From Notolepis coatsorum (lineage: Eukaryota > Chordata > Actinopteri > Aulopiformes > Paralepididae): a stretch of 64,000 bases of DNA. Both the position numbers and the translations under genes were made by a program. The stretch spans positions 95,972,324 through 96,036,323 of the forward strand of contig OZ020589.1 in NCBI GenBank assembly GCA_963971535.1, written 5' to 3'. Positions within the stretch are counted from its first letter, which is position 1. Every line of letters begins with the position of its first letter. This document shows positions 1 through 64,000 of this stretch, piece after piece. The notes under the pieces are model-generated. The model ran no database searches and was not told the origin of the DNA. It saw only the letters and a program-made list of their open reading frames with translations.

Positions 1-351
1 ACAAATAAATCTGATTTGATCATGATCCCAACAAATGTTAAAATGTTTGCATGCATTACATTTAACTGACATTTTTATCCAAAAAAGAGACTTAGAAAAG
101 GGGATCAACAAACTCTGCAGCGGGCCTACACCTCTGGCTGCTAGGGGGTAGTGGTATTGTTTACATAACAGTGCTGACATTTCAAAGTTTTAAAGGGATC
201 ACATTCACATAGCTGAAGATAGTTAGACAACTGGATAATATTTTAAATTGTTAAACATCTATAACTGTAAGGAGGAACTTAAAATCATTAAAAACAATTA
301 TTACATCTTGAGGTAGAAAGAAACGCAGTTGGGTATATTATAAAAAAAATA
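1..351. other. gene-free AT-rich stretch
   Basis: No ORF or RNA gene is visible. Around 60-100 there is a short, degraded match to the L2 LINE 3' tail (the 'tttaactgacatttttatcc' motif), which is better preserved at 2165-2210, 8885-8915 and 25960-26010. Nothing else stands out. Confidence 0.5.
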
Positions 352-603
352 TTAAAGAATATTGCAGATCATGCTGTAACCTTTTTTATCAATAATATAA
401 GCGTGGATAACATCGATAATGTGATTAATATCTAAAGTTTCTAAACACTTGTGATTTTTCAGCTTAAAAGCCGTAACATCCACTATTACAGTGTATAAAC
501 ATAACAGGTGTGCTCTGTTAAAATGACCATTCATATGATCTAAAATAGTAACTAAGCCGTTTTCAGATAGAAGACTTTCATCCTCTGAGAGTGTCTCTAT
601 CAT
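352..603 (-). CDS. unrecognised 83-aa ORF, possibly virus-like
   Basis: I do not recognise this protein. It begins MIETLSEDESLL, has an acidic start, a hydrophobic middle with HLLCLYTVIVDV, and a charged C-terminal half. No signal peptide or zinc motif is apparent. It is the third of three closely spaced minus-strand ORFs (1429-2034, 689-1048, 352-603) with little space between them, a compact layout more like a virus than a fish gene. Family and function are unknown; it may equally be a chance ORF. Confidence 0.3.
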   Translation of the reverse strand: MIETLSEDESLLSENGLVTILDHMNGHFNRAHLLCLYTVIVDVTAFKLKNHKCLETLDINHIIDVIHAYIIDKKGYSMICNIL

Positions 604-617
604 ATATTGCCAATTAG

Positions 618-692
618 CAAGCCTTGCTCTCTCACAAGCTTCAACATATTTTCAAAAAGCCTTAAGCGCAGGCTATTGACATTCCCGTTTAC
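618..692 (-). repeat. 75-bp exact inverted-repeat arm (partner 6284-6358)
   Basis: The reverse complement of this segment is identical over 75 bp to 6284-6358 on the plus strand, while the sequence on both sides differs. The partner lies inside the 70-aa ORF at 6167-6379. Here the segment spans the gap between the ORFs at 689-1048 and 352-603. The L2 LINE and a hAT element now lie between the two arms. Confidence 0.85.
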
Positions 693-1048
693 CCATCGAT
701 GTACAATTGTCCCGACAGCTCCGCGGCGGTCACTAAGGCTCTAAGACTAGCTTCTTCGATTGGGAAGTGGAGGGTTTTTCTTCTAGTAGGATACAGTCTC
801 TTAACCATACCCCGGGTTGGGGATGGCAGTGATGATGCTTTGTTGGTTACATCAACGATAGGTATTTCTTCTGGGTCAGGGTGGAATACATCAGATTCTG
901 ATGTAGGAGGGGTGTACCAGGGGCTATTAGGAGGAGGGGGATCCATACGCCTGACAGGGTTTGGTGGTGATGAATCCGGCGATGAAGTCTCCCAAATCGT
1001 TGAAAGAGGGCTGTAACTAGTCCTAGGGGTGTCTAGGAGGCTTTGCAA
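689..1048 (-). CDS. unrecognised Pro/Ser-rich 119-aa ORF, possibly virus-like
   Basis: I do not recognise this product. The N-terminal two thirds are rich in proline and serine (SSPDSSPPNPVRR, PPPPNSPWYTPP) with acidic patches, which suggests a disordered region. A basic stretch (KRLYPTRRK) precedes a short helical end (EEASLRALVTAAELSG). This layout is seen in many small viral regulatory proteins, but I see no diagnostic motif. It lies about 380 bp downstream of the 201-aa ORF on the same strand, so the two may belong to one unit; that is inference. Confidence 0.35.
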   Translation of the reverse strand: MQSLLDTPRTSYSPLSTIWETSSPDSSPPNPVRRMDPPPPNSPWYTPPTSESDVFHPDPEEIPIVDVTNKASSLPSPTRGMVKRLYPTRRKTLHFPIEEASLRALVTAAELSGQLYIDG

Positions 1049-1428
1049 TGAAAAAGTTTTAGTTGAACCATACAGGGGTACGGGTAATGTCTCAACTTCC
1101 TCGTCTGGAGCGTATAGTGGTGACAGGCTATCTGTGTATCCGATGCATGCTTAGAAGGATCTTCCCCGTGTCTCACATAGTAAGCAAAGTTTGGTCACGT
1201 TAAAGTAGGGTCACCGAATCTATAACCGCCAGCGGGTAGTGTCTCAACATCGTCAGGCGTATATACTGGGGACAGGCCTGTTTGTGTAGCCAATACAGAG
1301 TTAGAATGATCAGCCTCATGTGTCACATACAAAGCCATGATTGCTATCTAAAACTACAAATGCACTGTAAGTCATTTTTAAAGGAGGATTTAGGGTTGAC
1401 ACGCCCTATCCTCCGCCCCCTCGATGGG
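1049..1428. other. spacer between two minus-strand ORFs
   Basis: No independent gene is seen. Two stretches resemble each other (around 1080-1150 and 1240-1310, both with 'gggtaatgtctcaac'- or 'gggtagtgtctcaac'-like text followed by 'atactgggga.acaggc'-like text), which suggests an old local duplication of proline/acidic coding material similar to the neighbouring 119-aa ORF. Confidence 0.4.
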
Positions 1429-2034
1429 TCACTCCCACTCCATCTCCTCTGAATCGTCGGCTGAAAGGAGCCTTCTTCTAAAATATGCCAGGTCTGTCCT
1501 CACCTTAACCCCTTCGTTAGTAACCATTCCGCAAGTCCGAAGACATTCTAACCAGGCCGGTACCGGTACTGAGAAGAGGATATACTCATGACTTGTATTA
1601 AGGAACCTTGAGAAGTTGATTAGATTAGTCTCTACACCAAAAGCCAGAGTACTTTTTATAGATATCCGCCCGTAATACACATACCCGTAGTCTATTGAGC
1701 TTATTACCAGGGTGAATATATGCCCATCCTTAAGCGTTCTACCCACTAATCCATCCATAGCTTCATACGAAGCTTTATTTAGTTGCCAAAATTCACTCTC
1801 CGATAGGTCTATCTCAGATCTTCTTCCAACACCCTGTAAATTCTCCAAGGAGGTCTTGTAGAAGACAACTCTCTCAAATTTAACATCATAACAGAATCCT
1901 AGCACACCATCCCTGAGGGGCCATATCTCGGTGTAAAACACGCTACCAAATTTGGATGGTGCAAGTAACTCGGCCTTAAAATGTGCTACTCGGGCTGACG
2001 TGTGTATAGTAGATGTAGCTAGACTGCTCGCCAT
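1429..2034 (-). CDS. unrecognised 201-aa ORF, possibly virus-like
   Basis: This intact 201-residue ORF starts MASSLATSTIHTSARVAHF and ends in a strongly acidic tail (SADDSEEMEWE). The body is a mix of hydrophobic and aromatic residues such as YGYVYYGRISIKS and EYILFSVPVPAWLECL. It looks like a compact globular alpha/beta protein with no membrane segment or signal peptide. I cannot assign a family. An uninterrupted ORF of this length in otherwise repeat-dense, non-coding fish DNA, with a TATA-like box just upstream and two further small ORFs downstream on the same strand, suggests a young or selected insertion, perhaps of viral origin. Confidence 0.45.
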   Translation of the reverse strand: MASSLATSTIHTSARVAHFKAELLAPSKFGSVFYTEIWPLRDGVLGFCYDVKFERVVFYKTSLENLQGVGRRSEIDLSESEFWQLNKASYEAMDGLVGRTLKDGHIFTLVISSIDYGYVYYGRISIKSTLAFGVETNLINFSRFLNTSHEYILFSVPVPAWLECLRTCGMVTNEGVKVRTDLAYFRRRLLSADDSEEMEWE

Positions 2035-2070
2035 TTTCTTTTTCTAGGGTCTCTCTAAGAGGGAACTCTC

Positions 2071-2112
2071 TAAATATATAGGTTTTTATCCAACCCTGAC
2101 CGCCTATATAGC
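2071..2112 (-). promoter_or_regulatory. possible TATA-type promoter upstream of the 201-aa ORF
   Basis: Reading the minus strand, a TATATAGG-type box lies at about 2104-2111 and a second TATATATTTA-type box at about 2071-2082, followed by the start codon at 2034. The first is about 70 bp upstream of the ATG, a reasonable distance for a short leader. This is a motif match only. Confidence 0.3.
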
Positions 2113-2153
2113 GCACCCGTCCGCAGCTTCGCCCCCACCCTCATACATAAATA

Positions 2154-5065
2154 CATTTACATTTTACATTTACATTTAGTCATTTAGCTGACGCTTTTAT
2201 CCAAAGCGACTTACAAGTTCTGTGCGACAAGACAGCAAGAAGGGTATAACTCTATCAGCTGAGTAACAATGTTCATCAAAGTGTTGCGTGTTACAGTGTA
2301 GGTTAGTTTATTAGGACAAGTGCATGACATTAAGGTTAGTCTGGGTTAGATTTTTTTATTTTATTTTTTTTATCATTTCAGATAATGGTTGAAGAAGTGA
2401 GTCTTTAGTCGACGGCGAAAGATTGGACGGGATTCGGCTGTCCTAACTGGGATGGGTAGTTCATTCCACCATTGTGGGGCAAGGACTGAGAATAGGCGGC
2501 TTCTCTTTGATGACCCTCCGGGAGCTTGGATAGGAGTAGATCTGAGGCGGCCAGAAGATGCAGAGCGTAGGGGTCTTGAGGGTGTGTAGTTAGAGACCAT
2601 TGACCGGAGGTAGGCGGGAGCGGTTCCCTTTGCCGCACGGTATGCTAGGTCGAGGGCCTTGAAGCGGATACGTGCAGCAATGGGGAGCCAGTGCAGGTCC
2701 CTAAGAAGTGGGGTGACATGGGCCGACTTCGGTAGGTTTGAGATCAGGCGGGCCGCTGCGTTTTGAATGAGTTGAAGAGGCTTGGTGGCAGTGGCCGGGA
2801 GGCCAGCTAGCAGTGCGTTGCAGTAGTCGAGGCGGGAGATGACTGTTGATTGGACGAGGAGTTGGGTGGCTTCTTTTGTCAGGAAGGGGCGTATCCTTCT
2901 GACGTTGCTCAGGAGGAATCTGCAGGTTCTGGTTGTCGCTGCGATGTGAGCAGAGAAGTTCAGCTGGTCGTCGAGGACAACACCAAGGTTCTTGGCGGTC
3001 GGCGACGCGGTCACAGCTGCATTCTCGACTGTGATGGAGAGGTCGGTCAGGGGGGAGGATTTGGCCGGCAGGTGGAGCAATTCTGTTTTGCTTAGGTTCA
3101 GTTTGAGGTGGTTGGTCGTCATCCAGGCGGAGATGTCGGACAGACAGGCCGAGATCCGCTCAGAGACGTGGATATCTGAGGGAGGGAAGGAGAGGAAGAG
3201 TTGAGTATCATCGGCATAACAATGATATGAGAAGCCATGAGACGTGATAATGTTACCCAGTGATTTAGTGTAGAGGGAGAAGAGAAGGGGTCCTAGGACC
3301 GAGCCCTGGGGGACACCCGTCCGGAGGGGGCGGGTGGCCGACAGAGTCCCTCTCGATGACACTTGGTAGGAGCGGTCATTGAGGTATGATGTCAGCCATG
3401 TCAGCGCAGATCCAGCCACTCCCATTCCTGCGAGGGCCGCGAGGAGGATCTGATGGTTGACTGTGTCGAAGGCTGCAGATAGGTCTAGGAGAATCAGGAC
3501 AGAGGAGAGGCCTTTCGCTTTTGCTAAGTGAAGTGCCTCTGTGACCGCAATGAGGGCCGTTTCTGTGGAGTGGCCAGTCCGGAAGCCAGACTGATTGGGG
3601 TCTAGGAGGTCATTCTGTAAGAGATAAGCAGTAAGTTGGTTGGATACAGCACGTTCAAGTGTTTTAGAAAGGAAGGAGAGAAGAGAGACAGGACGATAGT
3701 TGGCTATGACGGTGGGGTTCAGGGTTGGTTTTTTTATGAGGGGCGTGACTCTGGCTTGTTTTAGGGAGGTGGGGACCACCCCCGAGTTGAGTGAGGAGTT
3801 GATGGTTGCAGTTAGGAATGGGAGGATGTCCGGTGCTATGGTCTGGAGGAGTGGGGAGGGTAGCTGGTCCAGCTGGCATGTAGTCGGACGGTTCGACGTT
3901 ACCAGTGTCAGGGTCTCGGCTTCTGTAATGGGAGAGAAAGATGAGGATGAGGTTCTCGATTCAGCGTTTGGAATGGGTGGGGGTTGGGAGAAGGAGCTGC
4001 GGATGTTCTTCACTTTTTCCTCAAAGAAGATCGCAAAGTCTTCGGCAGAAAAAGATGAGGGAGGAGGAGGTGGGGGGGGGAGTGAGGACGGAGGACATGG
4101 TAGCATGCAGTTTGCGAAGATTCTTGGCAGAGGCCTCGATCCTATGGTGAAAGAAAGAAGCTTTGGCATTAGTAATGGTTTTGGAGAATGTTAACAAGAG
4201 GTTGTGATATGTGTCGATGTCAGCAGTGAGGCGTGACTTTCTATACTTCCTCTCAGCCGCTCTCAGGACCTGTCTTTGTTCTCTCACTGCATCCGTCAGC
4301 CATGGACTGGGTGGGGAGCGGCGGGCAGGTTTCTCAACGAGGGGACAGAGCTTGTCGAAGGAGGTTGCAAGGGCTGAGAGGAGGGTGGAGGTTGCCATCT
4401 CTGTGGGGAGAGCAGAGAAGGTGTCACTCAAAGGTAGAGCGGATATTATGTCAGAGGAGAGGGTGGAGGGGGATAGGGAGGGCAGGTTGCGTCTGAGTGA
4501 GACGGTTTGAGTTGGGGTGAAGACTTTTCGGTTAAACATGAGAGTTAGTGAGAAGGATATGAAGGAATGGTCAGATACATGTAGGGGAGTTACCGTGGTG
4601 TTAATGATGCTGGAGTTACGGGAAAATATGAGATCCAAGGAGTTGCCTGCTTTGTGGGTGGGAGGCATGGCAGTGGGAGTCAGGTCAAATTGTTGTAGGA
4701 GGGAGACCACTGGGACCGACTGAGATGAGTCAGGCAGGTTGAAGTCGCCCAATAGAAGGAGCGGGGTACCATCTTCCGGTAAGGAGCTTAGAAGCATGTC
4801 CAGCTCATCTGTGAAGTGATCGAGGGGACCTGGAGGGCGATAGAGTGTAACAATGGTGAGATTGAAAGGATTAGAGACAGATACTGCATGATATTCGAGG
4901 GAGGAGAGTGACAGTTCTGGGAGTTGCGTTAGGTTTGTAGCCCATGAAGGAGATGTCATGAGGCCAGTGCCTCCACCCCGTCTGGAGGGTCGAGGTGTGT
5001 GAGTGAAGTTATAGTTTGTAGATAATGCTGCAGGTGTTGACGAGTTATTGGGGGTTATCCAGGTC
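2154..5065 (-). mobile_element. L2-type LINE, 5'-truncated
   Basis: A non-LTR retrotransposon read on the minus strand. The 3' end lies near 2154, with a short (ATGTAAA)-like repeat after the common fish L2 tail (the 'atccaaagcgacttacaag' box seen here on the plus strand). Coding sequence for an endonuclease lies at 4021-5067 and reverse transcriptase at 2373-4169. The 5' end stops inside the endonuclease, just after the usual ETW-like motif, where a hAT element now sits. Loose copies of the same tail occur at 8880-9005, 25826-26012 and 60720-60766. Confidence 0.9.
2373..4169 (-). CDS. L2 LINE ORF2, reverse transcriptase part (598 aa)
   Basis: This part would copy LINE RNA into DNA at a nicked target. 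Visible RT blocks in order: SPLLQTIAPDILPFL lead-in, YRPVSLLSFLSKTLERAV, QSGFRTGHSTETAL, the catalytic LLDLSAAFDTVNH, GVPQGSVLGPLLFSLYT, the catalytic YADDTQLFLSF, and LKLNLSKTELL. The typical L2 C-terminus follows (SRLDYCNALLAGLP, LHWLPIAARIRFK, WWNELP). It ends properly with FFNHYLK and a stop. It overlaps the endonuclease ORF in another frame around 4021-4169, near a G-run at about 4072-4081, so one frameshift separates the halves. Otherwise the frame is open, which points to a fairly young copy. Confidence 0.9.
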   Translation of the reverse strand: MPKLLSFTIGSRPLPRIFANCMLPCPPSSLPPPPPPPSSFSAEDFAIFFEEKVKNIRSSFSQPPPIPNAESRTSSSSFSPITEAETLTLVTSNRPTTCQLDQLPSPLLQTIAPDILPFLTATINSSLNSGVVPTSLKQARVTPLIKKPTLNPTVIANYRPVSLLSFLSKTLERAVSNQLTAYLLQNDLLDPNQSGFRTGHSTETALIAVTEALHLAKAKGLSSVLILLDLSAAFDTVNHQILLAALAGMGVAGSALTWLTSYLNDRSYQVSSRGTLSATRPLRTGVPQGSVLGPLLFSLYTKSLGNIITSHGFSYHCYADDTQLFLSFPPSDIHVSERISACLSDISAWMTTNHLKLNLSKTELLHLPAKSSPLTDLSITVENAAVTASPTAKNLGVVLDDQLNFSAHIAATTRTCRFLLSNVRRIRPFLTKEATQLLVQSTVISRLDYCNALLAGLPATATKPLQLIQNAAARLISNLPKSAHVTPLLRDLHWLPIAARIRFKALDLAYRAAKGTAPAYLRSMVSNYTPSRPLRSASSGRLRSTPIQAPGGSSKRSRLFSVLAPQWWNELPIPVRTAESRPIFRRRLKTHFFNHYLK

Positions 5066-5067
5066 AT
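4021..5067 (-). CDS. L2 LINE ORF2, endonuclease part (partial)
   Basis: This is the apurinic-type endonuclease region that nicks the target DNA. It shows the family signature HTPRPSRRGGGTGL, then VTLYRPPGPL, LLLGDFNLPD (the catalytic GDFN block), LDLIFSRN and VSDHSFISF (the catalytic SDH block), followed by the linker toward RT (SPPSPWLTDAVREQRQVLRAAERKYR). The N-terminal part with the first catalytic residues is missing because the element is 5'-truncated at the hAT insertion site. The frame is lost near 4070 at a G-homopolymer relative to the RT ORF. Confidence 0.85.
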   Translation of the reverse strand: MTWITPNNSSTPAALSTNYNFTHTPRPSRRGGGTGLMTSPSWATNLTQLPELSLSSLEYHAVSVSNPFNLTIVTLYRPPGPLDHFTDELDMLLSSLPEDGTPLLLLGDFNLPDSSQSVPVVSLLQQFDLTPTAMPPTHKAGNSLDLIFSRNSSIINTTVTPLHVSDHSFISFSLTLMFNRKVFTPTQTVSLRRNLPSLSPSTLSSDIISALPLSDTFSALPTEMATSTLLSALATSFDKLCPLVEKPARRSPPSPWLTDAVREQRQVLRAAERKYRKSRLTADIDTYHNLLLTFSKTITNAKASFFHHRIEASAKNLRKLHATMSSVLTPPPTSSSLIFFCRRLCDLL

Positions 5068-5073
5068 CTAGAC

Positions 5074-6061
5074 CAGGGGTAGGCAACCCTAGGCACGCGT
5101 GCCTGCATAGGCACGCGGGGGCATTTTCATAGGCACAGAGGGCAGCAGTAAAAAAAAAAAAACATTTGAAACATTATAGTGAAATATTTTGCACTGTTGT
5201 CGCATTTATCTTGTTGAAATCCTCCCACATGTTCTTTTTACTACCACATATTTAATTGACACCCTTTATTTGTTTATTATTTCAATTTAGCTGGAAATAC
5301 ATTGCTACATCATTCAGTAACATTTGCAGAGCCTATAACAAAAACATTATTACGGTCACCATTGTGACCAGTGGGATTAATCAACACATTTTATTATTTA
5401 TTTTTCTATTTCATGTTAAAAGCTATTTTTTTTTACTCAAAATGTGAATATTACCAAGTCAACTTGTGTTCTTAAAAAATTACAATAAACATAGTTTTAT
5501 TAGGTTGAAATAATGTGGTTGTGTACTTATTTTTCTGTTAACTTATTATGGATTGAAAACTGAAAACCTTAATGCACACTAACTGAACTCAATCTTTTTA
5601 AGTTCTGGTAACTTATTATTATAATTTTTTTTCAGTGTAGTCTTGCGATCAATCAAAACTTATTTACACGATATACCTCACATTCACCCTCCATTCACAT
5701 CCTGGTGTTCTCCTGGTGTTCTCCATTAGGCCTGTAGGTGGAGCTATGACAGCACACGTACAGTACACACACCGATGGTGTGTGATGTGTCCAAAAATGA
5801 ATGGGCAAATGTGAGTGAAATGGTTGCACTGTATGCAGCTATTTGTCTGCATTGCATTCCCCCCCCCCCCCCAAGATTTAGGGTTGATAATAATATTGTT
5901 AATAATAACAATAACAATAATGATGTAATAATGTAAAAATTATCATTAAAAAGACCTGATTATGAGAAAAAAAATTACGATGCATGGAATATTGTTGAGG
6001 CACACTAGTTACAACTATATTTCAAACAGGCACTCCATGTCAAAAAGGTTGCTGACCCCTG
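5074..6061. mobile_element. non-autonomous hAT-type DNA transposon, 988 bp
   Basis: The ends are inverted: CAGGGGTAGGCAACC on the left and GGTTGCTGACCCCTG on the right. The flanking 8-bp duplication ATCTAGAC is perfect (5066-5073 and 6062-6069). The 8-bp duplication and CAGGGGT-type terminus fit hAT. The interior is AT-rich with a C-run near 5861-5872 and no transposase. It sits exactly at the truncated 5' edge of the L2 LINE. Confidence 0.92.
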
Positions 6062-6166
6062 ATCTAGACATACACACCCACACAATCTTTTTTGACAGTC
6101 ATAGTCTTTGACAGATACTTTGAAGTATCAGCTGTTGTTTAAAGTATCAGCATTGTAGCATAGGAA

Positions 6167-6379
6167 ATGGGGAATTTCTTCAGCACGACTACCACCTATA
6201 TTATGAGTTTTATAAACTATGATATCGCATTGCTTTTAAAACATGCTATAGCTAATAAAGTCAACGATGCCGACTTGTACACTGTAAACGGGAATGTCAA
6301 TAGCCTGCGCTTAAGGCTTTTTGAAAATATGTTGAAGCTTGTGAGAGAGCAAGGCTTGTTAAATAACTATGGTGAGTGA
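6167..6379 (+). CDS. unrecognised 70-aa ORF or first exon, possibly virus-like
   Basis: The ORF begins MGNFFSTTTTY; a glycine at position 2 followed by a serine near position 6 resembles an N-myristoylation signal. The middle (SFINYDIALLLKHAIANKV) and the end (LRLRLFENMLKLVREQGLL) look like amphipathic helices. A GTGAGT donor-like sequence lies at 6372-6377, just before the stop, so the ORF may be the first exon of a spliced transcript. Residues around NGNVNSLRLRLFENMLK fall in the 75-bp segment duplicated, inverted, at 618-692. No family recognised. Confidence 0.35.
   Translation: MGNFFSTTTTYIMSFINYDIALLLKHAIANKVNDADLYTVNGNVNSLRLRLFENMLKLVREQGLLNNYGE
6284..6358 (+). repeat. 75-bp exact inverted-repeat arm (partner 618-692)
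   Basis: Identical over 75 bp to the reverse complement of 618-692. Both flanks diverge at once on both sides, so the segment was copied or retained as a defined block. Confidence 0.85.
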
Positions 6380-7416
6380 GTTAGATTTTTATTTGCCTTA
6401 GAATTATCATCTGTGAGCTGTTTGAATATCTCCTATCGTGTGTAGCTGTAGGATTTAATGCATATCGAAATATTGAGAGCATAAAACTCAGGGGTTTTTC
6501 TTATTGCACCTAAAAAAAATACCTTTGGGGCTTGAGCGTACTAAACTTCTAAAAAATACATCTGTATTGTTTTTACTTTATCATTGTGTAAACAGGTAGA
6601 AAAACTATGTTGACATGTCTGTTTTTAAGTGTATCATTGACAGTCAAAAATTCAGAATTCACTAGGATTATGTGATATCATGTTTTTACCAAAGTACATG
6701 TTTTCATATGACAAAGATATAAATACAAACTGTCTATAGTAGATACAAAAAGATTTTGTAATACACTGTTTAGAACAATGCTGTTTGCAAATAGTCTGTT
6801 TTACTTATGTAGCACATTAGAGTTGCATTCTTGCATGACAATTGGTATACTTTTTACCAGGTAGTCATTTGAGATCATAGACCCCTTTTTTCCGAGTTAG
6901 ACCTGGTCCAAATGACAGATAAAACATAACCAAACACCTAAAAATACACAAAAAAGCAGATTGATAAAAAATGAAGACAGGCAAACGAGCCTAATCACTG
7001 TAATTACAGCACCAAAGCTGTTTGTCTTACAAAGTATGGATGTGTCATGGGGGTGATATATCTCAACCCCCTTGACAAAATACCATTATCCTTCTGACTA
7101 ATGATTAAATCTACTAAAAATAGTTCATTCGCCCCTTTTAAAAACACCTCATACAATATCTTGAGTTTCCTTCGTATGTCATCTGGTCTTGGAACAAGTC
7201 AAATTTTCAGAAATGTAGTCTGAAATTAATAAATAGTTTGCATGTTCTCTTGAATCTACTTTGTGCATTATTATTACATAATCCAGTAGAGAGCATAATT
7301 ATGTTATGTGAACCCTTCCATAGTTCTGCTCTAAGTCGGCATGTCCTCTAGACTGTTAAACTTATCACCACCATGTGGGGTTTTTTAACACCTAAGGGGG
7401 CCCATTTCACACCCCC

Positions 7417-7439
7417 ACACACACACACACACACACACA
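7417..7439. repeat. (CA)n microsatellite
   Basis: An uninterrupted run of about eleven CA units at the end of the first tandem-duplication copy. Confidence 0.9.
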
Positions 7440-8619
7440 GACCCCCACATATATTTTCAAAACATTACCTATCTCCTAGCCCCTACTAACTCAGATATAT
7501 ATGTTGACTGAATTACATTTTATTTACCCTAGAACCGTCATCTTTGTGTTGATTGAATATTTCATGCTGTGTGTAACTGTAGTTTGTAATACAGGTCCAA
7601 AATATTGAGAGCTTAAAGTTGCAGGGGCTTTCTTATTGTACCTGAAAAAAAAACTAGACGCTGTTCTGTAGAGTACTTCAGAAATGTATTTGTTGTATAC
7701 TGTATCTTAGAAGAGAGAGAGAGAGAGCTTTGGGGCTTGATGTTACTAAACTTCAAAAAAATACATCTGTATTGTTTTTACCTTATTGTGTAAACAGGTA
7801 AACAAAACTAGGTTGATATGTCTGTTTTAAGTGTATAATTGACCGTCAGCCATTAAACAAGAAATTCAGAATTCAATAGGATTATGTGTTATCATGTTCT
7901 TTACATTTACCATAGTTTCTGCTAAATAGCCTGCAATATGTTTTCAGGTGACAATGATATAATTGCATATTGTCTATAGTAGATAAAAAAGATTTTGTAA
8001 TACACTGTTTAGAACACTGCTGTTTGCAAATATTCTGTTTTACTTGTGTAGCACATTATAACTGTATTCTTGCATGACAGTTGTTTACCAAGTAGTCATT
8101 TGAGATCATTGACCCCTCTTTTAGCTAGACCTGGCTCCATATGACTGCAACAACAAACACCTAATAATACACAAAAAGCAGCCTGAGACATATTTTCTGA
8201 ACATTACATTTGAGGTGGAGCAAACTATATTGAATGGGTTTTTCGGGGGTAAAAAAGAGGATGGAAGGTATTGAGGGCCTATAGTTTAAAAGTTTTTGAA
8301 AGTCCTTTACAGACATAGCTAGCATAGAAGGTCTAGCTAGCATAGAAGGCCTTTTACCCAAACTATGTGCTATTTCAGGATACTGTGACATTAAATTGGG
8401 GGTTAGATGTGTTGGTAAGGTTTCAACCGTGGTAAAAACGGTAGTTGACCTATAAATGTAGGCCTAGCAATGATACAGTCTAAGGATATTCATGCTTTGA
8501 AGTGATCTATATCCAAAAATAAGTCTTAATTAAAGACATGAAATACCCTATTGAAACAGTTAAAACAGCTTGGATAGACAGACACATATTTTCTGAACTC
8601 TTTTAGTTGTTTTGTATCA

Positions 8620-8770
8620 CAAACAGTGCTGTATTTGGAATCTGGTATGTCCTAAATGTATGGATGTAGCATTACAGTCTATTTGTATGTCATGTATGCC
8701 CTGATGAATTGAAAATGGGGGACTCTGATGTAAACAAGACAAAAGTCTTTCTCTGATCTGCAACCTCTTA
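8620..8770 (+). repeat. fragment of a LINE/SINE 3' tail family
   Basis: Contains 'gaattgaaaatgggggac' and 'tgatgtaaacaagac' motifs that recur at 48190-48430, 59246-59545 and 60768-60930. Full copies end in (AATC)n. This copy is truncated before the tail. Confidence 0.75.
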
Positions 8771-8879
8771 ACCTTGTCAAAGACTCATTTTCCAGTCAAC
8801 AATGTATTAGTTTTACGAAATAAGAAATAAGAATCACCACCGTGTCTCAAACTGTCAAATAGTTGGTATTACACCATTT

Positions 8880-9005
8880 AGATTTAGTCATTTAGCTGAC
8901 GCTTTTATCCAAATTATAATTATAATACAACTCTGTCAGCTGTGTAACAATATTCATCAAAAGTGCTGCATGTTATAGTGTAGGTTAGTTTATTAGGACA
9001 AATGT
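8880..9005 (-). repeat. L2 LINE 3'-tail fragment
   Basis: Matches the 3' end of the LINE at 2154-5065 ('gtcatttagctgacgctttt' through 'tagtttattaggacaa'), with a small internal deletion. No coding sequence. Confidence 0.8.
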
Positions 9006-9555
9006 ATGTTTAGGGGAATATTTTTTAAGAAAAAATACATTGTCATAATCTTTGGTCAGATTATGTTCATGTGAACCCATCCATTGTGTGAACAAAAAAT
9101 ATGCTATGAGTATAATGTTCTACAGAGTTTTACTCTAAGTTTGCATGTCCCCTAAACTTCACGCCCCCATGGGGTGTTTTGAAGGCCCTATTCACACCCC
9201 TCACACACAGATCCTCACAGACATTTTATTTTCAGCACAACTCTTTAAGCTAACACATATAACTTTTATACCTAATCATATCTTTAAGTGTAATAATTAA
9301 TGTGAATAATACAAACCACTGTAATGCAACCTTTTTAAAAGAATCTATTTTAAATAAAGCGCTTCACAGGACCGTATTAACGATACATTCAAACCTTAGA
9401 CCCCTGCAGGCTAATGAAATGGTGCACTTTGACACCCAAAGATCACTAAGGGAATACATTTGTATTTTCTGAACCTATACACTTATTCTGAAACTTTATT
9501 CTGAAGATATACACTTATTCTGAAACTTTTTTCTGAACACAAGTGTCTAAAGATT

Positions 9556-9822
9556 ATGATATTCTCCAAGAAACAAATTGACCTCAGACAAAAAAGAGGT
9601 GGCGGAGGGGCTGAACACTTTACATCAGTGGCAAGTAATCTGGTAAAAGATCTCCCACAGCATTCAGGGCGTTTCGGAGAAGCACAGGTTAATGAGTATT
9701 ACTCACAACTAGAGCTGCAAGAGGACTCCTTTTCTTTTAGTAAAGTGACAGAGAGCGCAGTCCTCAAGAGGCTAAATCAACTTAATTCCAGTAAAGTGAC
9801 AGGATTAGATCAGGTTTCTTAA
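9556..9822 (+). CDS. LINE ORF2 segment upstream of the RT domain (partial)
   Basis: This is the linker between endonuclease and RT. It reads FTSVASNLVKDLP, then KVTESAVLKRLNQLNSSKVTGLDQVS, the usual KxxGxDxxP-type entry to the RT domain. The frame is lost at about 9820; the next residues (ARFLNDAAESITPAITHLINLS) continue in another frame up to the RT ORF. Earlier coding sequence, including the endonuclease, is absent, so the element is 5'-truncated. Confidence 0.75.
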   Translation: MIFSKKQIDLRQKRGGGGAEHFTSVASNLVKDLPQHSGRFGEAQVNEYYSQLELQEDSFSFSKVTESAVLKRLNQLNSSKVTGLDQVS

Positions 9823-10000
9823 CGACGCAGCAGAGAGCATCACACCTGCTATTACCCACCTAATCAATCTCTCCATTGAGCATGGGAAGGTACCAGCAGA
9901 TCTAAAGAGTGCTAGAGTAATCCCACTCTATAAGAAAGGTAATAAGTCAGACAAGGGTAACTATAGACCAATTAGCATTTTAAGTATACTATCAAAAGTC

Positions 10001-11151
10001 ATGGAAAAAATCATTCATGAACAGATCAATACATATTTAGTGAGTAACAATATCCTATTTGAGCATCAGTCAGGCTTTAGACAATCTCATTCCACTGAGA
10101 CTTGTCTGGTGTATTTGACTGACTGCATCAGAAAGGAGATTGATGCAAAGAAATTCTGTGGAATGATCATGTTGGACCTACAAAAGGCCTTTGATACGGT
10201 TGACCATAGTGTCCTTTTATTTAAATTGAAGGCGATTGGGTTTAGTTGGTCAGCGTTGAACTGGGTCACCTCATATCTATCAGGCAGGTCTCAGATGGTA
10301 GATGTAAACGGGACCTACTCCTCAGCCAAGGCGATCACCTGCGGGGTGCCTCAAGGGAGTGTCCTGGGGCCTCTCTTCTTTCTCATTTACATAAATGATA
10401 TGAAGAATGCCTGTTCATCAGACCTTTTTCTTTATGCGGATGACTCAGCCATTCTGGTCTCCCATAAGGACTTGGCAGTAGTGGAGAGGACCCTTAGTGA
10501 GGAGCTATCAAATGTGCAGACATGGCTGTCAGATAACAAACTATCTCTTCATCTAGGAAAAACAGAGGCCATCCTGTTCGGATCAAAGAAACGGCTTGGT
10601 AAAGATATTGAAATGAAGGTAAGAGTAGGTGAGAAGCAAATAACAAACAAGGATTCTGTAGTATATCTAGGCTGCATACTGGACAAACATCTTACAGGAG
10701 AGGCCATGGCTAAAAAAGCCCACACTAAAATCTGCCAGAAAACGAAATTCCTAGCTAGACAAGGGAAACTACTGGACCAGGCAACACTTAAAATGCTAGC
10801 GGGCGCATTAGTACAGAGTCACTTTGACTATGCTGCCACCTCCTGGTTCAGTGGCGCTCCACAGGTCCTGAAAAATAAACTTCAGACAGCTCAAAACAAA
10901 TTAATGAGAGTAGTCCTTAAACTACCTCCACGCACTCACCTAGGGCCAACTTTCTTTAGGCAACTAAACTGGCTTCCGGTCAATAAAAGGGTAATTCACA
11001 TCAAATTAGGTCTCACACACAAGATAGTTCAAAATACAGGTCCGAAATATCTATCTAATTATTTTAATCGATTCCGTGACAATCATTCATACTCCACTAG
11101 AAGGAGCAGTACAGATTTCATTCTGCCAAAATTTAACTCCCTAATGGGCAC
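10001..11151 (+). CDS. LINE reverse transcriptase (CR1/Rex-like, partial)
   Basis: RT blocks visible in order: FEHQSGFRQSHSTETCL, MLDLQKAFDTVDH (first catalytic Asp), CGVPQGSVLGPLFFLIYIND, LYADDSAILV (catalytic Asp pair intact) and SDNKLSLHLGKTEAILFGSK. The C-terminal region follows (QSHFDYAATSWFSG, RVVLKLPPRTHLGPTFF, LNWLPVNKRV). The genuine LINE reading stops at the LTR insertion point, 11151; residues beyond this in the same open frame belong to the LTR. Apart from the insertion this part is uninterrupted. Confidence 0.88.
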
Positions 11152-11618
11152 TGTAACTGAGGGGTACAATTCCCTGACTGTATTACTAGATATGATACTT
11201 ACTACCACTACCTTTGTACTTAATATTCGGCCACCCAGTACACGGCATAAATATATTATCATAAACACTCTCACGTAGATGAAACGGATCCAACACAAAT
11301 GTACGAAGTCGAAGTATGCGTTTATTACTACACAGCAATGGTGTGTAGAGCAAGCACTTAATCACTTAATTACATTTATGAATTGAAATAGTATGCACTT
11401 TTATGGCAAAGAGTATTCGTCGGTATATCAATAGAGAATGTCCAATCTCTGATGGCGCAGGTGGTAAATATACGACCTGGAATAGTTAAGGAATAACAGC
11501 AATGATACTTTAATGATTATATACTAGATACACTAAGGGGGGGTTAATCCGGTCGCTTGTAAGCCGACAGGAGTAGGAGGGGGGGGGGGTAGAATCCGGC
11601 TGCCTCGTCCGGCCAAGG

Positions 11619-11683
11619 GTATCCCAGGTGAACCCACTGTAGTGCCGTTCAATGCGCCGGCGATCCTTGGACCACAGATGAAA
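11619..11683 (+). repeat. 65-bp exact direct duplication, left copy
   Basis: Starts 'gtatcccaggtgaaccc' and ends 'ggaccacagatgaaa'; identical to 12389-12453. The 705-bp insertion lies exactly between the two copies. Confidence 0.92.
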
Positions 11684-12388
11684 ATTAAAATTAAAAAAAC
11701 GTTTATTTTAAAAAAATTCTAAAAACGGAAGTACCCGCCCTTACAACCCCTCCCCTTCCGAAACCGGATGTCCCGCCTCCTAAACCGGATGTCCCGCCTC
11801 CTTGAACCTCTCGACCAATCAGAGAAGCCCTAAGGGGTCATAAATCATCTAAAAAAGGGGGCGTGGTTACAATCCATCAAACTTGGATATATGCCCTTAT
11901 AAGGTATGACATACCCGGAAGTCCCGCCTCCTTAAACCTCTCGACCAATCAGCAAGCTCAAAAGTAAAAAAGGTGGCGTGGTTACAATCAATCAAACTAA
12001 AAGGGTCGTGTTTTGCATAATGTGACAGGTGGTGTATCTGAAATATCTCTCTCTATATATATACATATGACCTTTTGATTTTACCACTATGAGTAGCATA
12101 GATGATGGGATTGGGTTTCTTCATTGAGTGCTTATCCTTATCATTAGGACCCAAGTATCTTGTGTTTTATTATAAATATGGGGGATTGGGTTATGGGTGG
12201 AGTGAAGCCTGGTCTGGCTCCAGGGTGGTCTTCCTAGGTATTGGGTTCTGGGTGGAGTGAAGCCTGGTCTGGCTCTTGAGGGTGGTCTTCTTAGGTATTG
12301 GTTTCTGGGTGGAGTGAAGCCTGGTCTGGCTCTTGAGGGTGGTATTCCTAGGTGTTGGGTCACCACCCTCCTCTCTTCCCTCTTCTCA
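11684..12388. mobile_element. 705-bp inserted repeat of unknown class
   Basis: Nearly identical to 14577-15290. It begins with an A/T-rich 'attaaaattaaaaaaacg' edge, includes 'cccgcctcct' direct repeats, a TA-rich centre, and about three copies of a roughly 62-bp G-rich unit (see 12190-12360), and ends at 'cctcttctcag'. It has no ORF resembling a transposase and no obvious terminal inverted repeats. The 65-bp flanking duplication is too long for ordinary cut-and-paste transposition. Confidence 0.75.
12190..12360. repeat. minisatellite, ~62-bp unit, about 3 copies
   Basis: The unit contains 'gggtggagtgaagcctggtc' and 'tggctcttgagggtggt'. The same array occurs at 15085-15255 in the related repeat. 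Confidence 0.85.
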
Positions 12389-12453
12389 GTATCCCAGGTG
12401 AACCCACTGTAGTGCCGTTCAATGCGCCGGCGATCCTTGGACCACAGATGAAA
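12389..12453 (+). repeat. 65-bp exact direct duplication, right copy
   Basis: Identical to 11619-11683 and resumes the LTR sequence after the 705-bp insertion. Confidence 0.92.
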
Positions 12454-13356
12454 GCAGGTGGACTCTTTGTGGGCCGGCTCTCTCCGGTCCACGGGGGAGA
12501 GACGTGAAGCGACCTCGTCTTGCAGAGCGTCTCCTCACCTTGCGTCCTCTCCAGGGGGGGGGGTTCCAACACACGGCAGTGTCGGGGGTCTTTATCCATG
12601 GAATAATCAAAGTATACAAAGCATAATCCGTGCCTGGGAAGGCGGGCTGTCGTCGGTAGAATAATCCGGTATACAGGTCCACTCGCTCGTCGGCTCTGGG
12701 GCTCCTCGGGTGCAGCTTCACATGGGGTCAACCACCCTGGGTAAGCAGCCAGTTCTCTGCCCGAAACGATGGGGTACTGACTACGGTAGTATTCTCACCG
12801 CACGAAGCACTATATATTAACAGACTATTATTAGCTTAATAGACTACGTCCAACTCGACGATATAGTGCCAAATATGACTATTCAAATATTAATATACAC
12901 GATGTCTCAATACCGATGGTAGGCGAACTTGGCCTTACTCCCACACGTGGCGTCGCGGGGAGGCTTTACGTCTGTGACTCTATTGGAGGGTAAGAAACTG
13001 GACTGAAAAGAAAGTCCTACTTTAGTAGCGCAGTATATATACGCACTATGAACAAATAGTCCCATTAGTGGTGCGGTAGCCAGATTCCTACGCGGAACTA
13101 GGACTTGTTCGTACATGTGGAGCGGTACGTTTGAACTGGGTCTGAGGGGTATGGCAGCCTGGCACCAAGGTCTCGACCAATAGTAGAATGGAGACTATTA
13201 TGGGATGTTCAGTAGGCTAGAATGGATATTCAATGCATATTGTACAAGGAATATACAAGGGATATCAGGGAATATTAGAGAATATACAAATACAATTAAA
13301 TATATATATAAATAAATATATATATTCGGTTTAATCTGGCCCTTCACAACAGGCAC

Positions 13357-13477
13357 AAATACATTTTTATATTCTGCAGCACTGGAGTGGAACAAGCTTC
13401 CAGTGGCCCTGAAAAACATCGAAGAGGGGGGACGTTTTAGACGTGCCACAAAGAAATGGCTAGCCAGTGAAGTATAG
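13357..13477 (+). CDS. C-terminal end of the split LINE ORF2
   Basis: Continues the frame broken at 11151: NTFLYSAALEWNKLP, then EEGGRFRRATKKWLASEV and a stop at 13475-13477. The WNxLP motif near the end is standard for the C-terminus of CR1/L2-type LINEs. Confidence 0.85.
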
Positions 13478-13544
13478 AATAGCCATAGGAAGGAGAGGGT
13501 AGGAAGTGCTTTTTTGTATGGGGTTGCTATTATGTTTTATTCTG

Positions 13545-13790
13545 TTTTTTATTATGATGATCTATGTTTTATTATGATGCTCTATGTTTTATTATGATGC
13601 TCTATGTTTTATTATGATGCTCTGTTTTAGTATGTTTTATTATGATGCTCTATGTTTTATGATGTCTGTCCATGTCCAAAATCAGGGACCATGATGGAAA
13701 TAAGTGCTTGCACTTTCTCATGTTTTTATCCCTTGGATGCTGTCTTTTACTCCACAATAAAAATCTATCAATCAATCAATCAACTAAAAT
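13545..13790 (+). repeat. LINE 3' UTR tandem repeat and (AATC)n tail
   Basis: About five copies of a 22-bp unit ('tattatgatgctctatgttt') lie at 13545-13660, followed by the terminal 'aatcaatcaatcaa' tract. This is the 3' end of the split CR1/Rex-like LINE. Confidence 0.8.
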
Positions 13791-14576
13791 ATAGACACAT
13801 TACATCAATATAACAAAAAGAAATGTTAAGGTGAAGTGTCTAAAGATTGTGACATTGTATTTTTCTTAAAAATATTCCCCTAACATGCATTGGGCATTCG
13901 CCATGAAACTAAAATATAGGCACACTACATTTGTAATTTTCTGAACACAAATGTCTAAAGATTGTGACATTGTATTGTCTTAAAAAATATCCCCCTAACA
14001 TGCATTTGGCTTTATCCAAGAAAACAGACACAAACACATACACGCACAGCCACACCTTGGGGGCCGCGAGTTTTTTCTGCAGAAAAGAGAAGTAAGACAC
14101 GTCGTAAATCTTTTGCCAGTGACACAATGTGCATACAGTAGTTTCAGGCTAATTTCAGAGAAGCTGCAGTTTGACAGAGAGGGAGAGATATTCAGTCTAC
14201 TGAGAGGTAGACAGAAACAGAGGGGAGAATGCTTTCTGCTCAAACCATACCACTTGGAAGAAAACATTCTCTACTTAAACAGATACATTGTATTTTCTTA
14301 ATTCCTTCACACAAGTGTCTAACACTCTCTTGCATTTATCCAAGAAAACACACACACACACACACACACATTCTGAACACATACACTTATTCTTAAATCC
14401 CCTACACACATTTGAAATGTTTATTTCCACATACATTTATTGTGAATACATTGTATTTTTCTTAAGACCTTGGAATACACAAATACAATCTGAAAATTAA
14501 AAAAAACGTTCATTTTTTTTTCTTTTATTTCTGACAATAAAAAAAAACTTATTTTGAAAAACGTTTATTTTGAAAA
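13791..14576. other. AT-rich, repeat-derived stretch without genes
   Basis: Contains two similar blocks ('gtctaaagattgtgacattg' at about 13839 and 13952, each followed by 'taacatgcatt'), a CA run at 14349-14370 and A/T homopolymers near 14497-14590. No coding or RNA gene seen. Confidence 0.5.
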
Positions 14577-15290
14577 AAAATTAAAATTAAAAAAACGTTT
14601 ATTTTAAAAAAATTCTAAAAACGGAAGTACCCGCCCTTACAACCCCTCCCCTTCCGAAACCGGATGTCCCGCCTCCTAAACCGGATGTCCCGCCTCCTTG
14701 AACCTCTCGACCAATCAGAGAAGCCCTAAGGGGTCATAAATCATCTAAAAAAGGGGGCGTGGTTACAATCCATCAAACTTGGATATATGCCCTTATAAGG
14801 TATGACATACCCGGAAGTCCCGCCTCCTTAAACCTCTCGACCAATCAGCAAGCTCAAAAGTTAAAAAGGTGGCGTGGTTACAATCAATCAAACTAAAAGG
14901 GTCGTGTTTTGCATAATGTGACAGGTGGTGTATCTGAAATATCTCTCTCTATATATATACATATGACCTTTTGATTTTACCACTATGAGTAGCATAGATG
15001 ATGGGATTGGGTTTCTTCATTGAGTGCTTATCCTTATCATTAGGACCCAAGTATCTTGTGTTTTATTATAAATATGGGGGATTGGGTTATGGGTGGAGTG
15101 AAGCCTGGTCTGGCTCCAGGGTGGTCTTCCTAGGTATTGGGTTCTGGGTGGAGTGAAGCCTGGTCTGGCTCTTGAGGGTGGTCTTCTTAGGTATTGGTTT
15201 CTGGGTGGAGTGAAGCCTGGTCTGGCTCTTGAGGGTGGTATTCCTAGGTGTTGGGTCACTCACCACCCTCCTCTCTTCCCTCTTCTCAGT
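14577..15290. repeat. second copy of the 705-bp repeat
   Basis: Nearly identical to 11684-12388, including the minisatellite. The sequence beyond 15290 ('tcctcagaataaactcag') differs from the other locus, which fixes the right edge of the shared unit. The downstream remainder, interrupted by the L1-like LINE, contains partial repeats of the same 'gggattgggtttcttcattg' text. Confidence 0.88.
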
Positions 15291-15539
15291 CCTCAGAATA
15301 AACTCAGTAGCTTAGCTGTGTGACAAGGGGATTGGGTTTCTTCATTGAATGTTTATCCTTATCATTAGGGCACAAGTATCTTGTGTTTTTGACTTCCGGT
15401 TTAGCGTTAGAATGGAGTAAGTCGCATGTGACACAGCTGCTCACCCGTTATTTTTTTTTCGTTTTAAAAACATATTTATAAACCATTAATGCGTTTAAAA
15501 CTTGACGCATATATCAACTGAGATTATCAACTAACTATA

Positions 15540-16196
15540 TTGACCAAAATAATCGAGATGCCAACAACAAGGAAAGACACAACGAGACCAAAATCAGTCG
15601 CAGAGGACCCGCCTAAGGAAGCAGGATTCGTGCGGCAAATAGCAGAAAATATTGACGTGACAGTGGCCGCTTCAAGTTCAACCCCTCCAAATACCTCCGC
15701 GGACACCGAACATATCATCCGGAGAATGGATAAAATGGAGAATACAATAACCCAAAAAGTAGATGCTATTAAAGAATCTATCGAAGGCAAAATAGAAGCG
15801 CTGAGAGCGGACGCCGATGCACATATTAAACGCACAGAGGCTCTGGAAACAGGTATGGAAGTCCACCAACAAAATTTCGTTCGAATCGACAAAGAAGTAG
15901 ATGATATCAACGTTAACCTAACTGCTGAGATGAAGGGAAACTACAAAGAACTCAATACGGAGCTCAGCGATATAACGATGGAGCTTAAGCGAATCAATGA
16001 AGAACAGAAAGCCAAAATATTCGAGATGGAATATCAAAAACGCAAGCTGAATATTCGTATAGTCGGTCTGGACGAGTCGGTGAGCTGCGCACACCCTGAA
16101 GAGTTTGCCACAGAATTACAGAAAATCTTGGGAACAGAGATCCTTCCTAAAGTACCAGAGGTGGAACAGTGCTACATTGGGGACCCGATCCAATGA
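15540..16196 (+). CDS. L1-type ORF1 protein, N-terminal and middle part (218 aa)
   Basis: ORF1 proteins bind the LINE RNA as trimers. The first ~60 residues are polar. Residues ~60-160 form a heptad-like coiled coil (MDKMENTITQKVDAIKESI, then ELKRINEEQKAKIFEMEYQ). The RNA-binding fold then begins with KLNIRIVGLDESV, matching the RRM start of L1 ORF1. The frame closes at GDPIQ; the rest of the domain is found in another frame at 16279-16518. I chose the ATG at 15558 or the in-frame codon at 15540 as likely starts. Confidence 0.8.
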   Translation: MTKIIEMPTTRKDTTRPKSVAEDPPKEAGFVRQIAENIDVTVAASSSTPPNTSADTEHIIRRMDKMENTITQKVDAIKESIEGKIEALRADADAHIKRTEALETGMEVHQQNFVRIDKEVDDINVNLTAEMKGNYKELNTELSDITMELKRINEEQKAKIFEMEYQKRKLNIRIVGLDESVSCAHPEEFATELQKILGTEILPKVPEVEQCYIGDPIQ

Positions 16197-16278
16197 CAAT
16201 AACGTTAAGCCCAGAGTGATATTGGTTATCCTGCGCCAAGTCAGAATAAAATAAATTATTATTCGTGAAACTCGCAGG

Positions 16279-16518
16279 ATGAAAGGCAATCTGAAATACA
16301 AGGATATACCAATACACTGCTTTGAAGATTATTGTCGTGAGGTAGTGGACCTGCGTGCCAAGTTCAAGACGGTGATGTCTCAACTCTATCTGGAGAAATA
16401 CAGACCCCTATTAATATACCCTGCAATACTTTGCATCGTCGATAAACAAGGAGCAAGGGTTTTCCTCAACTCGCCTGAAGATGCAGCCAAATACATGTCT
16501 GCACAACACGCAGGATAG
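16279..16518 (+). CDS. L1-type ORF1, C-terminal domain in a shifted frame
   Basis: Reads KGNLKYKDIPIHCFEDYCREVVDLRAKF, typical of the ORF1 C-terminal domain, then LIYPAILCIVDKQGARVFLNSPEDAAKYM, the usual 'YPA..FxSPEEA' end. It continues the domain that stops at 16196; one or more frameshifts lie between 16196 and 16279. It is the same protein, not a separate gene. Confidence 0.75.
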   Translation: MKGNLKYKDIPIHCFEDYCREVVDLRAKFKTVMSQLYLEKYRPLLIYPAILCIVDKQGARVFLNSPEDAAKYMSAQHAG

Positions 16519-17576
16519 TGTATAAATGGCCTTTTAATCTCTGTTATGCATGGACACCATATAGTATAAACTTAAATGAACCAATGATTTGGGACAGAGA
16601 GACCTACGAGCTCAGAGCTATTGAATGCTTGCCCCGTCGGGATTCTATTATTGCGGACATATTGGATTCAAAATTGGAACACTCCAGAACATACTGGAAC
16701 ATTCGAACACTGTAAAAACGACATATTGGAATAATCTAGAACATCTAAAGCATTCTTTGATATAGGGAACATTCTGGAATAACAGCAATACGTGGCCAGA
16801 CATACTACCAGAAGCCCTTCGGGGGAATAATCAACAGCATCTAGCTGCAGAACCACAGAACCATCATAGCAGCGGCCGGCTGGAATAACATTCTACACAA
16901 CGGATCATCGCCCACCCCTGGCCAGGGGAAATGCTGCATATACGTATTTAAAAACTGCTTTTTATTAATTGGAAATATTTCCACTACTTCTCCAATTTAT
17001 ACTTTAGATGTTTAAGCATAGCAAAGCTCTTTTAAGATCTAAGTTAATGTTCTCTTCCTTTTACTTGTTTTTTTCTTCTGTTTTTTCTGATTTATTGAGG
17101 CTCTCTTTTCAGTTCAATACCTCCATATTATTCACGGGTTACTATAAATTACACAAGTTCATATAAAATGTAAGTGATTAGGGCATGATAATTGAAGCTT
17201 ATTTTTGGTCTTTATTTTTAGTTTTATCTTATTTAAATTTGTATTTAACGGGAAAGTGGCCAAGCCACAGTCGACATTCTACTTATGGTAGAATTTAGAG
17301 TGTTAGATCCTATGGTATACATAGGAATATTAAGGATAATTGGATCATTCTGGGATATCCGGTGGTGCAAGGGAGGGAGTCATACGCAAAGGTTGTGTTC
17401 ATGGAACATAATCCTGTACGACTCTCGGTGGGAGGGGAGGGAAGGGGATTTTTATTTGTATATATGTATGTTTTTAAGCTCGGCTCTCAACGGGACCTCA
17501 CTAGTTGGATGTATATCTATTATTGCCTCGCACTCCAGAAGCATTACCAAAAACTACAATACAACATGTATAGAAT

Positions 17577-20354
17577 ATGGCTAGTTTGAATATAATGATA
17601 TGGAACACCGGGGGAATAAATAACCAACTCAAACGCAAAAGCGTGCTCACACTGATGAAAAAAGAACATGTGGACATTGCTCTGCTAAGCGAAACGCACA
17701 TTCTAGAGAAAGACATAGATAAATTAGCGGACAACACATATCATAATATTAGTCACTCTTCTATTGGTACGAGAACTCGGGGTGTAGCCATAGTCGTTAA
17801 ACGTAAGTTGAATATTGTATTAAAGGGAGTATGGTCTGATGTAGAAGGTCGGATAACTATAGCTAAGATTGTACATAAGAACAGGAAAATAGCGTTGGTA
17901 GCGGTATACGCCCCAAATTTGTACGAAGAGGATTTCTTCACTACACTAACCAATGCAATGTTAGACATTCCCGATTACTCATTTATAATAGGTGCGGATT
18001 TTAATGCCATCTGGAATCCAAGGATGGACAAATCTTACCTCGCCTTTTCCAGCGAACAAAAGAATTCATCTAAGGCATTAAAGGATTGGTCGAAGATTAC
18101 AGGTGTAAATGACTTATGGCGATTACTTAATCCCACGACCCGAAAGTACTCTTGTCGATCTGCGAGACATAACACATTATCCAGAATAGATTATGTCTTT
18201 GCATCACAGAGACTATTTGATAATTATGAAGTGGAAATGATACCCAACGCACTATCAGATCACTGTTATTTACTCCTTAAAGGAACATTTGGTATACTAT
18301 CCTCCCGAGCCCCAAGATGGCGATTTAACTCGATGCTGCTTAATAACAAGGAATTCATTACACAACTCAAAGAAGCTCTTATAGTATTCCAACGGGAGAA
18401 TGCAAACTCGGTGCAAGACCCCAGAATAATATGGATGTTGGTAAAGGGAATGATCAAAGATTTCACTGATAGCTTTTCCTCCAAAATGCGCAAGAATCAA
18501 TGCACAAAACTGGCTGAGCTGGAAACGCTTTACTCAACGTTATTTAATTCTCTAAAATACAACAACTCAACTCGACTAGAGAATCAAGTTAACGTACTAA
18601 AAATAGAGATCAATGCCATATACAGACAACAATCGGAAATACAAATACGCAGCACAAGACAACAGCAGTACTCCCAAGGTTCTAAACCTAGTCACCTATT
18701 AGCCATGCGATTAAGAATTAATGCAAAATTTGCAGATATAACTACCATTAGAGCACAACAAGTACTTGAAACAGACCCTGTAAAAATAAACGATACATTC
18801 AAAGAATTCTACTCCGACTTATATAAATCAGAAACGACCTTCGATCAAAACAAAATGGACACATATCTTAATCAAATTATTCTCCCTAAACTTTCAGAGG
18901 ATGACGCTAAACAGTTAGAAACACCGATCACACTAGAGGAACTCAAGAAGGCCATAACCGAAATGCAAAGTGGTAAGGCTCCTGGAAGAGACGGTATCCC
19001 ATCAGAAATGTACCTTTCTTGTTGGGACATAATTGGACCCTTATTACTAAATATGATCTTATACTCAGTCAAGGAGGGGAACTTCCATAAGAATGACAAT
19101 ATTGCACTCATAACAGTCCTCCTTAAAAAAGACAAAGACCCCAACGAGTGCGGTAGTTACAGACCTTTAAGCCTCCTCGGAACCGATATCAAACTGTACT
19201 CTAAGGTATTAGCCATCAGATTACAAAAGCATATGACGTCTTTAGTTCACCCGGACCAAACTGGCTTCATAAGAGGCCGCCTGATCACTGATAACATAAG
19301 ACGAATACTGCACGTACTAGATGCCGACAAGGATGACACCATACCTAAGGCGATGCTGTCCCTGGATGCTATGAAAGCCTTTGACAGGCTGGAATGGTCG
19401 TATCTATGGGCAGTATTAGAAAGGATGGGGTTAGGAAAAGGATTCATTGATATGATTAAAGTATTATACAAAGACCCATCGGCCATGATTACAACAGGTA
19501 CAATCATCTCCAAAATCTTTCCGGTATCACGCTCAGCCAGACAGGGTTGCCCTCTTAGTCCCGGACTATTCAATCTATCATTAGAGCCTTTAGCACAATA
19601 TATAAGACAATCCCAATCCATAGAACCAATCGTAATCAAGGGCACACAACATAAAATTAGTTTATATGCGGACAACGTAATATTGTTCATGCAAAACCCC
19701 AACACCACATTGCCTCATTTGCTCAAGTTGATTGAGAACTTTGGTGATTTATCGGGATTTAAGATAAATTGGCCGAAGTCGGCTTTCCTTCCACTTAACA
19801 CCCCTGCAAAAAAAGATATAACCCTCCCAGGACAGATACCGATGGTGAAACATTTTAGATGCTTGGGAGTGGAAATATTCCCCACCATAAGACAAACGGT
19901 GAAGCACAATTACACAAAAATCCAAAACAAAATCAAAGACGACCTTGATAGATGGGCAAAACTTAAAAACACAGTACAAGCACGGATATCAATAGTTAAG
20001 ATGGATGTACTACCTAGAATCAACTTCTTCAGTTCAATGCTACCGTTACCCCCTCCAGAGGGTTACTGGAAAAGATTACACTCCTCCACATACAAATTTA
20101 TTTGGAATAACAAACCACCACGTATAAAAAGATCCACCGCACAGAGAAATAAAGCAGATGGTGGCATGGCATTTCCAGATTTTTTCCAATATTTTAAGGC
20201 GTACACATTAAGACCATTGACAACATGGTTTGACCCCCAAGCATTAGTATCCTGGAGAAAATTAGAAGAAAACATAGTAGCCCCACATAGACTGAAGGAC
20301 ATAGCATACACTAAACTACCAATCAAGCACTGTGAACGGAAATTTGTACCATAA
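17577..20354 (+). CDS. L1/Tx1-type ORF2: endonuclease and reverse transcriptase (925 aa)
   Basis: Endonuclease blocks: NIMIWNTGGIN near the start, LLSETHIL (catalytic Glu), VYAPN, GADFNAIW, RIDYVFAS and SDHCYLLL. RT blocks from about residue 460: [73 protein letters not shown], and LYADNVILFM. The last reads YADN where YADD is expected, so the second catalytic aspartate is changed; the related copy at 45901-47073 keeps YADD. The frame ends at KFVP near 20354, and the C-terminal part continues in other frames to 21340. Confidence 0.93.
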   Translation: MASLNIMIWNTGGINNQLKRKSVLTLMKKEHVDIALLSETHILEKDIDKLADNTYHNISHSSIGTRTRGVAIVVKRKLNIVLKGVWSDVEGRITIAKIVHKNRKIALVAVYAPNLYEEDFFTTLTNAMLDIPDYSFIIGADFNAIWNPRMDKSYLAFSSEQKNSSKALKDWSKITGVNDLWRLLNPTTRKYSCRSARHNTLSRIDYVFASQRLFDNYEVEMIPNALSDHCYLLLKGTFGILSSRAPRWRFNSMLLNNKEFITQLKEALIVFQRENANSVQDPRIIWMLVKGMIKDFTDSFSSKMRKNQCTKLAELETLYSTLFNSLKYNNSTRLENQVNVLKIEINAIYRQQSEIQIRSTRQQQYSQGSKPSHLLAMRLRINAKFADITTIRAQQVLETDPVKINDTFKEFYSDLYKSETTFDQNKMDTYLNQIILPKLSEDDAKQLETPITLEELKKAITEMQSGKAPGRDGIPSEMYLSCWDIIGPLLLNMILYSVKEGNFHKNDNIALITVLLKKDKDPNECGSYRPLSLLGTDIKLYSKVLAIRLQKHMTSLVHPDQTGFIRGRLITDNIRRILHVLDADKDDTIPKAMLSLDAMKAFDRLEWSYLWAVLERMGLGKGFIDMIKVLYKDPSAMITTGTIISKIFPVSRSARQGCPLSPGLFNLSLEPLAQYIRQSQSIEPIVIKGTQHKISLYADNVILFMQNPNTTLPHLLKLIENFGDLSGFKINWPKSAFLPLNTPAKKDITLPGQIPMVKHFRCLGVEIFPTIRQTVKHNYTKIQNKIKDDLDRWAKLKNTVQARISIVKMDVLPRINFFSSMLPLPPPEGYWKRLHSSTYKFIWNNKPPRIKRSTAQRNKADGGMAFPDFFQYFKAYTLRPLTTWFDPQALVSWRKLEENIVAPHRLKDIAYTKLPIKHCERKFVP

Positions 20355-20617
20355 TTACTCATGCGATCCGGATATGGCGTGAAACACAAAAAAAAAATCC
20401 TAACCCACATAAATGGCACAATCATACTCCCTTATTCAATAACAATGCACTCTTAATTGAAAAACGACCTATAAGATTCCCTATATGGGAAGAGCAAGGC
20501 ATACACTCATTAGGGGATGTTTTTAACAAACAGGGTTTTTGTAGTTATAAAGAAATACGCAAAAAATGTAATCTCACCAAGTCCACATGGCTTTTTTACA
20601 TACAGTTACAGCTATGT

Positions 20618-21340
20618 TTGAAGTCTCACGGTGTTCCATTAGACATACCAATTGTACACCACAGATACCACAAATTCTTCTATGAAAGAGAGACATCGAG
20701 AGGTTTTGTTTCAGATTTTTATCATCAATTACTAACGTCCTCGTATGAAACCCTCCAACTAGACTCTGCCTGGAGGAGGGATATACCAGACCTGGAAAAT
20801 GACTTTGATTGGCAAGGAGCCTGGTCAAATGTCCGACTTACATCAAGGAACCCGGACCATCAACAAATCAATCTTAACTATATTCACAGGACATACTTGA
20901 CTCCTATAAGACTGTGCAGAATGGGTCTTAAACAAGACTCCAAATGCTCCCAATGTACAAATGGGGACGAAGGGACATTTATGCATCTGTATTGGGACTG
21001 CCCACCAGTTAAGGCATTCTGGAAAGATGTGACCCAACAATTATCAAAACTCGTATCTTGGAATATACCTGTACACCCCTCGGTATTACTATTGAATGAT
21101 GTTTTTGAGTTTGCAGTAAATCCACAGCTAAAGAGATTGGTTTTATCGGGTATCACAGTAGCTAAAAAGCTGATCGCATCACGCTGGTTTCAACCGGAAA
21201 AAATGTGCCTGAAAGTTTGGTTTCTTACATATCTCGATGTGATTTATCAAGAAATATCTACAGCAAGAATTCTGGGTCTCAATGAATCCAAAATGTCAAT
21301 GTGGTTAGAAGTGGTGGAGAGAATAAAAGCTAGCTTATAA
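20618..21340 (+). CDS. L1/Tx1-type ORF2, C-terminal region (240 aa)
   Basis: Continues the ORF2 above after frameshifts in 20354-20618. It includes [31 protein letters not shown] and the cysteine-rich motif [19 protein letters not shown] (CxxC-x8-H-x4-C), the C-terminal knuckle of Tx1/L1 ORF2 proteins, and ends ...VVERIKASL. The same region occurs, with a gap, on the minus strand at 44971-45351. Confidence 0.88.
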   Translation: MKSHGVPLDIPIVHHRYHKFFYERETSRGFVSDFYHQLLTSSYETLQLDSAWRRDIPDLENDFDWQGAWSNVRLTSRNPDHQQINLNYIHRTYLTPIRLCRMGLKQDSKCSQCTNGDEGTFMHLYWDCPPVKAFWKDVTQQLSKLVSWNIPVHPSVLLLNDVFEFAVNPQLKRLVLSGITVAKKLIASRWFQPEKMCLKVWFLTYLDVIYQEISTARILGLNESKMSMWLEVVERIKASL

Positions 21341-21616
21341 TGGTAGTGTCTGGTTAGGTGCGAGGGATAATGGAGGTACTACCCAAGGTGGGGTCCGGGA
21401 GGGGGGGGTTCGAGCTGGAGCATATGTGTGTAGGTTTTTAGATAACAGGTATTAGGGGTATATCTTATATAAGACAATTAACTAAAATGTGATTTCATTG
21501 GATGTGCTCTGACAATTAATGCTTGTATATCTTATCGTGTGTTGTCATGTTTGTTTATGTGTTTGTTTAAAAAATAATAAAAAAATAAAATACAAAAAAG
21601 TATCTTGTGTTTTATT

Positions 21617-21772
21617 ATAAATGGTAAGTGGTGCATTTATATAGCATTTATAAAGCTCTTTACAATCCATTTTCACTCACACACCGATGGCAGAGGCAAC
21701 CATGCAAGGTGCCGACCTGCTCATCGGGAGCAATTAGGTGTCTTGCTCAAGGACTACTAATATAATATCTAC
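21617..21772 (-). repeat. SINE 3' region fragment
   Basis: Shares 'accatgcaaggtgccgacct' and flanking text with the tRNA-derived SINE at 22935-23158 but lacks the tRNA-like head. Read on the minus strand. Confidence 0.7.
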
Positions 21773-21972
21773 TAATATAGATAATTGTTGAAGCAGTTAG
21801 GGCTATTGTGAATCAAGTTGACTACCAAACAGCAAACAGAATTTCTTGCTTTTAAATTGACCAATACATTTCTCACAACCGTTATCAAACATTGGAAATA
21901 TATATTTTCCATAGTAAATTATTATAACATAATTGTTTTCTGTGTGTTTTTCGGTTAATCACTACCAAGGAT

Positions 21973-22490
21973 CAGTGGTGGAAAGTAACTAAGTATTTTT
22001 ACTCAAGTACTGTATTTAAGTACAATTTTGAGCTACTTGTACTTTATGTGAGTATTTTCATTTTAGGGAACTTTATACCTTTACTCCACTACATTTCAAG
22101 GGAAATATTGTACTTTTTACTCCACTACATTTATCTGAACCCATCAGTTACTAGTTACTTTGAAGAAGAAAAGGATTTTGCATAGAAAATATAATATATA
22201 TACTAATTAAAAAATGTATGAAGATTATACTTCACATTTGAAGCCTGTCAACTTCAAGAGGACGTAATCAGAGCAGCATAACTGGACCACATACCACTCT
22301 AACACAACCTATAGAGGTCAATGGATACACAAACGTCATGTAGAATGTGTACTTTTACTTTAGATACTTAAGTACATTCAATAGAAAATACTTCTCTACT
22401 TTTACTTAAGTTGAATGGAGGACCTTTACCACAGTACTCATTTATCTGAATATTTCTACTTTTAAGAACTGTGTACTTCTTCCACCACTG
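21973..22490. mobile_element. hAT-type miniature element, 518 bp
   Basis: Termini CAGTGGTGGAAAGTAAC and GTACTTCTTCCACCACTG are imperfect inverted repeats, flanked by a perfect 8-bp duplication CCAAGGAT (21965-21972 and 22491-22498). The interior is rich in 'actttta' and 'ctccactacat' blocks. There is no transposase. Related copies: 40557-41103 and 41237-41461. Confidence 0.93.
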
Positions 22491-22498
22491 CCAAGGAT

Positions 22499-22934
22499 GC
22501 TAATAACTCTAGGCAAGGAGGCATTGTTACAGTACCCGTTTGAGAAGAGAAAACAAGCGAGACATTTAAGAGTCTTATCTTTAATCATCACCTTGTCATT
22601 CAAGCACAATACCTAAGCAATGTGTAAATTAATGTGACAAAGCACTGCATGCAGTATCTGAAGAGCACATTTACCAGTATGTTCAACATTTGTATACATT
22701 GTGAAGTCCATGTGAAAAGCGCATTTTGGCCATTCTAGGTTACTGCTCCCATATATATATACAGTATATAGGCCACTTTTCAACATCAAACAACTCAGAT
22801 TGTCTATTGTATCACTTCATGGCTGAAGCCTTCACTATCCATACTGTCTCCTCGAAGCTTTTTCTAATTCGACATTTGGCACAAGACTTTCTCTAAAAGA
22901 AAAAGCTGTTCATCCATGTACTAAAATGGACTGC
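22499..22934. other. no gene seen
   Basis: Unique-looking AT-rich DNA with a short (TA)n tract near 22750-22768. Nothing else noted. Confidence 0.4.
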
Positions 22935-23158
22935 ATTCATATATCCAAAGCACTGTACAACGTATGCCTCACATTCACCCATTCATTCACACACACCAAT
23001 GGTGGAGGAAACCATGCAAGGTGCCGACCTGCTTGTCGGGAGCAGTTCATTAAGTGTCTTCCTCAAGGACACCTCGACACACTCCTGGGAGGAGCCGGAA
23101 TCAAACTGGGAACCTTCAGATTACCAGACGATTGCTCTACCTGAGCCACTGTCGCCCC
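22935..23158 (-). repeat. tRNA-derived SINE
   Basis: Read on the minus strand from 23158, the head starts GGGGCGACAGTGGCTCAGGT and contains an A-box-like TGGCTCAGGTAGAG and a B-box-like GGTTCCCAGTTTGATTCC, as expected of a tRNA-derived pol III promoter. The body ends near 22935. It is not a tRNA gene, because the cloverleaf is not closed and a long SINE body follows. Confidence 0.8.
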
Positions 23159-23409
23159 CTAATGTAACTAATTACAGCAGGAATCCTTCTTCAGCACCTT
23201 TCAAAAATGCAAAATGAACAAACGAGGGGGGATCAAATCTGCAAGCAAATTTGGAACGTCACCAGATAATATTATGATCTTGTTTACACTGGCATTGTAT
23301 GCGTTACAGTATATACAAATACCTTTTCTTATTTATCTATTTATTATTAAAATGTTTGAATAACCCGTCAGAAAAACACACAGCAAGTGTTGCATGAAAC
23401 TTCAACAGG

Positions 23410-23528
23410 TTAACCCTTTCACTACCACACTACGAAAGGGTTAACCCTTTCACAACCACACTACAGAAAACGTCTGTAGTGTGGTGGTGAAAAGTTTACC
23501 TTCTGTAGTGTGGTAGTGAAAGGGTTAA
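23410..23528. mobile_element. TTAA-flanked palindromic miniature element (piggyBac-like)
   Basis: TTAA + CCCTTTCACTACCACACTAC on the left, and the inverted GTAGTGTGGTAGTGAAAGGG + TTAA on the right. A second pair of inverted arms lies inside, so the whole 119 bp folds back on itself. TTAA ends with CCC-starting repeats are typical of piggyBac-type elements; the class is inferred from this alone. Confidence 0.65.
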
Positions 23529-23704
23529 TTATACTCCCAACCATAACATCAGTTTCACTTCAAAATCAGTCGTACAAACGTTGATTAAAATGGGGCCTTC
23601 ATCTTCCTTTGTTGTATCTTCACACTGTGTATGACATGTATTGGATCTTAATGCTAACCTCACAATCTAGTCCTAACTGGGAGGTAATGCTGTCATTCCA
23701 CTAG

Positions 23705-23852
23705 TCATATGTTAATGAGTGGTTCATGGTCACGAGACGCCCGCCCATTCAAGTCTTCCTCTGTGGTTCCCTCAACTGCGCTTTTTTCTGTGTCCTTCTC
23801 CTTCTCCGGTCCTCCGCCACTTCCATCCCCGTGGTCAGGAGCAAAGTAGTAC
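23705..23852 (-). CDS. receptor last coding exon (cytoplasmic tail, stop)
   Basis: Acceptor ...CTCAG at 23853-23857. The exon reads [14 protein letters not shown], an acidic/charged stretch ([10 protein letters not shown]), then EEDLNGRAS and ends DHEPLINI before a TGA at 23705-23707. DHEPLI fits the acidic dileucine endocytosis/sorting motif [DE]xxxL[LI]. There is no ITIM or ITAM. The 148-bp length closes the frame from the previous exon exactly. Plus-strand TTTATT (minus-strand AATAAA) near 23335-23345 could serve as a polyadenylation signal. Confidence 0.85.
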
Positions 23853-26800
23853 CTGAGGATGACAAGGAAATTCGTACAATAATATTATTTTGATAAGATT
23901 AGAGCCTGGGAGAGAGAATCTTGAGTCTCTACTGTCTTGAGGGAGGGAGTTCCAGAGCCTGGGATAGAGACTCTGAGTCTCTAACGTCTTGAGGGAGTTC
24001 CAGAGCCTGGGATAGAGACTCTGAGTCTCTACTGTCTTAGAGTCTCTCTCCCAGGCTCTGGAACTCCCTTCCTCTCTCTACTGTCTGAGGGAGGGAGTTC
24101 AAGAGCCTGGGATCTGCCCTGCAGAAGGGATCAAACTCTTTCAGGATGTACGTGAATATAACTGTAATGTATTAATTTATATATGGTAAAATGTCTTAAT
24201 CCAGATTGAGCCTTTAACAAAGCATCTCAAAAGGAATATACCACAAGTGTCACGATCTAATAGTTGAAGCAAAGTAGTACCTGAGGATGATGAGGAATTC
24301 CTAAACGTTTGGAATATTTTCTCAAATGTCTTTACTGAATAATAATTATCAACCCCTTACACATGTCTTTCACTTAGTTTTCTCAGATTGCCTAAACTTA
24401 ATTTACATTCATTTATATGCATGCATGCAAGCAGTATCCTTGATCGCCTCAATGTTTTCTATCACTCTTAGGTTTGCTATAAATGCCCCCTTCTCAACAC
24501 ATCACTGTGACTTATACACATCTGTAAATTACACTCTCGATGAGAAATCCATTGGTTTACACTCACGTTTGTAAATTTTTTACAAAACCCTCCTTGGTCT
24601 GACCCCTCCTTATTTGATACACCTGTTAAAATTGTCATCTACTCCCTATAACACCAGAGCTGCTCACCATATCTCGCTAGATGTTCCCTGTGTTCAAGTT
24701 CAAGTTTCCTTTATTGCCACACAACCAGGTTGGTGGTATTCTTGATCGGTACAGGCCAGGGTGGATACATAATACAGTACAACATGACACAATAAATACA
24801 TAAATACAGCACAGCACAACACAGCACAACATAACACAGAAGAAACTAGTCCATCGGTCAGGAGCTTGGTTAGTGTGGGGGCGGAAGGGGGAGAGGGGGG
24901 CCAAGGGAGTTCAGGGTCCGAATGGCGGTGGGGAAGAAGCGGGTGGTTTTTAACACTTGTGTTAACACTTCCTTTGGTCATTTGCTGCTCCCAGCAGTTG
25001 GAATGAGATGCAAAATACTTTGAAAAAGGACAAATTGATTCCTGTCACTACTTTTAAAGACTCTTATCGCAGAGTTGTTTATACACACCTGCAACTGTCA
25101 CCCAGCCTTTTAACTGTAATCCGTCTGTTCTGCTTCATGTATTTCATACCTTGTAATTCTATTAGGATGTTTGCTTAATGTGCATTTAAATGATTTCCCG
25201 TATCTGTGTAATGTATGTATCGTCGGTCTCCTTTACATTTTCTTTGTCCCCTTTCCCTGTTACCCTTTGAGTGGCCCTTTTGTCCTCTCGCCAGGCCGTC
25301 ATTGTAAATAAGAATTTGTTCTTAATTGACCTGCCTGGTTAAATAAAGGTTAAATAAAAAAGTTATTTCCCATACCTGTCGTCGAGGACTCCATTGTTAG
25401 TATCCGTAGCGCCCCTTCCCACTACGTTATTAAACATGACCATGGCATCTGAAATGGCATCTGAAATGGCAGCTGAAATGTAAGAATCAGACAATTAATA
25501 GCATATTAGTCATAGCAGGCCAGCTGCAAATTTTTTTATTATAAAAATTCATCCGCAAGGAATGTAGATACAAACAAGCCCAAAGAGTATCTAATTGATA
25601 CGAATTAATAGATACTTATGAGGATATCTGTACTGTATGCGCTCGGCTTCTTAGGTATCATGTACTTTATATATAAATACATGGTTCCCAAAGTTTTAAG
25701 GCTCGACCCCCGAAATAACGTGTCAGAGAGGCTTGGAGGGAGGCTATATACAGTTTCACTAACATCCACAGCGGAGAATATGAAAGGAATCAGAGCCAAA
25801 CGAGCGAGAAAAAAAAAATCTAACCCCAACTAACCTTACTGTCATGCACTTGTCCTAATAAACTAACCTACACTGTAACACGCAACACTTTGATGAACAT
25901 TGTTACTCAGCTGATAGAGTTGTACCCTTCCTGATGACTTGTCGTACAGAACTTGTAAGCCGCTTTGGATAAAAGCGTCAGCTAAATGACTAAATATAAA
26001 TGTAAATGTAAATGATAGGTTTCATTCATTAAAAACATCCCAGCGGGATTCACATTTGCAATGCTGCGCGTTATTAAAATAACTACATAATGTGTATATC
26101 GCACCTTGCGAGCGCCGTATATATAACGTGCATTATTTAGGACAAAGTAAATTTATCAATTAGATACTCTTTGGGTTTGTTTGTATCTACTTATTCTGAA
26201 CGAGCTTAACTATAATGTGTATATCACACCTCGCGAGCGCCGTATATATAACGTGCATTATTTAGGACAAAGTACATTTAGTATCAGCATTTTAGGTCTA
26301 TTATTTTACATTTCAAAAGCCCCCTCTAGAAAAACGAAGCACAAAAACATAATTCAGAATGGTATAATGGAATCTAGACTGTGAGAATTATAGACAGAAA
26401 TGCATGCGTGCAGACACAGATTCCTTCCTTTATAGACCCGTTCGCTGTATACGTTAAGACTCAGTGTGTGCGTGTATCATGGGGGCAAAAAAGAACGTAA
26501 TCCTGGTCAGAACAACGGGGCAGACAAACAAGCCACAGTACAGCGACAGTCAGCCGGTTGTGTTTTTGTTGTGTTCTTCACAGGATTGAAATGTATTCTA
26601 CCAGAAAACTTATGTACATCATCTCTGTACATATTTACTCTCAAATCTTTGTTAGAAATGATTAAGTGACCCAAGACCTTTGTTGCATAATCACCCCCCC
26701 CCCCCTTCTCTCTCCCCCTGATTTCCTGTCACTCCCTGTCCCATCTAATGAGCAGGAATACCCTAACGAGGAAAATAGAGGTCACTTTAACCCTTTACTG

Positions 26801-29800
26801 GCCAAGTAACCATTTTTGGCCACTTCCCCATACAATATATTTAGCCAGGTGGGAGAGGGGGGATCTTTAATCTATGAAAAAAACTTTTTCCAGACAATCA
26901 GCACAGGTCAGGCTATGACACAGATATTGTCACCATCCCATCTGACCAATCAGGATAGACCCTGGGGATCTGCAACTTCCTTCTTTTCACCACATCAAAA
27001 AAATGCCAATTTTTGCACCCGCTCTTCAAAATCCATTATTTCCTCAACAAGTCATGGTGAGTTGATAACATTTACTAATTTTTGCAGTTGAACAATCATT
27101 GTAAAGGATGGGATAGGTGTTTTTTGCATAGGATTAGTGAAATCAGGATTTGTTCTTACTGTAGCTAAAAAGTGGTGAAGCCATAAACGGTCATATGCCC
27201 CTTCAGGTGAAGTGACAGTGTCCATTTTTTGACATATGCCTGATGCATCTAGTCAGTCACACTTAGGGTATTACTTCTACCATGTAGTACCCTGTAGTGC
27301 TGTAGTGCCATGTAGTACCCTGTATTGCCATGTAGTACCCTGTAGTACCATGTATTGCCATGTAGTACCCTGTATTGTCATGTTGAGAGAGTCAACAGCT
27401 TTAAGTACCTCGGAGCCTACATATCCGAGGACTTGACATGGACCACACACATTGACAGTGTTGTGAAGAAGGCACGACAATGCCTCTACTTCCTCAGGCG
27501 CCTAAGGAAGTTCCAAGTCAGTCAGAAGATCCTTAAGAACTTCTACTCATGTACAATAGAGAGCATCCTGACTGGCAACATCACCTCCTGGTTTGGGAAT
27601 AGCACTGCACAAGACCGAAGCAGACTACAAAGAGTGACACGTTCAGCCAAACGCACAATTGGAGGGGGGCTCCCCACCCTCCAGAACATTTACAACAAGC
27701 GGTGCAGGGGCAAGGCTAAGAGAATCATTAAAGACTCCAGTCACCCGAACAACTGCCTCTTTGAACTGCTGCGGTCAGGCAAGCGATACCGGAGTCTCAA
27801 GGCGAGCACAGAAAGACTCAGAAGAAGCTTCTATCCCCAGGCCATCAGGCTGCTCAACGAACAATGAACACTACACAACAACAACCATCAAACGCACATA
27901 ACACACACATCCACACGCACACACTCACTTTAAACAAACACACTGTAGCACCCACTCCCCACACTTTATAGCACACACTCACTTTAAACAAACACACTGT
28001 AGCACCCACTCCCCACACTTTATATTTATTGATGAAGGATTGCACTACAACTCGTACACCTTACTGTAAATTGTACCTAAATTGTACCTCATCCCATTTC
28101 TGCTTTGCACTATATAGTATTGTACATTAGTACACTGCATAGTATTGTATATTATATGGTAACTCAGTTACGTCTATTCTGCATCGAACATTGTACATAT
28201 GTCTATACTGAACACTGGGACCTCATTTTCTACTTCTAATTTACATGCTATACTATGTTATTTGATACTATCTTGTCTAGCACAGTCTCTGGAGCGTAAC
28301 AGTAAGAAGCATTTTGTATGAAAGTATTCTGTACTTCTGTATGACAACTATTAAAGAAACTTGAAACTAGTACCCTGTAGTGCCATGTAGTACCATGTAT
28401 TACCCTGTAGTACCATGTAGTACCATGTAGTATCATGTAGTACCATGTAGTTATATAGTTTTGTCCGCTATTCTTATTTGGGCCTTTATCGACTACTGTT
28501 GCCATGGCAACGCAAATTCAAGAAAACTCCCAATACATTTTCTTATTTATTTTATGTTATGAATCAGCCTGCCAAGTTTCATAGATATGCTCCCTAAGGA
28601 AAAATATGCCCCATAGCCCCCACATTTTTAGGGGTACCGGTCGAGGGCCTGTTTACGGATACTTTGGTTAACCTTAATTTACAGGGGGGAAATCTATTTT
28701 TATTTTTTTTTCATAATTGTAGATAACTTTTGAAATAGCACCAAAATAACATTCTAGAGTTGAAATTGTGAATTTCCAGGTATTTCAAGAAGTGACCGAT
28801 AAAGGAAAGAACTGATGTGGTTCTTGTATAGTATAGTTTAGAAATAGCATAAGGATATAGAGTAAAAACTGTATATTGTATAGTAGTGTACATAGGACCC
28901 AGTGCCTAATTCGTAGCTAACATTGTATTGCATTATCTCAGGACTTTAACATGTCTATTTTATCATGCCTATTTCATGTCTATTTTATTACCTGTTTATT
29001 ATGTCTATTTTATTATTTAGTATTATTGCACAATCAAAGCGGGCATGGCCACCCACATTTCACTGTATACCCTGGTATGTAAGTGACAAATAAACCTCTT
29101 GAATCTTGAAAAATACCTAACCCTTTAATGTTCACTCCAAGAAAACAACTATGTAAAAATTATTCTTTTGTATTTTTTATGTTATATATAGTAATAGCTT
29201 ACGCTCTGCTCGTAGTGGAACATATCCCATATCAGTCTAATACTGAATACATTTCTTCACATGTACACACCCATCCGCCTGGCCACACCCCCATCCGCTC
29301 CTCTACATAAGCGGGGATGTGGCCATACTAACAGCTCCTTCCCTATTTTCACCACCGACAAGTGTCTGTATACACCACTTGAGTTTAGTGCCGAAATAGT
29401 TGTTGGAAAGGAGCTACGTGGACATTGTATCTTATTTTTTCTCTCGCCAATTTACGAGAAAAGCTAAGTCATAATGTCTGCACCTTCGGGGGGTTCGAGC
29501 GCTCACAACGTCACCCTTCACCAGCGCTTCTCCATTGCCGTGTCCGCCGTGCGTCGTGGGGCTGCTCTGACTCCACGTTGTGGCAGTCAGATACGCCCGA
29601 GCAGTGCCCGGTGGTGAGTCAGCCTCTCCGAGGGGCCGTGGCTCGAGACTAACGATGTCCCGTCGTCCCGGGGACGATCAAATATTGATTTGGGACGAAC
29701 AGAAATCATTGCCGGGACACAAATGGGACGAAGAGGATTTTTTTTTTTTAACAGGAAATGTCAATTAGCCGACTGTCAGTGCGCGCACATATTGCTGTCA

Positions 29801-32800
29801 AACGGTGCGTGTCTCGTGCCGACTTAGTTGACAGAGAGACGGCAACATTATCATGTGGGGTTCACTGAAGTCTAAACGTTGCATGATTTGCCGAATCCAA
29901 TGACTATCTCCGCTGTCCCAACGCAGCGATACGCTAATCCAGCATCAAGCTCCCGCCCACCATTCTGATCAGCAAACCACAGGTCGCGCTGCAGCAGCCC
30001 CAAATTTATCTCGACATCGAAAAAGAAAGAGATTAAAAATGGCCAGGAACTGGTGATACTTACTGTGTGCGTGAACATAATCCCTTGGACATGAACTGAC
30101 GGTACGTTTTTATTGATATATCATTGGGATCCCCCTCCGAAATTGGTCAACACGTCACCATGCATTTTGGCCGGAGCTTAAAAAAGCACGGTGGACACGG
30201 TGGACACCTTACGTCTGTGTTTATAATGAATGAATGGTAAAACGGATTATATTGAAACATAGTGCGAGCACTCACAACAACTATTCACACAATTTAAAAC
30301 AGCCCATATTTATTATAGTTGACAGTCGCACGAGACCACTATACAAGAACCTTGAAAATATCAGAATGTTATAAAAATAAAAATAAACGTTATACTGGCA
30401 TCCTCTCAGTGAAGAGAGCACCGCAAATATGCTGCGCTATTTGAAGAGGATAAACACAGCAGAAGAAGATGGAGAACAGACACACACTGACCAACAGGGA
30501 ACTGCATCCAACAATACAACCCCTGACTCTAACGTAAGGACACATTTAAATAACAGAAGTGTAATGTTATCCACAACGCCCCAACCCTGGACACCTTCAA
30601 AACTGCTCTAAAAACACCAAGGCTTTTCCCCATCAGTTAGTTTAGATTAGATTAGGTCCATTATCCATTATCCCTAACCTTCCCTCATTCCCTTTTTCCC
30701 CCCTATTTCCCTAGCCCTATTTTTTGTCCTGATTGTGAAGCGACCTTGGGTTCTATGAAAGGCGCTATATAAATTTGATCTATTATTATTGGAACTGTAT
30801 ATAGTTATCGACACGTTCTAGTTATAGCTGCTTATTATCTTTGTGCTTACAATAATCAAAAGGTACGGTACACAGTAGGTCTCACCCTCTGTGCCATTAT
30901 CAGCACAAAATATGTCCCCATATGATCAAATTGACGTTGATAGATTATATATATAAAAGAAAATTGGGACGGTTTACATTCACTTTGGGACGGTTAAAAC
31001 TGTATTTCGGGGCTGGCTTTGGGGTTGTGCTGGAGCCGAACGAGAGTGCTCTTGCCCCGTCTCCGATGGAAACTGAGGATCACATGGAGGGGGCGAGAGC
31101 ACTCTTGTTTGATGAGCCAATGGATTCGTATCATTCTCCCCCTCGGGGTGTGGCAGGGAGTGTTGCGTCTCCTTGGGGTCCCTTGTTCTCCGGTGTTGGG
31201 TTAGAACCTCCGACCCCGAGACAAGATGCCCAGCTATCTGCCGCGTCGGATGATGGCGCCCGACATGGCAGCCTCCCGTACGTGAGGGACGCGAGTGACG
31301 TGGAGGGAGGTACGCAAGGGGAGTTGCTTGCCTTGTTCCCCGAGCTCATGGCGGCCGCCGCAGCCGCTATTGGCATGGCGTTGCTGCAGCCTCTGCCTGC
31401 ACCTGTCCCTGATGACATGATAGGTCATCTCTGGCAACGTCGTCCTGTGAGAGAGACAGGCGTTGTCTGCCCATTCTTCCCTTCAATGGAGGCCTACGTG
31501 AAACAGGGACAGGTAATCTCCCGCATCACTGGCCTTACCCCCGCCTACGTGCCAGTCACACGGGTGGTGGGTTTGGTCCAGGGACTAAAGGACAGGGTGC
31601 CTCGGCTTGATAGCCCGATGACATCCATACTTTGTCCCGAAGTGGTGTGGGAGCCGTTGCGGAAGCCGGTTCCCCAAGGGAAATTGGCTAGGCAGATGGC
31701 TAATTGGAGTGACCAGGCATACATCGCCGCGACTCAGAGCCTAGCTGCGACGTCTAACATCGCGCAGCTAGCGCGCTACATGTCAGGGATGATGGCGGGC
31801 CGGTCGGTATTGGATCACCACCATCAATATCTTCACGCCCAAGCGGCTGGAGCCATCCTGCACCTTACCCAGCTGCAGGCGATAGCCGCCGGGAAGGGGC
31901 GCGCCCTGGCCACTCTGTCCCAGCGCCACCTTTGGCTGGAGCAGGCGAGGGTGCCGGAACAGAAGAGGATTCCCCTGCTCACGGCCCCCCTCTCCGATGC
32001 TGGGCTGTTCGGGTCGGCCATGCAGCAGATGACGGCTGCCTGCAGAGAGATGGAGGAGGAGCGCTCTGTGCTCCAACCCCATTTCCCCCGACCCGATGCC
32101 ACCGGTGATGGCCGACGAAAGCAACGCCGGCAGAGGACCGCGACCGTTGCCTCCGCCACCACCGCCGCCGCTGCTGGGCCTTCGTCCAAGAAGGCCAGGA
32201 GTGGAGGGAGTGCCTCGTCCGCCGCAGCCAGCCGCACCACGCCCGGAGGTGACGGTAAGGATCGACGTGACCAGGCTCCCCAGAACAGTCCCTCCGGGCC
32301 GGCTCCCCGTGGGGGCAAGCACCGCTAGTGACTCTCCCCTGTTTACCCCTGTCCCTTTCCCCTCCGCGTGAATATTAAAGGCAACCAACTTGTGTTTGGC
32401 TTTTCTCTGATTGGCCGCGCCCCCCCGCCCCCACGCGCAGGCAAGCGCAGTCGTCCCACGTCCCAAATGAAATTCAAGGAGCGCAAGCGAGCGGCAGCGC
32501 GGGCAACCAACTTGTGTACCATGGGCTGCTGTTCCAACGCACTTGTGTTGGGCTGCTGTTTCACTCGTGTATAAACAAAGCCCATACAGTTATGAAACGC
32601 GCTGAACTAGAAAGCGTAACGTTATTATGTTTCGCGTTTTTAACAACCAACTACCAGATTCACTCGTGTATAAACAAAGCCCATACAGTTATGAAATGCG
32701 CTGAACTAGAAAGCGTAACGTTATTATGTTTCGCGTTCCATTGATTAACGCCATTACCTGCTGTGCTGTAGGAAGCAGAGGTACAGTAAGTTACAGTAGG

Positions 32801-35800
32801 TGTAGGTTACATGTTTAATCAAAGCCCATACAATTTTTTAGATGAATGATTGTGGATATAATATAGAAAACACATCATAAAATCTCGAGACTCCAGTGAT
32901 AAAACCCAGTGCAGTCTATGTCTCTATGATACCTGCTGTGCTGTAGGAAGCAGAGGTACAGTAAATTACAGTAGGTATAGGTTACATGTTTAATCAAAGC
33001 CCATACAATTTTTTAGATGAATGATTGTGGATATAATATAGAAAACACATCATTATGATATTGTCAGAGGGAGAGGCATGACTTCACGACAGCCATATTA
33101 GACACTCACTGTACATCAGTGTGGAACTGTAACGTTATATGTTATTTCGCCCGTGGAGGCTGCTGAGCCTGAAGCGCCAGCGGGGCGACGCGGTGGTTTA
33201 TCCCCGGCTTCCGTGCGCCGCCGCCGGCTTGATACAGCTTCAGCAGCAGCAGCGGCGGTGCTCTGTTGTAGGAAGCCCTTCAATGACAGCGGCGCGCTCT
33301 CATATTTTGCAAATGCATAAACTATATCTTAAATTATGGCTATGTGTCTAATATGGCTGTCGCTTATCAATGACTTCGCGACAGCCATATTAGACACATC
33401 GCCATAATTTAAGATATAGTTTATGCATTCGCAAATATGAGAGCTCTGTCATTGAAGTGGGTGGTGGCAGCATTACTAACAGTAGCGATTTTTATTGTTT
33501 TGTCATGACCAAACATAATCCCAACATAGATAGGAGGTGTACTGTATGTCAAATGTCGGTCATGTGGTAGAAGAGTTTAGTACAGTCACACAACAGAACA
33601 CCGCTGTAGTACAGTCACACAACAGAACACCGCTGGTTCGACCAGTGCTCCTGCCGCGTCTCTCTTGCCGCAAGGGCGTGTGCTAGTGGATTGATTGATT
33701 GGCCGTGTGGCCAATCAGAGAAACGCTGAACGAAAAGCTGAACACAAGTTGGTTGCCTTTAATATTCACGCTTCCCCTCCCCAACATATAATTGTTACTA
33801 AATAAAAGGTCCCTCCTGGTGGGGGACTGTTTTTTGTTACAAACTGTGTGTTATTCACTGTTATATATTGGGGATACGATGTGTAAACCCTCACCTAGCT
33901 GTGGGGTTGTGTGTTTGTTTAGGAGAGTTTCTTGTAAATCGTTCTGGTCGCTATATATATATTATGTGTGCTTGGCAAGGCCTGTGGCTAGCACTCGGTC
34001 GAAAGACTGGTCTTCCCTAATCATGAAGAAGACTGTTCTTCTTGTAATGGTAAATTTTACAGTTTTTTTTATCTGAGGGGGTTGTGTGTATTCTGTTACG
34101 TTGGAAACATGGCATCGAGTCCACAACTTGGTTAGAGTGTTAGCCTACAGAAGTGCTCATATATGTAGCTTGTACCGAGGTCTTGACCCTCTCTTAAACG
34201 TCTGTGTTTTTCTTTAGACATAAAACACGGGTGACGTGTTTCGCACATAAGCCTAAAGCCTTGTATATAAAACCCGTTCGCAAACGAGTTGTCGTCTGTG
34301 GCTGGCGTGCATTGGTTTAGTTTATCCTAGTGGATACACGCTTTTCATGTAGCATGCTAGGTACACGAGTATCATCTCTGCTGGTTGTTTTTCATCGTAT
34401 CCGGGGTGTGGGGTCATGAGGGGGTGAACTGATAAACCTCCCTCCTCTTTTTTTCTGATTGGTCAGGGGGTTGGCCCTCCTGTTGGGTCAGCGTGTCACA
34501 GGGTAGGGAGAGGGGGGGTGGGGAAGGGAGTTCCCTGGTCCCACGCCATATTTGGGCAGGTGGGTAACGGAATTCCCCCCGCCATAGAGTACGTCACTGG
34601 GCGCGTTTCTATTGGTTGTGAGACTTCCGTGAGTTCTTTTCAGGCTCCATGTTGTGGACCTCTGTTATTGTCAAGATGAGTTATGCGGTGCGTGAGAACT
34701 TAAAAAGAAGTTTTCTGCTCTGCGCTCTGTTGCATATGTCTTGAGCTTTTGGTCACGTAGCTCAATGTTACATATATCTTTTCAATTATTACTCACGTGG
34801 GAAGTCTCTCTGGGGGTTCCCCGTCTCCTCTCTTTTATACAGAGCAGGGTTGACAGGGGTGTTTTCCCTCGGACGCGTCATATGGGACCCATATCTGTGT
34901 CTCTTGGCCGGCTTCCTGCCGCTCTGCCAGGCGCCTCATTGCTTTTACCAAACGGTTCGTGTGTTTTGCGAATCTGATTGGCCACTGACGTTTCTGGGAC
35001 GTTTCTGGTCATGCGACATGTGCGCCCAATCGTGTGACGGCAAGTTCTTTGGACGGTTAAGCTTAGGCGCTCTTCCGAAGTTGGTTAAGGTTAGAGTTTG
35101 TCTTAGAGCATGGCGATAGAACGCCAGCCCTGATTCCAAACTCTAACCTTAACCAAACCCCGAAAGAGTCGCCTAAGCTTAACCAGTGTTATACAACGGC
35201 ATGCAAATTTCTCGATTCTGATTGGCTGAAACAGTCCATTTACACGTATGTATAGGGACCATTCTACGGTCCTGGTCCCAGGACCCGCCCACAACCGAAT
35301 CACATCACTCCGCCAGGATCACTCCGTCGGCAAAAACAAGATGGCGGACAATAATCTTTAACAAATGGATATGTTGATAGCGTCATAACGACTAAATATA
35401 AAGCGATTCTGTCAAGGCGAATGTCTTAGTCCTTTAAACAATGTTGGATGATGTAATTGATGGGTCATGAGTCATTTTAGAACAAAAGAAAAATCGCGGA
35501 TTGATTGATTGATTATTTGCAATTTTATTTTAAATTTCTACTTCCTTCCCCCGGACTGCAGCGTTCACTCTCACACTGTCCGACGCTGGCGTACCCACCC
35601 ACCCCCACACAAACACACACACACACACACACTCCTGTCTGCAACAGCGGGGGAGTCAGACTGAGAGAGAAGCAGCGCTGTTTTAAGTGAGCATGGTCTA
35701 TTGAATTGATTGGTTGATTGCTAATTTTATTACTGTACGCCTGGTTTCCAACTGGTTAAGTTTAGGCTAAAAAAATAAATAAAAAAATAGGGCGAAGAAA

Positions 35801-38800
35801 ACTTTTTAATTTGTTTTACCTACTTTCTATAGAAGCATCTAAGAATGAAGTTCTATAGAAAGTAGGTCTGCATCCCCTTAACAATTGTGTGTATTGAGCC
35901 GTACTGTATTGTACCCATTCTGCATCTGGTAATACAATTTTCAATCAATCAATCATTCCAATAACCACTAACTTCATAATTAAAAACTAAAGAAAAGTTG
36001 GATGTGTTAGTTGGTTAGATGTCCTAGTTGAAAGGCAGTTGGATGTGTTAGTTGGTTCGATGTCTTAGTTGAAAGGCAGTTGGATGTGTTAGTTGGTTGG
36101 ATGCCTTAGTTGAAAGGCAGTTGGATGTGTTAGTTCCAATAACACACAGTTGGATGTGTTAGTTGGTTGGATGCACTTCAAGCTGCTTCCAATAACACAC
36201 AGTTGGATGTGTTAGTTGGTTGGATGCACTTCCGAGCTGCTTCCACATGGAGGCAACTTGTCTTTTTTGTAGTTGTGGGAACAAGTTTTTCTGGCGGATG
36301 GTTCTCAATAAATCTTCGATTAATGTGTTTATTGTATAGCAATGAGGTTGGATGAATGTGGCAGTTGTATAAAAGCATTACACCACTTGCAGTCGTGATT
36401 TGTGAACAATAAACCATGCCTAGGGGGGGGTCTAATGACCACCCCTAGGCATGGTTTATTATTCACAAACCACTCCTGCGCGTGATGTAATGCTTAAATA
36501 AACTAGGCGTTAGGTCGTTTGCAGGCTGTTCGACGCGGAAATGGGCTAAGACACTGCTCGTCATGCGATTGGGCGCACATGTCACATGACCAGAAACGTG
36601 CATGGCCAATCAGAGCGGAAAACGGGAACGCGGAAACGGGAACCGTTTGGTAAAAGCATAGACACCTCCCAGGCGGCTTGGAGGGAACGTTATCTGGGTT
36701 CTTGTTAGAATTACCATTGATATGTTTTGGGTCTCGACGTGTACATAGTGCTGGCCCTGGGTGCTTCTGTGTGGAACCACGCATGGGCTTGCACGCTTTG
36801 GTTGCTCATCATGGAAACATGGTTTTTATGGGGCAACTAGGATGGAGTTTGTCTCTTCCGAGCGCCAGTGTACTAGGTTAGTCTCGATGAATTCTCGTTC
36901 ATCTCTGGGGGGAGATAACGGAATAGATCAAAGCATTGGCGGAGGGGTCTCACGCTTTTGGGGTGGGCCACCGGGCGCGGTGCTTTTATGTTCTGACCGT
37001 CTTGGTGGCACCCTCTGTGATGTTTTAGATCGACACGCGTACCTACCCCCCTCTTAGGACTGGGGATGGTGGCGTGATTAGGACACAGGACTGGTTCTGG
37101 TCACGCCGGACCAGGTCAGTTAACCCGTTGTCCGCCGGGGCGCAGATCTGCTGTTCTGGTACCCTGAAGGACTTGTGCTTTTTCGGGGGGGGAAATGCCG
37201 GGTTAACTGACCCTCTTTTCTCCTGCTTGGCGGGGCTGAGAGGGGGCTGTCGAGGTGGTTCTTGTACCCTTCTCGCATCCCTGTGTACATCCCGGTCCGC
37301 CGGGCCCAGGTCCGGACTCGTTCTCGTCGACCTGTTGGCCTGGGTTAACCCCTTCTTGAGAACTGAAACACTTGTACTGCTGTATAGCCGGTGTATACTT
37401 GCAGTTGTGTTTGAGTTTTTTCTTGGGGGGGTTATAGGAACAACCGCCTCCTGTTAAACTAAACATAGGGTGGTGGTTGGTTTCCAGGTGTGTTGGTAGC
37501 GGAGTCGACACTCGGGTTAGGCCGGGCTTGACCCCGTCTGCCTGCGAGTGTGCCCCTGCACCTTTCATGACGTCTGCCAATCATCTCAGCCTTCTCTGCA
37601 GGGTCAGGTTTTTTTGTGGAGGCTGCGACATGGTGCACAGCATACCGAACGCCCCTTCCACCGGGGTGCTGTTTTCAGCAAACCCCTTAGGCGCCTGTCT
37701 AGTCCGCAGTGCTCCAGGCACAGGTCGAGTCCTTTTGACCTGTTGCCTGGATTGAGGGATCAACCTCTTTGGGGGTTGTCTCCCCGGTGCGCTGCCTGGT
37801 CCCGCTGTGGGGGTGTAGCCTCTTGAGTGCTTCAGGGCAGCGTGTTGTAGGGGGGGGAAGGGCCTGCTCTTGGATGGGCCCTGTCCGATACGCTGGCGAT
37901 GTGGGGGGTGGTGTCACTAGTGACCGCCTGGTGGGGTCTCGATGCTGCGGCGTCATTGGCCTCACCAGGCCCCCTTTTCCGGGGGGTCCTGACCCTTCCT
38001 GGGGCTGGGTCCTCCTTCACGCTCCGTTGCTACGGCCTTGCCACAGGGTTGGGTTCTTGACCTTGACCCCGTGATATTAGGGATTGTAACAGGTTTTTTT
38101 TCCTTCCCGTTCGTTCCCTAGTGGCATGTGGGTTGCACGCCTGTGTAGTCGTGGGTTCTTCTGTGGGAAGGTAAGTCCCACGATCTGCTCACCCTGTGCG
38201 TTTGAGTTGCTAAACCCTCTTCGCACAGTCGGATCCGATTCCCTCCCGTCCTCCACTAGGGGGGTCCGGGGGCTCGGGTACTCCCCGGTTCTGATGGTTG
38301 TGGGGGGCCTCAGCGGGCACATTTGTTGAGCTTCCGCTCTGCTCAGCTCCTGTGTTCCACTACGAGCAGAGCGTAAGCTATTACGATATATAACATACGG
38401 TTATCCTATAACCATATAGTTATACGAGTATAGCGAGCGCTCTGCTCGGACTCACTGAGGACCCCGTGGTCTTCGCCTTCGGTGGTGAAAGACTTGGGAA
38501 GGAGCTGTTAGTATGGCCACATCCCCGCTTATGTAGAGGAGCAGATGGGGGTGTGGCCAGGCGGATGGGTGTGTACATGTGAAGAAATGTATTCAGTATT
38601 AGACTGATATGGGCTATGTTCCACTACGAGCAGAGCGCTCGCTATACTCATATAACTATGGTACAAAATGGCACAAAAGGTGGTCACAAAGATCAATCAG
38701 AGAATAAAATTTCTCAGTAGAGTGTCCACCTATATTAACAGGTCAGCAATGGAAGTCCTGGCAGGGGCACTGATCCAATGTCATTATGACTATGCATGCT

Positions 38801-41800
38801 CCTCCTGGTACACTGGCATCACAGTAGCACTGAAAGGTAGGCTCAGAACAAATTAGTTAGAATGATTTTAAAACTCCATCCCAGGACTCACCTTACACAG
38901 ACACATTTTAACAGCCTCAAATGGCTCAGGGTTGAGGAGAGGGTCTCTCAAATAAAACTCAACATAACACATAGGATACTCGGGAATACTGTCCCTCAGT
39001 ACCTCAGTGGATATTTTAACATGGTAAGGGATGTACACGGACACGCCACCAGGGGGAGCCCTACAGACATCGTCCCAGTGAGATGCAATAGGAAAATAGG
39101 CCAAAACGCATTCCTATATTCAGCAGCAGTACAATGGAATAGCCTACCAATGGAGTTGAAGACCATAAGCCCCTTCTCCACTTTTAAATTAGCTATAAAG
39201 AGGTGGATCATAAGTAGCAGAAGCTGGGAGTAGTGAACAAAGGGTTTTTAATATGTCATACATAATCAGTATAATAACACTATGAATGTAACATATTAAC
39301 ACATTGTCTGCCACGCAGTTTGCCCATCTTAAGGTGCTCCCATGGTCGAGCGGACTGTATGCGGACTGGACTCTGCGAGGTCTGCATGGACTCTTTGAGC
39401 TTTCATAGTCGAGCGTACCTCCGCGGAGGTACCAATTTCCTACATGTCTCGCGCCAGTTTACACAAAATATTTGACCCTTATAAAACATTTTTGTGTTGC
39501 ATCAAGTTACATAATTATGTTAAGTAATGTGTTAGATGATATAATATGTTGAAAAAACTAAGCTTAGCTTTGAAAATCCAGCCAAAATTGTTTCATGTCA
39601 GGAGAGATTTTTCAGCTTCTAACAGTGCATGTGAGCGGATCGGAGCGTGAGCGGCGCGGGGCGCGGAGCGGCCGGTTTTGACGTGAGCGAGGAGTGGGTT
39701 TTAAAATGAGTCGGCGCGACGTCCGGAGCGAGAGTTCTCCTCCGCTCCAATCCACTCCAGGCCGCTCACAGTGGTTTAACACTGATGTAATATATACATG
39801 CAGTACAATGCCAAAGCAACAGATGGCGATGTACAAACATGAAGGCCATTTTCAACCAATGAGAAGGGTGAACCTGTGATAGGCTGTTCGTTCAGGCTTT
39901 GTCACTGTAGAGACGCCCACACTCACTCCAGTTAGAAAAAGTATATCGACGCCATTGTTGTTGACGTTAGCTTACATGCTAACGTTAATGGCAGCGACCA
40001 TAGCATTGTGGCTCGGCTAGCCTATCATCGCTTAATAGAGATAGTGAATGGATAAACAACGTTATTTAACATTGCAGAATGGCTACAATTACAATGCGGC
40101 TCAATACAAACAATTGTTAAGGGGCCCAGGGGGTGTAGACTGTTGTAGTTTGAGCTCATTTACACCATGCTCCAAAAAAAGAAGAAAAAAAACTGCCGAG
40201 CGATCTGGCGCGGGGAGCGGGGAGCGCTCGATTCAAGGTGAGCGGGGAGCGAGCGGAGAGCGACTTGGGGGCGGGGTCAACATGAGTGATTAGCGGAGCG
40301 GACCAAGCTTTAAAGAGCGAAGAGCGGATTTCTCGGCCGCGCCGATCCGCTCACGTGGTCTGGTTTCTAACTTGCTGGTAGCACACTGAGTGAGAAGGCT
40401 ACTGTCAAAAAGCAGAGGGCCATCTAATGGATTTTTTTTGGCATAGCATACGTGAACCGAATGGTAGAGATGGCTCAGTTAAGTTTAACACATTTTTCAA
40501 TGAGAGATAGTGACAAAAAATTTGCTATTCCAAATGGTTGAGCAGACTATTAAAACCAGTGGTGGAAAGTAACTAAGTATTTTACTCAAGTACTGTACCT
40601 AAGTACAATTACGAGCTACTTGTACTGTACGCAAGTATTTTTATTTAGGGAACTTTATACTTTTACTCCACTACATTTCAAAGGAAATATTGTACTTTTT
40701 ACTCCACTACAATTATCTGACCCCATCCAGTTACTAATTACTTTGACGAAGAATATTTTGCATAGAAAACATGGGAAATGTATGAAGATTATATACTTTC
40801 ACATTTGAAGCCAGTCAACTTCAAGAGGACATAATCAGAGCAGCATAACTGGACCACATACCACTTTAATCAGAGCAGCATAACTAGACCACATACAGTA
40901 CCACTTTAACATAACCTATAGAGGTCAATGGATTGATGTTTGAATGCTCCCAAGCACTGGAATACACAAACATTATGTAGAATGCACACTTTTACTTTAG
41001 ATACTTAAGTACTTTCTTAAGTAGAATTTGAATGGAGGACTTTTACCAGAGTATTTCTACTTTTACTTAAATAAAAAGGAACTGTGTACTTCTTCCACCA
41101 CTGTTAAGAACCAGTGTAAATGTGTTACTCACGACCAATGAGTTGCCTTCTCCTCCAGACCAGGAAGCCGGCGGCCAGGACGAGCAGCAGGACGAACAGC
41201 CCGCCAAGAACTCCTCCGACGACCGACGCTGACGCTGTGTGGAAAGTAACTTTTTAAAGTATTTTTACTCAGCTACTTGTACTTTATGTGAGTATTTACA
41301 TTTTAGGGAACTTTATACTTATACACTACATTTCAAGGGAATTGTTGTACTTTTTAACTCCACTACATTTATCTGAACCCCTCGGTTACTAGTTGCTTTG
41401 AAGAAAAGGATTTTGCATAGAAAACACAATACAAAATAAAAAAAATGCATGAAGATTATATACTTAAGCATTACATCACGCGCAGGAGTGCTTTGTGAAA
41501 AATAAACCATGCCTAGGGGTGGTCGTTAGACCACCACGACTACAAGTGGTGTAATGCTTTTATACAACTGGCACATTCATCCAACCTTATTGCTATACAA
41601 TAAACACACATTAATCGAAGATTTATTGAAAAAACCATCCGCCAGAAAAAGTTGTTCCCACAACAACAAAAAAGAGAAGTTGCCTCCATGTGGAAGCAGC
41701 TCGGAAGTGCATCCAACTGTTCTCAGTAGGACATCCAACCAACTAACACATCCAACTGTCTTTCAACTAAGACATCCAACCAACTAACACATCCAACTGT

Positions 41801-44800
41801 CTTTCAACTAAGACATCCAACCAACTAACACATCCAACTGTCTTTCACCTAGACATCCAACCAACTAACACATCCAACTTTTCTTTAGTTTTTAACCTAC
41901 TTTCTATAGAACTTCATTCTTAGATGCTTCTATAGAAAGTAGGTAAAACAAATTAAAAAAAGTTCTCTTTGCCCTATAGGATTTTTTATTTTTATTTTTT
42001 TAAACCTACTTTCTATAGAAGCAGCTGGGAGGTGCGCTGTTTTAAGTGAGCGTGGGTTATTGAATTGATTGATTGTTAATTTTATTACTGTCCGCCTTGT
42101 TTCCAACTGGTTAAGTTTAGGCCCTCTTTCGAAGTTGGTTAAGGTTAGAGTTTGGAACCAGGGCTGGTGGTCTATCGCCCTGCTCTAAAGACAAACTCTA
42201 ACCTTAACCAACTTCAAAAGAGGGCCTAAACCCTGTTCCACCCCAGGTGAAAATCCACATAAAATGTATACCTAGGTAAATGGAATATTGCTCCACTTTT
42301 ACAAGGGCTATTTGCATATTCTTGGTATCTAGGTACATCTATGGACCTCAGTGAATGTATTCACAGTGTCAGAAATATTGTGTCTATTACTAGGCTTGCT
42401 TAAATTGTGATGAAACAAAGGAAAATATGAATTATGATTTTTCTTTGCATCTTTGACAGTGAATAACACCATGATAATAATGACCAAACTTAAAAAAAAC
42501 TACCACTGACCTCGTTCAGTACCCTCTTGAGATCATGTGTACAAAAAATCTAAGGAAATTAATAAAGGGAAGATGATAAAACCGAAGGTTCTGTATATAC
42601 AGTACTGAATTCTCCCATCCGGACCAATGCAATTTGAAATATTATTATAGAATATATGCTTATACATTACCTTATTATAGCCAATTTGCACATTTATATA
42701 TATATATACACATATAGTATCTTTCAAATGCCCGAGTTCAATTTGGATTTAGTATCACCAGGCGTGCATAATAACAGATACTGATATTTACTGTAATCGA
42801 CTGTACTTTCTTATTTCCCCCACAGTGTAACTGTTGTGAAGGGCCAGATTAAAAGCTGAGAATCTACATTTATTGTTTTATATACCTTGTATATTATTTA
42901 TATATACACGTTATATCCCTTTAAGCCTGCGTTTGAATCCCAGTAATATTCACTTTCCTCATTGGATAACGTTCTCGGCGCCAGGCGGCGAGCCCCCAAA
43001 GTCAGGTTCAAAGGCGAGTCCGGGCATGTTGGAACATGCCTGGGGACGGCGCATTGATTCGAGACGAGAACTGAGGTTCGGCACTAGAAAGCCACTTAAG
43101 TATATATATCGCGGCAGGTGCGAACAGTAGCTGTTCATCAAGTTCAGTGTGATTCTAATGTAGTGAGAAGCAGTTCGTCTAACAGAGCGTTGAGAACCAC
43201 GTGCGAAGTGAATAGTAAAAGTGTCAGATTTAATGCAGTAACGTCAAGTTCGACTTAGCTTAATGTGAAGTAAAGAGTCGTTAATTATTGTGTATCGTGC
43301 CAGCAGCAGTTCGTTCGTGTGCAGCATTACCCAGCAGTTCGTTCGTTTAGCTAGTGGAACCTTAGCCAGTGTGCGTGGACTAAATACATTGGTGCCAGTA
43401 CACGAGGAGGGCCTAGTCGGAGAACCTACTGGACATGTGCATATTGGAACCGACGGCGGCGATTGCAGAACCAGTATTGGTTGGATTATAGTGATTGTGG
43501 AACGTACTACCCTTGGAGAAGAGCATCGTTAATACCCACTGTCGTTTGGATTTAACCACCGTGAGGATCTACTTCGGGCTGGCTTCGTGGACCGAGGCTA
43601 GCTGGCTATCATCATTGCTATCGTGCAATTGGATTACAGTTATTGCTTTGTTGCTGAGCATTTGGATTACAAGGACTGGATTCTGTACGTGAACCCCCTT
43701 CTTCTTCAATTGAACAGACTGAGTATCCGAACATTCTTCTCTCCTCCAGAGCTTACATCTCTGGGAGGAAACCCCTTGTCTCCAGCAGTACCAGCGTTTC
43801 CCCCTATAATTGCCATCCTACGCCAGGCGGCGTTAGCCTAGTACCCCATCGTAGGAATTATTCTATTCCCACTGACTTTTGCTACTGACTGACTTATGCA
43901 TATTCTTCGCCATACAAGCGCGACCTTAATTCTCATATCTGTACAATTTGCTGCATAATAATAAATACCCTCAATGATATTTCTTTGTCACCGTGCCGTG
44001 TTATTATGAGTGTCTGCCATAATTAGTTGTACTGTCTGGCAAGTAATACTAAGTACATAATTAGCAGTGGTTTAATCTATCACAATCTTTAATACAGTCA
44101 GGGTTTTGTAACCCCTCAGTTACAGTAACCGTTTTGAAACTAATTTCACATCTAATTGTTCCTACATGATAACAATAGTGAGGAGAAACTGACTGCGTTT
44201 CAATATTTGTCAAAAACGTTACCTTTTGTGGCTTATTATCGCGAATCATAACAATTCTTGATATGATTCATTCAGAACGCTGTACTTTGAACCACCATAG
44301 TATGTGACAGGAAGTGTAGATCTGATAAATTTCAACGCTGGCCGACAGCTATGAATGTCCTCTACAAAACTACAATTCCAATGGTTCAAAATTTCCATTT
44401 CCGGTTCCGGCTTGGATAGACGATCGCATATCGAAAACTTAAAACGATATAAGGACACTTTTAACCTATTGCTAACCTATTGCCAACCTAACGTTTTACA
44501 TTCTACATGCTTTTGTGACATGTTAGTGATGTTAATACTTGGAAACGGTTGATTTTAAAATCGCTAATTATTTTCATCACTCATAAAAATATGCCTATAT
44601 GATCATAATGTCAAAAGGGGTCGGTACCGACCCTGTGGGGGGGGAACAGGTTACCAGTTGGAAACCAGGCGGACAGTAATAAAATTAGCAATCAATCAAT
44701 CAATCAATCAATTCAATAGGCCATGCTCACTTAAAACAGTGCAACTCCCAGCTGCTTGAAAGTAGGTAAAAAAAATAATAATTTGCAAATTAATCAATCA

Positions 44801-47800
44801 ATAAGCGCGATTTTTATTTTGTTCCACAATGACTCATGACCGATCAATTACATCATCCAACATTGTTTAAGCAACTAAGACATTCGCCGTGACAGAATCG
44901 GTTTATATTTAGTCGTTATGACGCTATCAACATATCCATTTGTTGAATCCATCGTGATGCTATCAGCTTTTTAGCTGCTGTGAGACGAAAATTCTGATAA
45001 TTGCAGAGTCACTTCTTCCCAGAATATCTTAACAGGTGGGCAATCCCAATACATAAATGTACCCTCATCACCATTTGTACATAAGGAGCATAGAGAATCT
45101 TGTCTAAGTCCCATTCTGTTCAATCTTATAGGAGTCAGGTATGTCCTATGAATATAATTAAGATTAATTTGTTGATGATCCGGGTTGCGTGACGCAATTC
45201 GAACGTTTGCCCAGACTTCTTGCCAATCAAAATCTACTTCCAGGTCTGGTATATCCCTCCTCCAGACTGAGTCTAGGGGAAGGATTCCATACGAAGACGT
45301 TAGTAAGTGATGATAAAAGTCAGATACAAAGCCTCTCGATGTCTCTTTCATAGAAGAATGTGATATCTGTGGTGCTCAATTGGTATCTTTAATGAGACTC
45401 CATGAGCCTTCAAATAACTGTGCGTAGAAATAATATGTGGAACTGGTGAGGTTAAATTTGTTACGTACATCTTGATAGCTACAAAAACCCTGTTTGTTGA
45501 AAACATCTCCCAATGTATGTATGCCCTGCTTTTCCCATTTGGGGTATCTGATAGGTCATCTTCCAATAAGGAGTGCATTGTTATTGAATAGGGGAGTATG
45601 GCTATGCCATTTATGTTGGTTAGAATATTTTTTCTGTGTTTCACGCCATATCCGAATCACATGTGTAATAAGAGGGCCAAATTTCTATTTGCATTGCTTA
45701 ATTGATAATATGGTGTATGCTATGTCCTGCAGTCTATGTGGTGCTACTATATTTTCTTCTAAGTTTCTCCAAGATACAGATGCTTGGGAGTCAAACCAGG
45801 TTGTCAGTGGTCTTAAAGAGTACGCTTTAAAATAGTGGTAAAAATCTGGAAATGCTAAACCTCCATCGGCTTTGTTTCTCTGTGCGGTGGATCTTTTTAT
45901 TCATGGAGGTTTGTTATTCCAAATACATTTATATGCTGTGGAATGTAATTTTTTCCAGTAACCATCAGGAGGGGGTAACGGTAACATTGAGCTAATGAAG
46001 TTGATTCTAAGTAAAACATCCATCTTAACTATTGATACTCTGGCCTGTACTGAGCTTTTAAGTTTGGACCATCTGTCAAAGTCGTATTTGATCTTATCTT
46101 GGAATTTTGTGTAATTGTACTTAACCGTTTGGCATACAGTAGGGAATATTTCAACTCCTAGACATCTGAAGTGTTTTACCATTGGTATTTTTTCTGGAAG
46201 GAATATATTCTTTGCAGGGGCATTAAGTGGTAGGAAGGCCGACTTTGGCCAATTTATCCTAAATCCCGATAGATTGCCAAAATCATCAATCAACTTGAGA
46301 AGATGAGGCATTGAGGTGGTAGGGTTTTGCATGAACAATATTACGTCGTCCGCATATAAACTAATATGATGTTGTGTGCCCTTAATTGCGATTGGTTCTA
46401 TGGATTGGGATTGTCTTATATACTGTGCTAAAGGCTCTAATGATAAAGCGAATAGTCCGGGACTAAGAGGGCAACCCTGTCTGGAGGAGTGCGATACAGG
46501 AAAGATTTCTGAGGTGATTTTACCTGTTGTAATCATGGCCGATGGGTCTTTGTATAATACTTTTATCATATCAATGACTCCGTTTCCTAACCCCATCCTT
46601 TCTACTGCCCATAAATAAGACCATTCCAACCTATCAAAGGCTTTCATCGCATCCAAGGACAGCATCGCTATAGGTGGAGTGGCATCCTTGCTGGCATCTA
46701 ACAGTTGCAGTAACAGTCTTATATTATCCGTGATCAAACGGCCTCTTATGAAGCCAGTCTGATCAGGATGAACTAAAGATGTCATATGCTTTTGAAGTCT
46801 GATGGCTAATACCTTGGAATACAGCTTGATATCGGTTCCGAGGAGGCTCAAGGGTCTATAACTACCGCAATCGGTGGGGTCTTTGTCTTTTTTAAGGAGG
46901 ACTGTTATGAGTGCAATATTGTCTATCTTGTGGAAATTCCCCTCCTTGATTGAGTATAAAATCATATTAAGTAATAGGGGTCCAATTACATCCCAGCATG
47001 AGAGGTACAATTCTGGAGGGATCCCATCCCCAGACTTGGCCTTATTCAGTTTAAGGTCCTTCACAGAGTCCATTATAGTAAAGCCAGATTGGCTAAAATA
47101 TATCCCAATGTGACAGACAACTGTAACAGATGTGCACAGTCACCAGGGGATCTAACCCACATGTTCTGGTCCTGCTCGAAACTGATAACATTCTGGAAGT
47201 TCTTTTTTGATACCATTTCGGAGGTACTGGAGATTACTATATTGCCCTGCCCCCAAATTGCTATCTTTGGGATCCCCGAGGAGGATGTGATCTTGACCAA
47301 AAAACAATACAATGTAGTGTCCTTTGCCTCACTGATTGCCCGCAGGAGGATACTCTTGCATTGGAAAGCATAACCTCCCCCATCATCCAGATTATGGCTG
47401 AATGATGTGATGTCATTCCTAAAACTGGAAAAAAATTTAATTTACAATTCGAGGATCCGCTGATAATTCTACACACATTGGCAACCGTTAATCTCATATG
47501 TAGATAGAATAGATCCGTTACCTCCTGACTGAAGTTATGTTGAGTGCCATGTAGGGGAGGTGCAATTTTCACTGAGTAGGCTTACCTGTTGATTGGGGTT
47601 GTTGGGGACAGTGGGCGTGTATTTATTTAATCTCCCACCTCACGTATTTAGGGTCATACGACCTGGCTTGTGTATCGGACCTGGAGTTGCACTTATGTTT
47701 CATTATATCCATATCAAATAGACTTATCCTTTAAGAGTACCATATGCTGTTAAAGTGGATCCTAATTTCACATTTTGCATTTGTCTTATTTTATTTTGTA

Positions 47801-50800
47801 TGTATTTATTTACTTTTGTACCGTCTTTTTTATTTTTCTGGGTGGGGCGGGAGGGAGGGATATTCAGTAAGGAAAAAACAAAGAACACATGACATCTGTA
47901 TGCAAGATATAAATGTAAATGTAATCTTTGAATAAAAAACGTTGTTTAAAAAAAAAAAAACACCTACGGGAGACTGCAATTCGAAACTGGCCCCTACAAA
48001 TGTCCTAACCCAGTTGTACAGTAAATGACCAAGTATGGCTTTGTCAGTATTCCAATGTACAGTGTGTCCCCCCCACCCCCCTCCCCCCCCCCCCCCCCCC
48101 CCCCCCACCGACCCAACCCCACCCCACCTACCCAACCTCCTCCAATGTACAGTTTCTAAGTCAAATGTACACTCTTTTCTGGACACTTTTTGTATCACAA
48201 ACAGTACTGTATTTGCAAATCTGGTATGTCATAAATGTATAGATGTAGCAGTACTGTCTATCTGTATGTCGTGTGTGTCATATATGTTATGATGAATTGA
48301 AAATGGGGGACCCTGATGTAAACAAGACGAAAGTCTTTCTCTGGTCTGCATCCCCTTAACAATTGTATGTATTGAGCTGTACTGTACCCATTCTGCAATC
48401 TCTTAATACAATTTTCAATCAATCAATCAGTTGGCACATATTATGCAGAGAGGACCTCGGCACGCAAGAGTCACCTGTTGCGATAAACCCGTATTTTAAA
48501 TATGACTCCTGTTTATTAAAAGACGCTTTATGTGTCTTGGAGGTCGTAGGCTCCTCTTCTGGCTCCTCAGTTGGGATTTCCCCTTTACAAAGAAGCTATC
48601 CAAAGATGTTCGTTTTGTTTTTTTTAACATTTTTGCTAACGTTAGTCGCTCGCATCCCGAACGCGGAAGTGAAAGTGCGTTAGGGAAAATATACACGCGG
48701 TTCTCCCAGTCCATGTGACCATTTCTAGCATTTCAATTGGCTATAGTGACAGACATAGATATAATGAATAGATAGATACAGCTTCACAAAGACACTCTGG
48801 CGTCACAAGTGAATATTTCCCGTGCGTAAAATAAATATCATATTCTCAAAATAAACCGACAGGCCAGAAATTATTGCTGGCGGGCCAATTTCGGCCCGCG
48901 GGCCGCCTATTGCCGACCCCTGACCTACAGTATCATGCTTACTGTAAGAGTGTTTTAAATGTTTTTTTTGCACTTACAGTAATTAACATTGGCAGATTAT
49001 TTGACTTGTTTCAAGCACATAGTATTTGCTTAAAACTAGTTCTTATTTCTTATTTTAGTCAGACCATTTTTGCAGTGTGTTCTCTCCACAATAAACGGTA
49101 CAGGTTTTCATTTGATAGAACTACTCCTTGGACTAGTAGGAAGAGAGCATTATTATTTGTAATAGACCATCACTTTGCCCTCTGATTAATCACTAATGAT
49201 AGATATGACACTCATCACTGTGTCCTTTATGAGAAGGAAGGTTGGTTGGTCCTCTCTGACGGAGAGGCGCAACAAACACTGGTATTTCTTGATTTTTTTA
49301 AGGCCCTTATTGGTAAGCTACCTCCTTATACTACATCATTATTGAGAATTTTGGAACCTATGGAAGCCGTTCTAGTGGCTGGCTGGTCCTTAAGGTCCCC
49401 TGAGTTTGCTCAGAACAGGGTAAATCTGCACTTTGCTATAATGCCCCTCTAGTTCATGGAATGAACTCCCAATATCTTGATCTCCAACCTTTATCAATAA
49501 AGTTGTACATTGATTTGTTATCCTTGCTTTTTACCTCATCTTGTCGCCTTATTGTTATGATTTTATACAGTGTGATTTTATTTGCTTATTTCTGTATGTA
49601 CACTCGATGCGACTGTAAATGAGGGAAACCTCAGTTGCCTTTTGAGTTTAAATAAAGGTTTGAAATTAAATTAACTACTGGAGTTGGATCTTACCTGGTA
49701 CTGTGACTGTAAGTGTTTTGGAGGGAGGAGAAGTGTCCGTCTGTGTAGAAATGGTGATGCTATAGACGCAGCTGTATTCACCCTGGACATTAGAGTCTGC
49801 TACATACTCAAAGTTAGCCGTGCAGACGCCATTTTGGCTGGTTATGGGCTTACGGACAGTAATGTTGATGTTAGATTTGGTCAGATCGAAGAAACTTTCA
49901 GAGTACGAGCAGTGAGTGGAGCATGTGATGGAGAAGCCGTCTCCCCCGTTGATCCGATATTTGTTCGGGCTTAAGACCACCACTGTGTGATGAGATGTCA
50001 AGGAGATACTGGGTTGCTCCAAGATCACTGAGGAACAAAAATTTAATTAGATTAGATTCAAATATATTGTCATTATACAGCACAAGTATACAAGTTACTG
50101 TACTATAATTGTATGACCTGTATCTACTGTACTATAGTTTTATGACCTGTAACATGTCTTCTACTATCACCATGTACCTGTACCTCCTCCCCTATGCTAC
50201 CTGAATGTCCCCAAGGGGATCAATAAAGGAATATCTTAAGTACAGTACAACGAAAATAAGTTTGGCATCCAACTAGAGTGCAAATGTAACAGTAAAGTGC
50301 TGTAGTAACATACAATGTACAAGTGATTAAACTGGGTAGACCCATGTTACTGACCAAATACTCAAATACACAACACAAAATAATATATGAGAGGCAGTCA
50401 GAATGTAGAGCTATTATTTTAACACGTAGACCAAAGAAAATAGCACTTACAGCACCTTTAAACTTTTGCAAAACACGACTTTCAGTGTACCGAATCTTCA
50501 AGCATAGACTACGGTCTCAAAATAATGATTTGAAAACATCATTCCTTTGAAAATCGACTTAGGACTTATATTGTTATTTACATTGTTATTTACTTCACCA
50601 TAAAGACATGCATGTTAGGCAGGGACTACAGATAAAAACTAGCTCATTAGCTAATTCTGGCACATTTACATTGATGTGGAAACTGAAGATGTCGATTAAT
50701 GTGTACTGTCCCTGGGTAAAAAATAAACTAAACTAAACTAAAACTTGTATGCTACTCTAGAAACAAAACAAAACCATTCACCTGAGAGTTGGACAGGGTC

Positions 50801-53800
50801 TCCGTGAGGAAAGCTCATGGTTCGAGAAGCGGACCTCTGGCTATACAGACAATTGTAGGACCCCTTGTTTTCAAAGTTGACCTTAGGGATGACGAAGGTG
50901 GCAGCACCAGCGTCAGAGTATTTCTCCATTCTTAAATGGCCGTCAGTCTTTTCCAAGGCGAACGTTCCACCAAAGTCCTGCGTTATGGTACATGTGAATT
51001 CAACCGTGTCGCCCAAGTTCACTTCCGATGCAGGGCTCAGACTTATGTGGGTTTTCTCTAGTGAGCCTACAGTGGGAGACACGAGTGATAGGATAAAATG
51101 TATTAATGGGAGGCTGTATCAAACAAACAGGACGAGGTGTGTAACACATTAAGAGACAAGATGTGATGACGTGTATTGTAGAGAGAGAGAGGAGAGAAAG
51201 AGAGAAAGAGGGGAAAATACAACCGAAATACAGCACAAGACTGCAGTATCCCACGTGTGTATGTTTGAAATACCATTTTATTAGTAATAATAAATAGGGA
51301 TGTCCGATATTATCGGCCTACCGATATTATCGGCCGATATCGGCATTAAAATGTGATATCGGAAAATATCGGTATCGGTTTTCAATTTTTTTATATATTT
51401 TTTTTACATTTCTATAACCTTTATTTACCCAGGCAAGCAAGTAAGAACAAATTCTGATTTTATTTATTGTCAAAAGTATGCATAATGTTGTGATATGTGA
51501 TAAAGAGATATGTAATGTTAATTACCTGAAATTATTAAATTTTTTGGGGGGGGGGAAACCCTGCATATATCGGTATCGGTTGATATCGGTTGATATCGGT
51601 ATCGGAAATTAAGAGTTGGACAATATCGGTATATCGGTAAAAAAGCCAATATCGAGCATCCCTAATAATAAATCATTACATTTATATAGCGCTTTTCTAA
51701 ACACTCAAAAGCGTTCCCCACTGGTAGCAGGCTCAATGGCTGCCATACACTGGCACCAGGCACACATCACACTACACAATGGCTGAACGGCTCAGGAGAC
51801 GGGGATTGATATCAGCCAATTAAGGGGAAGGGATGATTAGGTGGCCTTGATGTCAGAGACCTGATAGGGAATTTGGCCAGGAACGTCGGGGAACCCCCTA
51901 CTCTTTGCCATAAGCGTCCTGGGTTCTCTAACGACCGAGATTCAGTCGAGACCTCGGTTTAGCGTCTCATCCGAAGGACGGCACTCGCAGCTGTCCCCAT
52001 CACCGTAACAGGGGCATCGTTACTGACTAGTCCAGAAGACAGACTGCCCCTTGTTGGAAAACACCACCACCACCACTTTCCGACAACGGCCTTGACCGGG
52101 GCTCAAACCGGTGATCTTCCGATCATGAGTCCGGAGCTCTACTCATGTAGCCACGCTGCCGGATTGTGATGTGATAGTGATTGTGAAAATGTGCCTGAAA
52201 GTATGATTGCTCTGTCCTGGTTTAGCATGGGGCTTGGATGTGCAGGCTCCATGTTCTGTCAGTGTAGGATGTCACCCAATTTGATTAAATTACTTTTCAG
52301 TAGTTGAATGGTAGCTTAAGAAAATGTCAACTTTAAAAAAGTAATGTGTTTTTAATAGAATTTGGAAATAATTCAGGGGGGTGGGTTCAACTTCTCAGTG
52401 GGTTATTTTTCTTCCCTCCCCCCCTACCTATGTGAATTCTTATATCTTATTTATATATATTTATTTTTTTAATGTATTTTTGCTACAACAAATGAAAAAA
52501 TCACCAAAACATTTTAATAAATAAATAAAAAGGATTAAATGTATTACAGCATTATGCGTGACTGTACTGAGTTTTAACTAATGGTTCGTGGCAGGGTCAA
52601 AGCGTGTGCCAGGGATGCAATAAAAGCAATGCCTCTTACCATAACAGACGACACCGGCGTCTTCACCGTGGCTACAGTCGTTACTTCCAAATCTACTATG
52701 CGAACACAGTGTGATGGCGCTCTCCTGACCTTGACAATTAACATTGTCCAGCCATATGGGACCTCTGCCACTACCAAAGTGAGCATTTGTAGGGGCACTG
52801 ATGGCCCCACCGCAGTGAAGCTGTCTGCACACCACTTCGGCATTTCTCAGGACCCAGTCATCATCACAGACTGTCCCCCACTGCCCGCTGTGGAAGATCT
52901 CCACTCTACCAGAGCAGTTACGTTTCCCATTGACCAGCCGCAGCTTCTCTAAAAAAAAAAATTTAAAAAAGGATGTAAAAAGGAGTATTATGAATTTCCA
53001 TGCACTGATTAGATGAAAGTGTATTGTCAATAAACAGTGTAAGTACAGTACAACAGAAATAAGTTTGGCATTCAACCAGAGTACAAATGAAACAGTAAAG
53101 TGCAATAGTAATATACAATGTACAGGTGATTAAACTGTCCAAAATGACCAAATCAAATTCCTTGTATGTAAAAACTACTTGGCAATTAAGACCTTTCTGA
53201 TTCTGATTGTGATTCTGAAGTCCTGTGGTCGGAGTTCTGGCCTGGTGCTTAGTGAACCGGGAAGCTTCAGAGTTCTGGCCTGGTGCTTAGTGAACCGGGA
53301 AGCTTCAGAGTTCTGGCCTGGTGCTTAGTGAACCGGGAAGCTTCAGAGTTCTGGCCTGGTGCTTAGTGAACCGGGAAGCTTCAGAGTTCTGGCCTGGTGC
53401 TTAGTGAACCGGGAAGCTTCAGAGTTCTGGCCTGGTGCTTAGTGAACCGGGAAGCTTCAGAGTTCTGGCCTGGTGCTTAGTGAACCGGGAAGCTTCAGAC
53501 AGGCAGCCAACAAGTGTCTACACCACAACTTGCAGGCAAAGGTTTTAACCATCCACCACAGAAAACCGTGGGCCTCTAGCATCTCCTATGCTTCAGATCG
53601 ACGCTGTGTGTTGAAACTAGTCCCAGTGTCACGTAGTTACTACACTCTGGGGCTGGGTCCAACACGAATCAGTTACTACGCTCTGGGGCTGGTTCCAACA
53701 CGAATCAGTTACTATGCTCTGGGGCTGGTTCCAACATGAATCAGTTACTAGTACGCTCTGGGCTGTTTGTGTAATGACATGTCGAGAGGAGTATGGCTAA

Positions 53801-56800
53801 TGAAAAAAATATGGTTAAATGGAAATCATCGTGGGTATGATTTGAGCTTCACACGCGTGCGTTCACATGCACACAAAAAAATCAATCATGCATATTTCCA
53901 TCCTATAATAATAGTGTCCCCCCACTTCTCAAATAAAGTCTCACCTTTGCCTGCAGGACTCATGCCATGCCTTCAATGAAGACTCTAGTTTGTTATAGAT
54001 TACATAAAGCAAGTACTCTCACATGAAAAAGCTACATTTCAAATCAATAAACAGAGACGTACCGTATGACAATTAGGAAATTATATCCAAATTGCATGAA
54101 ATACATTTTGAAAATCATCATCAACACGGAATGTGAACAAGCTGTTTTACCTGCGCAGTCCACACTGGCATCTCTCTCGTGGCCACAGCTCGTGAGGTTG
54201 AATCCCATCTTGGAGCACTGTTGGAGAGACGTCTCACTGCTGAAGCACGAGTCGCTGGCATCTCGGACCGGCCCGGTGCCTTGACCGCCTTGACCGCCGC
54301 CGGTGGCGACGGCAACCCCACACTCCAGCAGTTTACACACCACGTTGGCCTTAGCCAGGCTCCAGCCTTGGTCACACACTGTCCCCCACTCGCCAGCGTG
54401 CCTGACCTCTACCCGACCAGCGCATTTCTCACTACCGCCGACCAGCCTGGCATCGACGCTTTCTGTCAAGAAAGTGAGATAAATGCATTCAATAACTGAG
54501 CACAGGAAAAACAAGCCTACTTAAAGGCACTTCACACCTGACACCAATCAGGTGCCAATCCAGCACACACACCTGCCATGCCACATGGTAATTAACCCAC
54601 AGTGTCTGGTGATTGACAGCTCACAAGAGAAACCCCCAAATAACCCCAAAAATAACTCCATAGCTCACAGGAATAATTAAAACCAAACCCACATAGACAG
54701 TAGTCCATCACACATACCTATTCTAATCGACCAAGATTCCAATCACCATATTTGTAACCAGAGGAAGCCAATCTTACCTGTACAGATGACACCTGCAGCT
54801 GAGGTTTGGTTGCACCCACCTCCATTCCCTCCTTGCATGCACAGGTTGAGCGAGGCCTCCCCTCCGTTACAATGAAGCCTGTCGATCAAGACCCTTCCGC
54901 TGCCGGGGCCAAAATGGCCGACAGCATGAGCGACCCCACAGTTCAGCTGTCTGCACACCACATGTGCATCATTCAGGTCCCAGGAATGGCTACACACAGT
55001 CCCCCACTGGCCCTCATTGAAGAACTCCACCCTTCCAGCACATCGACCAGACCCGTTGACCAATTTGAGATTACCTGGGAAACACAAACAAGACATGACG
55101 CTGTATAGACCTGTTCGCTGTATATGTCAGACTCAGTGTGCACGCGCATCAAGGGGGCAAAAGGAACGTAATCCTGGTCAGAACAACGGGGCAGACTACA
55201 ATATATTTTCATTTGTTAGCCATGCTAGCGATCTAAACAATCAATCCATGCCAAAGCTAGATATGTAAAAGGTGAAAGACTCACACTCACAGGCAGCCAT
55301 GCTGATTTGGCTAAATTACATTTTCGTTTGAAACTACTTTTAGGGCATGTCCACACGAATCCGGTTATTTTGCAAAACGCACATTTTCTTCCATGTTTGG
55401 GCCTTTCATCCACATGTAAGCGGCATTTTCGGAAACGTAAACAGAGATTTTCCAAAACGCATTTTAAAGTGAAGATTTTTCTAAATATCCGTTTCAGTCG
55501 ATCCGTGTAGCCATGCTAAACGCATAGTCTAGATAAATGATGACGTCACAGCTCACTACGCATGCTCAGACTGTTGTTCTATGGCAATAGGCGGCCCGTA
55601 GCGCTTGCTTAACCCATTCTTCGCCAATGACGGATTCAGACGTCATTCCTCGCCATGCTTAATCTGCCAATGACGGATTACGCCGTCATCGAAATCAATA
55701 TTACAAATTTCTGTCATGGTAATCATATTTCACCGACGGATCCTTGACGGGTGCTGTGGATCTCCACTCAACTCTCCAACGGTTCAATATCGCCACCTGG
55801 TGGCCGATCGGCCAACCGGAAGTGGGGAAGTGGGGCCGGAAGTGCTTGGTGTCCCCCCTATTCCGTCCGCCACTCGCTATCGCTCCCGGGGCTCCATCTC
55901 GACACACTGGATAATCGATCGGTTGCCATAACTCAATAAACAATGTTATTTGGACGTATATAGTATTATACAACCCGAAAATGGTTCATCTAGATCAACA
56001 TCCCATAATAGCGAACTTTTTGCTCCACGCTGATCACCCAACGGTAAGAGGAAGCTGCGGTGAGTTTCAGCGTTTTTGATTATTATTATCCATACAAACT
56101 GCTATGATCAATATCACCCATATACATGATTCATTTAACGTCGGTCATTGCATTATAAACGACCCCCCCCCCCCCCCCCCCCCGGTCACCAGCAGATGAT
56201 GAGTCATGACGTTTAGGACCTTGTACAATTGAAATTTTTTATCTGACGTCAATCGCTAGCAAACTGCATTTGATGATGTAATATATGCATAAATGGCTAT
56301 AACTCACGTTCTATGAATTACTGCAGAAAACGATAAAAACATATTTATACTCTGGACGGAATTTTAGTATGAATGTGTGAATGAAAAAGTAAAACGTTCC
56401 TACACCCTGAACAATAGCTAATCGATGTTGAATGGGCCATAGTAATGTCAATTTAGCAATACAATTAAAAAAGTTATAGCCCTGCAAAGTAGGTGAACAT
56501 CTCCATAGACAAATAGAGCTGGCAGAGGATGGTATAAGAAGGGTACAATGCCTGGCGAAGAATGGGTTTTAACATGAAGATAATAACGTTGGTGGACAGC
56601 GCCTGGTGCTGAAATGGCAGAGCAGTGAGTGCTCTTCAGCCACTCTGCAGTGGCTCTGTAAGTTTGAAAAATAATAATAATATAGAAATACATTTTTTAT
56701 AAAATTTTATAAATTAAAGAGTGTTTAATATTTAATCAACTAAAATATACGTCACACCCCGCGTCCCTCCCTGCCATCTGCAGGTGGCTAATCTTGAGTT

Positions 56801-59722
56801 TCGGATCCCCCATTAAGTTAACATATTGGGCGCCAGCCATTAGCTTGTAGCTAACATGCCAGGTTTCCATAGCCTACTTTCACTGTGCGCCACTATGTTT
56901 GGAGAGCTATGGAGACAATATTATGGTCCTTATACAGTATTACAGTGACTTTCTTCCGTCGAACATGCAAAAAATAGATCGTTTTTTCATGCATACGTTT
57001 GCGCGTTATCCCGTGGTGAATATTGTATAGTTTAGGAGTGATCCGGGATAATTCCTGAAAAGCTGAGTTATAGGGCGCTACGTGAATTCTGCTATAAGCG
57101 TTGGCGTTTCTTGCCTGGACACGCTACTATTTCCAAATCAAATGCATATAATAGGTATTATGTTTCATCATGAATGCATGAAAGGGGAGGGGGTCATTTT
57201 TTTATGCTTTGATGGCCAGTAACGGCATTCGTTTTGAAGACCACACACGCTGATCAGCTGGATCGATATGAAAACATTGTTGGATCAAGCTGAAATTGAT
57301 GTCAGATAGTCCTTACCTTTGATCAGGGTTATTCCAAAAAGAATATTACAATTGTCTGATCGCGATTTCCAGTATTGGTGTCCATCTGGTCCCGGACATA
57401 ATTTGGCACAATTTATGGATTGAATGTGCTAGATGCATTTCGAAGTGGTCGGATGAAGAGATTTACTCTGCTCCGTCTAAATTCAGTGCCTAGAGGGGTT
57501 TAAGTGTAACACACGGTGAGATATAAGGTTTCATAGGGTGGGCAACACTGCCACCTAGCAGGATGCGGCCGGTATTGCACTTTGGCGATCTCAGAATAAT
57601 TTCCTATTAACGACACCGAGGTCAGTGGATGAATAATGAATATAAATATCGAATAAAAGAAAAAACAACCAAAACCCGAGATATCTCGGGTCTGGCGCCC
57701 AACGCATGGCGAGTTAACCCGAGATATCTCGGGTCTGGCAGTCCATGTGTTAACCATGGATAAATAAATTAAAAAGAAAAGTAGAGGGTTTAATTCAGCG
57801 TGGACAGATTAATTAGCTTCCACTACTAATGATGCAGGCTTGATGTGTTGAGAATAACAACAACAAAAAATGTCACTCGCCACTTAAAATAATCGAAAAC
57901 ATGTATTTAACAAACTCTAAATTTTCTAAACACTGTTTCATATTAACTTAATAAATAAACAAAAATGGAAAATCTACTTATGTCAACAAAAATGTCCAGT
58001 AGGCCTAACTAAATAACACTCCGTTACACGCAAGCAGCGTCTGATGGCCGAATCTGTCCGACGGCGCACTGGAGTAGATAGAAAAACTATATGAAATATA
58101 GAAATACTGTAGATGCGTTCATTAGAGAAAATAATTTCAATAGCATACTGTATGCGCTATTCTATGTGCACTGCTAGCCAGCTATGTGCAACGGAGATAT
58201 ACACTTTCAATTTTGACACAGAGAAGATAATCTCCCGATTCAGATACAATTTAACACAAATGGGTCCAAAGATATTTAAAGGGGAACTATCTTATAAATT
58301 GCCCTTTTGAGTGTTTAGCATTGTTTCCTAGCTATGTGAACTTATATTAATATGATCTATGTCTCAAAATTCTCATATTGGCGCATTCTTCCAATTCTCC
58401 TCTCACAATATTCACCCTCACTGAACTGAGTCGTTTGAAAATGTGCCTATATGTGATGTCATATAGTCACTGCTGCATGTTAATGTTCAGGCGAACACGA
58501 CGCGGCGCAGTGGTTTAGGAGCCCAGGCTCAAAACAGCTCAAGATCTTGAGGTAGAAAAATGCTGTTTTTGAGGACTTGATTAGAAATACAAAACAATGA
58601 ATAAAAAATATATATATATTACAGAGGTGTTCCATAGACTCACAGGAATTGTGTAAAAGTGCCCAAATAGTGAAATAAATAGTAAAATAGTTCCCCTTTA
58701 ATGTTTGTCTGCATATTTTCACTACATTATTTTACTCTTTAGTTTTTGCCGCCAATGAAAATCAGCTCACTACGCATGCTCAGGCTGTTGTTCTATGCTA
58801 TTTGATATATCACTTATCGCCACGTACTGGCCTGGCATGCTTGTTGGAGCAATTTATATGCGTTTCTGCGTTTACGTCTGGATGGATTTTTATTTCATTT
58901 TCTTTTCGCTGCCATGTGGACGAGGATATTTTTTTAAACAGAGCCTAAAAATATCCGTTTGGCAAAATATCCAGATACGTGTGGACATGACCTTAGTCAG
59001 GAGAGTGTCATTCATGGTTTCATAGAGCCCCGTTGTACTTTTTTAGCGCAGCAGTTCGCGCAGGTAGGGGAGAAGCATCCATCTGCAGAACGTCAGCCCA
59101 GCACTCTCAGTCCCCACGCTGTCAGTCCCCACGCTGTCAGGCCCCTCAGGAATTTGGGTCACGAGACCATCACAGGCCCGCTCAGCAGCGCCACCCACCC
59201 AATGGCTGAATTGCCAATGGCTGAATTGGAGTATTGCACTGTGCGGGATTGATTGATTGATTGATTGAAAACTTTATTAACAGATTGCAGAATGGGTACA
59301 GTACAGTACAGCTCAATACACACAATTGTTAAGGGGATGCAGACCAGAGAAAGACTTTCGTCTTGTTTACATCAGGGTCCCTCATTTTCAATTCATAATG
59401 ACATTTATGACATACTCAATGCAGTACTGTTACATTTGTGACATACAGTAAATATATACAAGGGGGAGGGAACTGTACATTTATGATGAATTGAAAATGG
59501 GGGACCCTGATGTAAACAAGACGGAAGTCTTTCTCTGGTCTGCATCCCCTTAACAATTGTGTGTATTGAGCTGTACTGTACTGTACCCATTCTGCAATCT
59601 GTTGACCAAGTATGGCTTTGTCAGTATTCCAATGTACAGTGTACAGTGTCCCCCACCCACCCCCTACCCAACCCCCCCCCCCCCCCCCCCCCACACACCT
59701 CCAATGTACAGTGTATAACGTT

Positions 59723-59753
<31 letters not shown>

Positions 59754-60649
59754 CCGCACAGTGCAATACTCCAATTCAGCCATTGGCAATTCAGCCATTG
59801 GGTGGGTGGCGCTGCTGAGCGGGCCTGTGACGGTCTCGTGACCCAAATTCCTGAGGGGCCTGACAGCGTGGGGACTGAGAGTGCTGGGCTGACATTCTGC
59901 AGATGGATACTATTGAGGTAGGGAGGAACTTAGTCACGTGACTCAGTTGGTATTGCTGATTGGCTCAAACATGGTATGTTTGTATACAGCAAACAGGCAT
60001 TCATTCCTCTGTCTTTGCCCGTCTTGGGGCCAGCTTAGAATTAGAAGAGCTTGTCTAATAGGTGATTGCTCACCCCACTGTGTGTGTGCATGCGTGTATG
60101 TGTTTTCAATGTTAAACTATTGTGCAACCTTATACACTGTACTTGATAAACAACTTATTTGGAACTTACCCTTGTGTTTGCTATGTTATTGAAATTATGT
60201 TTTCAAGTTGCAGGAAATTACAGAAAATGTATTTCTTTATTGCAATTTATTTTGCCTCCCGGGCGGCGGGGGGCACAGCCCCCCTCAGGACCATCATCTA
60301 GTTGCGATTCAGCAACCTTGTTGGAAGATCCTGGGGAAAGCCTTCTTACCTGAACAACTGACGGTAGCCTCTCCAACACCAGCCCGGAATTGTCTCCAGA
60401 TAAGTGAACACTCTGCGATCGAGCGCTCCGGACCGCGACATATGGCGGTGTACCCTGGTCCCCCGCTGCCCTGAGCGGAGCCAGACGGTGTCTGGGCAGT
60501 GACAGCATCTCCGCAGTCCATCTCTCTGCACACCACTGTAGCTTCAGCTGGACCCCAGTTCTGTTGATACACTGGGGACCAGTGGTCGCTCTTATAGACC
60601 TGCACTCTGCCGGAGCACTGGTTGGCCCCACCAATCAATCTGAGATTGC
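23705..60649 (-). CDS. SRCR/Ig type I membrane receptor gene (nine exons, 5' end not seen)
   Basis: A host gene read right to left. Exons: SRCR 60350-60649, 54778-55074, 54151-54462, 52640-52948; Ig-like 50782-51066, 49695-50027; transmembrane 41133-41234; cytoplasmic 25376-25472 and 23705-23852. All introns have GT-AG ends. All domain exons are phase 1-1, and the last junction (25376 to 23852) is phase 2. Lengths sum to 2183 bp, a whole frame of 726 residues plus stop. One exon per SRCR domain with 8 cysteines is the group B pattern of CD5, CD6, CD163 and DMBT1. By family it would bind microbial or endogenous polyanions or cell-surface ligands. The four SRCR plus two Ig layout matches no mammalian receptor I can name, so I give no symbol. 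A signal peptide is not seen and must lie upstream. Confidence 0.85.
23900..24120. repeat. minisatellite with an inverted member
   Basis: Several copies of a unit with 'gagttccagagcctgggata' and 'gactctgagtctct'. One copy (about 24040-24075) is inverted, giving a short hairpin-capable stretch. Lies in the last intron. Confidence 0.75.
24560..25370 (+). mobile_element. LINE 3' fragment, split by another fragment
   Basis: Coding remnants ([12 protein letters not shown]-like near 24590-24640, [12 protein letters not shown] near 24980-25010) and a 3' end 'gacctgcctggttaaataaa' with a repeated 'ggttaaataaa' mark a decayed Jockey-superfamily LINE. Reading frames are lost. At about 24697-24955 a minus-strand piece of a different LINE tail ('caagttcaagtttccttta') interrupts it. 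Confidence 0.65.
25376..25472 (-). CDS. receptor juxtamembrane cytoplasmic exon
   Basis: Acceptor TTTCAG then a short in-frame direct repeat (AISDAISDA), then [18 protein letters not shown] and VLDD. The donor is AG|GTATGG at 25375-25376. Starting in phase 1 it completes the codon left by the transmembrane exon, and it ends in phase 2, completed by 23852. A second AG acceptor within the repeat would drop four residues and stay in frame, so alternative 3' splice use is possible. Confidence 0.8.
25618..25833 (+). CDS. unrecognised small membrane-protein ORF
   Basis: The start [22 protein letters not shown] is a single hydrophobic segment like a signal anchor; a polar region follows, then a very basic end (AKRARKKKS). 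Such a layout is common in small viral membrane proteins, but nothing diagnostic is visible. The 3' edge runs into the L2-tail insertion. It lies in an intron of the receptor gene on the opposite strand. Confidence 0.3.
   Translation: MRISVLYALGFLGIMYFIYKYMVPKVLRLDPRNNVSERLGGRLYTVSLTSTAENMKGIRAKRARKKKSNPN
25826..26012 (+). repeat. L2 LINE 3'-tail copy
   Basis: Matches the tail of the LINE at 2154-5065 in the opposite orientation, ending in ATGTAAATGTAAATG. Inserted inside the inverted-repeat-bounded unit. Confidence 0.85.
26086..26276 (+). repeat. 64-bp direct repeat pair with TATA-like sequence
   Basis: Copies at 26086-26149 and 26213-26276 share 'cgagcgccgtatatataacg' and 'tgcattatttaggacaaag' with few differences. 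The TATATATAA box and paired arrangement could be promoter-like; no transcript evidence is available. Confidence 0.55.
26430..26525 (+). repeat. dispersed repeat, copy 1
   Basis: Shares 'aacgtaatcctggtcagaac' and flanking text with 55103-55200. Identity unknown. Confidence 0.7.
26526..27280. other. no gene seen
   Basis: Contains a C-run at about 26692-26704. No supported ORF. Short 'ccctttactggccaagtaac' text is the only landmark. Confidence 0.4.
27380..27867 (+). CDS. LINE ORF2 C-terminal region
   Basis: Begins [19 protein letters not shown], the thumb region after the RT catalytic block. It continues [29 protein letters not shown] and ends [24 protein letters not shown]. No palm domain or endonuclease is present. 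The frame is clean throughout, so the copy is young, but it lacks catalytic parts. Confidence 0.8.
27380..28367 (+). mobile_element. 5'-truncated LINE with intact C-terminal coding end
   Basis: Coding part 27380-27867, then a 3' UTR with a duplicated 'ctttaaacaaacacactgta' block (about 27927-28020) and a 3' end 'aaagaaacttgaaac' at 28367. Inserted in the minisatellite. Clade uncertain (I/Nimb- or CR1-like). Confidence 0.8.
28451..29175. other. gene-free; LINE tail fragment near its end
   Basis: No ORF supported. About 28970-29106 resembles a LINE 3' end ('tgacaaataaacctcttgaa' before an A-rich run). The rest is AT-rich. Confidence 0.45.
29176..29345 (+). repeat. left inverted terminal repeat of the DIRS-like element
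   Basis: Contains 'gctctgctcgtagtggaaca' and 'cataagcggggatgtggcca', both found in inverted form at 38515-38640. Confidence 0.88.
30618..30790 (+). repeat. SINE/LINE 3' tail inside the DIRS-like element
   Basis: Ends in 'aaaggcgctatataaatttg', followed by ATT repeats, a common fish retroposon 3' end. The head was not identified. Confidence 0.55.
30922..32328 (+). CDS. DIRS-type gag-like protein ORF (up to 468 aa)
   Basis: The likely genuine start is the Met at 31069 ([11 protein letters not shown]), since upstream codons lie in AT-rich non-coding sequence. The first ~110 residues are acidic and proline-rich. The middle is helical and hydrophobic ([56 protein letters not shown]) and contains [19 protein letters not shown] and [16 protein letters not shown], close in style to DIRS1 gag-like proteins, the source of the vertebrate LAP2-alpha domain. 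The last ~90 residues are very basic and Ala/Ser/Gly-rich. Family assignment is from motif style, not a search. Confidence 0.7.
   Translation: MIKLTLIDYIYKRKLGRFTFTLGRLKLYFGAGFGVVLEPNESALAPSPMETEDHMEGARALLFDEPMDSYHSPPRGVAGSVASPWGPLFSGVGLEPPTPRQDAQLSAASDDGARHGSLPYVRDASDVEGGTQGELLALFPELMAAAAAAIGMALLQPLPAPVPDDMIGHLWQRRPVRETGVVCPFFPSMEAYVKQGQVISRITGLTPAYVPVTRVVGLVQGLKDRVPRLDSPMTSILCPEVVWEPLRKPVPQGKLARQMANWSDQAYIAATQSLAATSNIAQLARYMSGMMAGRSVLDHHHQYLHAQAAGAILHLTQLQAIAAGKGRALATLSQRHLWLEQARVPEQKRIPLLTAPLSDAGLFGSAMQQMTAACREMEEERSVLQPHFPRPDATGDGRRKQRRQRTATVASATTAAAAGPSSKKARSGGSASSAAASRTTPGGDGKDRRDQAPQNSPSGPAPRGGKHR
32366..33771. mobile_element. Mutator-like (9-bp TSD) non-autonomous element, 1406 bp
   Basis: Terminal inverted repeats of about 30 bp start GCGTGAATATTAAAGGCAAC on the left and end with its inverse at 33771. 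The flanking 9-bp duplication TTCCCCTCC (32357-32365 and 33772-33780) is perfect; 9 bp is typical of Mutator-like elements. The interior holds two direct duplications (about 32559-32636 with 32660-32740, and about 32755-32876 with 32931-33053) and a long hairpin. There is no transposase. It lies just after the DIRS-like gag stop. Confidence 0.88.
33280..33457. repeat. long near-perfect hairpin (~80-bp arms)
   Basis: Arms at about 33280-33363 and 33378-33457 pair almost completely around a ~14-nt loop (ttatcaatgacttc), with a small bulge around the 'gcggcgc' in the left arm. It lies within the Mutator-like element. Confidence 0.85.
33781..34904. other. non-coding part of the DIRS-like element
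   Basis: An AATAAA at about 33799 could end the gag transcript. The rest shows short T-rich tracts and a '(TA)n' patch near 33952. No recognisable protein domain in any frame. Confidence 0.45.
34905..36680. mobile_element. foldback element, copy 1
   Basis: Outer arms at about 34930-35040 and 36545-36660 are inverted ('ttttaccaaacggttcgtg', 'tctgattggcca', 'gacatgtgcgcccaatcg'). Internal hairpins: 35078-35096 with 35139-35157, 35818-35870 (TACTTTCTATAGAA arms) and 36368-36427 with 36439-36495. A 38-39-bp minisatellite (unit with 'gttggatgtgttagttggtt') lies at 36000-36230. No ORF of note. A second copy lies at 41462-44945. Confidence 0.7.
36000..36230 (+). repeat. minisatellite, ~39-bp unit
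   Basis: About six units around 'agttggatgtgttagttggt', varying by small indels. The inverted array at 41720-41885 belongs to foldback copy 2. Confidence 0.85.
36681..38340. other. GC-rich non-coding part of the DIRS-like element
   Basis: Several open frames exist on both strands because of the GC-rich composition, but none shows an RT, RNase H, recombinase or other known motif. I regard them as shadows rather than genes. Confidence 0.5.
38352..38442 (+). repeat. internal complementary region of the DIRS-like element
   Basis: The first half is complementary to the extreme left end (about 29176-29222) and the second half to the extreme right end (about 38612-38654), joined head to tail. In DIRS elements this region templates the ends during circle formation. 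Confidence 0.8.
38515..38654 (+). repeat. right inverted terminal repeat of the DIRS-like element
   Basis: Inverted relative to 29209-29345, then ends 'cgctatactcatataacta' at the outer edge. A LINE fragment follows directly. Confidence 0.85.
38668..38856 (+). CDS. LINE ORF2 fragment, first frame
   Basis: Reads [18 protein letters not shown], then [21 protein letters not shown], matching the post-RT region of the LINE at 10001-11151 (KMLAGALVQSHFDYAATSWF). Ends by a frameshift; the protein continues at 38862. Confidence 0.7.
   Translation: MAQKVVTKINQRIKFLSRVSTYINRSAMEVLAGALIQCHYDYACSSWYTGITVALKGRLRTN
38862..39233 (+). CDS. LINE ORF2 C-terminus, second frame
   Basis: Reads [55 protein letters not shown] and a proper end SSRSWE. 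It is related to, but clearly a different family from, the split LINE at 9556-13790. Confidence 0.75.
   Translation: MILKLHPRTHLTQTHFNSLKWLRVEERVSQIKLNITHRILGNTVPQYLSGYFNMVRDVHGHATRGSPTDIVPVRCNRKIGQNAFLYSAAVQWNSLPMELKTISPFSTFKLAIKRWIISSRSWE
39301..39630. other. no gene seen
   Basis: Contains short inverted text ('gtcgagcg.. ..tccgcggaggtacc') but no convincing element boundary. Confidence 0.35.
39631..40354. mobile_element. GC-edged miniature inverted-repeat element
   Basis: The left end GTGAGCGGATCGGAGCG and the right end CGCCGATCCGCTCAC are inverted. GAGCGG-rich subrepeats flank a more ordinary interior. No target duplication could be fixed. No transposase. Confidence 0.65.
40557..41103. 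mobile_element. hAT-type miniature element, copy 2
   Basis: Same termini (CAGTGGTGGAAAGTAAC ... TTCCACCACTG) and body as 21973-22490. Flanks resemble a decayed 8-bp duplication (TTAA.AAC). It lies just downstream, in the gene's direction, of the transmembrane exon. Confidence 0.88.
41133..41234 (-). CDS. receptor transmembrane exon
   Basis: Acceptor TTTCCACACAG and donor GTGAGT (41127-41132). It reads [12 protein letters not shown], then a strongly hydrophobic run [15 protein letters not shown], then the stop-transfer RRRQLIG, giving a type I membrane anchor. It is 102 bp, phase 1 at both ends, and joins Ig2 upstream and the 25472 exon downstream in frame. It is wedged between two hAT miniature elements. 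Confidence 0.88.
41237..41461. mobile_element. hAT-type miniature element, copy 3 (truncated)
   Basis: Matches the first half of 21973-22490 ('gtggaaagtaac', 'ctacttgtactttatgtgag', 'aaaggattttgcatagaaaa'). It starts right at the splice acceptor of the transmembrane exon and is cut at about 41461 by the foldback repeat. Confidence 0.85.
42226..42831. other. no gene seen
   Basis: AT-rich sequence between the foldback repeat and the LTR, with a (TA)n patch near 42698-42712. Confidence 0.4.
42832..44124 (+). mobile_element. LTR-retroelement fossil, solo LTR, 1293 bp
   Basis: Begins TGTTGTGAAGGGCCAGATTA and ends CCTCAGTTACA, with a 5-bp target duplication GTAAC (42827-42831 and 44125-44129). 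A TATA-like box lies near 43102-43110 and an AATAAA near 43963-43969, the usual order for an LTR promoter and polyadenylation signal. Same family as 11152-13351 but in the opposite orientation. No internal coding region flanks it, so it is a solo LTR. Termini are well kept, suggesting a moderate age. Confidence 0.88.
44130..44644. other. no gene seen
   Basis: Sequence between the LTR and the right part of foldback copy 2. No supported ORF or repeat. Confidence 0.4.
44971..45644 (-). pseudogene. L1/Tx1-type ORF2 C-terminal remnants
   Basis: Two frames, 45348-45644 (ending near [10 protein letters not shown]) and 44971-45351 ([58 protein letters not shown]). They correspond to 20400-21000 of the full copy, so one frameshift separates them. 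The CxxC cysteine motif is kept but a few residues before the last Cys are missing. Confidence 0.8.
45901..47073 (-). CDS. L1/Tx1-type reverse transcriptase fragment (390 aa)
   Basis: RT blocks: [81 protein letters not shown] and [10 protein letters not shown] with both catalytic aspartates. Compared with the copy at 17577-20354 it keeps YADD but lacks endonuclease, linker and C-terminus in this frame. It reads on through [15 protein letters not shown] and ends IWNNKPP. Confidence 0.88.
   Translation of the reverse strand: MDSVKDLKLNKAKSGDGIPPELYLSCWDVIGPLLLNMILYSIKEGNFHKIDNIALITVLLKKDKDPTDCGSYRPLSLLGTDIKLYSKVLAIRLQKHMTSLVHPDQTGFIRGRLITDNIRLLLQLLDASKDATPPIAMLSLDAMKAFDRLEWSYLWAVERMGLGNGVIDMIKVLYKDPSAMITTGKITSEIFPVSHSSRQGCPLSPGLFALSLEPLAQYIRQSQSIEPIAIKGTQHHISLYADDVILFMQNPTTSMPHLLKLIDDFGNLSGFRINWPKSAFLPLNAPAKNIFLPEKIPMVKHFRCLGVEIFPTVCQTVKYNYTKFQDKIKYDFDRWSKLKSSVQARVSIVKMDVLLRINFISSMLPLPPPDGYWKKLHSTAYKCIWNNKPP
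47075..47961 (+). mobile_element. L1-type LINE, second family, 3' end with poly(A)
   Basis: Coding part at 47089-47373 ([49 protein letters not shown]) is the cysteine-knuckle region of a different L1 family. The 3' UTR ends in a run of A at 47948-47961. It meets the minus-strand L1 fragment head to head near 47074. Confidence 0.82.
48067..48110. repeat. poly(C) tract
   Basis: About 40 bp of nearly pure C, flanked by ACCCC-type text. Similar C runs lie at 56163-56182, 59670-59692 and 62949-62967. Confidence 0.9.
48190..48430 (+). repeat. LINE/SINE 3' tail with (AATC)n
   Basis: Contains 'gaattgaaaatgggggaccc', 'ctgcatccccttaacaattg' and ends in 'aatcaatcaatcag'. The best-preserved stand-alone copy of the family at 8620-8770, 59246-59545, 60768-60930 and 35871-35965. 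Confidence 0.8.
48431..48879. other. no gene seen
   Basis: Short open frames here are not supported by any motif. No repeat boundary found. Confidence 0.35.
48880..48922. repeat. terminal fragment of a hAT-type element
   Basis: Ends GCCTATTGCCGACCCCTG, a typical hAT terminus, preceded by 'ggcccgcgggcc'. The opposite end was not found nearby. Confidence 0.5.
49240..49675 (+). repeat. decayed LINE 3' fragment
   Basis: Resembles the C-terminal and 3' UTR part of a Jockey-superfamily LINE, ending 'gagtttaaataaaggtttga'. Frames are lost. It abuts the Ig2 exon at 49695. Confidence 0.5.
49695..50027 (-). CDS. receptor Ig-like domain 2 exon
   Basis: Acceptor TTCCTCAG, donor G|GTAAGATCC, 333 bp, phase 1-1. 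It reads [47 protein letters not shown] and GEYSCVYSI. The first Cys (ITC) and the YSC Cys form the expected Ig disulfide; two further cysteines (THC, GVC) could form an extra one. The core tryptophan is absent, as in some fish Fc-receptor/LITR-type domains. It is the membrane-proximal domain. Confidence 0.8.
50028..50781. other. intron without genes
   Basis: The intron between the two Ig exons. It contains 'aagtacagtacaacgaaaataag' and 'acagtaaagtgc' text that recurs around 53040-53130, so both introns hold a related retroposon tail. No exon candidates. Confidence 0.5.
50782..51066 (-). CDS. receptor Ig-like domain 1 exon
   Basis: Acceptor CACTGTAG, donor G|GTGAATGG, 285 bp, phase 1-1. It reads [60 protein letters not shown]. 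The Ig cysteines are in FTC and YNC, with the usual KGxYxC end. The F.GGTF.L pattern replaces the core Trp, as in fish Fc-receptor-like domains. It lies between SRCR domain 4 and Ig domain 2. Confidence 0.8.
51295..51664. mobile_element. hAT-type miniature element rich in TATCGG
   Basis: Ends TAGGGATGTCCGATATT and CAATATCGAGCATCCCTA are inverted, with a perfect 8-bp duplication ATAATAAA (51287-51294 and 51665-51672). Subterminal 'tatcggtatcggttgatatc' repeats could be transposase-binding sites. No ORF. A short LINE-tail piece is inserted near 51410-51480. Confidence 0.92.
51673..52162 (-). repeat. tRNA-derived SINE, ~490 bp
   Basis: Read from 52162 on the minus strand: CCGGCAGCGTGGCTACATGA with an A-box-like TGGCTACATGAG, a B-box-like GGTTTGAGCCC, a long unrelated body and a 3' end 'gcgctatataaatgtaatg'. 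The tRNA-like head and pol III boxes define it as a SINE. Confidence 0.82.
52163..52639. other. intron without genes
   Basis: AT-rich intron sequence with a TTTATATATATTTA-type patch near 52445-52470. No exon or repeat assigned. Confidence 0.4.
52640..52948 (-). CDS. receptor SRCR domain 4 exon
   Basis: Acceptor after a T-run (TTTTAG), donor G|GTAAGAGG, 309 bp, phase 1-1. It reads [69 protein letters not shown] and GEDAGVVC. All eight group B cysteines are present. It is the closest of the four to the family consensus. Confidence 0.92.
53233..53498 (+). repeat. minisatellite, 38-bp unit, seven copies
   Basis: Seven consecutive, almost identical units beginning 'agttctggcctggtgcttag'. Lies in the intron between SRCR exons 3 and 4. 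Confidence 0.97.
53635..53770 (+). repeat. minisatellite, ~36-bp unit, four copies
   Basis: Units with 'cagttactacgctctggggc' and 'tggttccaacacgaat', slightly diverged. Confidence 0.9.
54151..54462 (-). CDS. receptor SRCR domain 3 exon
   Basis: Acceptor TTGACAG, donor G|GTAAAACAG, 312 bp, phase 1-1. It reads [71 protein letters not shown] and [13 protein letters not shown]. Eight group B cysteines are present. The loop between C4 and C5 is glycine-rich. Confidence 0.92.
54463..54777. other. intron without genes
   Basis: The 315-bp intron between SRCR exons 2 and 3. Unique sequence, no repeat recognised. Confidence 0.6.
54778..55074 (-). CDS. receptor SRCR domain 2 exon
   Basis: Acceptor TTCCCAG, donor G|GTAAGATTGG, 297 bp, phase 1-1. 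It reads [80 protein letters not shown]. Eight group B cysteines are present. The spacer between C6 and C7 is glycine-rich and contains an NQT glycosylation sequon. Confidence 0.92.
55103..55200 (+). repeat. dispersed repeat, copy 2
   Basis: Shares 'gaacgtaatcctggtcagaa' and its left neighbourhood ('gacctgttcgctgtata') with 26430-26525. Confidence 0.7.
55584..57757. mobile_element. TTAA-edged repeat, possibly piggyBac-like
   Basis: Starts near TTAACCCATTCTTCGCC (55609) and has an inverse GGCGAAGAATGGGTTTTAA at 56554-56573. A further TTAA edge follows the two palindromes at 57750-57753. A C-run lies at 56163-56182. Parts of 57000-57610 recur inverted at 62500-63140. Subunit boundaries are uncertain and no transposase is seen. 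Confidence 0.45.
57675..57733. repeat. two perfect 16-bp palindromes in tandem
   Basis: CCCGAGATATCTCGGG at 57675-57690 and again at 57718-57733, each followed by TCTGGC. Spacing is 43 bp. Located at the inner right edge of the TTAA-edged repeat. Confidence 0.95.
57758..58762. other. no gene seen
   Basis: AT-rich sequence between the TTAA-edged repeat and the 35-bp duplicate. No element recognised; small ORFs are not supported. Confidence 0.4.
59082..59905. repeat. large inverted repeat (~0.4-kb arms)
   Basis: Arms at about 59082-59460 and 59480-59905 are inverted: 'cagcccagcactctcagtcc' near 59095 reappears reversed near 59870, and the 'ggcgctgctgagcgggcc' block pairs likewise. Each arm also carries the (AATC)n-tailed retroposon end. 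A C-run (59670-59692) and unpaired sequence interrupt the right arm. Confidence 0.85.
60350..60649 (-). CDS. receptor SRCR domain 1 exon (most 5' exon seen)
   Basis: Acceptor CTCCTATAG, donor G|GTAAGAAGG, 300 bp, phase 1-1. It reads [65 protein letters not shown] and EATVSC. Only six cysteines are present. C2 (expected in WGTVC) is a tyrosine and C7 is absent from the FRAGVGEA stretch; these two normally form one disulfide, so that bridge has been lost as a pair. C1, C3, C4, C5, C6 and C8 are kept. The phase 1 acceptor shows that at least one more exon lies upstream. Confidence 0.9.
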
Positions 60650-60719
60650 CTATAGGAGTCAAGGGAGAGAGTTTGACATAGTTTGAAAAGGAAAAGTACT
60701 AATTGGTGCACTCTGTTTG

Positions 60720-60766
60720 GCTGTTATCCAAAGCGACTTACAAGTTCTGTACGACAAGTCAGCAGG
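60720..60766 (-). repeat. L2 LINE 3'-tail fragment
   Basis: Contains 'atccaaagcgacttacaagt' and 'cgacaagtcagca', as in the L2 tail. Confidence 0.75.
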
Positions 60767-60767
60767 A

Positions 60768-60930
60768 TTTATTGATTGAACATTTTATTAACAGATTGCA
60801 GAATGGGTACAATACAGTACAGCTCAATACACACAATTGTTAAGGGGATGCAGACCAGAGAAAGACTTTCGTCTTGTTTACATCAGGGTCCCCCATTTTC
60901 AATTCATGACATTTATGACATACACAACAT
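60768..60930 (-). repeat. LINE/SINE 3' tail with (AATC)n
   Basis: Minus-strand copy of the 48190-48430 family, starting at its TTGATTGA tail and running to 'tcaattcatgac'. Confidence 0.8.
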
Positions 60931-62118
60931 ACAGATATAAGAATCTAATCTAATCATCTAAACAAATCTAATCATGACATTTAAGACATGCATGACATAC
61001 AGATATATATATATCTGACTCTGAGCACCTGAAGACTGTGCTATTAAACCAGGAAGTGCAACACTATGTCAGCAGAGTAGAGCCTCCACTACTGCAGTGC
61101 CCCGCACTGCAACACGAGTGAACAAAAATGCTCAAAAAGCCCTGTCAGTGACTGCTCGCGCGTGTTGTTCGTTGGATTCGTTTTGGATTATTTGGCCACC
61201 AAACAAACTATCAAAATGTACACGGACCGCGGTCTCACGTTGACTGAGTCGCTTGTGTTGTGTCGCTGTGTGTCAGACTCTGGAGGCACCCGCCCACCTC
61301 TACCTTTGATTGGCTTACCATGACATTTTACTCAACCTCAGCCAATCGCGCGCTGAGGTTGGCTGAGAAGAACAGTATGCCTCTCGGCGCAGAGATCTTT
61401 CTGATGAAAAAAAGTTATTAGGTTGAATTCATAATGTCATTGATGCCTCTTAAAAATCATGATAATGTGTGCATTGTGATGCATGCTTCTCCGTTTTCCT
61501 TTCAACCTTTCTCTCCTAGTGTTGTTTTTGAAGCATTGCAATCCATTGATACCAGGAAATCAACTGGAGGATAAACTGGATCCTTTTCTCAGGCTAGCCG
61601 CTCCATTAATTACAGAGCAAATAACATCTGTACATTTTTTCTGATATCCTGGAATCATTGGTAAATAACCAACTCAAAGCATTTTTCTCAAATCACTCTG
61701 TATTAAAGAAGCTGTAAGTGGTATTTTTGTGGCAGTGGTAGTTTTGTATTTTTGTAAGTGGTCTTTAAGCCCACACCAATCTGGTTTTACAGAAAAACAT
61801 AGCATGAGCTCAGCCACCACTTTAGAACAGTGCAGAGACAATAAAATTACTTCTTTGTTTGGTTTCAGTCAGAAGCTATCAGTTTTTTCTTTTCTTTTTG
61901 GAAGAAAATGTATATGTGAACCATGAACGCTCTCATTAACGCTTTGTGCCAAAATAAAAATAAATTGCGATGTGCACCAGGACAAATAAGTGAAATGTGA
62001 TCGTTTTACCTGATTGGATAGTTTTGGTTTAGCACTCCTACAGAGTTACACAAGTTAAAGGCGCTAGATAACATTCAGCCTCTAGATGTCGCACAAGAGC
62101 ACCAGCAAGTCATTTATC
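60931..62118. other. no gene seen
   Basis: Upstream flank of the first visible SRCR exon. I looked for a signal-peptide or further SRCR exon on the minus strand and found none I could support. Confidence 0.4.
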
Positions 62119-62170
62119 CCAGCGGTTCTCAAACTACGGGTCACGACCCAAAGTGAGGTTGTGGGTAGGT
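62119..62170. repeat. hAT (Charlie-like) element end
   Basis: CAGCGGTTCTCAAACTACGG followed by GTCACGACCC is the typical left end of Charlie-type hAT elements. The right end was not located. Confidence 0.55.
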
Positions 62171-62499
62171 GACAGCATTGGCAAGTAAAAAAAAAATACG
62201 ATATATATATTTTTTATTATATATATTTTTGTATGTTCTGGCAACATATTTTGGCTAAATATGCCTCATTTTATAAATGTGTATTGATAACATAGTGTTG
62301 TAAAAAAAAGAAAAGGTCTAATATATGCATTATCAAGTTCAACAACGTGTGCGTTTATTTTGATATTCCTTAATTCCACGCTGAAATTACGCGATACATT
62401 AACTCAATCCCCGCCAACAACGATTATATACGTGTTTGGCCGACAACCGTTGAACGCCAACCACGTATATGTTATTTGATCGTTTTTCCTTTTTTTAGA

Positions 62500-63150
62500 T
62501 ATTCATTATTCATCCAGGGACCTTGGTGTTACCATAGGGAATGAGTCTGAGATCGCCAAAGTGCAATACCGGCCGCATCCAGCTAGACGGCGGTATCGAG
62601 CACCCTTTGTAACCTTGTATCTAGCCTGTGTAACGGAGAAATGTCTCCGGTCTCACTTTTCCTTGTCGGCCGAGTGGAGCGGTTCTCCCGGTTCCATTGA
62701 AGAGTGAAATATCCCCAATTCATATGTTGTGGTGGGTTATGCCGTGGACCAAATGGACATCGGATGACCAGATGGCGATCAAACAATAAATTGGAATATT
62801 ATTTTTGAAATACTCCCAGGTAAATCACAGGTAAGGACTATCTGACGTACATTTTTGCTTGATCCTGCAATGCTTTTATACCGATCAGGCTAATAAGCGT
62901 TTTTAGTGTTCAATACGAATGCTGTTACTGACAATCAAATAATCAGAACCCCCCCCCCCCCCCCCCTTTCATGCATTCATGATGAAACATAATACTTATG
63001 ACATAGATGTGATTTGGGAATAGTAGCGTGTACAGGCAAGAAACGGCAATGTCTATAGTAGAATTTACGTATAAGGCTATAACTCAGCATTTCGGGAATT
63101 ACCCCAGACCGCTCTAAAACTTATACTTATATTCACCACGGTATAACACC
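62500..63150. repeat. inverted, diverged copy of 57000-57610
   Basis: 'gagatcgccaaagtgcaata' here matches the complement near 57575, 'atgcattcatgatgaaacat' that near 57165, and 'ggctataactcagc' that near 57062. A C-run lies at 62949-62967. Confidence 0.75.
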
Positions 63151-63154
63151 GGAA

Positions 63155-64000
63155 CGTATGTGTAACGGTTCACCGTTCCCTGGCCAGACTCCCCCTCCTA
63201 CTCCCCCCTCCCCTCCTGTCCATCCTGGCTTCATGAACTGCCAGCCTTTCATAAACTGTCCTCTGCTGCCATCCTGTGGACTTCCGTCGCTACTACCTCT
63301 ATTTATGTTCACCCACTTCCTTGTCAATCTGTCCTTAGTCATTAATGTACTTTCTGTCATGTTGTCATCTAGCCTAGCTTTTAGTCTCCCCTGTGTCTGT
63401 GTAACTCTTGTTATCTTTAGTCTTTACCCCTATGTGTTCAGTCTGTTCTTGTCCCCATGTGTGTCTCGTTTGCTGATTGCCCTGCTGTGTCTCATGTGTT
63501 AATTGTTCCCTCTATATCTGCTGTGTGTTCCCTGCCCTCCCCTCGGTTCATTGTTTTGGTTCCTGTTTGGTGTCCACGTTTGCTACTACTTTGTGTTCAT
63601 GGTCCGTTTGCTGTTGCTGTTCTTGTGATCCTGTGACCCCCTATCCAGCATTTTTTTGTAGTAAGTGTTTCCAGTGTTAGTGTTCTTTGTTCTCCATCTT
63701 TGTTTTCGTGTTACAGTTCGTTTTTGGTTAGTGCTTTGTTTGTAGATTAGTTTGGTCTGTGCTTGGGTCTTCCGCCAACACTATCCCTAACAGTATGAAC
63801 CGACCAGTACTGGACCAAGTGAACAGGACGAGGGAGGCCTTGCGCACCCTTGACACCTTTTTTAGGGTTGATTTTTCAGCCTCCATCCTGGCTGAGAGGA
63901 TGTCTGCCCTGGAGCTAATGCGCTCCATCGGCTCCAATCCCACAGCTTGGACAGACTCAACTGTTAGCTTAGCCTCAACTGCTAGCGTAGCTACTGCTAG
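63155..64000 (+). mobile_element. left end of an LTR-type retroelement fossil, runs off the window
   Basis: Starts near TGTAACGGTTCACCGTTCCC. T/C-rich sequence follows to about 63780, then an ORF opening MNRPVLDQVNRTREALRTL at 63794 that stays open to the window end (DFSASILAERMSALELM). This looks like an LTR or leader followed by the start of a gag-like ORF. Family is uncertain, and completeness cannot be judged because only the left end is present. Confidence 0.45.

Follow-up and report, generated by a model that had tools for sequence, protein, structure and literature searches.

Each SRCR domain of the group B family is encoded by a single exon with phase 1 borders, and within the domain cysteines C2 and C7 are disulphide partners. 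Group B proteins differ in what accompanies these domains. DMBT1 is secreted and carries CUB/ZP domains, and the tail of CD163 carries a YREM-like motif, one of the family's tail motifs. In FCRLS, Ig domains come before SRCR. CD5L, by the title of one paper (PMC11525585), reportedly recognises polymeric IgM. Databases include predicted teleost proteins with both kinds of domain, SRCR and Ig. To our knowledge CD5, CD6 and CD163 have no Ig domains; as far as these three proteins go, the contrast with mammals drawn in an initial annotation of the locus described here stands.

CD163 takes up haemoglobin-haptoglobin, as stated in the available portions of PMC2906472. FCRLS is an Ig-like/SRCR-B chimera that occurs across the major placental mammal groups. 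According to the accessible parts of PMC7940838, it is devoid of a transmembrane (TM) segment, contains one SRCR-B exon and a 21-bp second leader exon, and its origin is attributed there to a recombination event between an FCRL gene and CD5L; the chimera also appears in the available text of PMC4016189. Because FCRLS joins Ig and SRCR-B domains, the contrast with mammals was too strong as worded and needs this exception. In the open-licence literature, covered by titles and the beginnings of abstracts, we found no description of a fish receptor combining an SRCR array, Ig domains and a TM segment. A survey of SRCR genes in invertebrates (PMC10855680) likewise contains, in its available portion, nothing on this layout.

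Exon chain in the window and beyond its right edge

The window is the whole 64,000-nucleotide stretch of DNA analysed here (C13:95972324-96036323 of a 3.42-Gb assembly). Sequence was also examined for 50 kb past its right end and 30 kb past its left end, and positions past the right edge are given in window-extended numbering. The initial annotation had described nine minus-strand exons running from 60649 to 23705, with GT-AG borders, matching phases and a total of 2183 bp ending at the stop. All of this was reproduced by translation and a check of every border. The joined frame encodes 726 amino acids with one terminal stop; acceptors were AG in 9/9 exons and donors GT in 8/8. Exons 1-7 are phase 1-1, exon 8 leads from phase 1 to phase 2, and the last exon begins in phase 2.

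Pfam identified SRCR domains (PF00530) in all four of the SRCR exons in the window, which are numbered here by their place in the full array. These are S6, the SRCR1 of the initial annotation and sixth of nine (60649-60350; E 7e-17; AG/GTAAGA borders), S7 (55074-54778; E 1.6e-25), S8 (54462-54151; E 7e-24) and the membrane-proximal S9 (52948-52640; E 1.4e-33), the last three with eight cysteines each. Ig1 (51066-50782) matched PF00047 above the cut-off (E 4e-8). For Ig2 (50027-49695) no Pfam match reached the family cut-off, the best being PF13895 at E 0.011, and by profile the Ig call is weak. The TM exon (41234-41133) encodes a hydrophobic stretch without a charged residue followed by WRRR. 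Two cytoplasmic exons complete the chain: exon 8 (25472-25376; 97 bp) and the last exon (23852-23705), which carries the stop after a C-terminus of RDHEPLINI.

Splice sites were scored with a splice matrix for eight of the nine exons, exon 8 being left out. The SRCR and Ig exons scored at the 90th to 99.8th percentile of same-strand AG or GT sites in the window. The weakest scores belonged to the TM exon (acceptor 80th, donor 93rd percentile), which is flanked by long introns of 8.5 kb before and 15.7 kb after. On both sides of this exon, at 41235-41700 and 40700-41132, lie interspersed repeats that occur several times in the window and at the other loci examined. They reach to within about 36 bp upstream and about 30 bp downstream of the exon; their proximity may be the cause of its weak scores. 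Across the exon 8 acceptor runs a short repeated unit (25440-25480, minus strand) that gives three in-frame AG dinucleotides 12 bp apart, whereas the copy on C8 described below has one. We conclude that the window very probably contains the back half of a real SRCR-plus-Ig cell-surface receptor gene of the animal type.

The remainder of the window includes LINE-type retrotransposon frames, among which reverse transcriptase, endonuclease and a weak zf-RVT match were recognised. They lie on the minus strand at 2376-4190 and 4024-5067, on the plus strand at 9809-11275, 17574-20351 and 20336-21337, and on the minus strand at 45904-47139, inside the receptor's Ig2-to-TM intron. An ORF in a receptor intron (27346-27864, plus strand) matched the ALKBH8 N-terminal domain (E 2.8e-15). 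Among the matches listed, the surrounding stretch shared 97-99% identity with segments of C21 and C32, so the ORF is probably part of a dispersed element. An open frame of 490 amino acids at 30856-32325 (plus strand) gave no Pfam match at E 0.01.

Five further full SRCR exons were found on the minus strand beyond the window's right edge, bringing the array to nine. From the window outwards these are S5 (65585-65265), S4 (66446-66153), S3 (73522-73208), S2 (86823-86524) and the outermost S1 (88220-87906). A genome search with PF00530, in which 150 of 677 candidates were scored, listed S1, S3, S5 and S9; S2 and S4 were called SRCR by local profile and alignment only. The order given in the initial annotation, an SRCR array followed by two Ig-type domains, a TM segment and a tail, is borne out by paralogues in the same genome, while its count of four SRCR domains gives way to nine, the array having been cut by the window edge. 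A broken SRCR remnant followed by a stop lies between S3 and S4 (69272-69373 window-extended; C13:96041595-96041696, minus strand) and is probably what is left of a domain that the array has lost.

Upstream of S1 we found a 30-bp exon (92343-92314) with a 27-bp counterpart in the C8:78 Mb gene; this shared exon may be a second leader exon. The initial annotation includes no signal-peptide exon, and two scans for one gave no convincing candidate common to the window and C8:78 Mb genes, and a candidate at 78078839-78078767 was seen in the C8 gene alone.

Two further copies in the same genome

A second gene lies at C8:78.007-78.077 Mb. On one strand it contains, in the same order and phase, nine SRCR exons matching the nine of the window gene (9:9), Ig1, Ig2, a TM exon and two tail exons. 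Both genes consist of 14 exons in one frame with 14/14 AG acceptors and 13/13 GT donors, and in each the SRCR domains occupy one whole exon apiece with phase 1 borders (9/9 and 9/9). The upper coordinates of S1 to S5 on C8 are 78076341, 78074014, 78069688, 78059924 and 78053985. The partners of S6 and S7 are at 78052062-78051757 and 78051676-78051368, followed by those of S8 (78021494-78021180; 78% DNA identity), S9 (78019217-78018909; 81% DNA), Ig1 (78018782-78018489) and Ig2 (78016673-78016341; 55% amino acid identity). The TM exon has a collinear partner at 78009547-78009440 (78% DNA), exon 8 at 78008823-78008742, and the last exon, with its stop present, at upper coordinate 78008034 (67% DNA, 44% amino acid identity). 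The DNA comparison between loci used the best 25 matches per stretch, and for the exons of lowest certainty collinear alignment to the C8 gene gave E-values of 7e-14 (TM exon), 1.5e-9 (exon 8) and 4e-11 (last exon). The presence of the same chain in the C8 gene ruled out chance or a misread frame. The reading of the TM exon and exon 8 as random open stretches is likewise ruled out: both align in collinear order with the C8 gene, and both occur again in the third copy.

Amino acid identity between the two genes ranges from 44% in the last exon to 80% in S3. Pairwise dN/dS over the 14 exons (Nei-Gojobori) was 0.34, a value that does not tell which copy is constrained and that was computed before the S2 and S8 borders were shifted by a few bases to their correct places. 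By class it was 0.31 for SRCR, 0.54 for Ig and 0.33 for TM plus tail, and by exon 0.74 for Ig2 and 0.31 for the last exon. In a tree of 25 SRCR domains each of S1 to S8 paired the window copy with the C8 copy with strong support, and S9 formed a group, also strongly supported, of the window, C8:78 Mb and third-copy domains. From this pairing we conclude that the array had its nine domains before the duplication took place. The longer branch belonged to the window copy in eight of the nine SRCR pairs, with S3 about equal (0.15 versus 0.14); thus the window copy evolves faster than the C8:78 Mb copy.

Eight cysteines are present in 7/9 SRCR domains of the window gene and 8/9 of the C8:78 Mb gene. 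Six cysteines, without C2 and C7, were found in S4 of the window copy and in S6 of both copies; in S2 of both copies and S4 of the C8 copy the seventh cysteine lies outside the common column. The S2, S4 and S6 domains of both genes group with one domain from C32 (support 94/96, short of the starred level), and in this group of seven rows four have six cysteines, namely window S4, window S6, C8 S6 and the C32 domain. Because C2 and C7 are lost as a pair, these domains are taken to be modified and not broken. In a search against solved structures S9 retrieved CD163 first, then PIT54, CD5L, CD6 and DMBT1, and the joined ectodomain also retrieved CD163 first. Bovine CD163A, as described in the accessible portions of PMC2906472, also departs from the eight-cysteine pattern.

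The genome contains three loci matching Ig1 (8/8 candidates scored) and six matching Ig2 (17/17 candidates scored), and the 3' order of SRCR, Ig1, Ig2, TM and two tail exons was found three times. The third occurrence, at C8:3.17-3.20 Mb, consists of an Ig1 exon (C8:3195552-3195860) adjoining an S9-like SRCR, Ig2 (C8:3182030-3182290), a TM exon (C8:3176531-3176653), exon 8 (C8:3174941-3175027) and a last exon (C8:3174077-3174250). A single SRCR exon was seen. That this locus is a mere fragment, with no Ig2 or TM within 9.5 kb, was ruled out when Ig2, the TM exon and the tail exons were found later. The Ig2 frame is broken near the domain's second cysteine, and for this reason the copy is probably decaying. 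Its TM and tail exons match the C8:78 Mb protein at 90-93%, as high as that copy's own exons do in the same search; with so close a relation to the C8:78 Mb gene, it does not count as independent evidence.

SRCR clusters on C21 and C32 were considered as further copies; over the 50 kb and 30 kb examined, respectively, neither showed an Ig match. An Ig2-like match on C32 (97511939-97512256, plus strand) is 66 kb from the SRCR cluster there and on the opposite strand. On the plus strand of C44 an SRCR match (64704340-64704633) is followed 10 kb downstream by an Ig2-like match (64714314-64714565). The C44 and C32 matches are possible members of a more distant set of SRCR-Ig genes. Long arrays of similar SRCR exons, seen with 150 of 677 candidates scored, are present at C6:112.50-112.52 Mb, C6:145.27-145.32 Mb and C13:35.24-35.25 Mb, and constitute a large SRCR expansion.

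Ig pair, tail and proposed function

The joined Ig1-Ig2 sequence retrieved LILRB1, PIR-B and CHIR-AB1 first among solved structures (E 1.7e-6 to 4.7e-6). An Ig1 profile found PIR-B (1.9e-9) and CEACAM (2.7e-7), then an unnamed Ig protein and CHIR-AB1. Ig2 alone gave CD276, antibody light chains and Fc-gamma-RII as its best matches at E 0.04-0.43, none firm. By these comparisons Ig1 appears to resemble the LILR/PIR/CHIR receptors, and CEACAM is not far behind.

The tail, measured from the arginines that follow the helix, has 88 residues in the window gene, and that of the C8:78 Mb gene has 87; in both, the hydrophobic TM stretch is uncharged. A pattern scan of these two full tails found no ITIM, ITAM, NPxY or YxxPhi match and one [DE]xxxL[LI] match per tail, at the C-terminus. 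The C-termini read RDHEPLINI in the window gene and FEHEPLIHS in both the C8:78 Mb gene and the third copy, so that [DE]xxxLI is present in 3/3. We take this ending to be an acidic dileucine-type motif, like that of the LIMP-2 tail. In a last exon that is otherwise poorly conserved (44%), the motif stands out. As the second and third copies are near-identical here, they amount to a single observation. The comparison is then in effect one of two sequences, and the apparently kept motif is a lead and not a test. An acidic dileucine-type tail end, one short motif, suggests endocytosis.

The initial annotation had read the layout as that of a putative fish-specific immune receptor, taking its role from the family. 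We consider it probable that the gene encodes a large type I receptor with a CD163-like array of nine SRCR domains at its outer end, a membrane-proximal Ig pair, a TM helix and an 88-residue tail, and that it serves endocytic uptake, as family and motif would indicate. The SRCR array would bind polyanionic, microbial or damage-associated ligands, and the Ig pair would hold the array off the membrane or bind a second protein partner. Most likely, bound cargo would then be taken up by a clathrin-mediated route and delivered to late endosomes or lysosomes, with the receptor relying on this rather than on tyrosine signalling of its own. Uptake is preferred to tyrosine signalling because the protein has no ITIM or ITAM, no charged helix residue for adaptor pairing, and a C-terminal [DE]xxxLI. 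A bolder reading, that these genes represent a new vertebrate family in which a nine-SRCR CD163-like array is combined with an Ig pair of LILR/FcR type and a lysosomal sorting tail like that of LIMP-2, the array binding pattern-type ligands and the Ig pair binding, for example, antibody or MHC, with both carried to lysosomes, strikes us as distinctly improbable.

The gene could be shorter than proposed. If the five upstream SRCR exons were a separate tandem gene, the four-SRCR receptor would be complete, and its leader would lie between 60.65 and 65.27 kb. With 150 of 677 candidates scored, SRCR exons do cluster at many places in this genome, and a receptor with few SRCR domains would resemble the small group B members. 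Against a separate gene, the C8 gene keeps the nine-domain order 9:9, the shared 30/27-bp leader-like exon sits upstream of S1, and no local Ig-profile match was found among the five upstream exons. A further, weak point is that no signal-peptide candidate passed the filters in 60650-65265, where the same filters found none convincing anywhere. On balance a tandem arrangement is very unlikely. The intact nine-SRCR gene might instead be losing its function, with the C8:78 Mb copy alone a working gene. The repeat-flanked TM exon with its weak splice scores would fit such decay, as would the loss of two cysteines from window S4 relative to the C8 copy, the longer window branch in 8/9 SRCR pairs (S3 being about equal) and the already broken Ig2 frame of the third copy. 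All 14 exons of the window gene are nevertheless open and in frame with every border kept, pairwise dN/dS is well under 1, and the cysteines lost from S4 are the disulphide partners C2 and C7, a paired loss. Decay of the window copy is therefore quite unlikely.

A different role is also conceivable for a functional receptor, namely that of a WC1-type co-receptor that signals on gamma-delta T cells or on other lymphocytes, and not a scavenger. In cattle WC1 acts in gamma-delta T cells (available portions of PMC2906472). The accessible text of PMC9276791 describes an Atlantic cod T-cell sub-cluster, with putative gamma-delta receptor transcripts, that expresses an m130-like group B SRCR gene, so the present receptor may be expressed in lymphoid cells. 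The absence of ITIM, ITAM and YxxPhi patterns from both full tails makes a WC1-type role unlikely, and we retain endocytic uptake by a nine-SRCR receptor as the preferred reading.

Comparison with known SRCR and Ig receptors

The match of nine SRCR domains to nine in two diverged copies suggests that array order and domain number can persist for a long time. DMBT1-type proteins share SRCR repeats with this receptor, and long SRCR arrays are found elsewhere in this genome; the receptor differs in having Ig domains, a TM segment and a tail. The LILR/PIR-B/CHIR/NKp46 receptors appear similar in Ig1; no ITIM, ITAM or charged TM residue is present here. With the CD163/WC1 family the receptor shares the group B SRCR array and the TM segment with a cytoplasmic tail, and CD163 is its nearest solved structure; an uptake function is plausible. 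In contrast to CD163, the tail has no YREM-like motif (no YxxPhi match) and ends in [DE]xxxLI. In contrast to both CD163 and WC1, in which SRCR domains and short linkers make up the extracellular part, two Ig-type domains, the Ig2 call being weak, separate the array from the membrane in all three copies. The number of SRCR domains, nine, is that of bovine CD163A, in which the TM exon is followed by one tail exon where the present gene has two (available portions of PMC2906472).

Should related species prove to share the layout, it would provide another vertebrate group B SRCR/Ig fusion besides mammalian FCRLS, and a natural case for asking if the SRCR modules and the Ig modules of one uptake receptor engage separate ligands. 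FCRLS and the present receptor have in common that Ig-like and type B SRCR domains occur in one protein (accessible parts of PMC7940838). They differ in that nine SRCR domains are here followed by two Ig domains and a TM helix, and in that the candidate leader exon here measures 30 or 27 bp. Relative to FCRLS, what is new in this fusion is the many SRCR domains and a membrane anchor.
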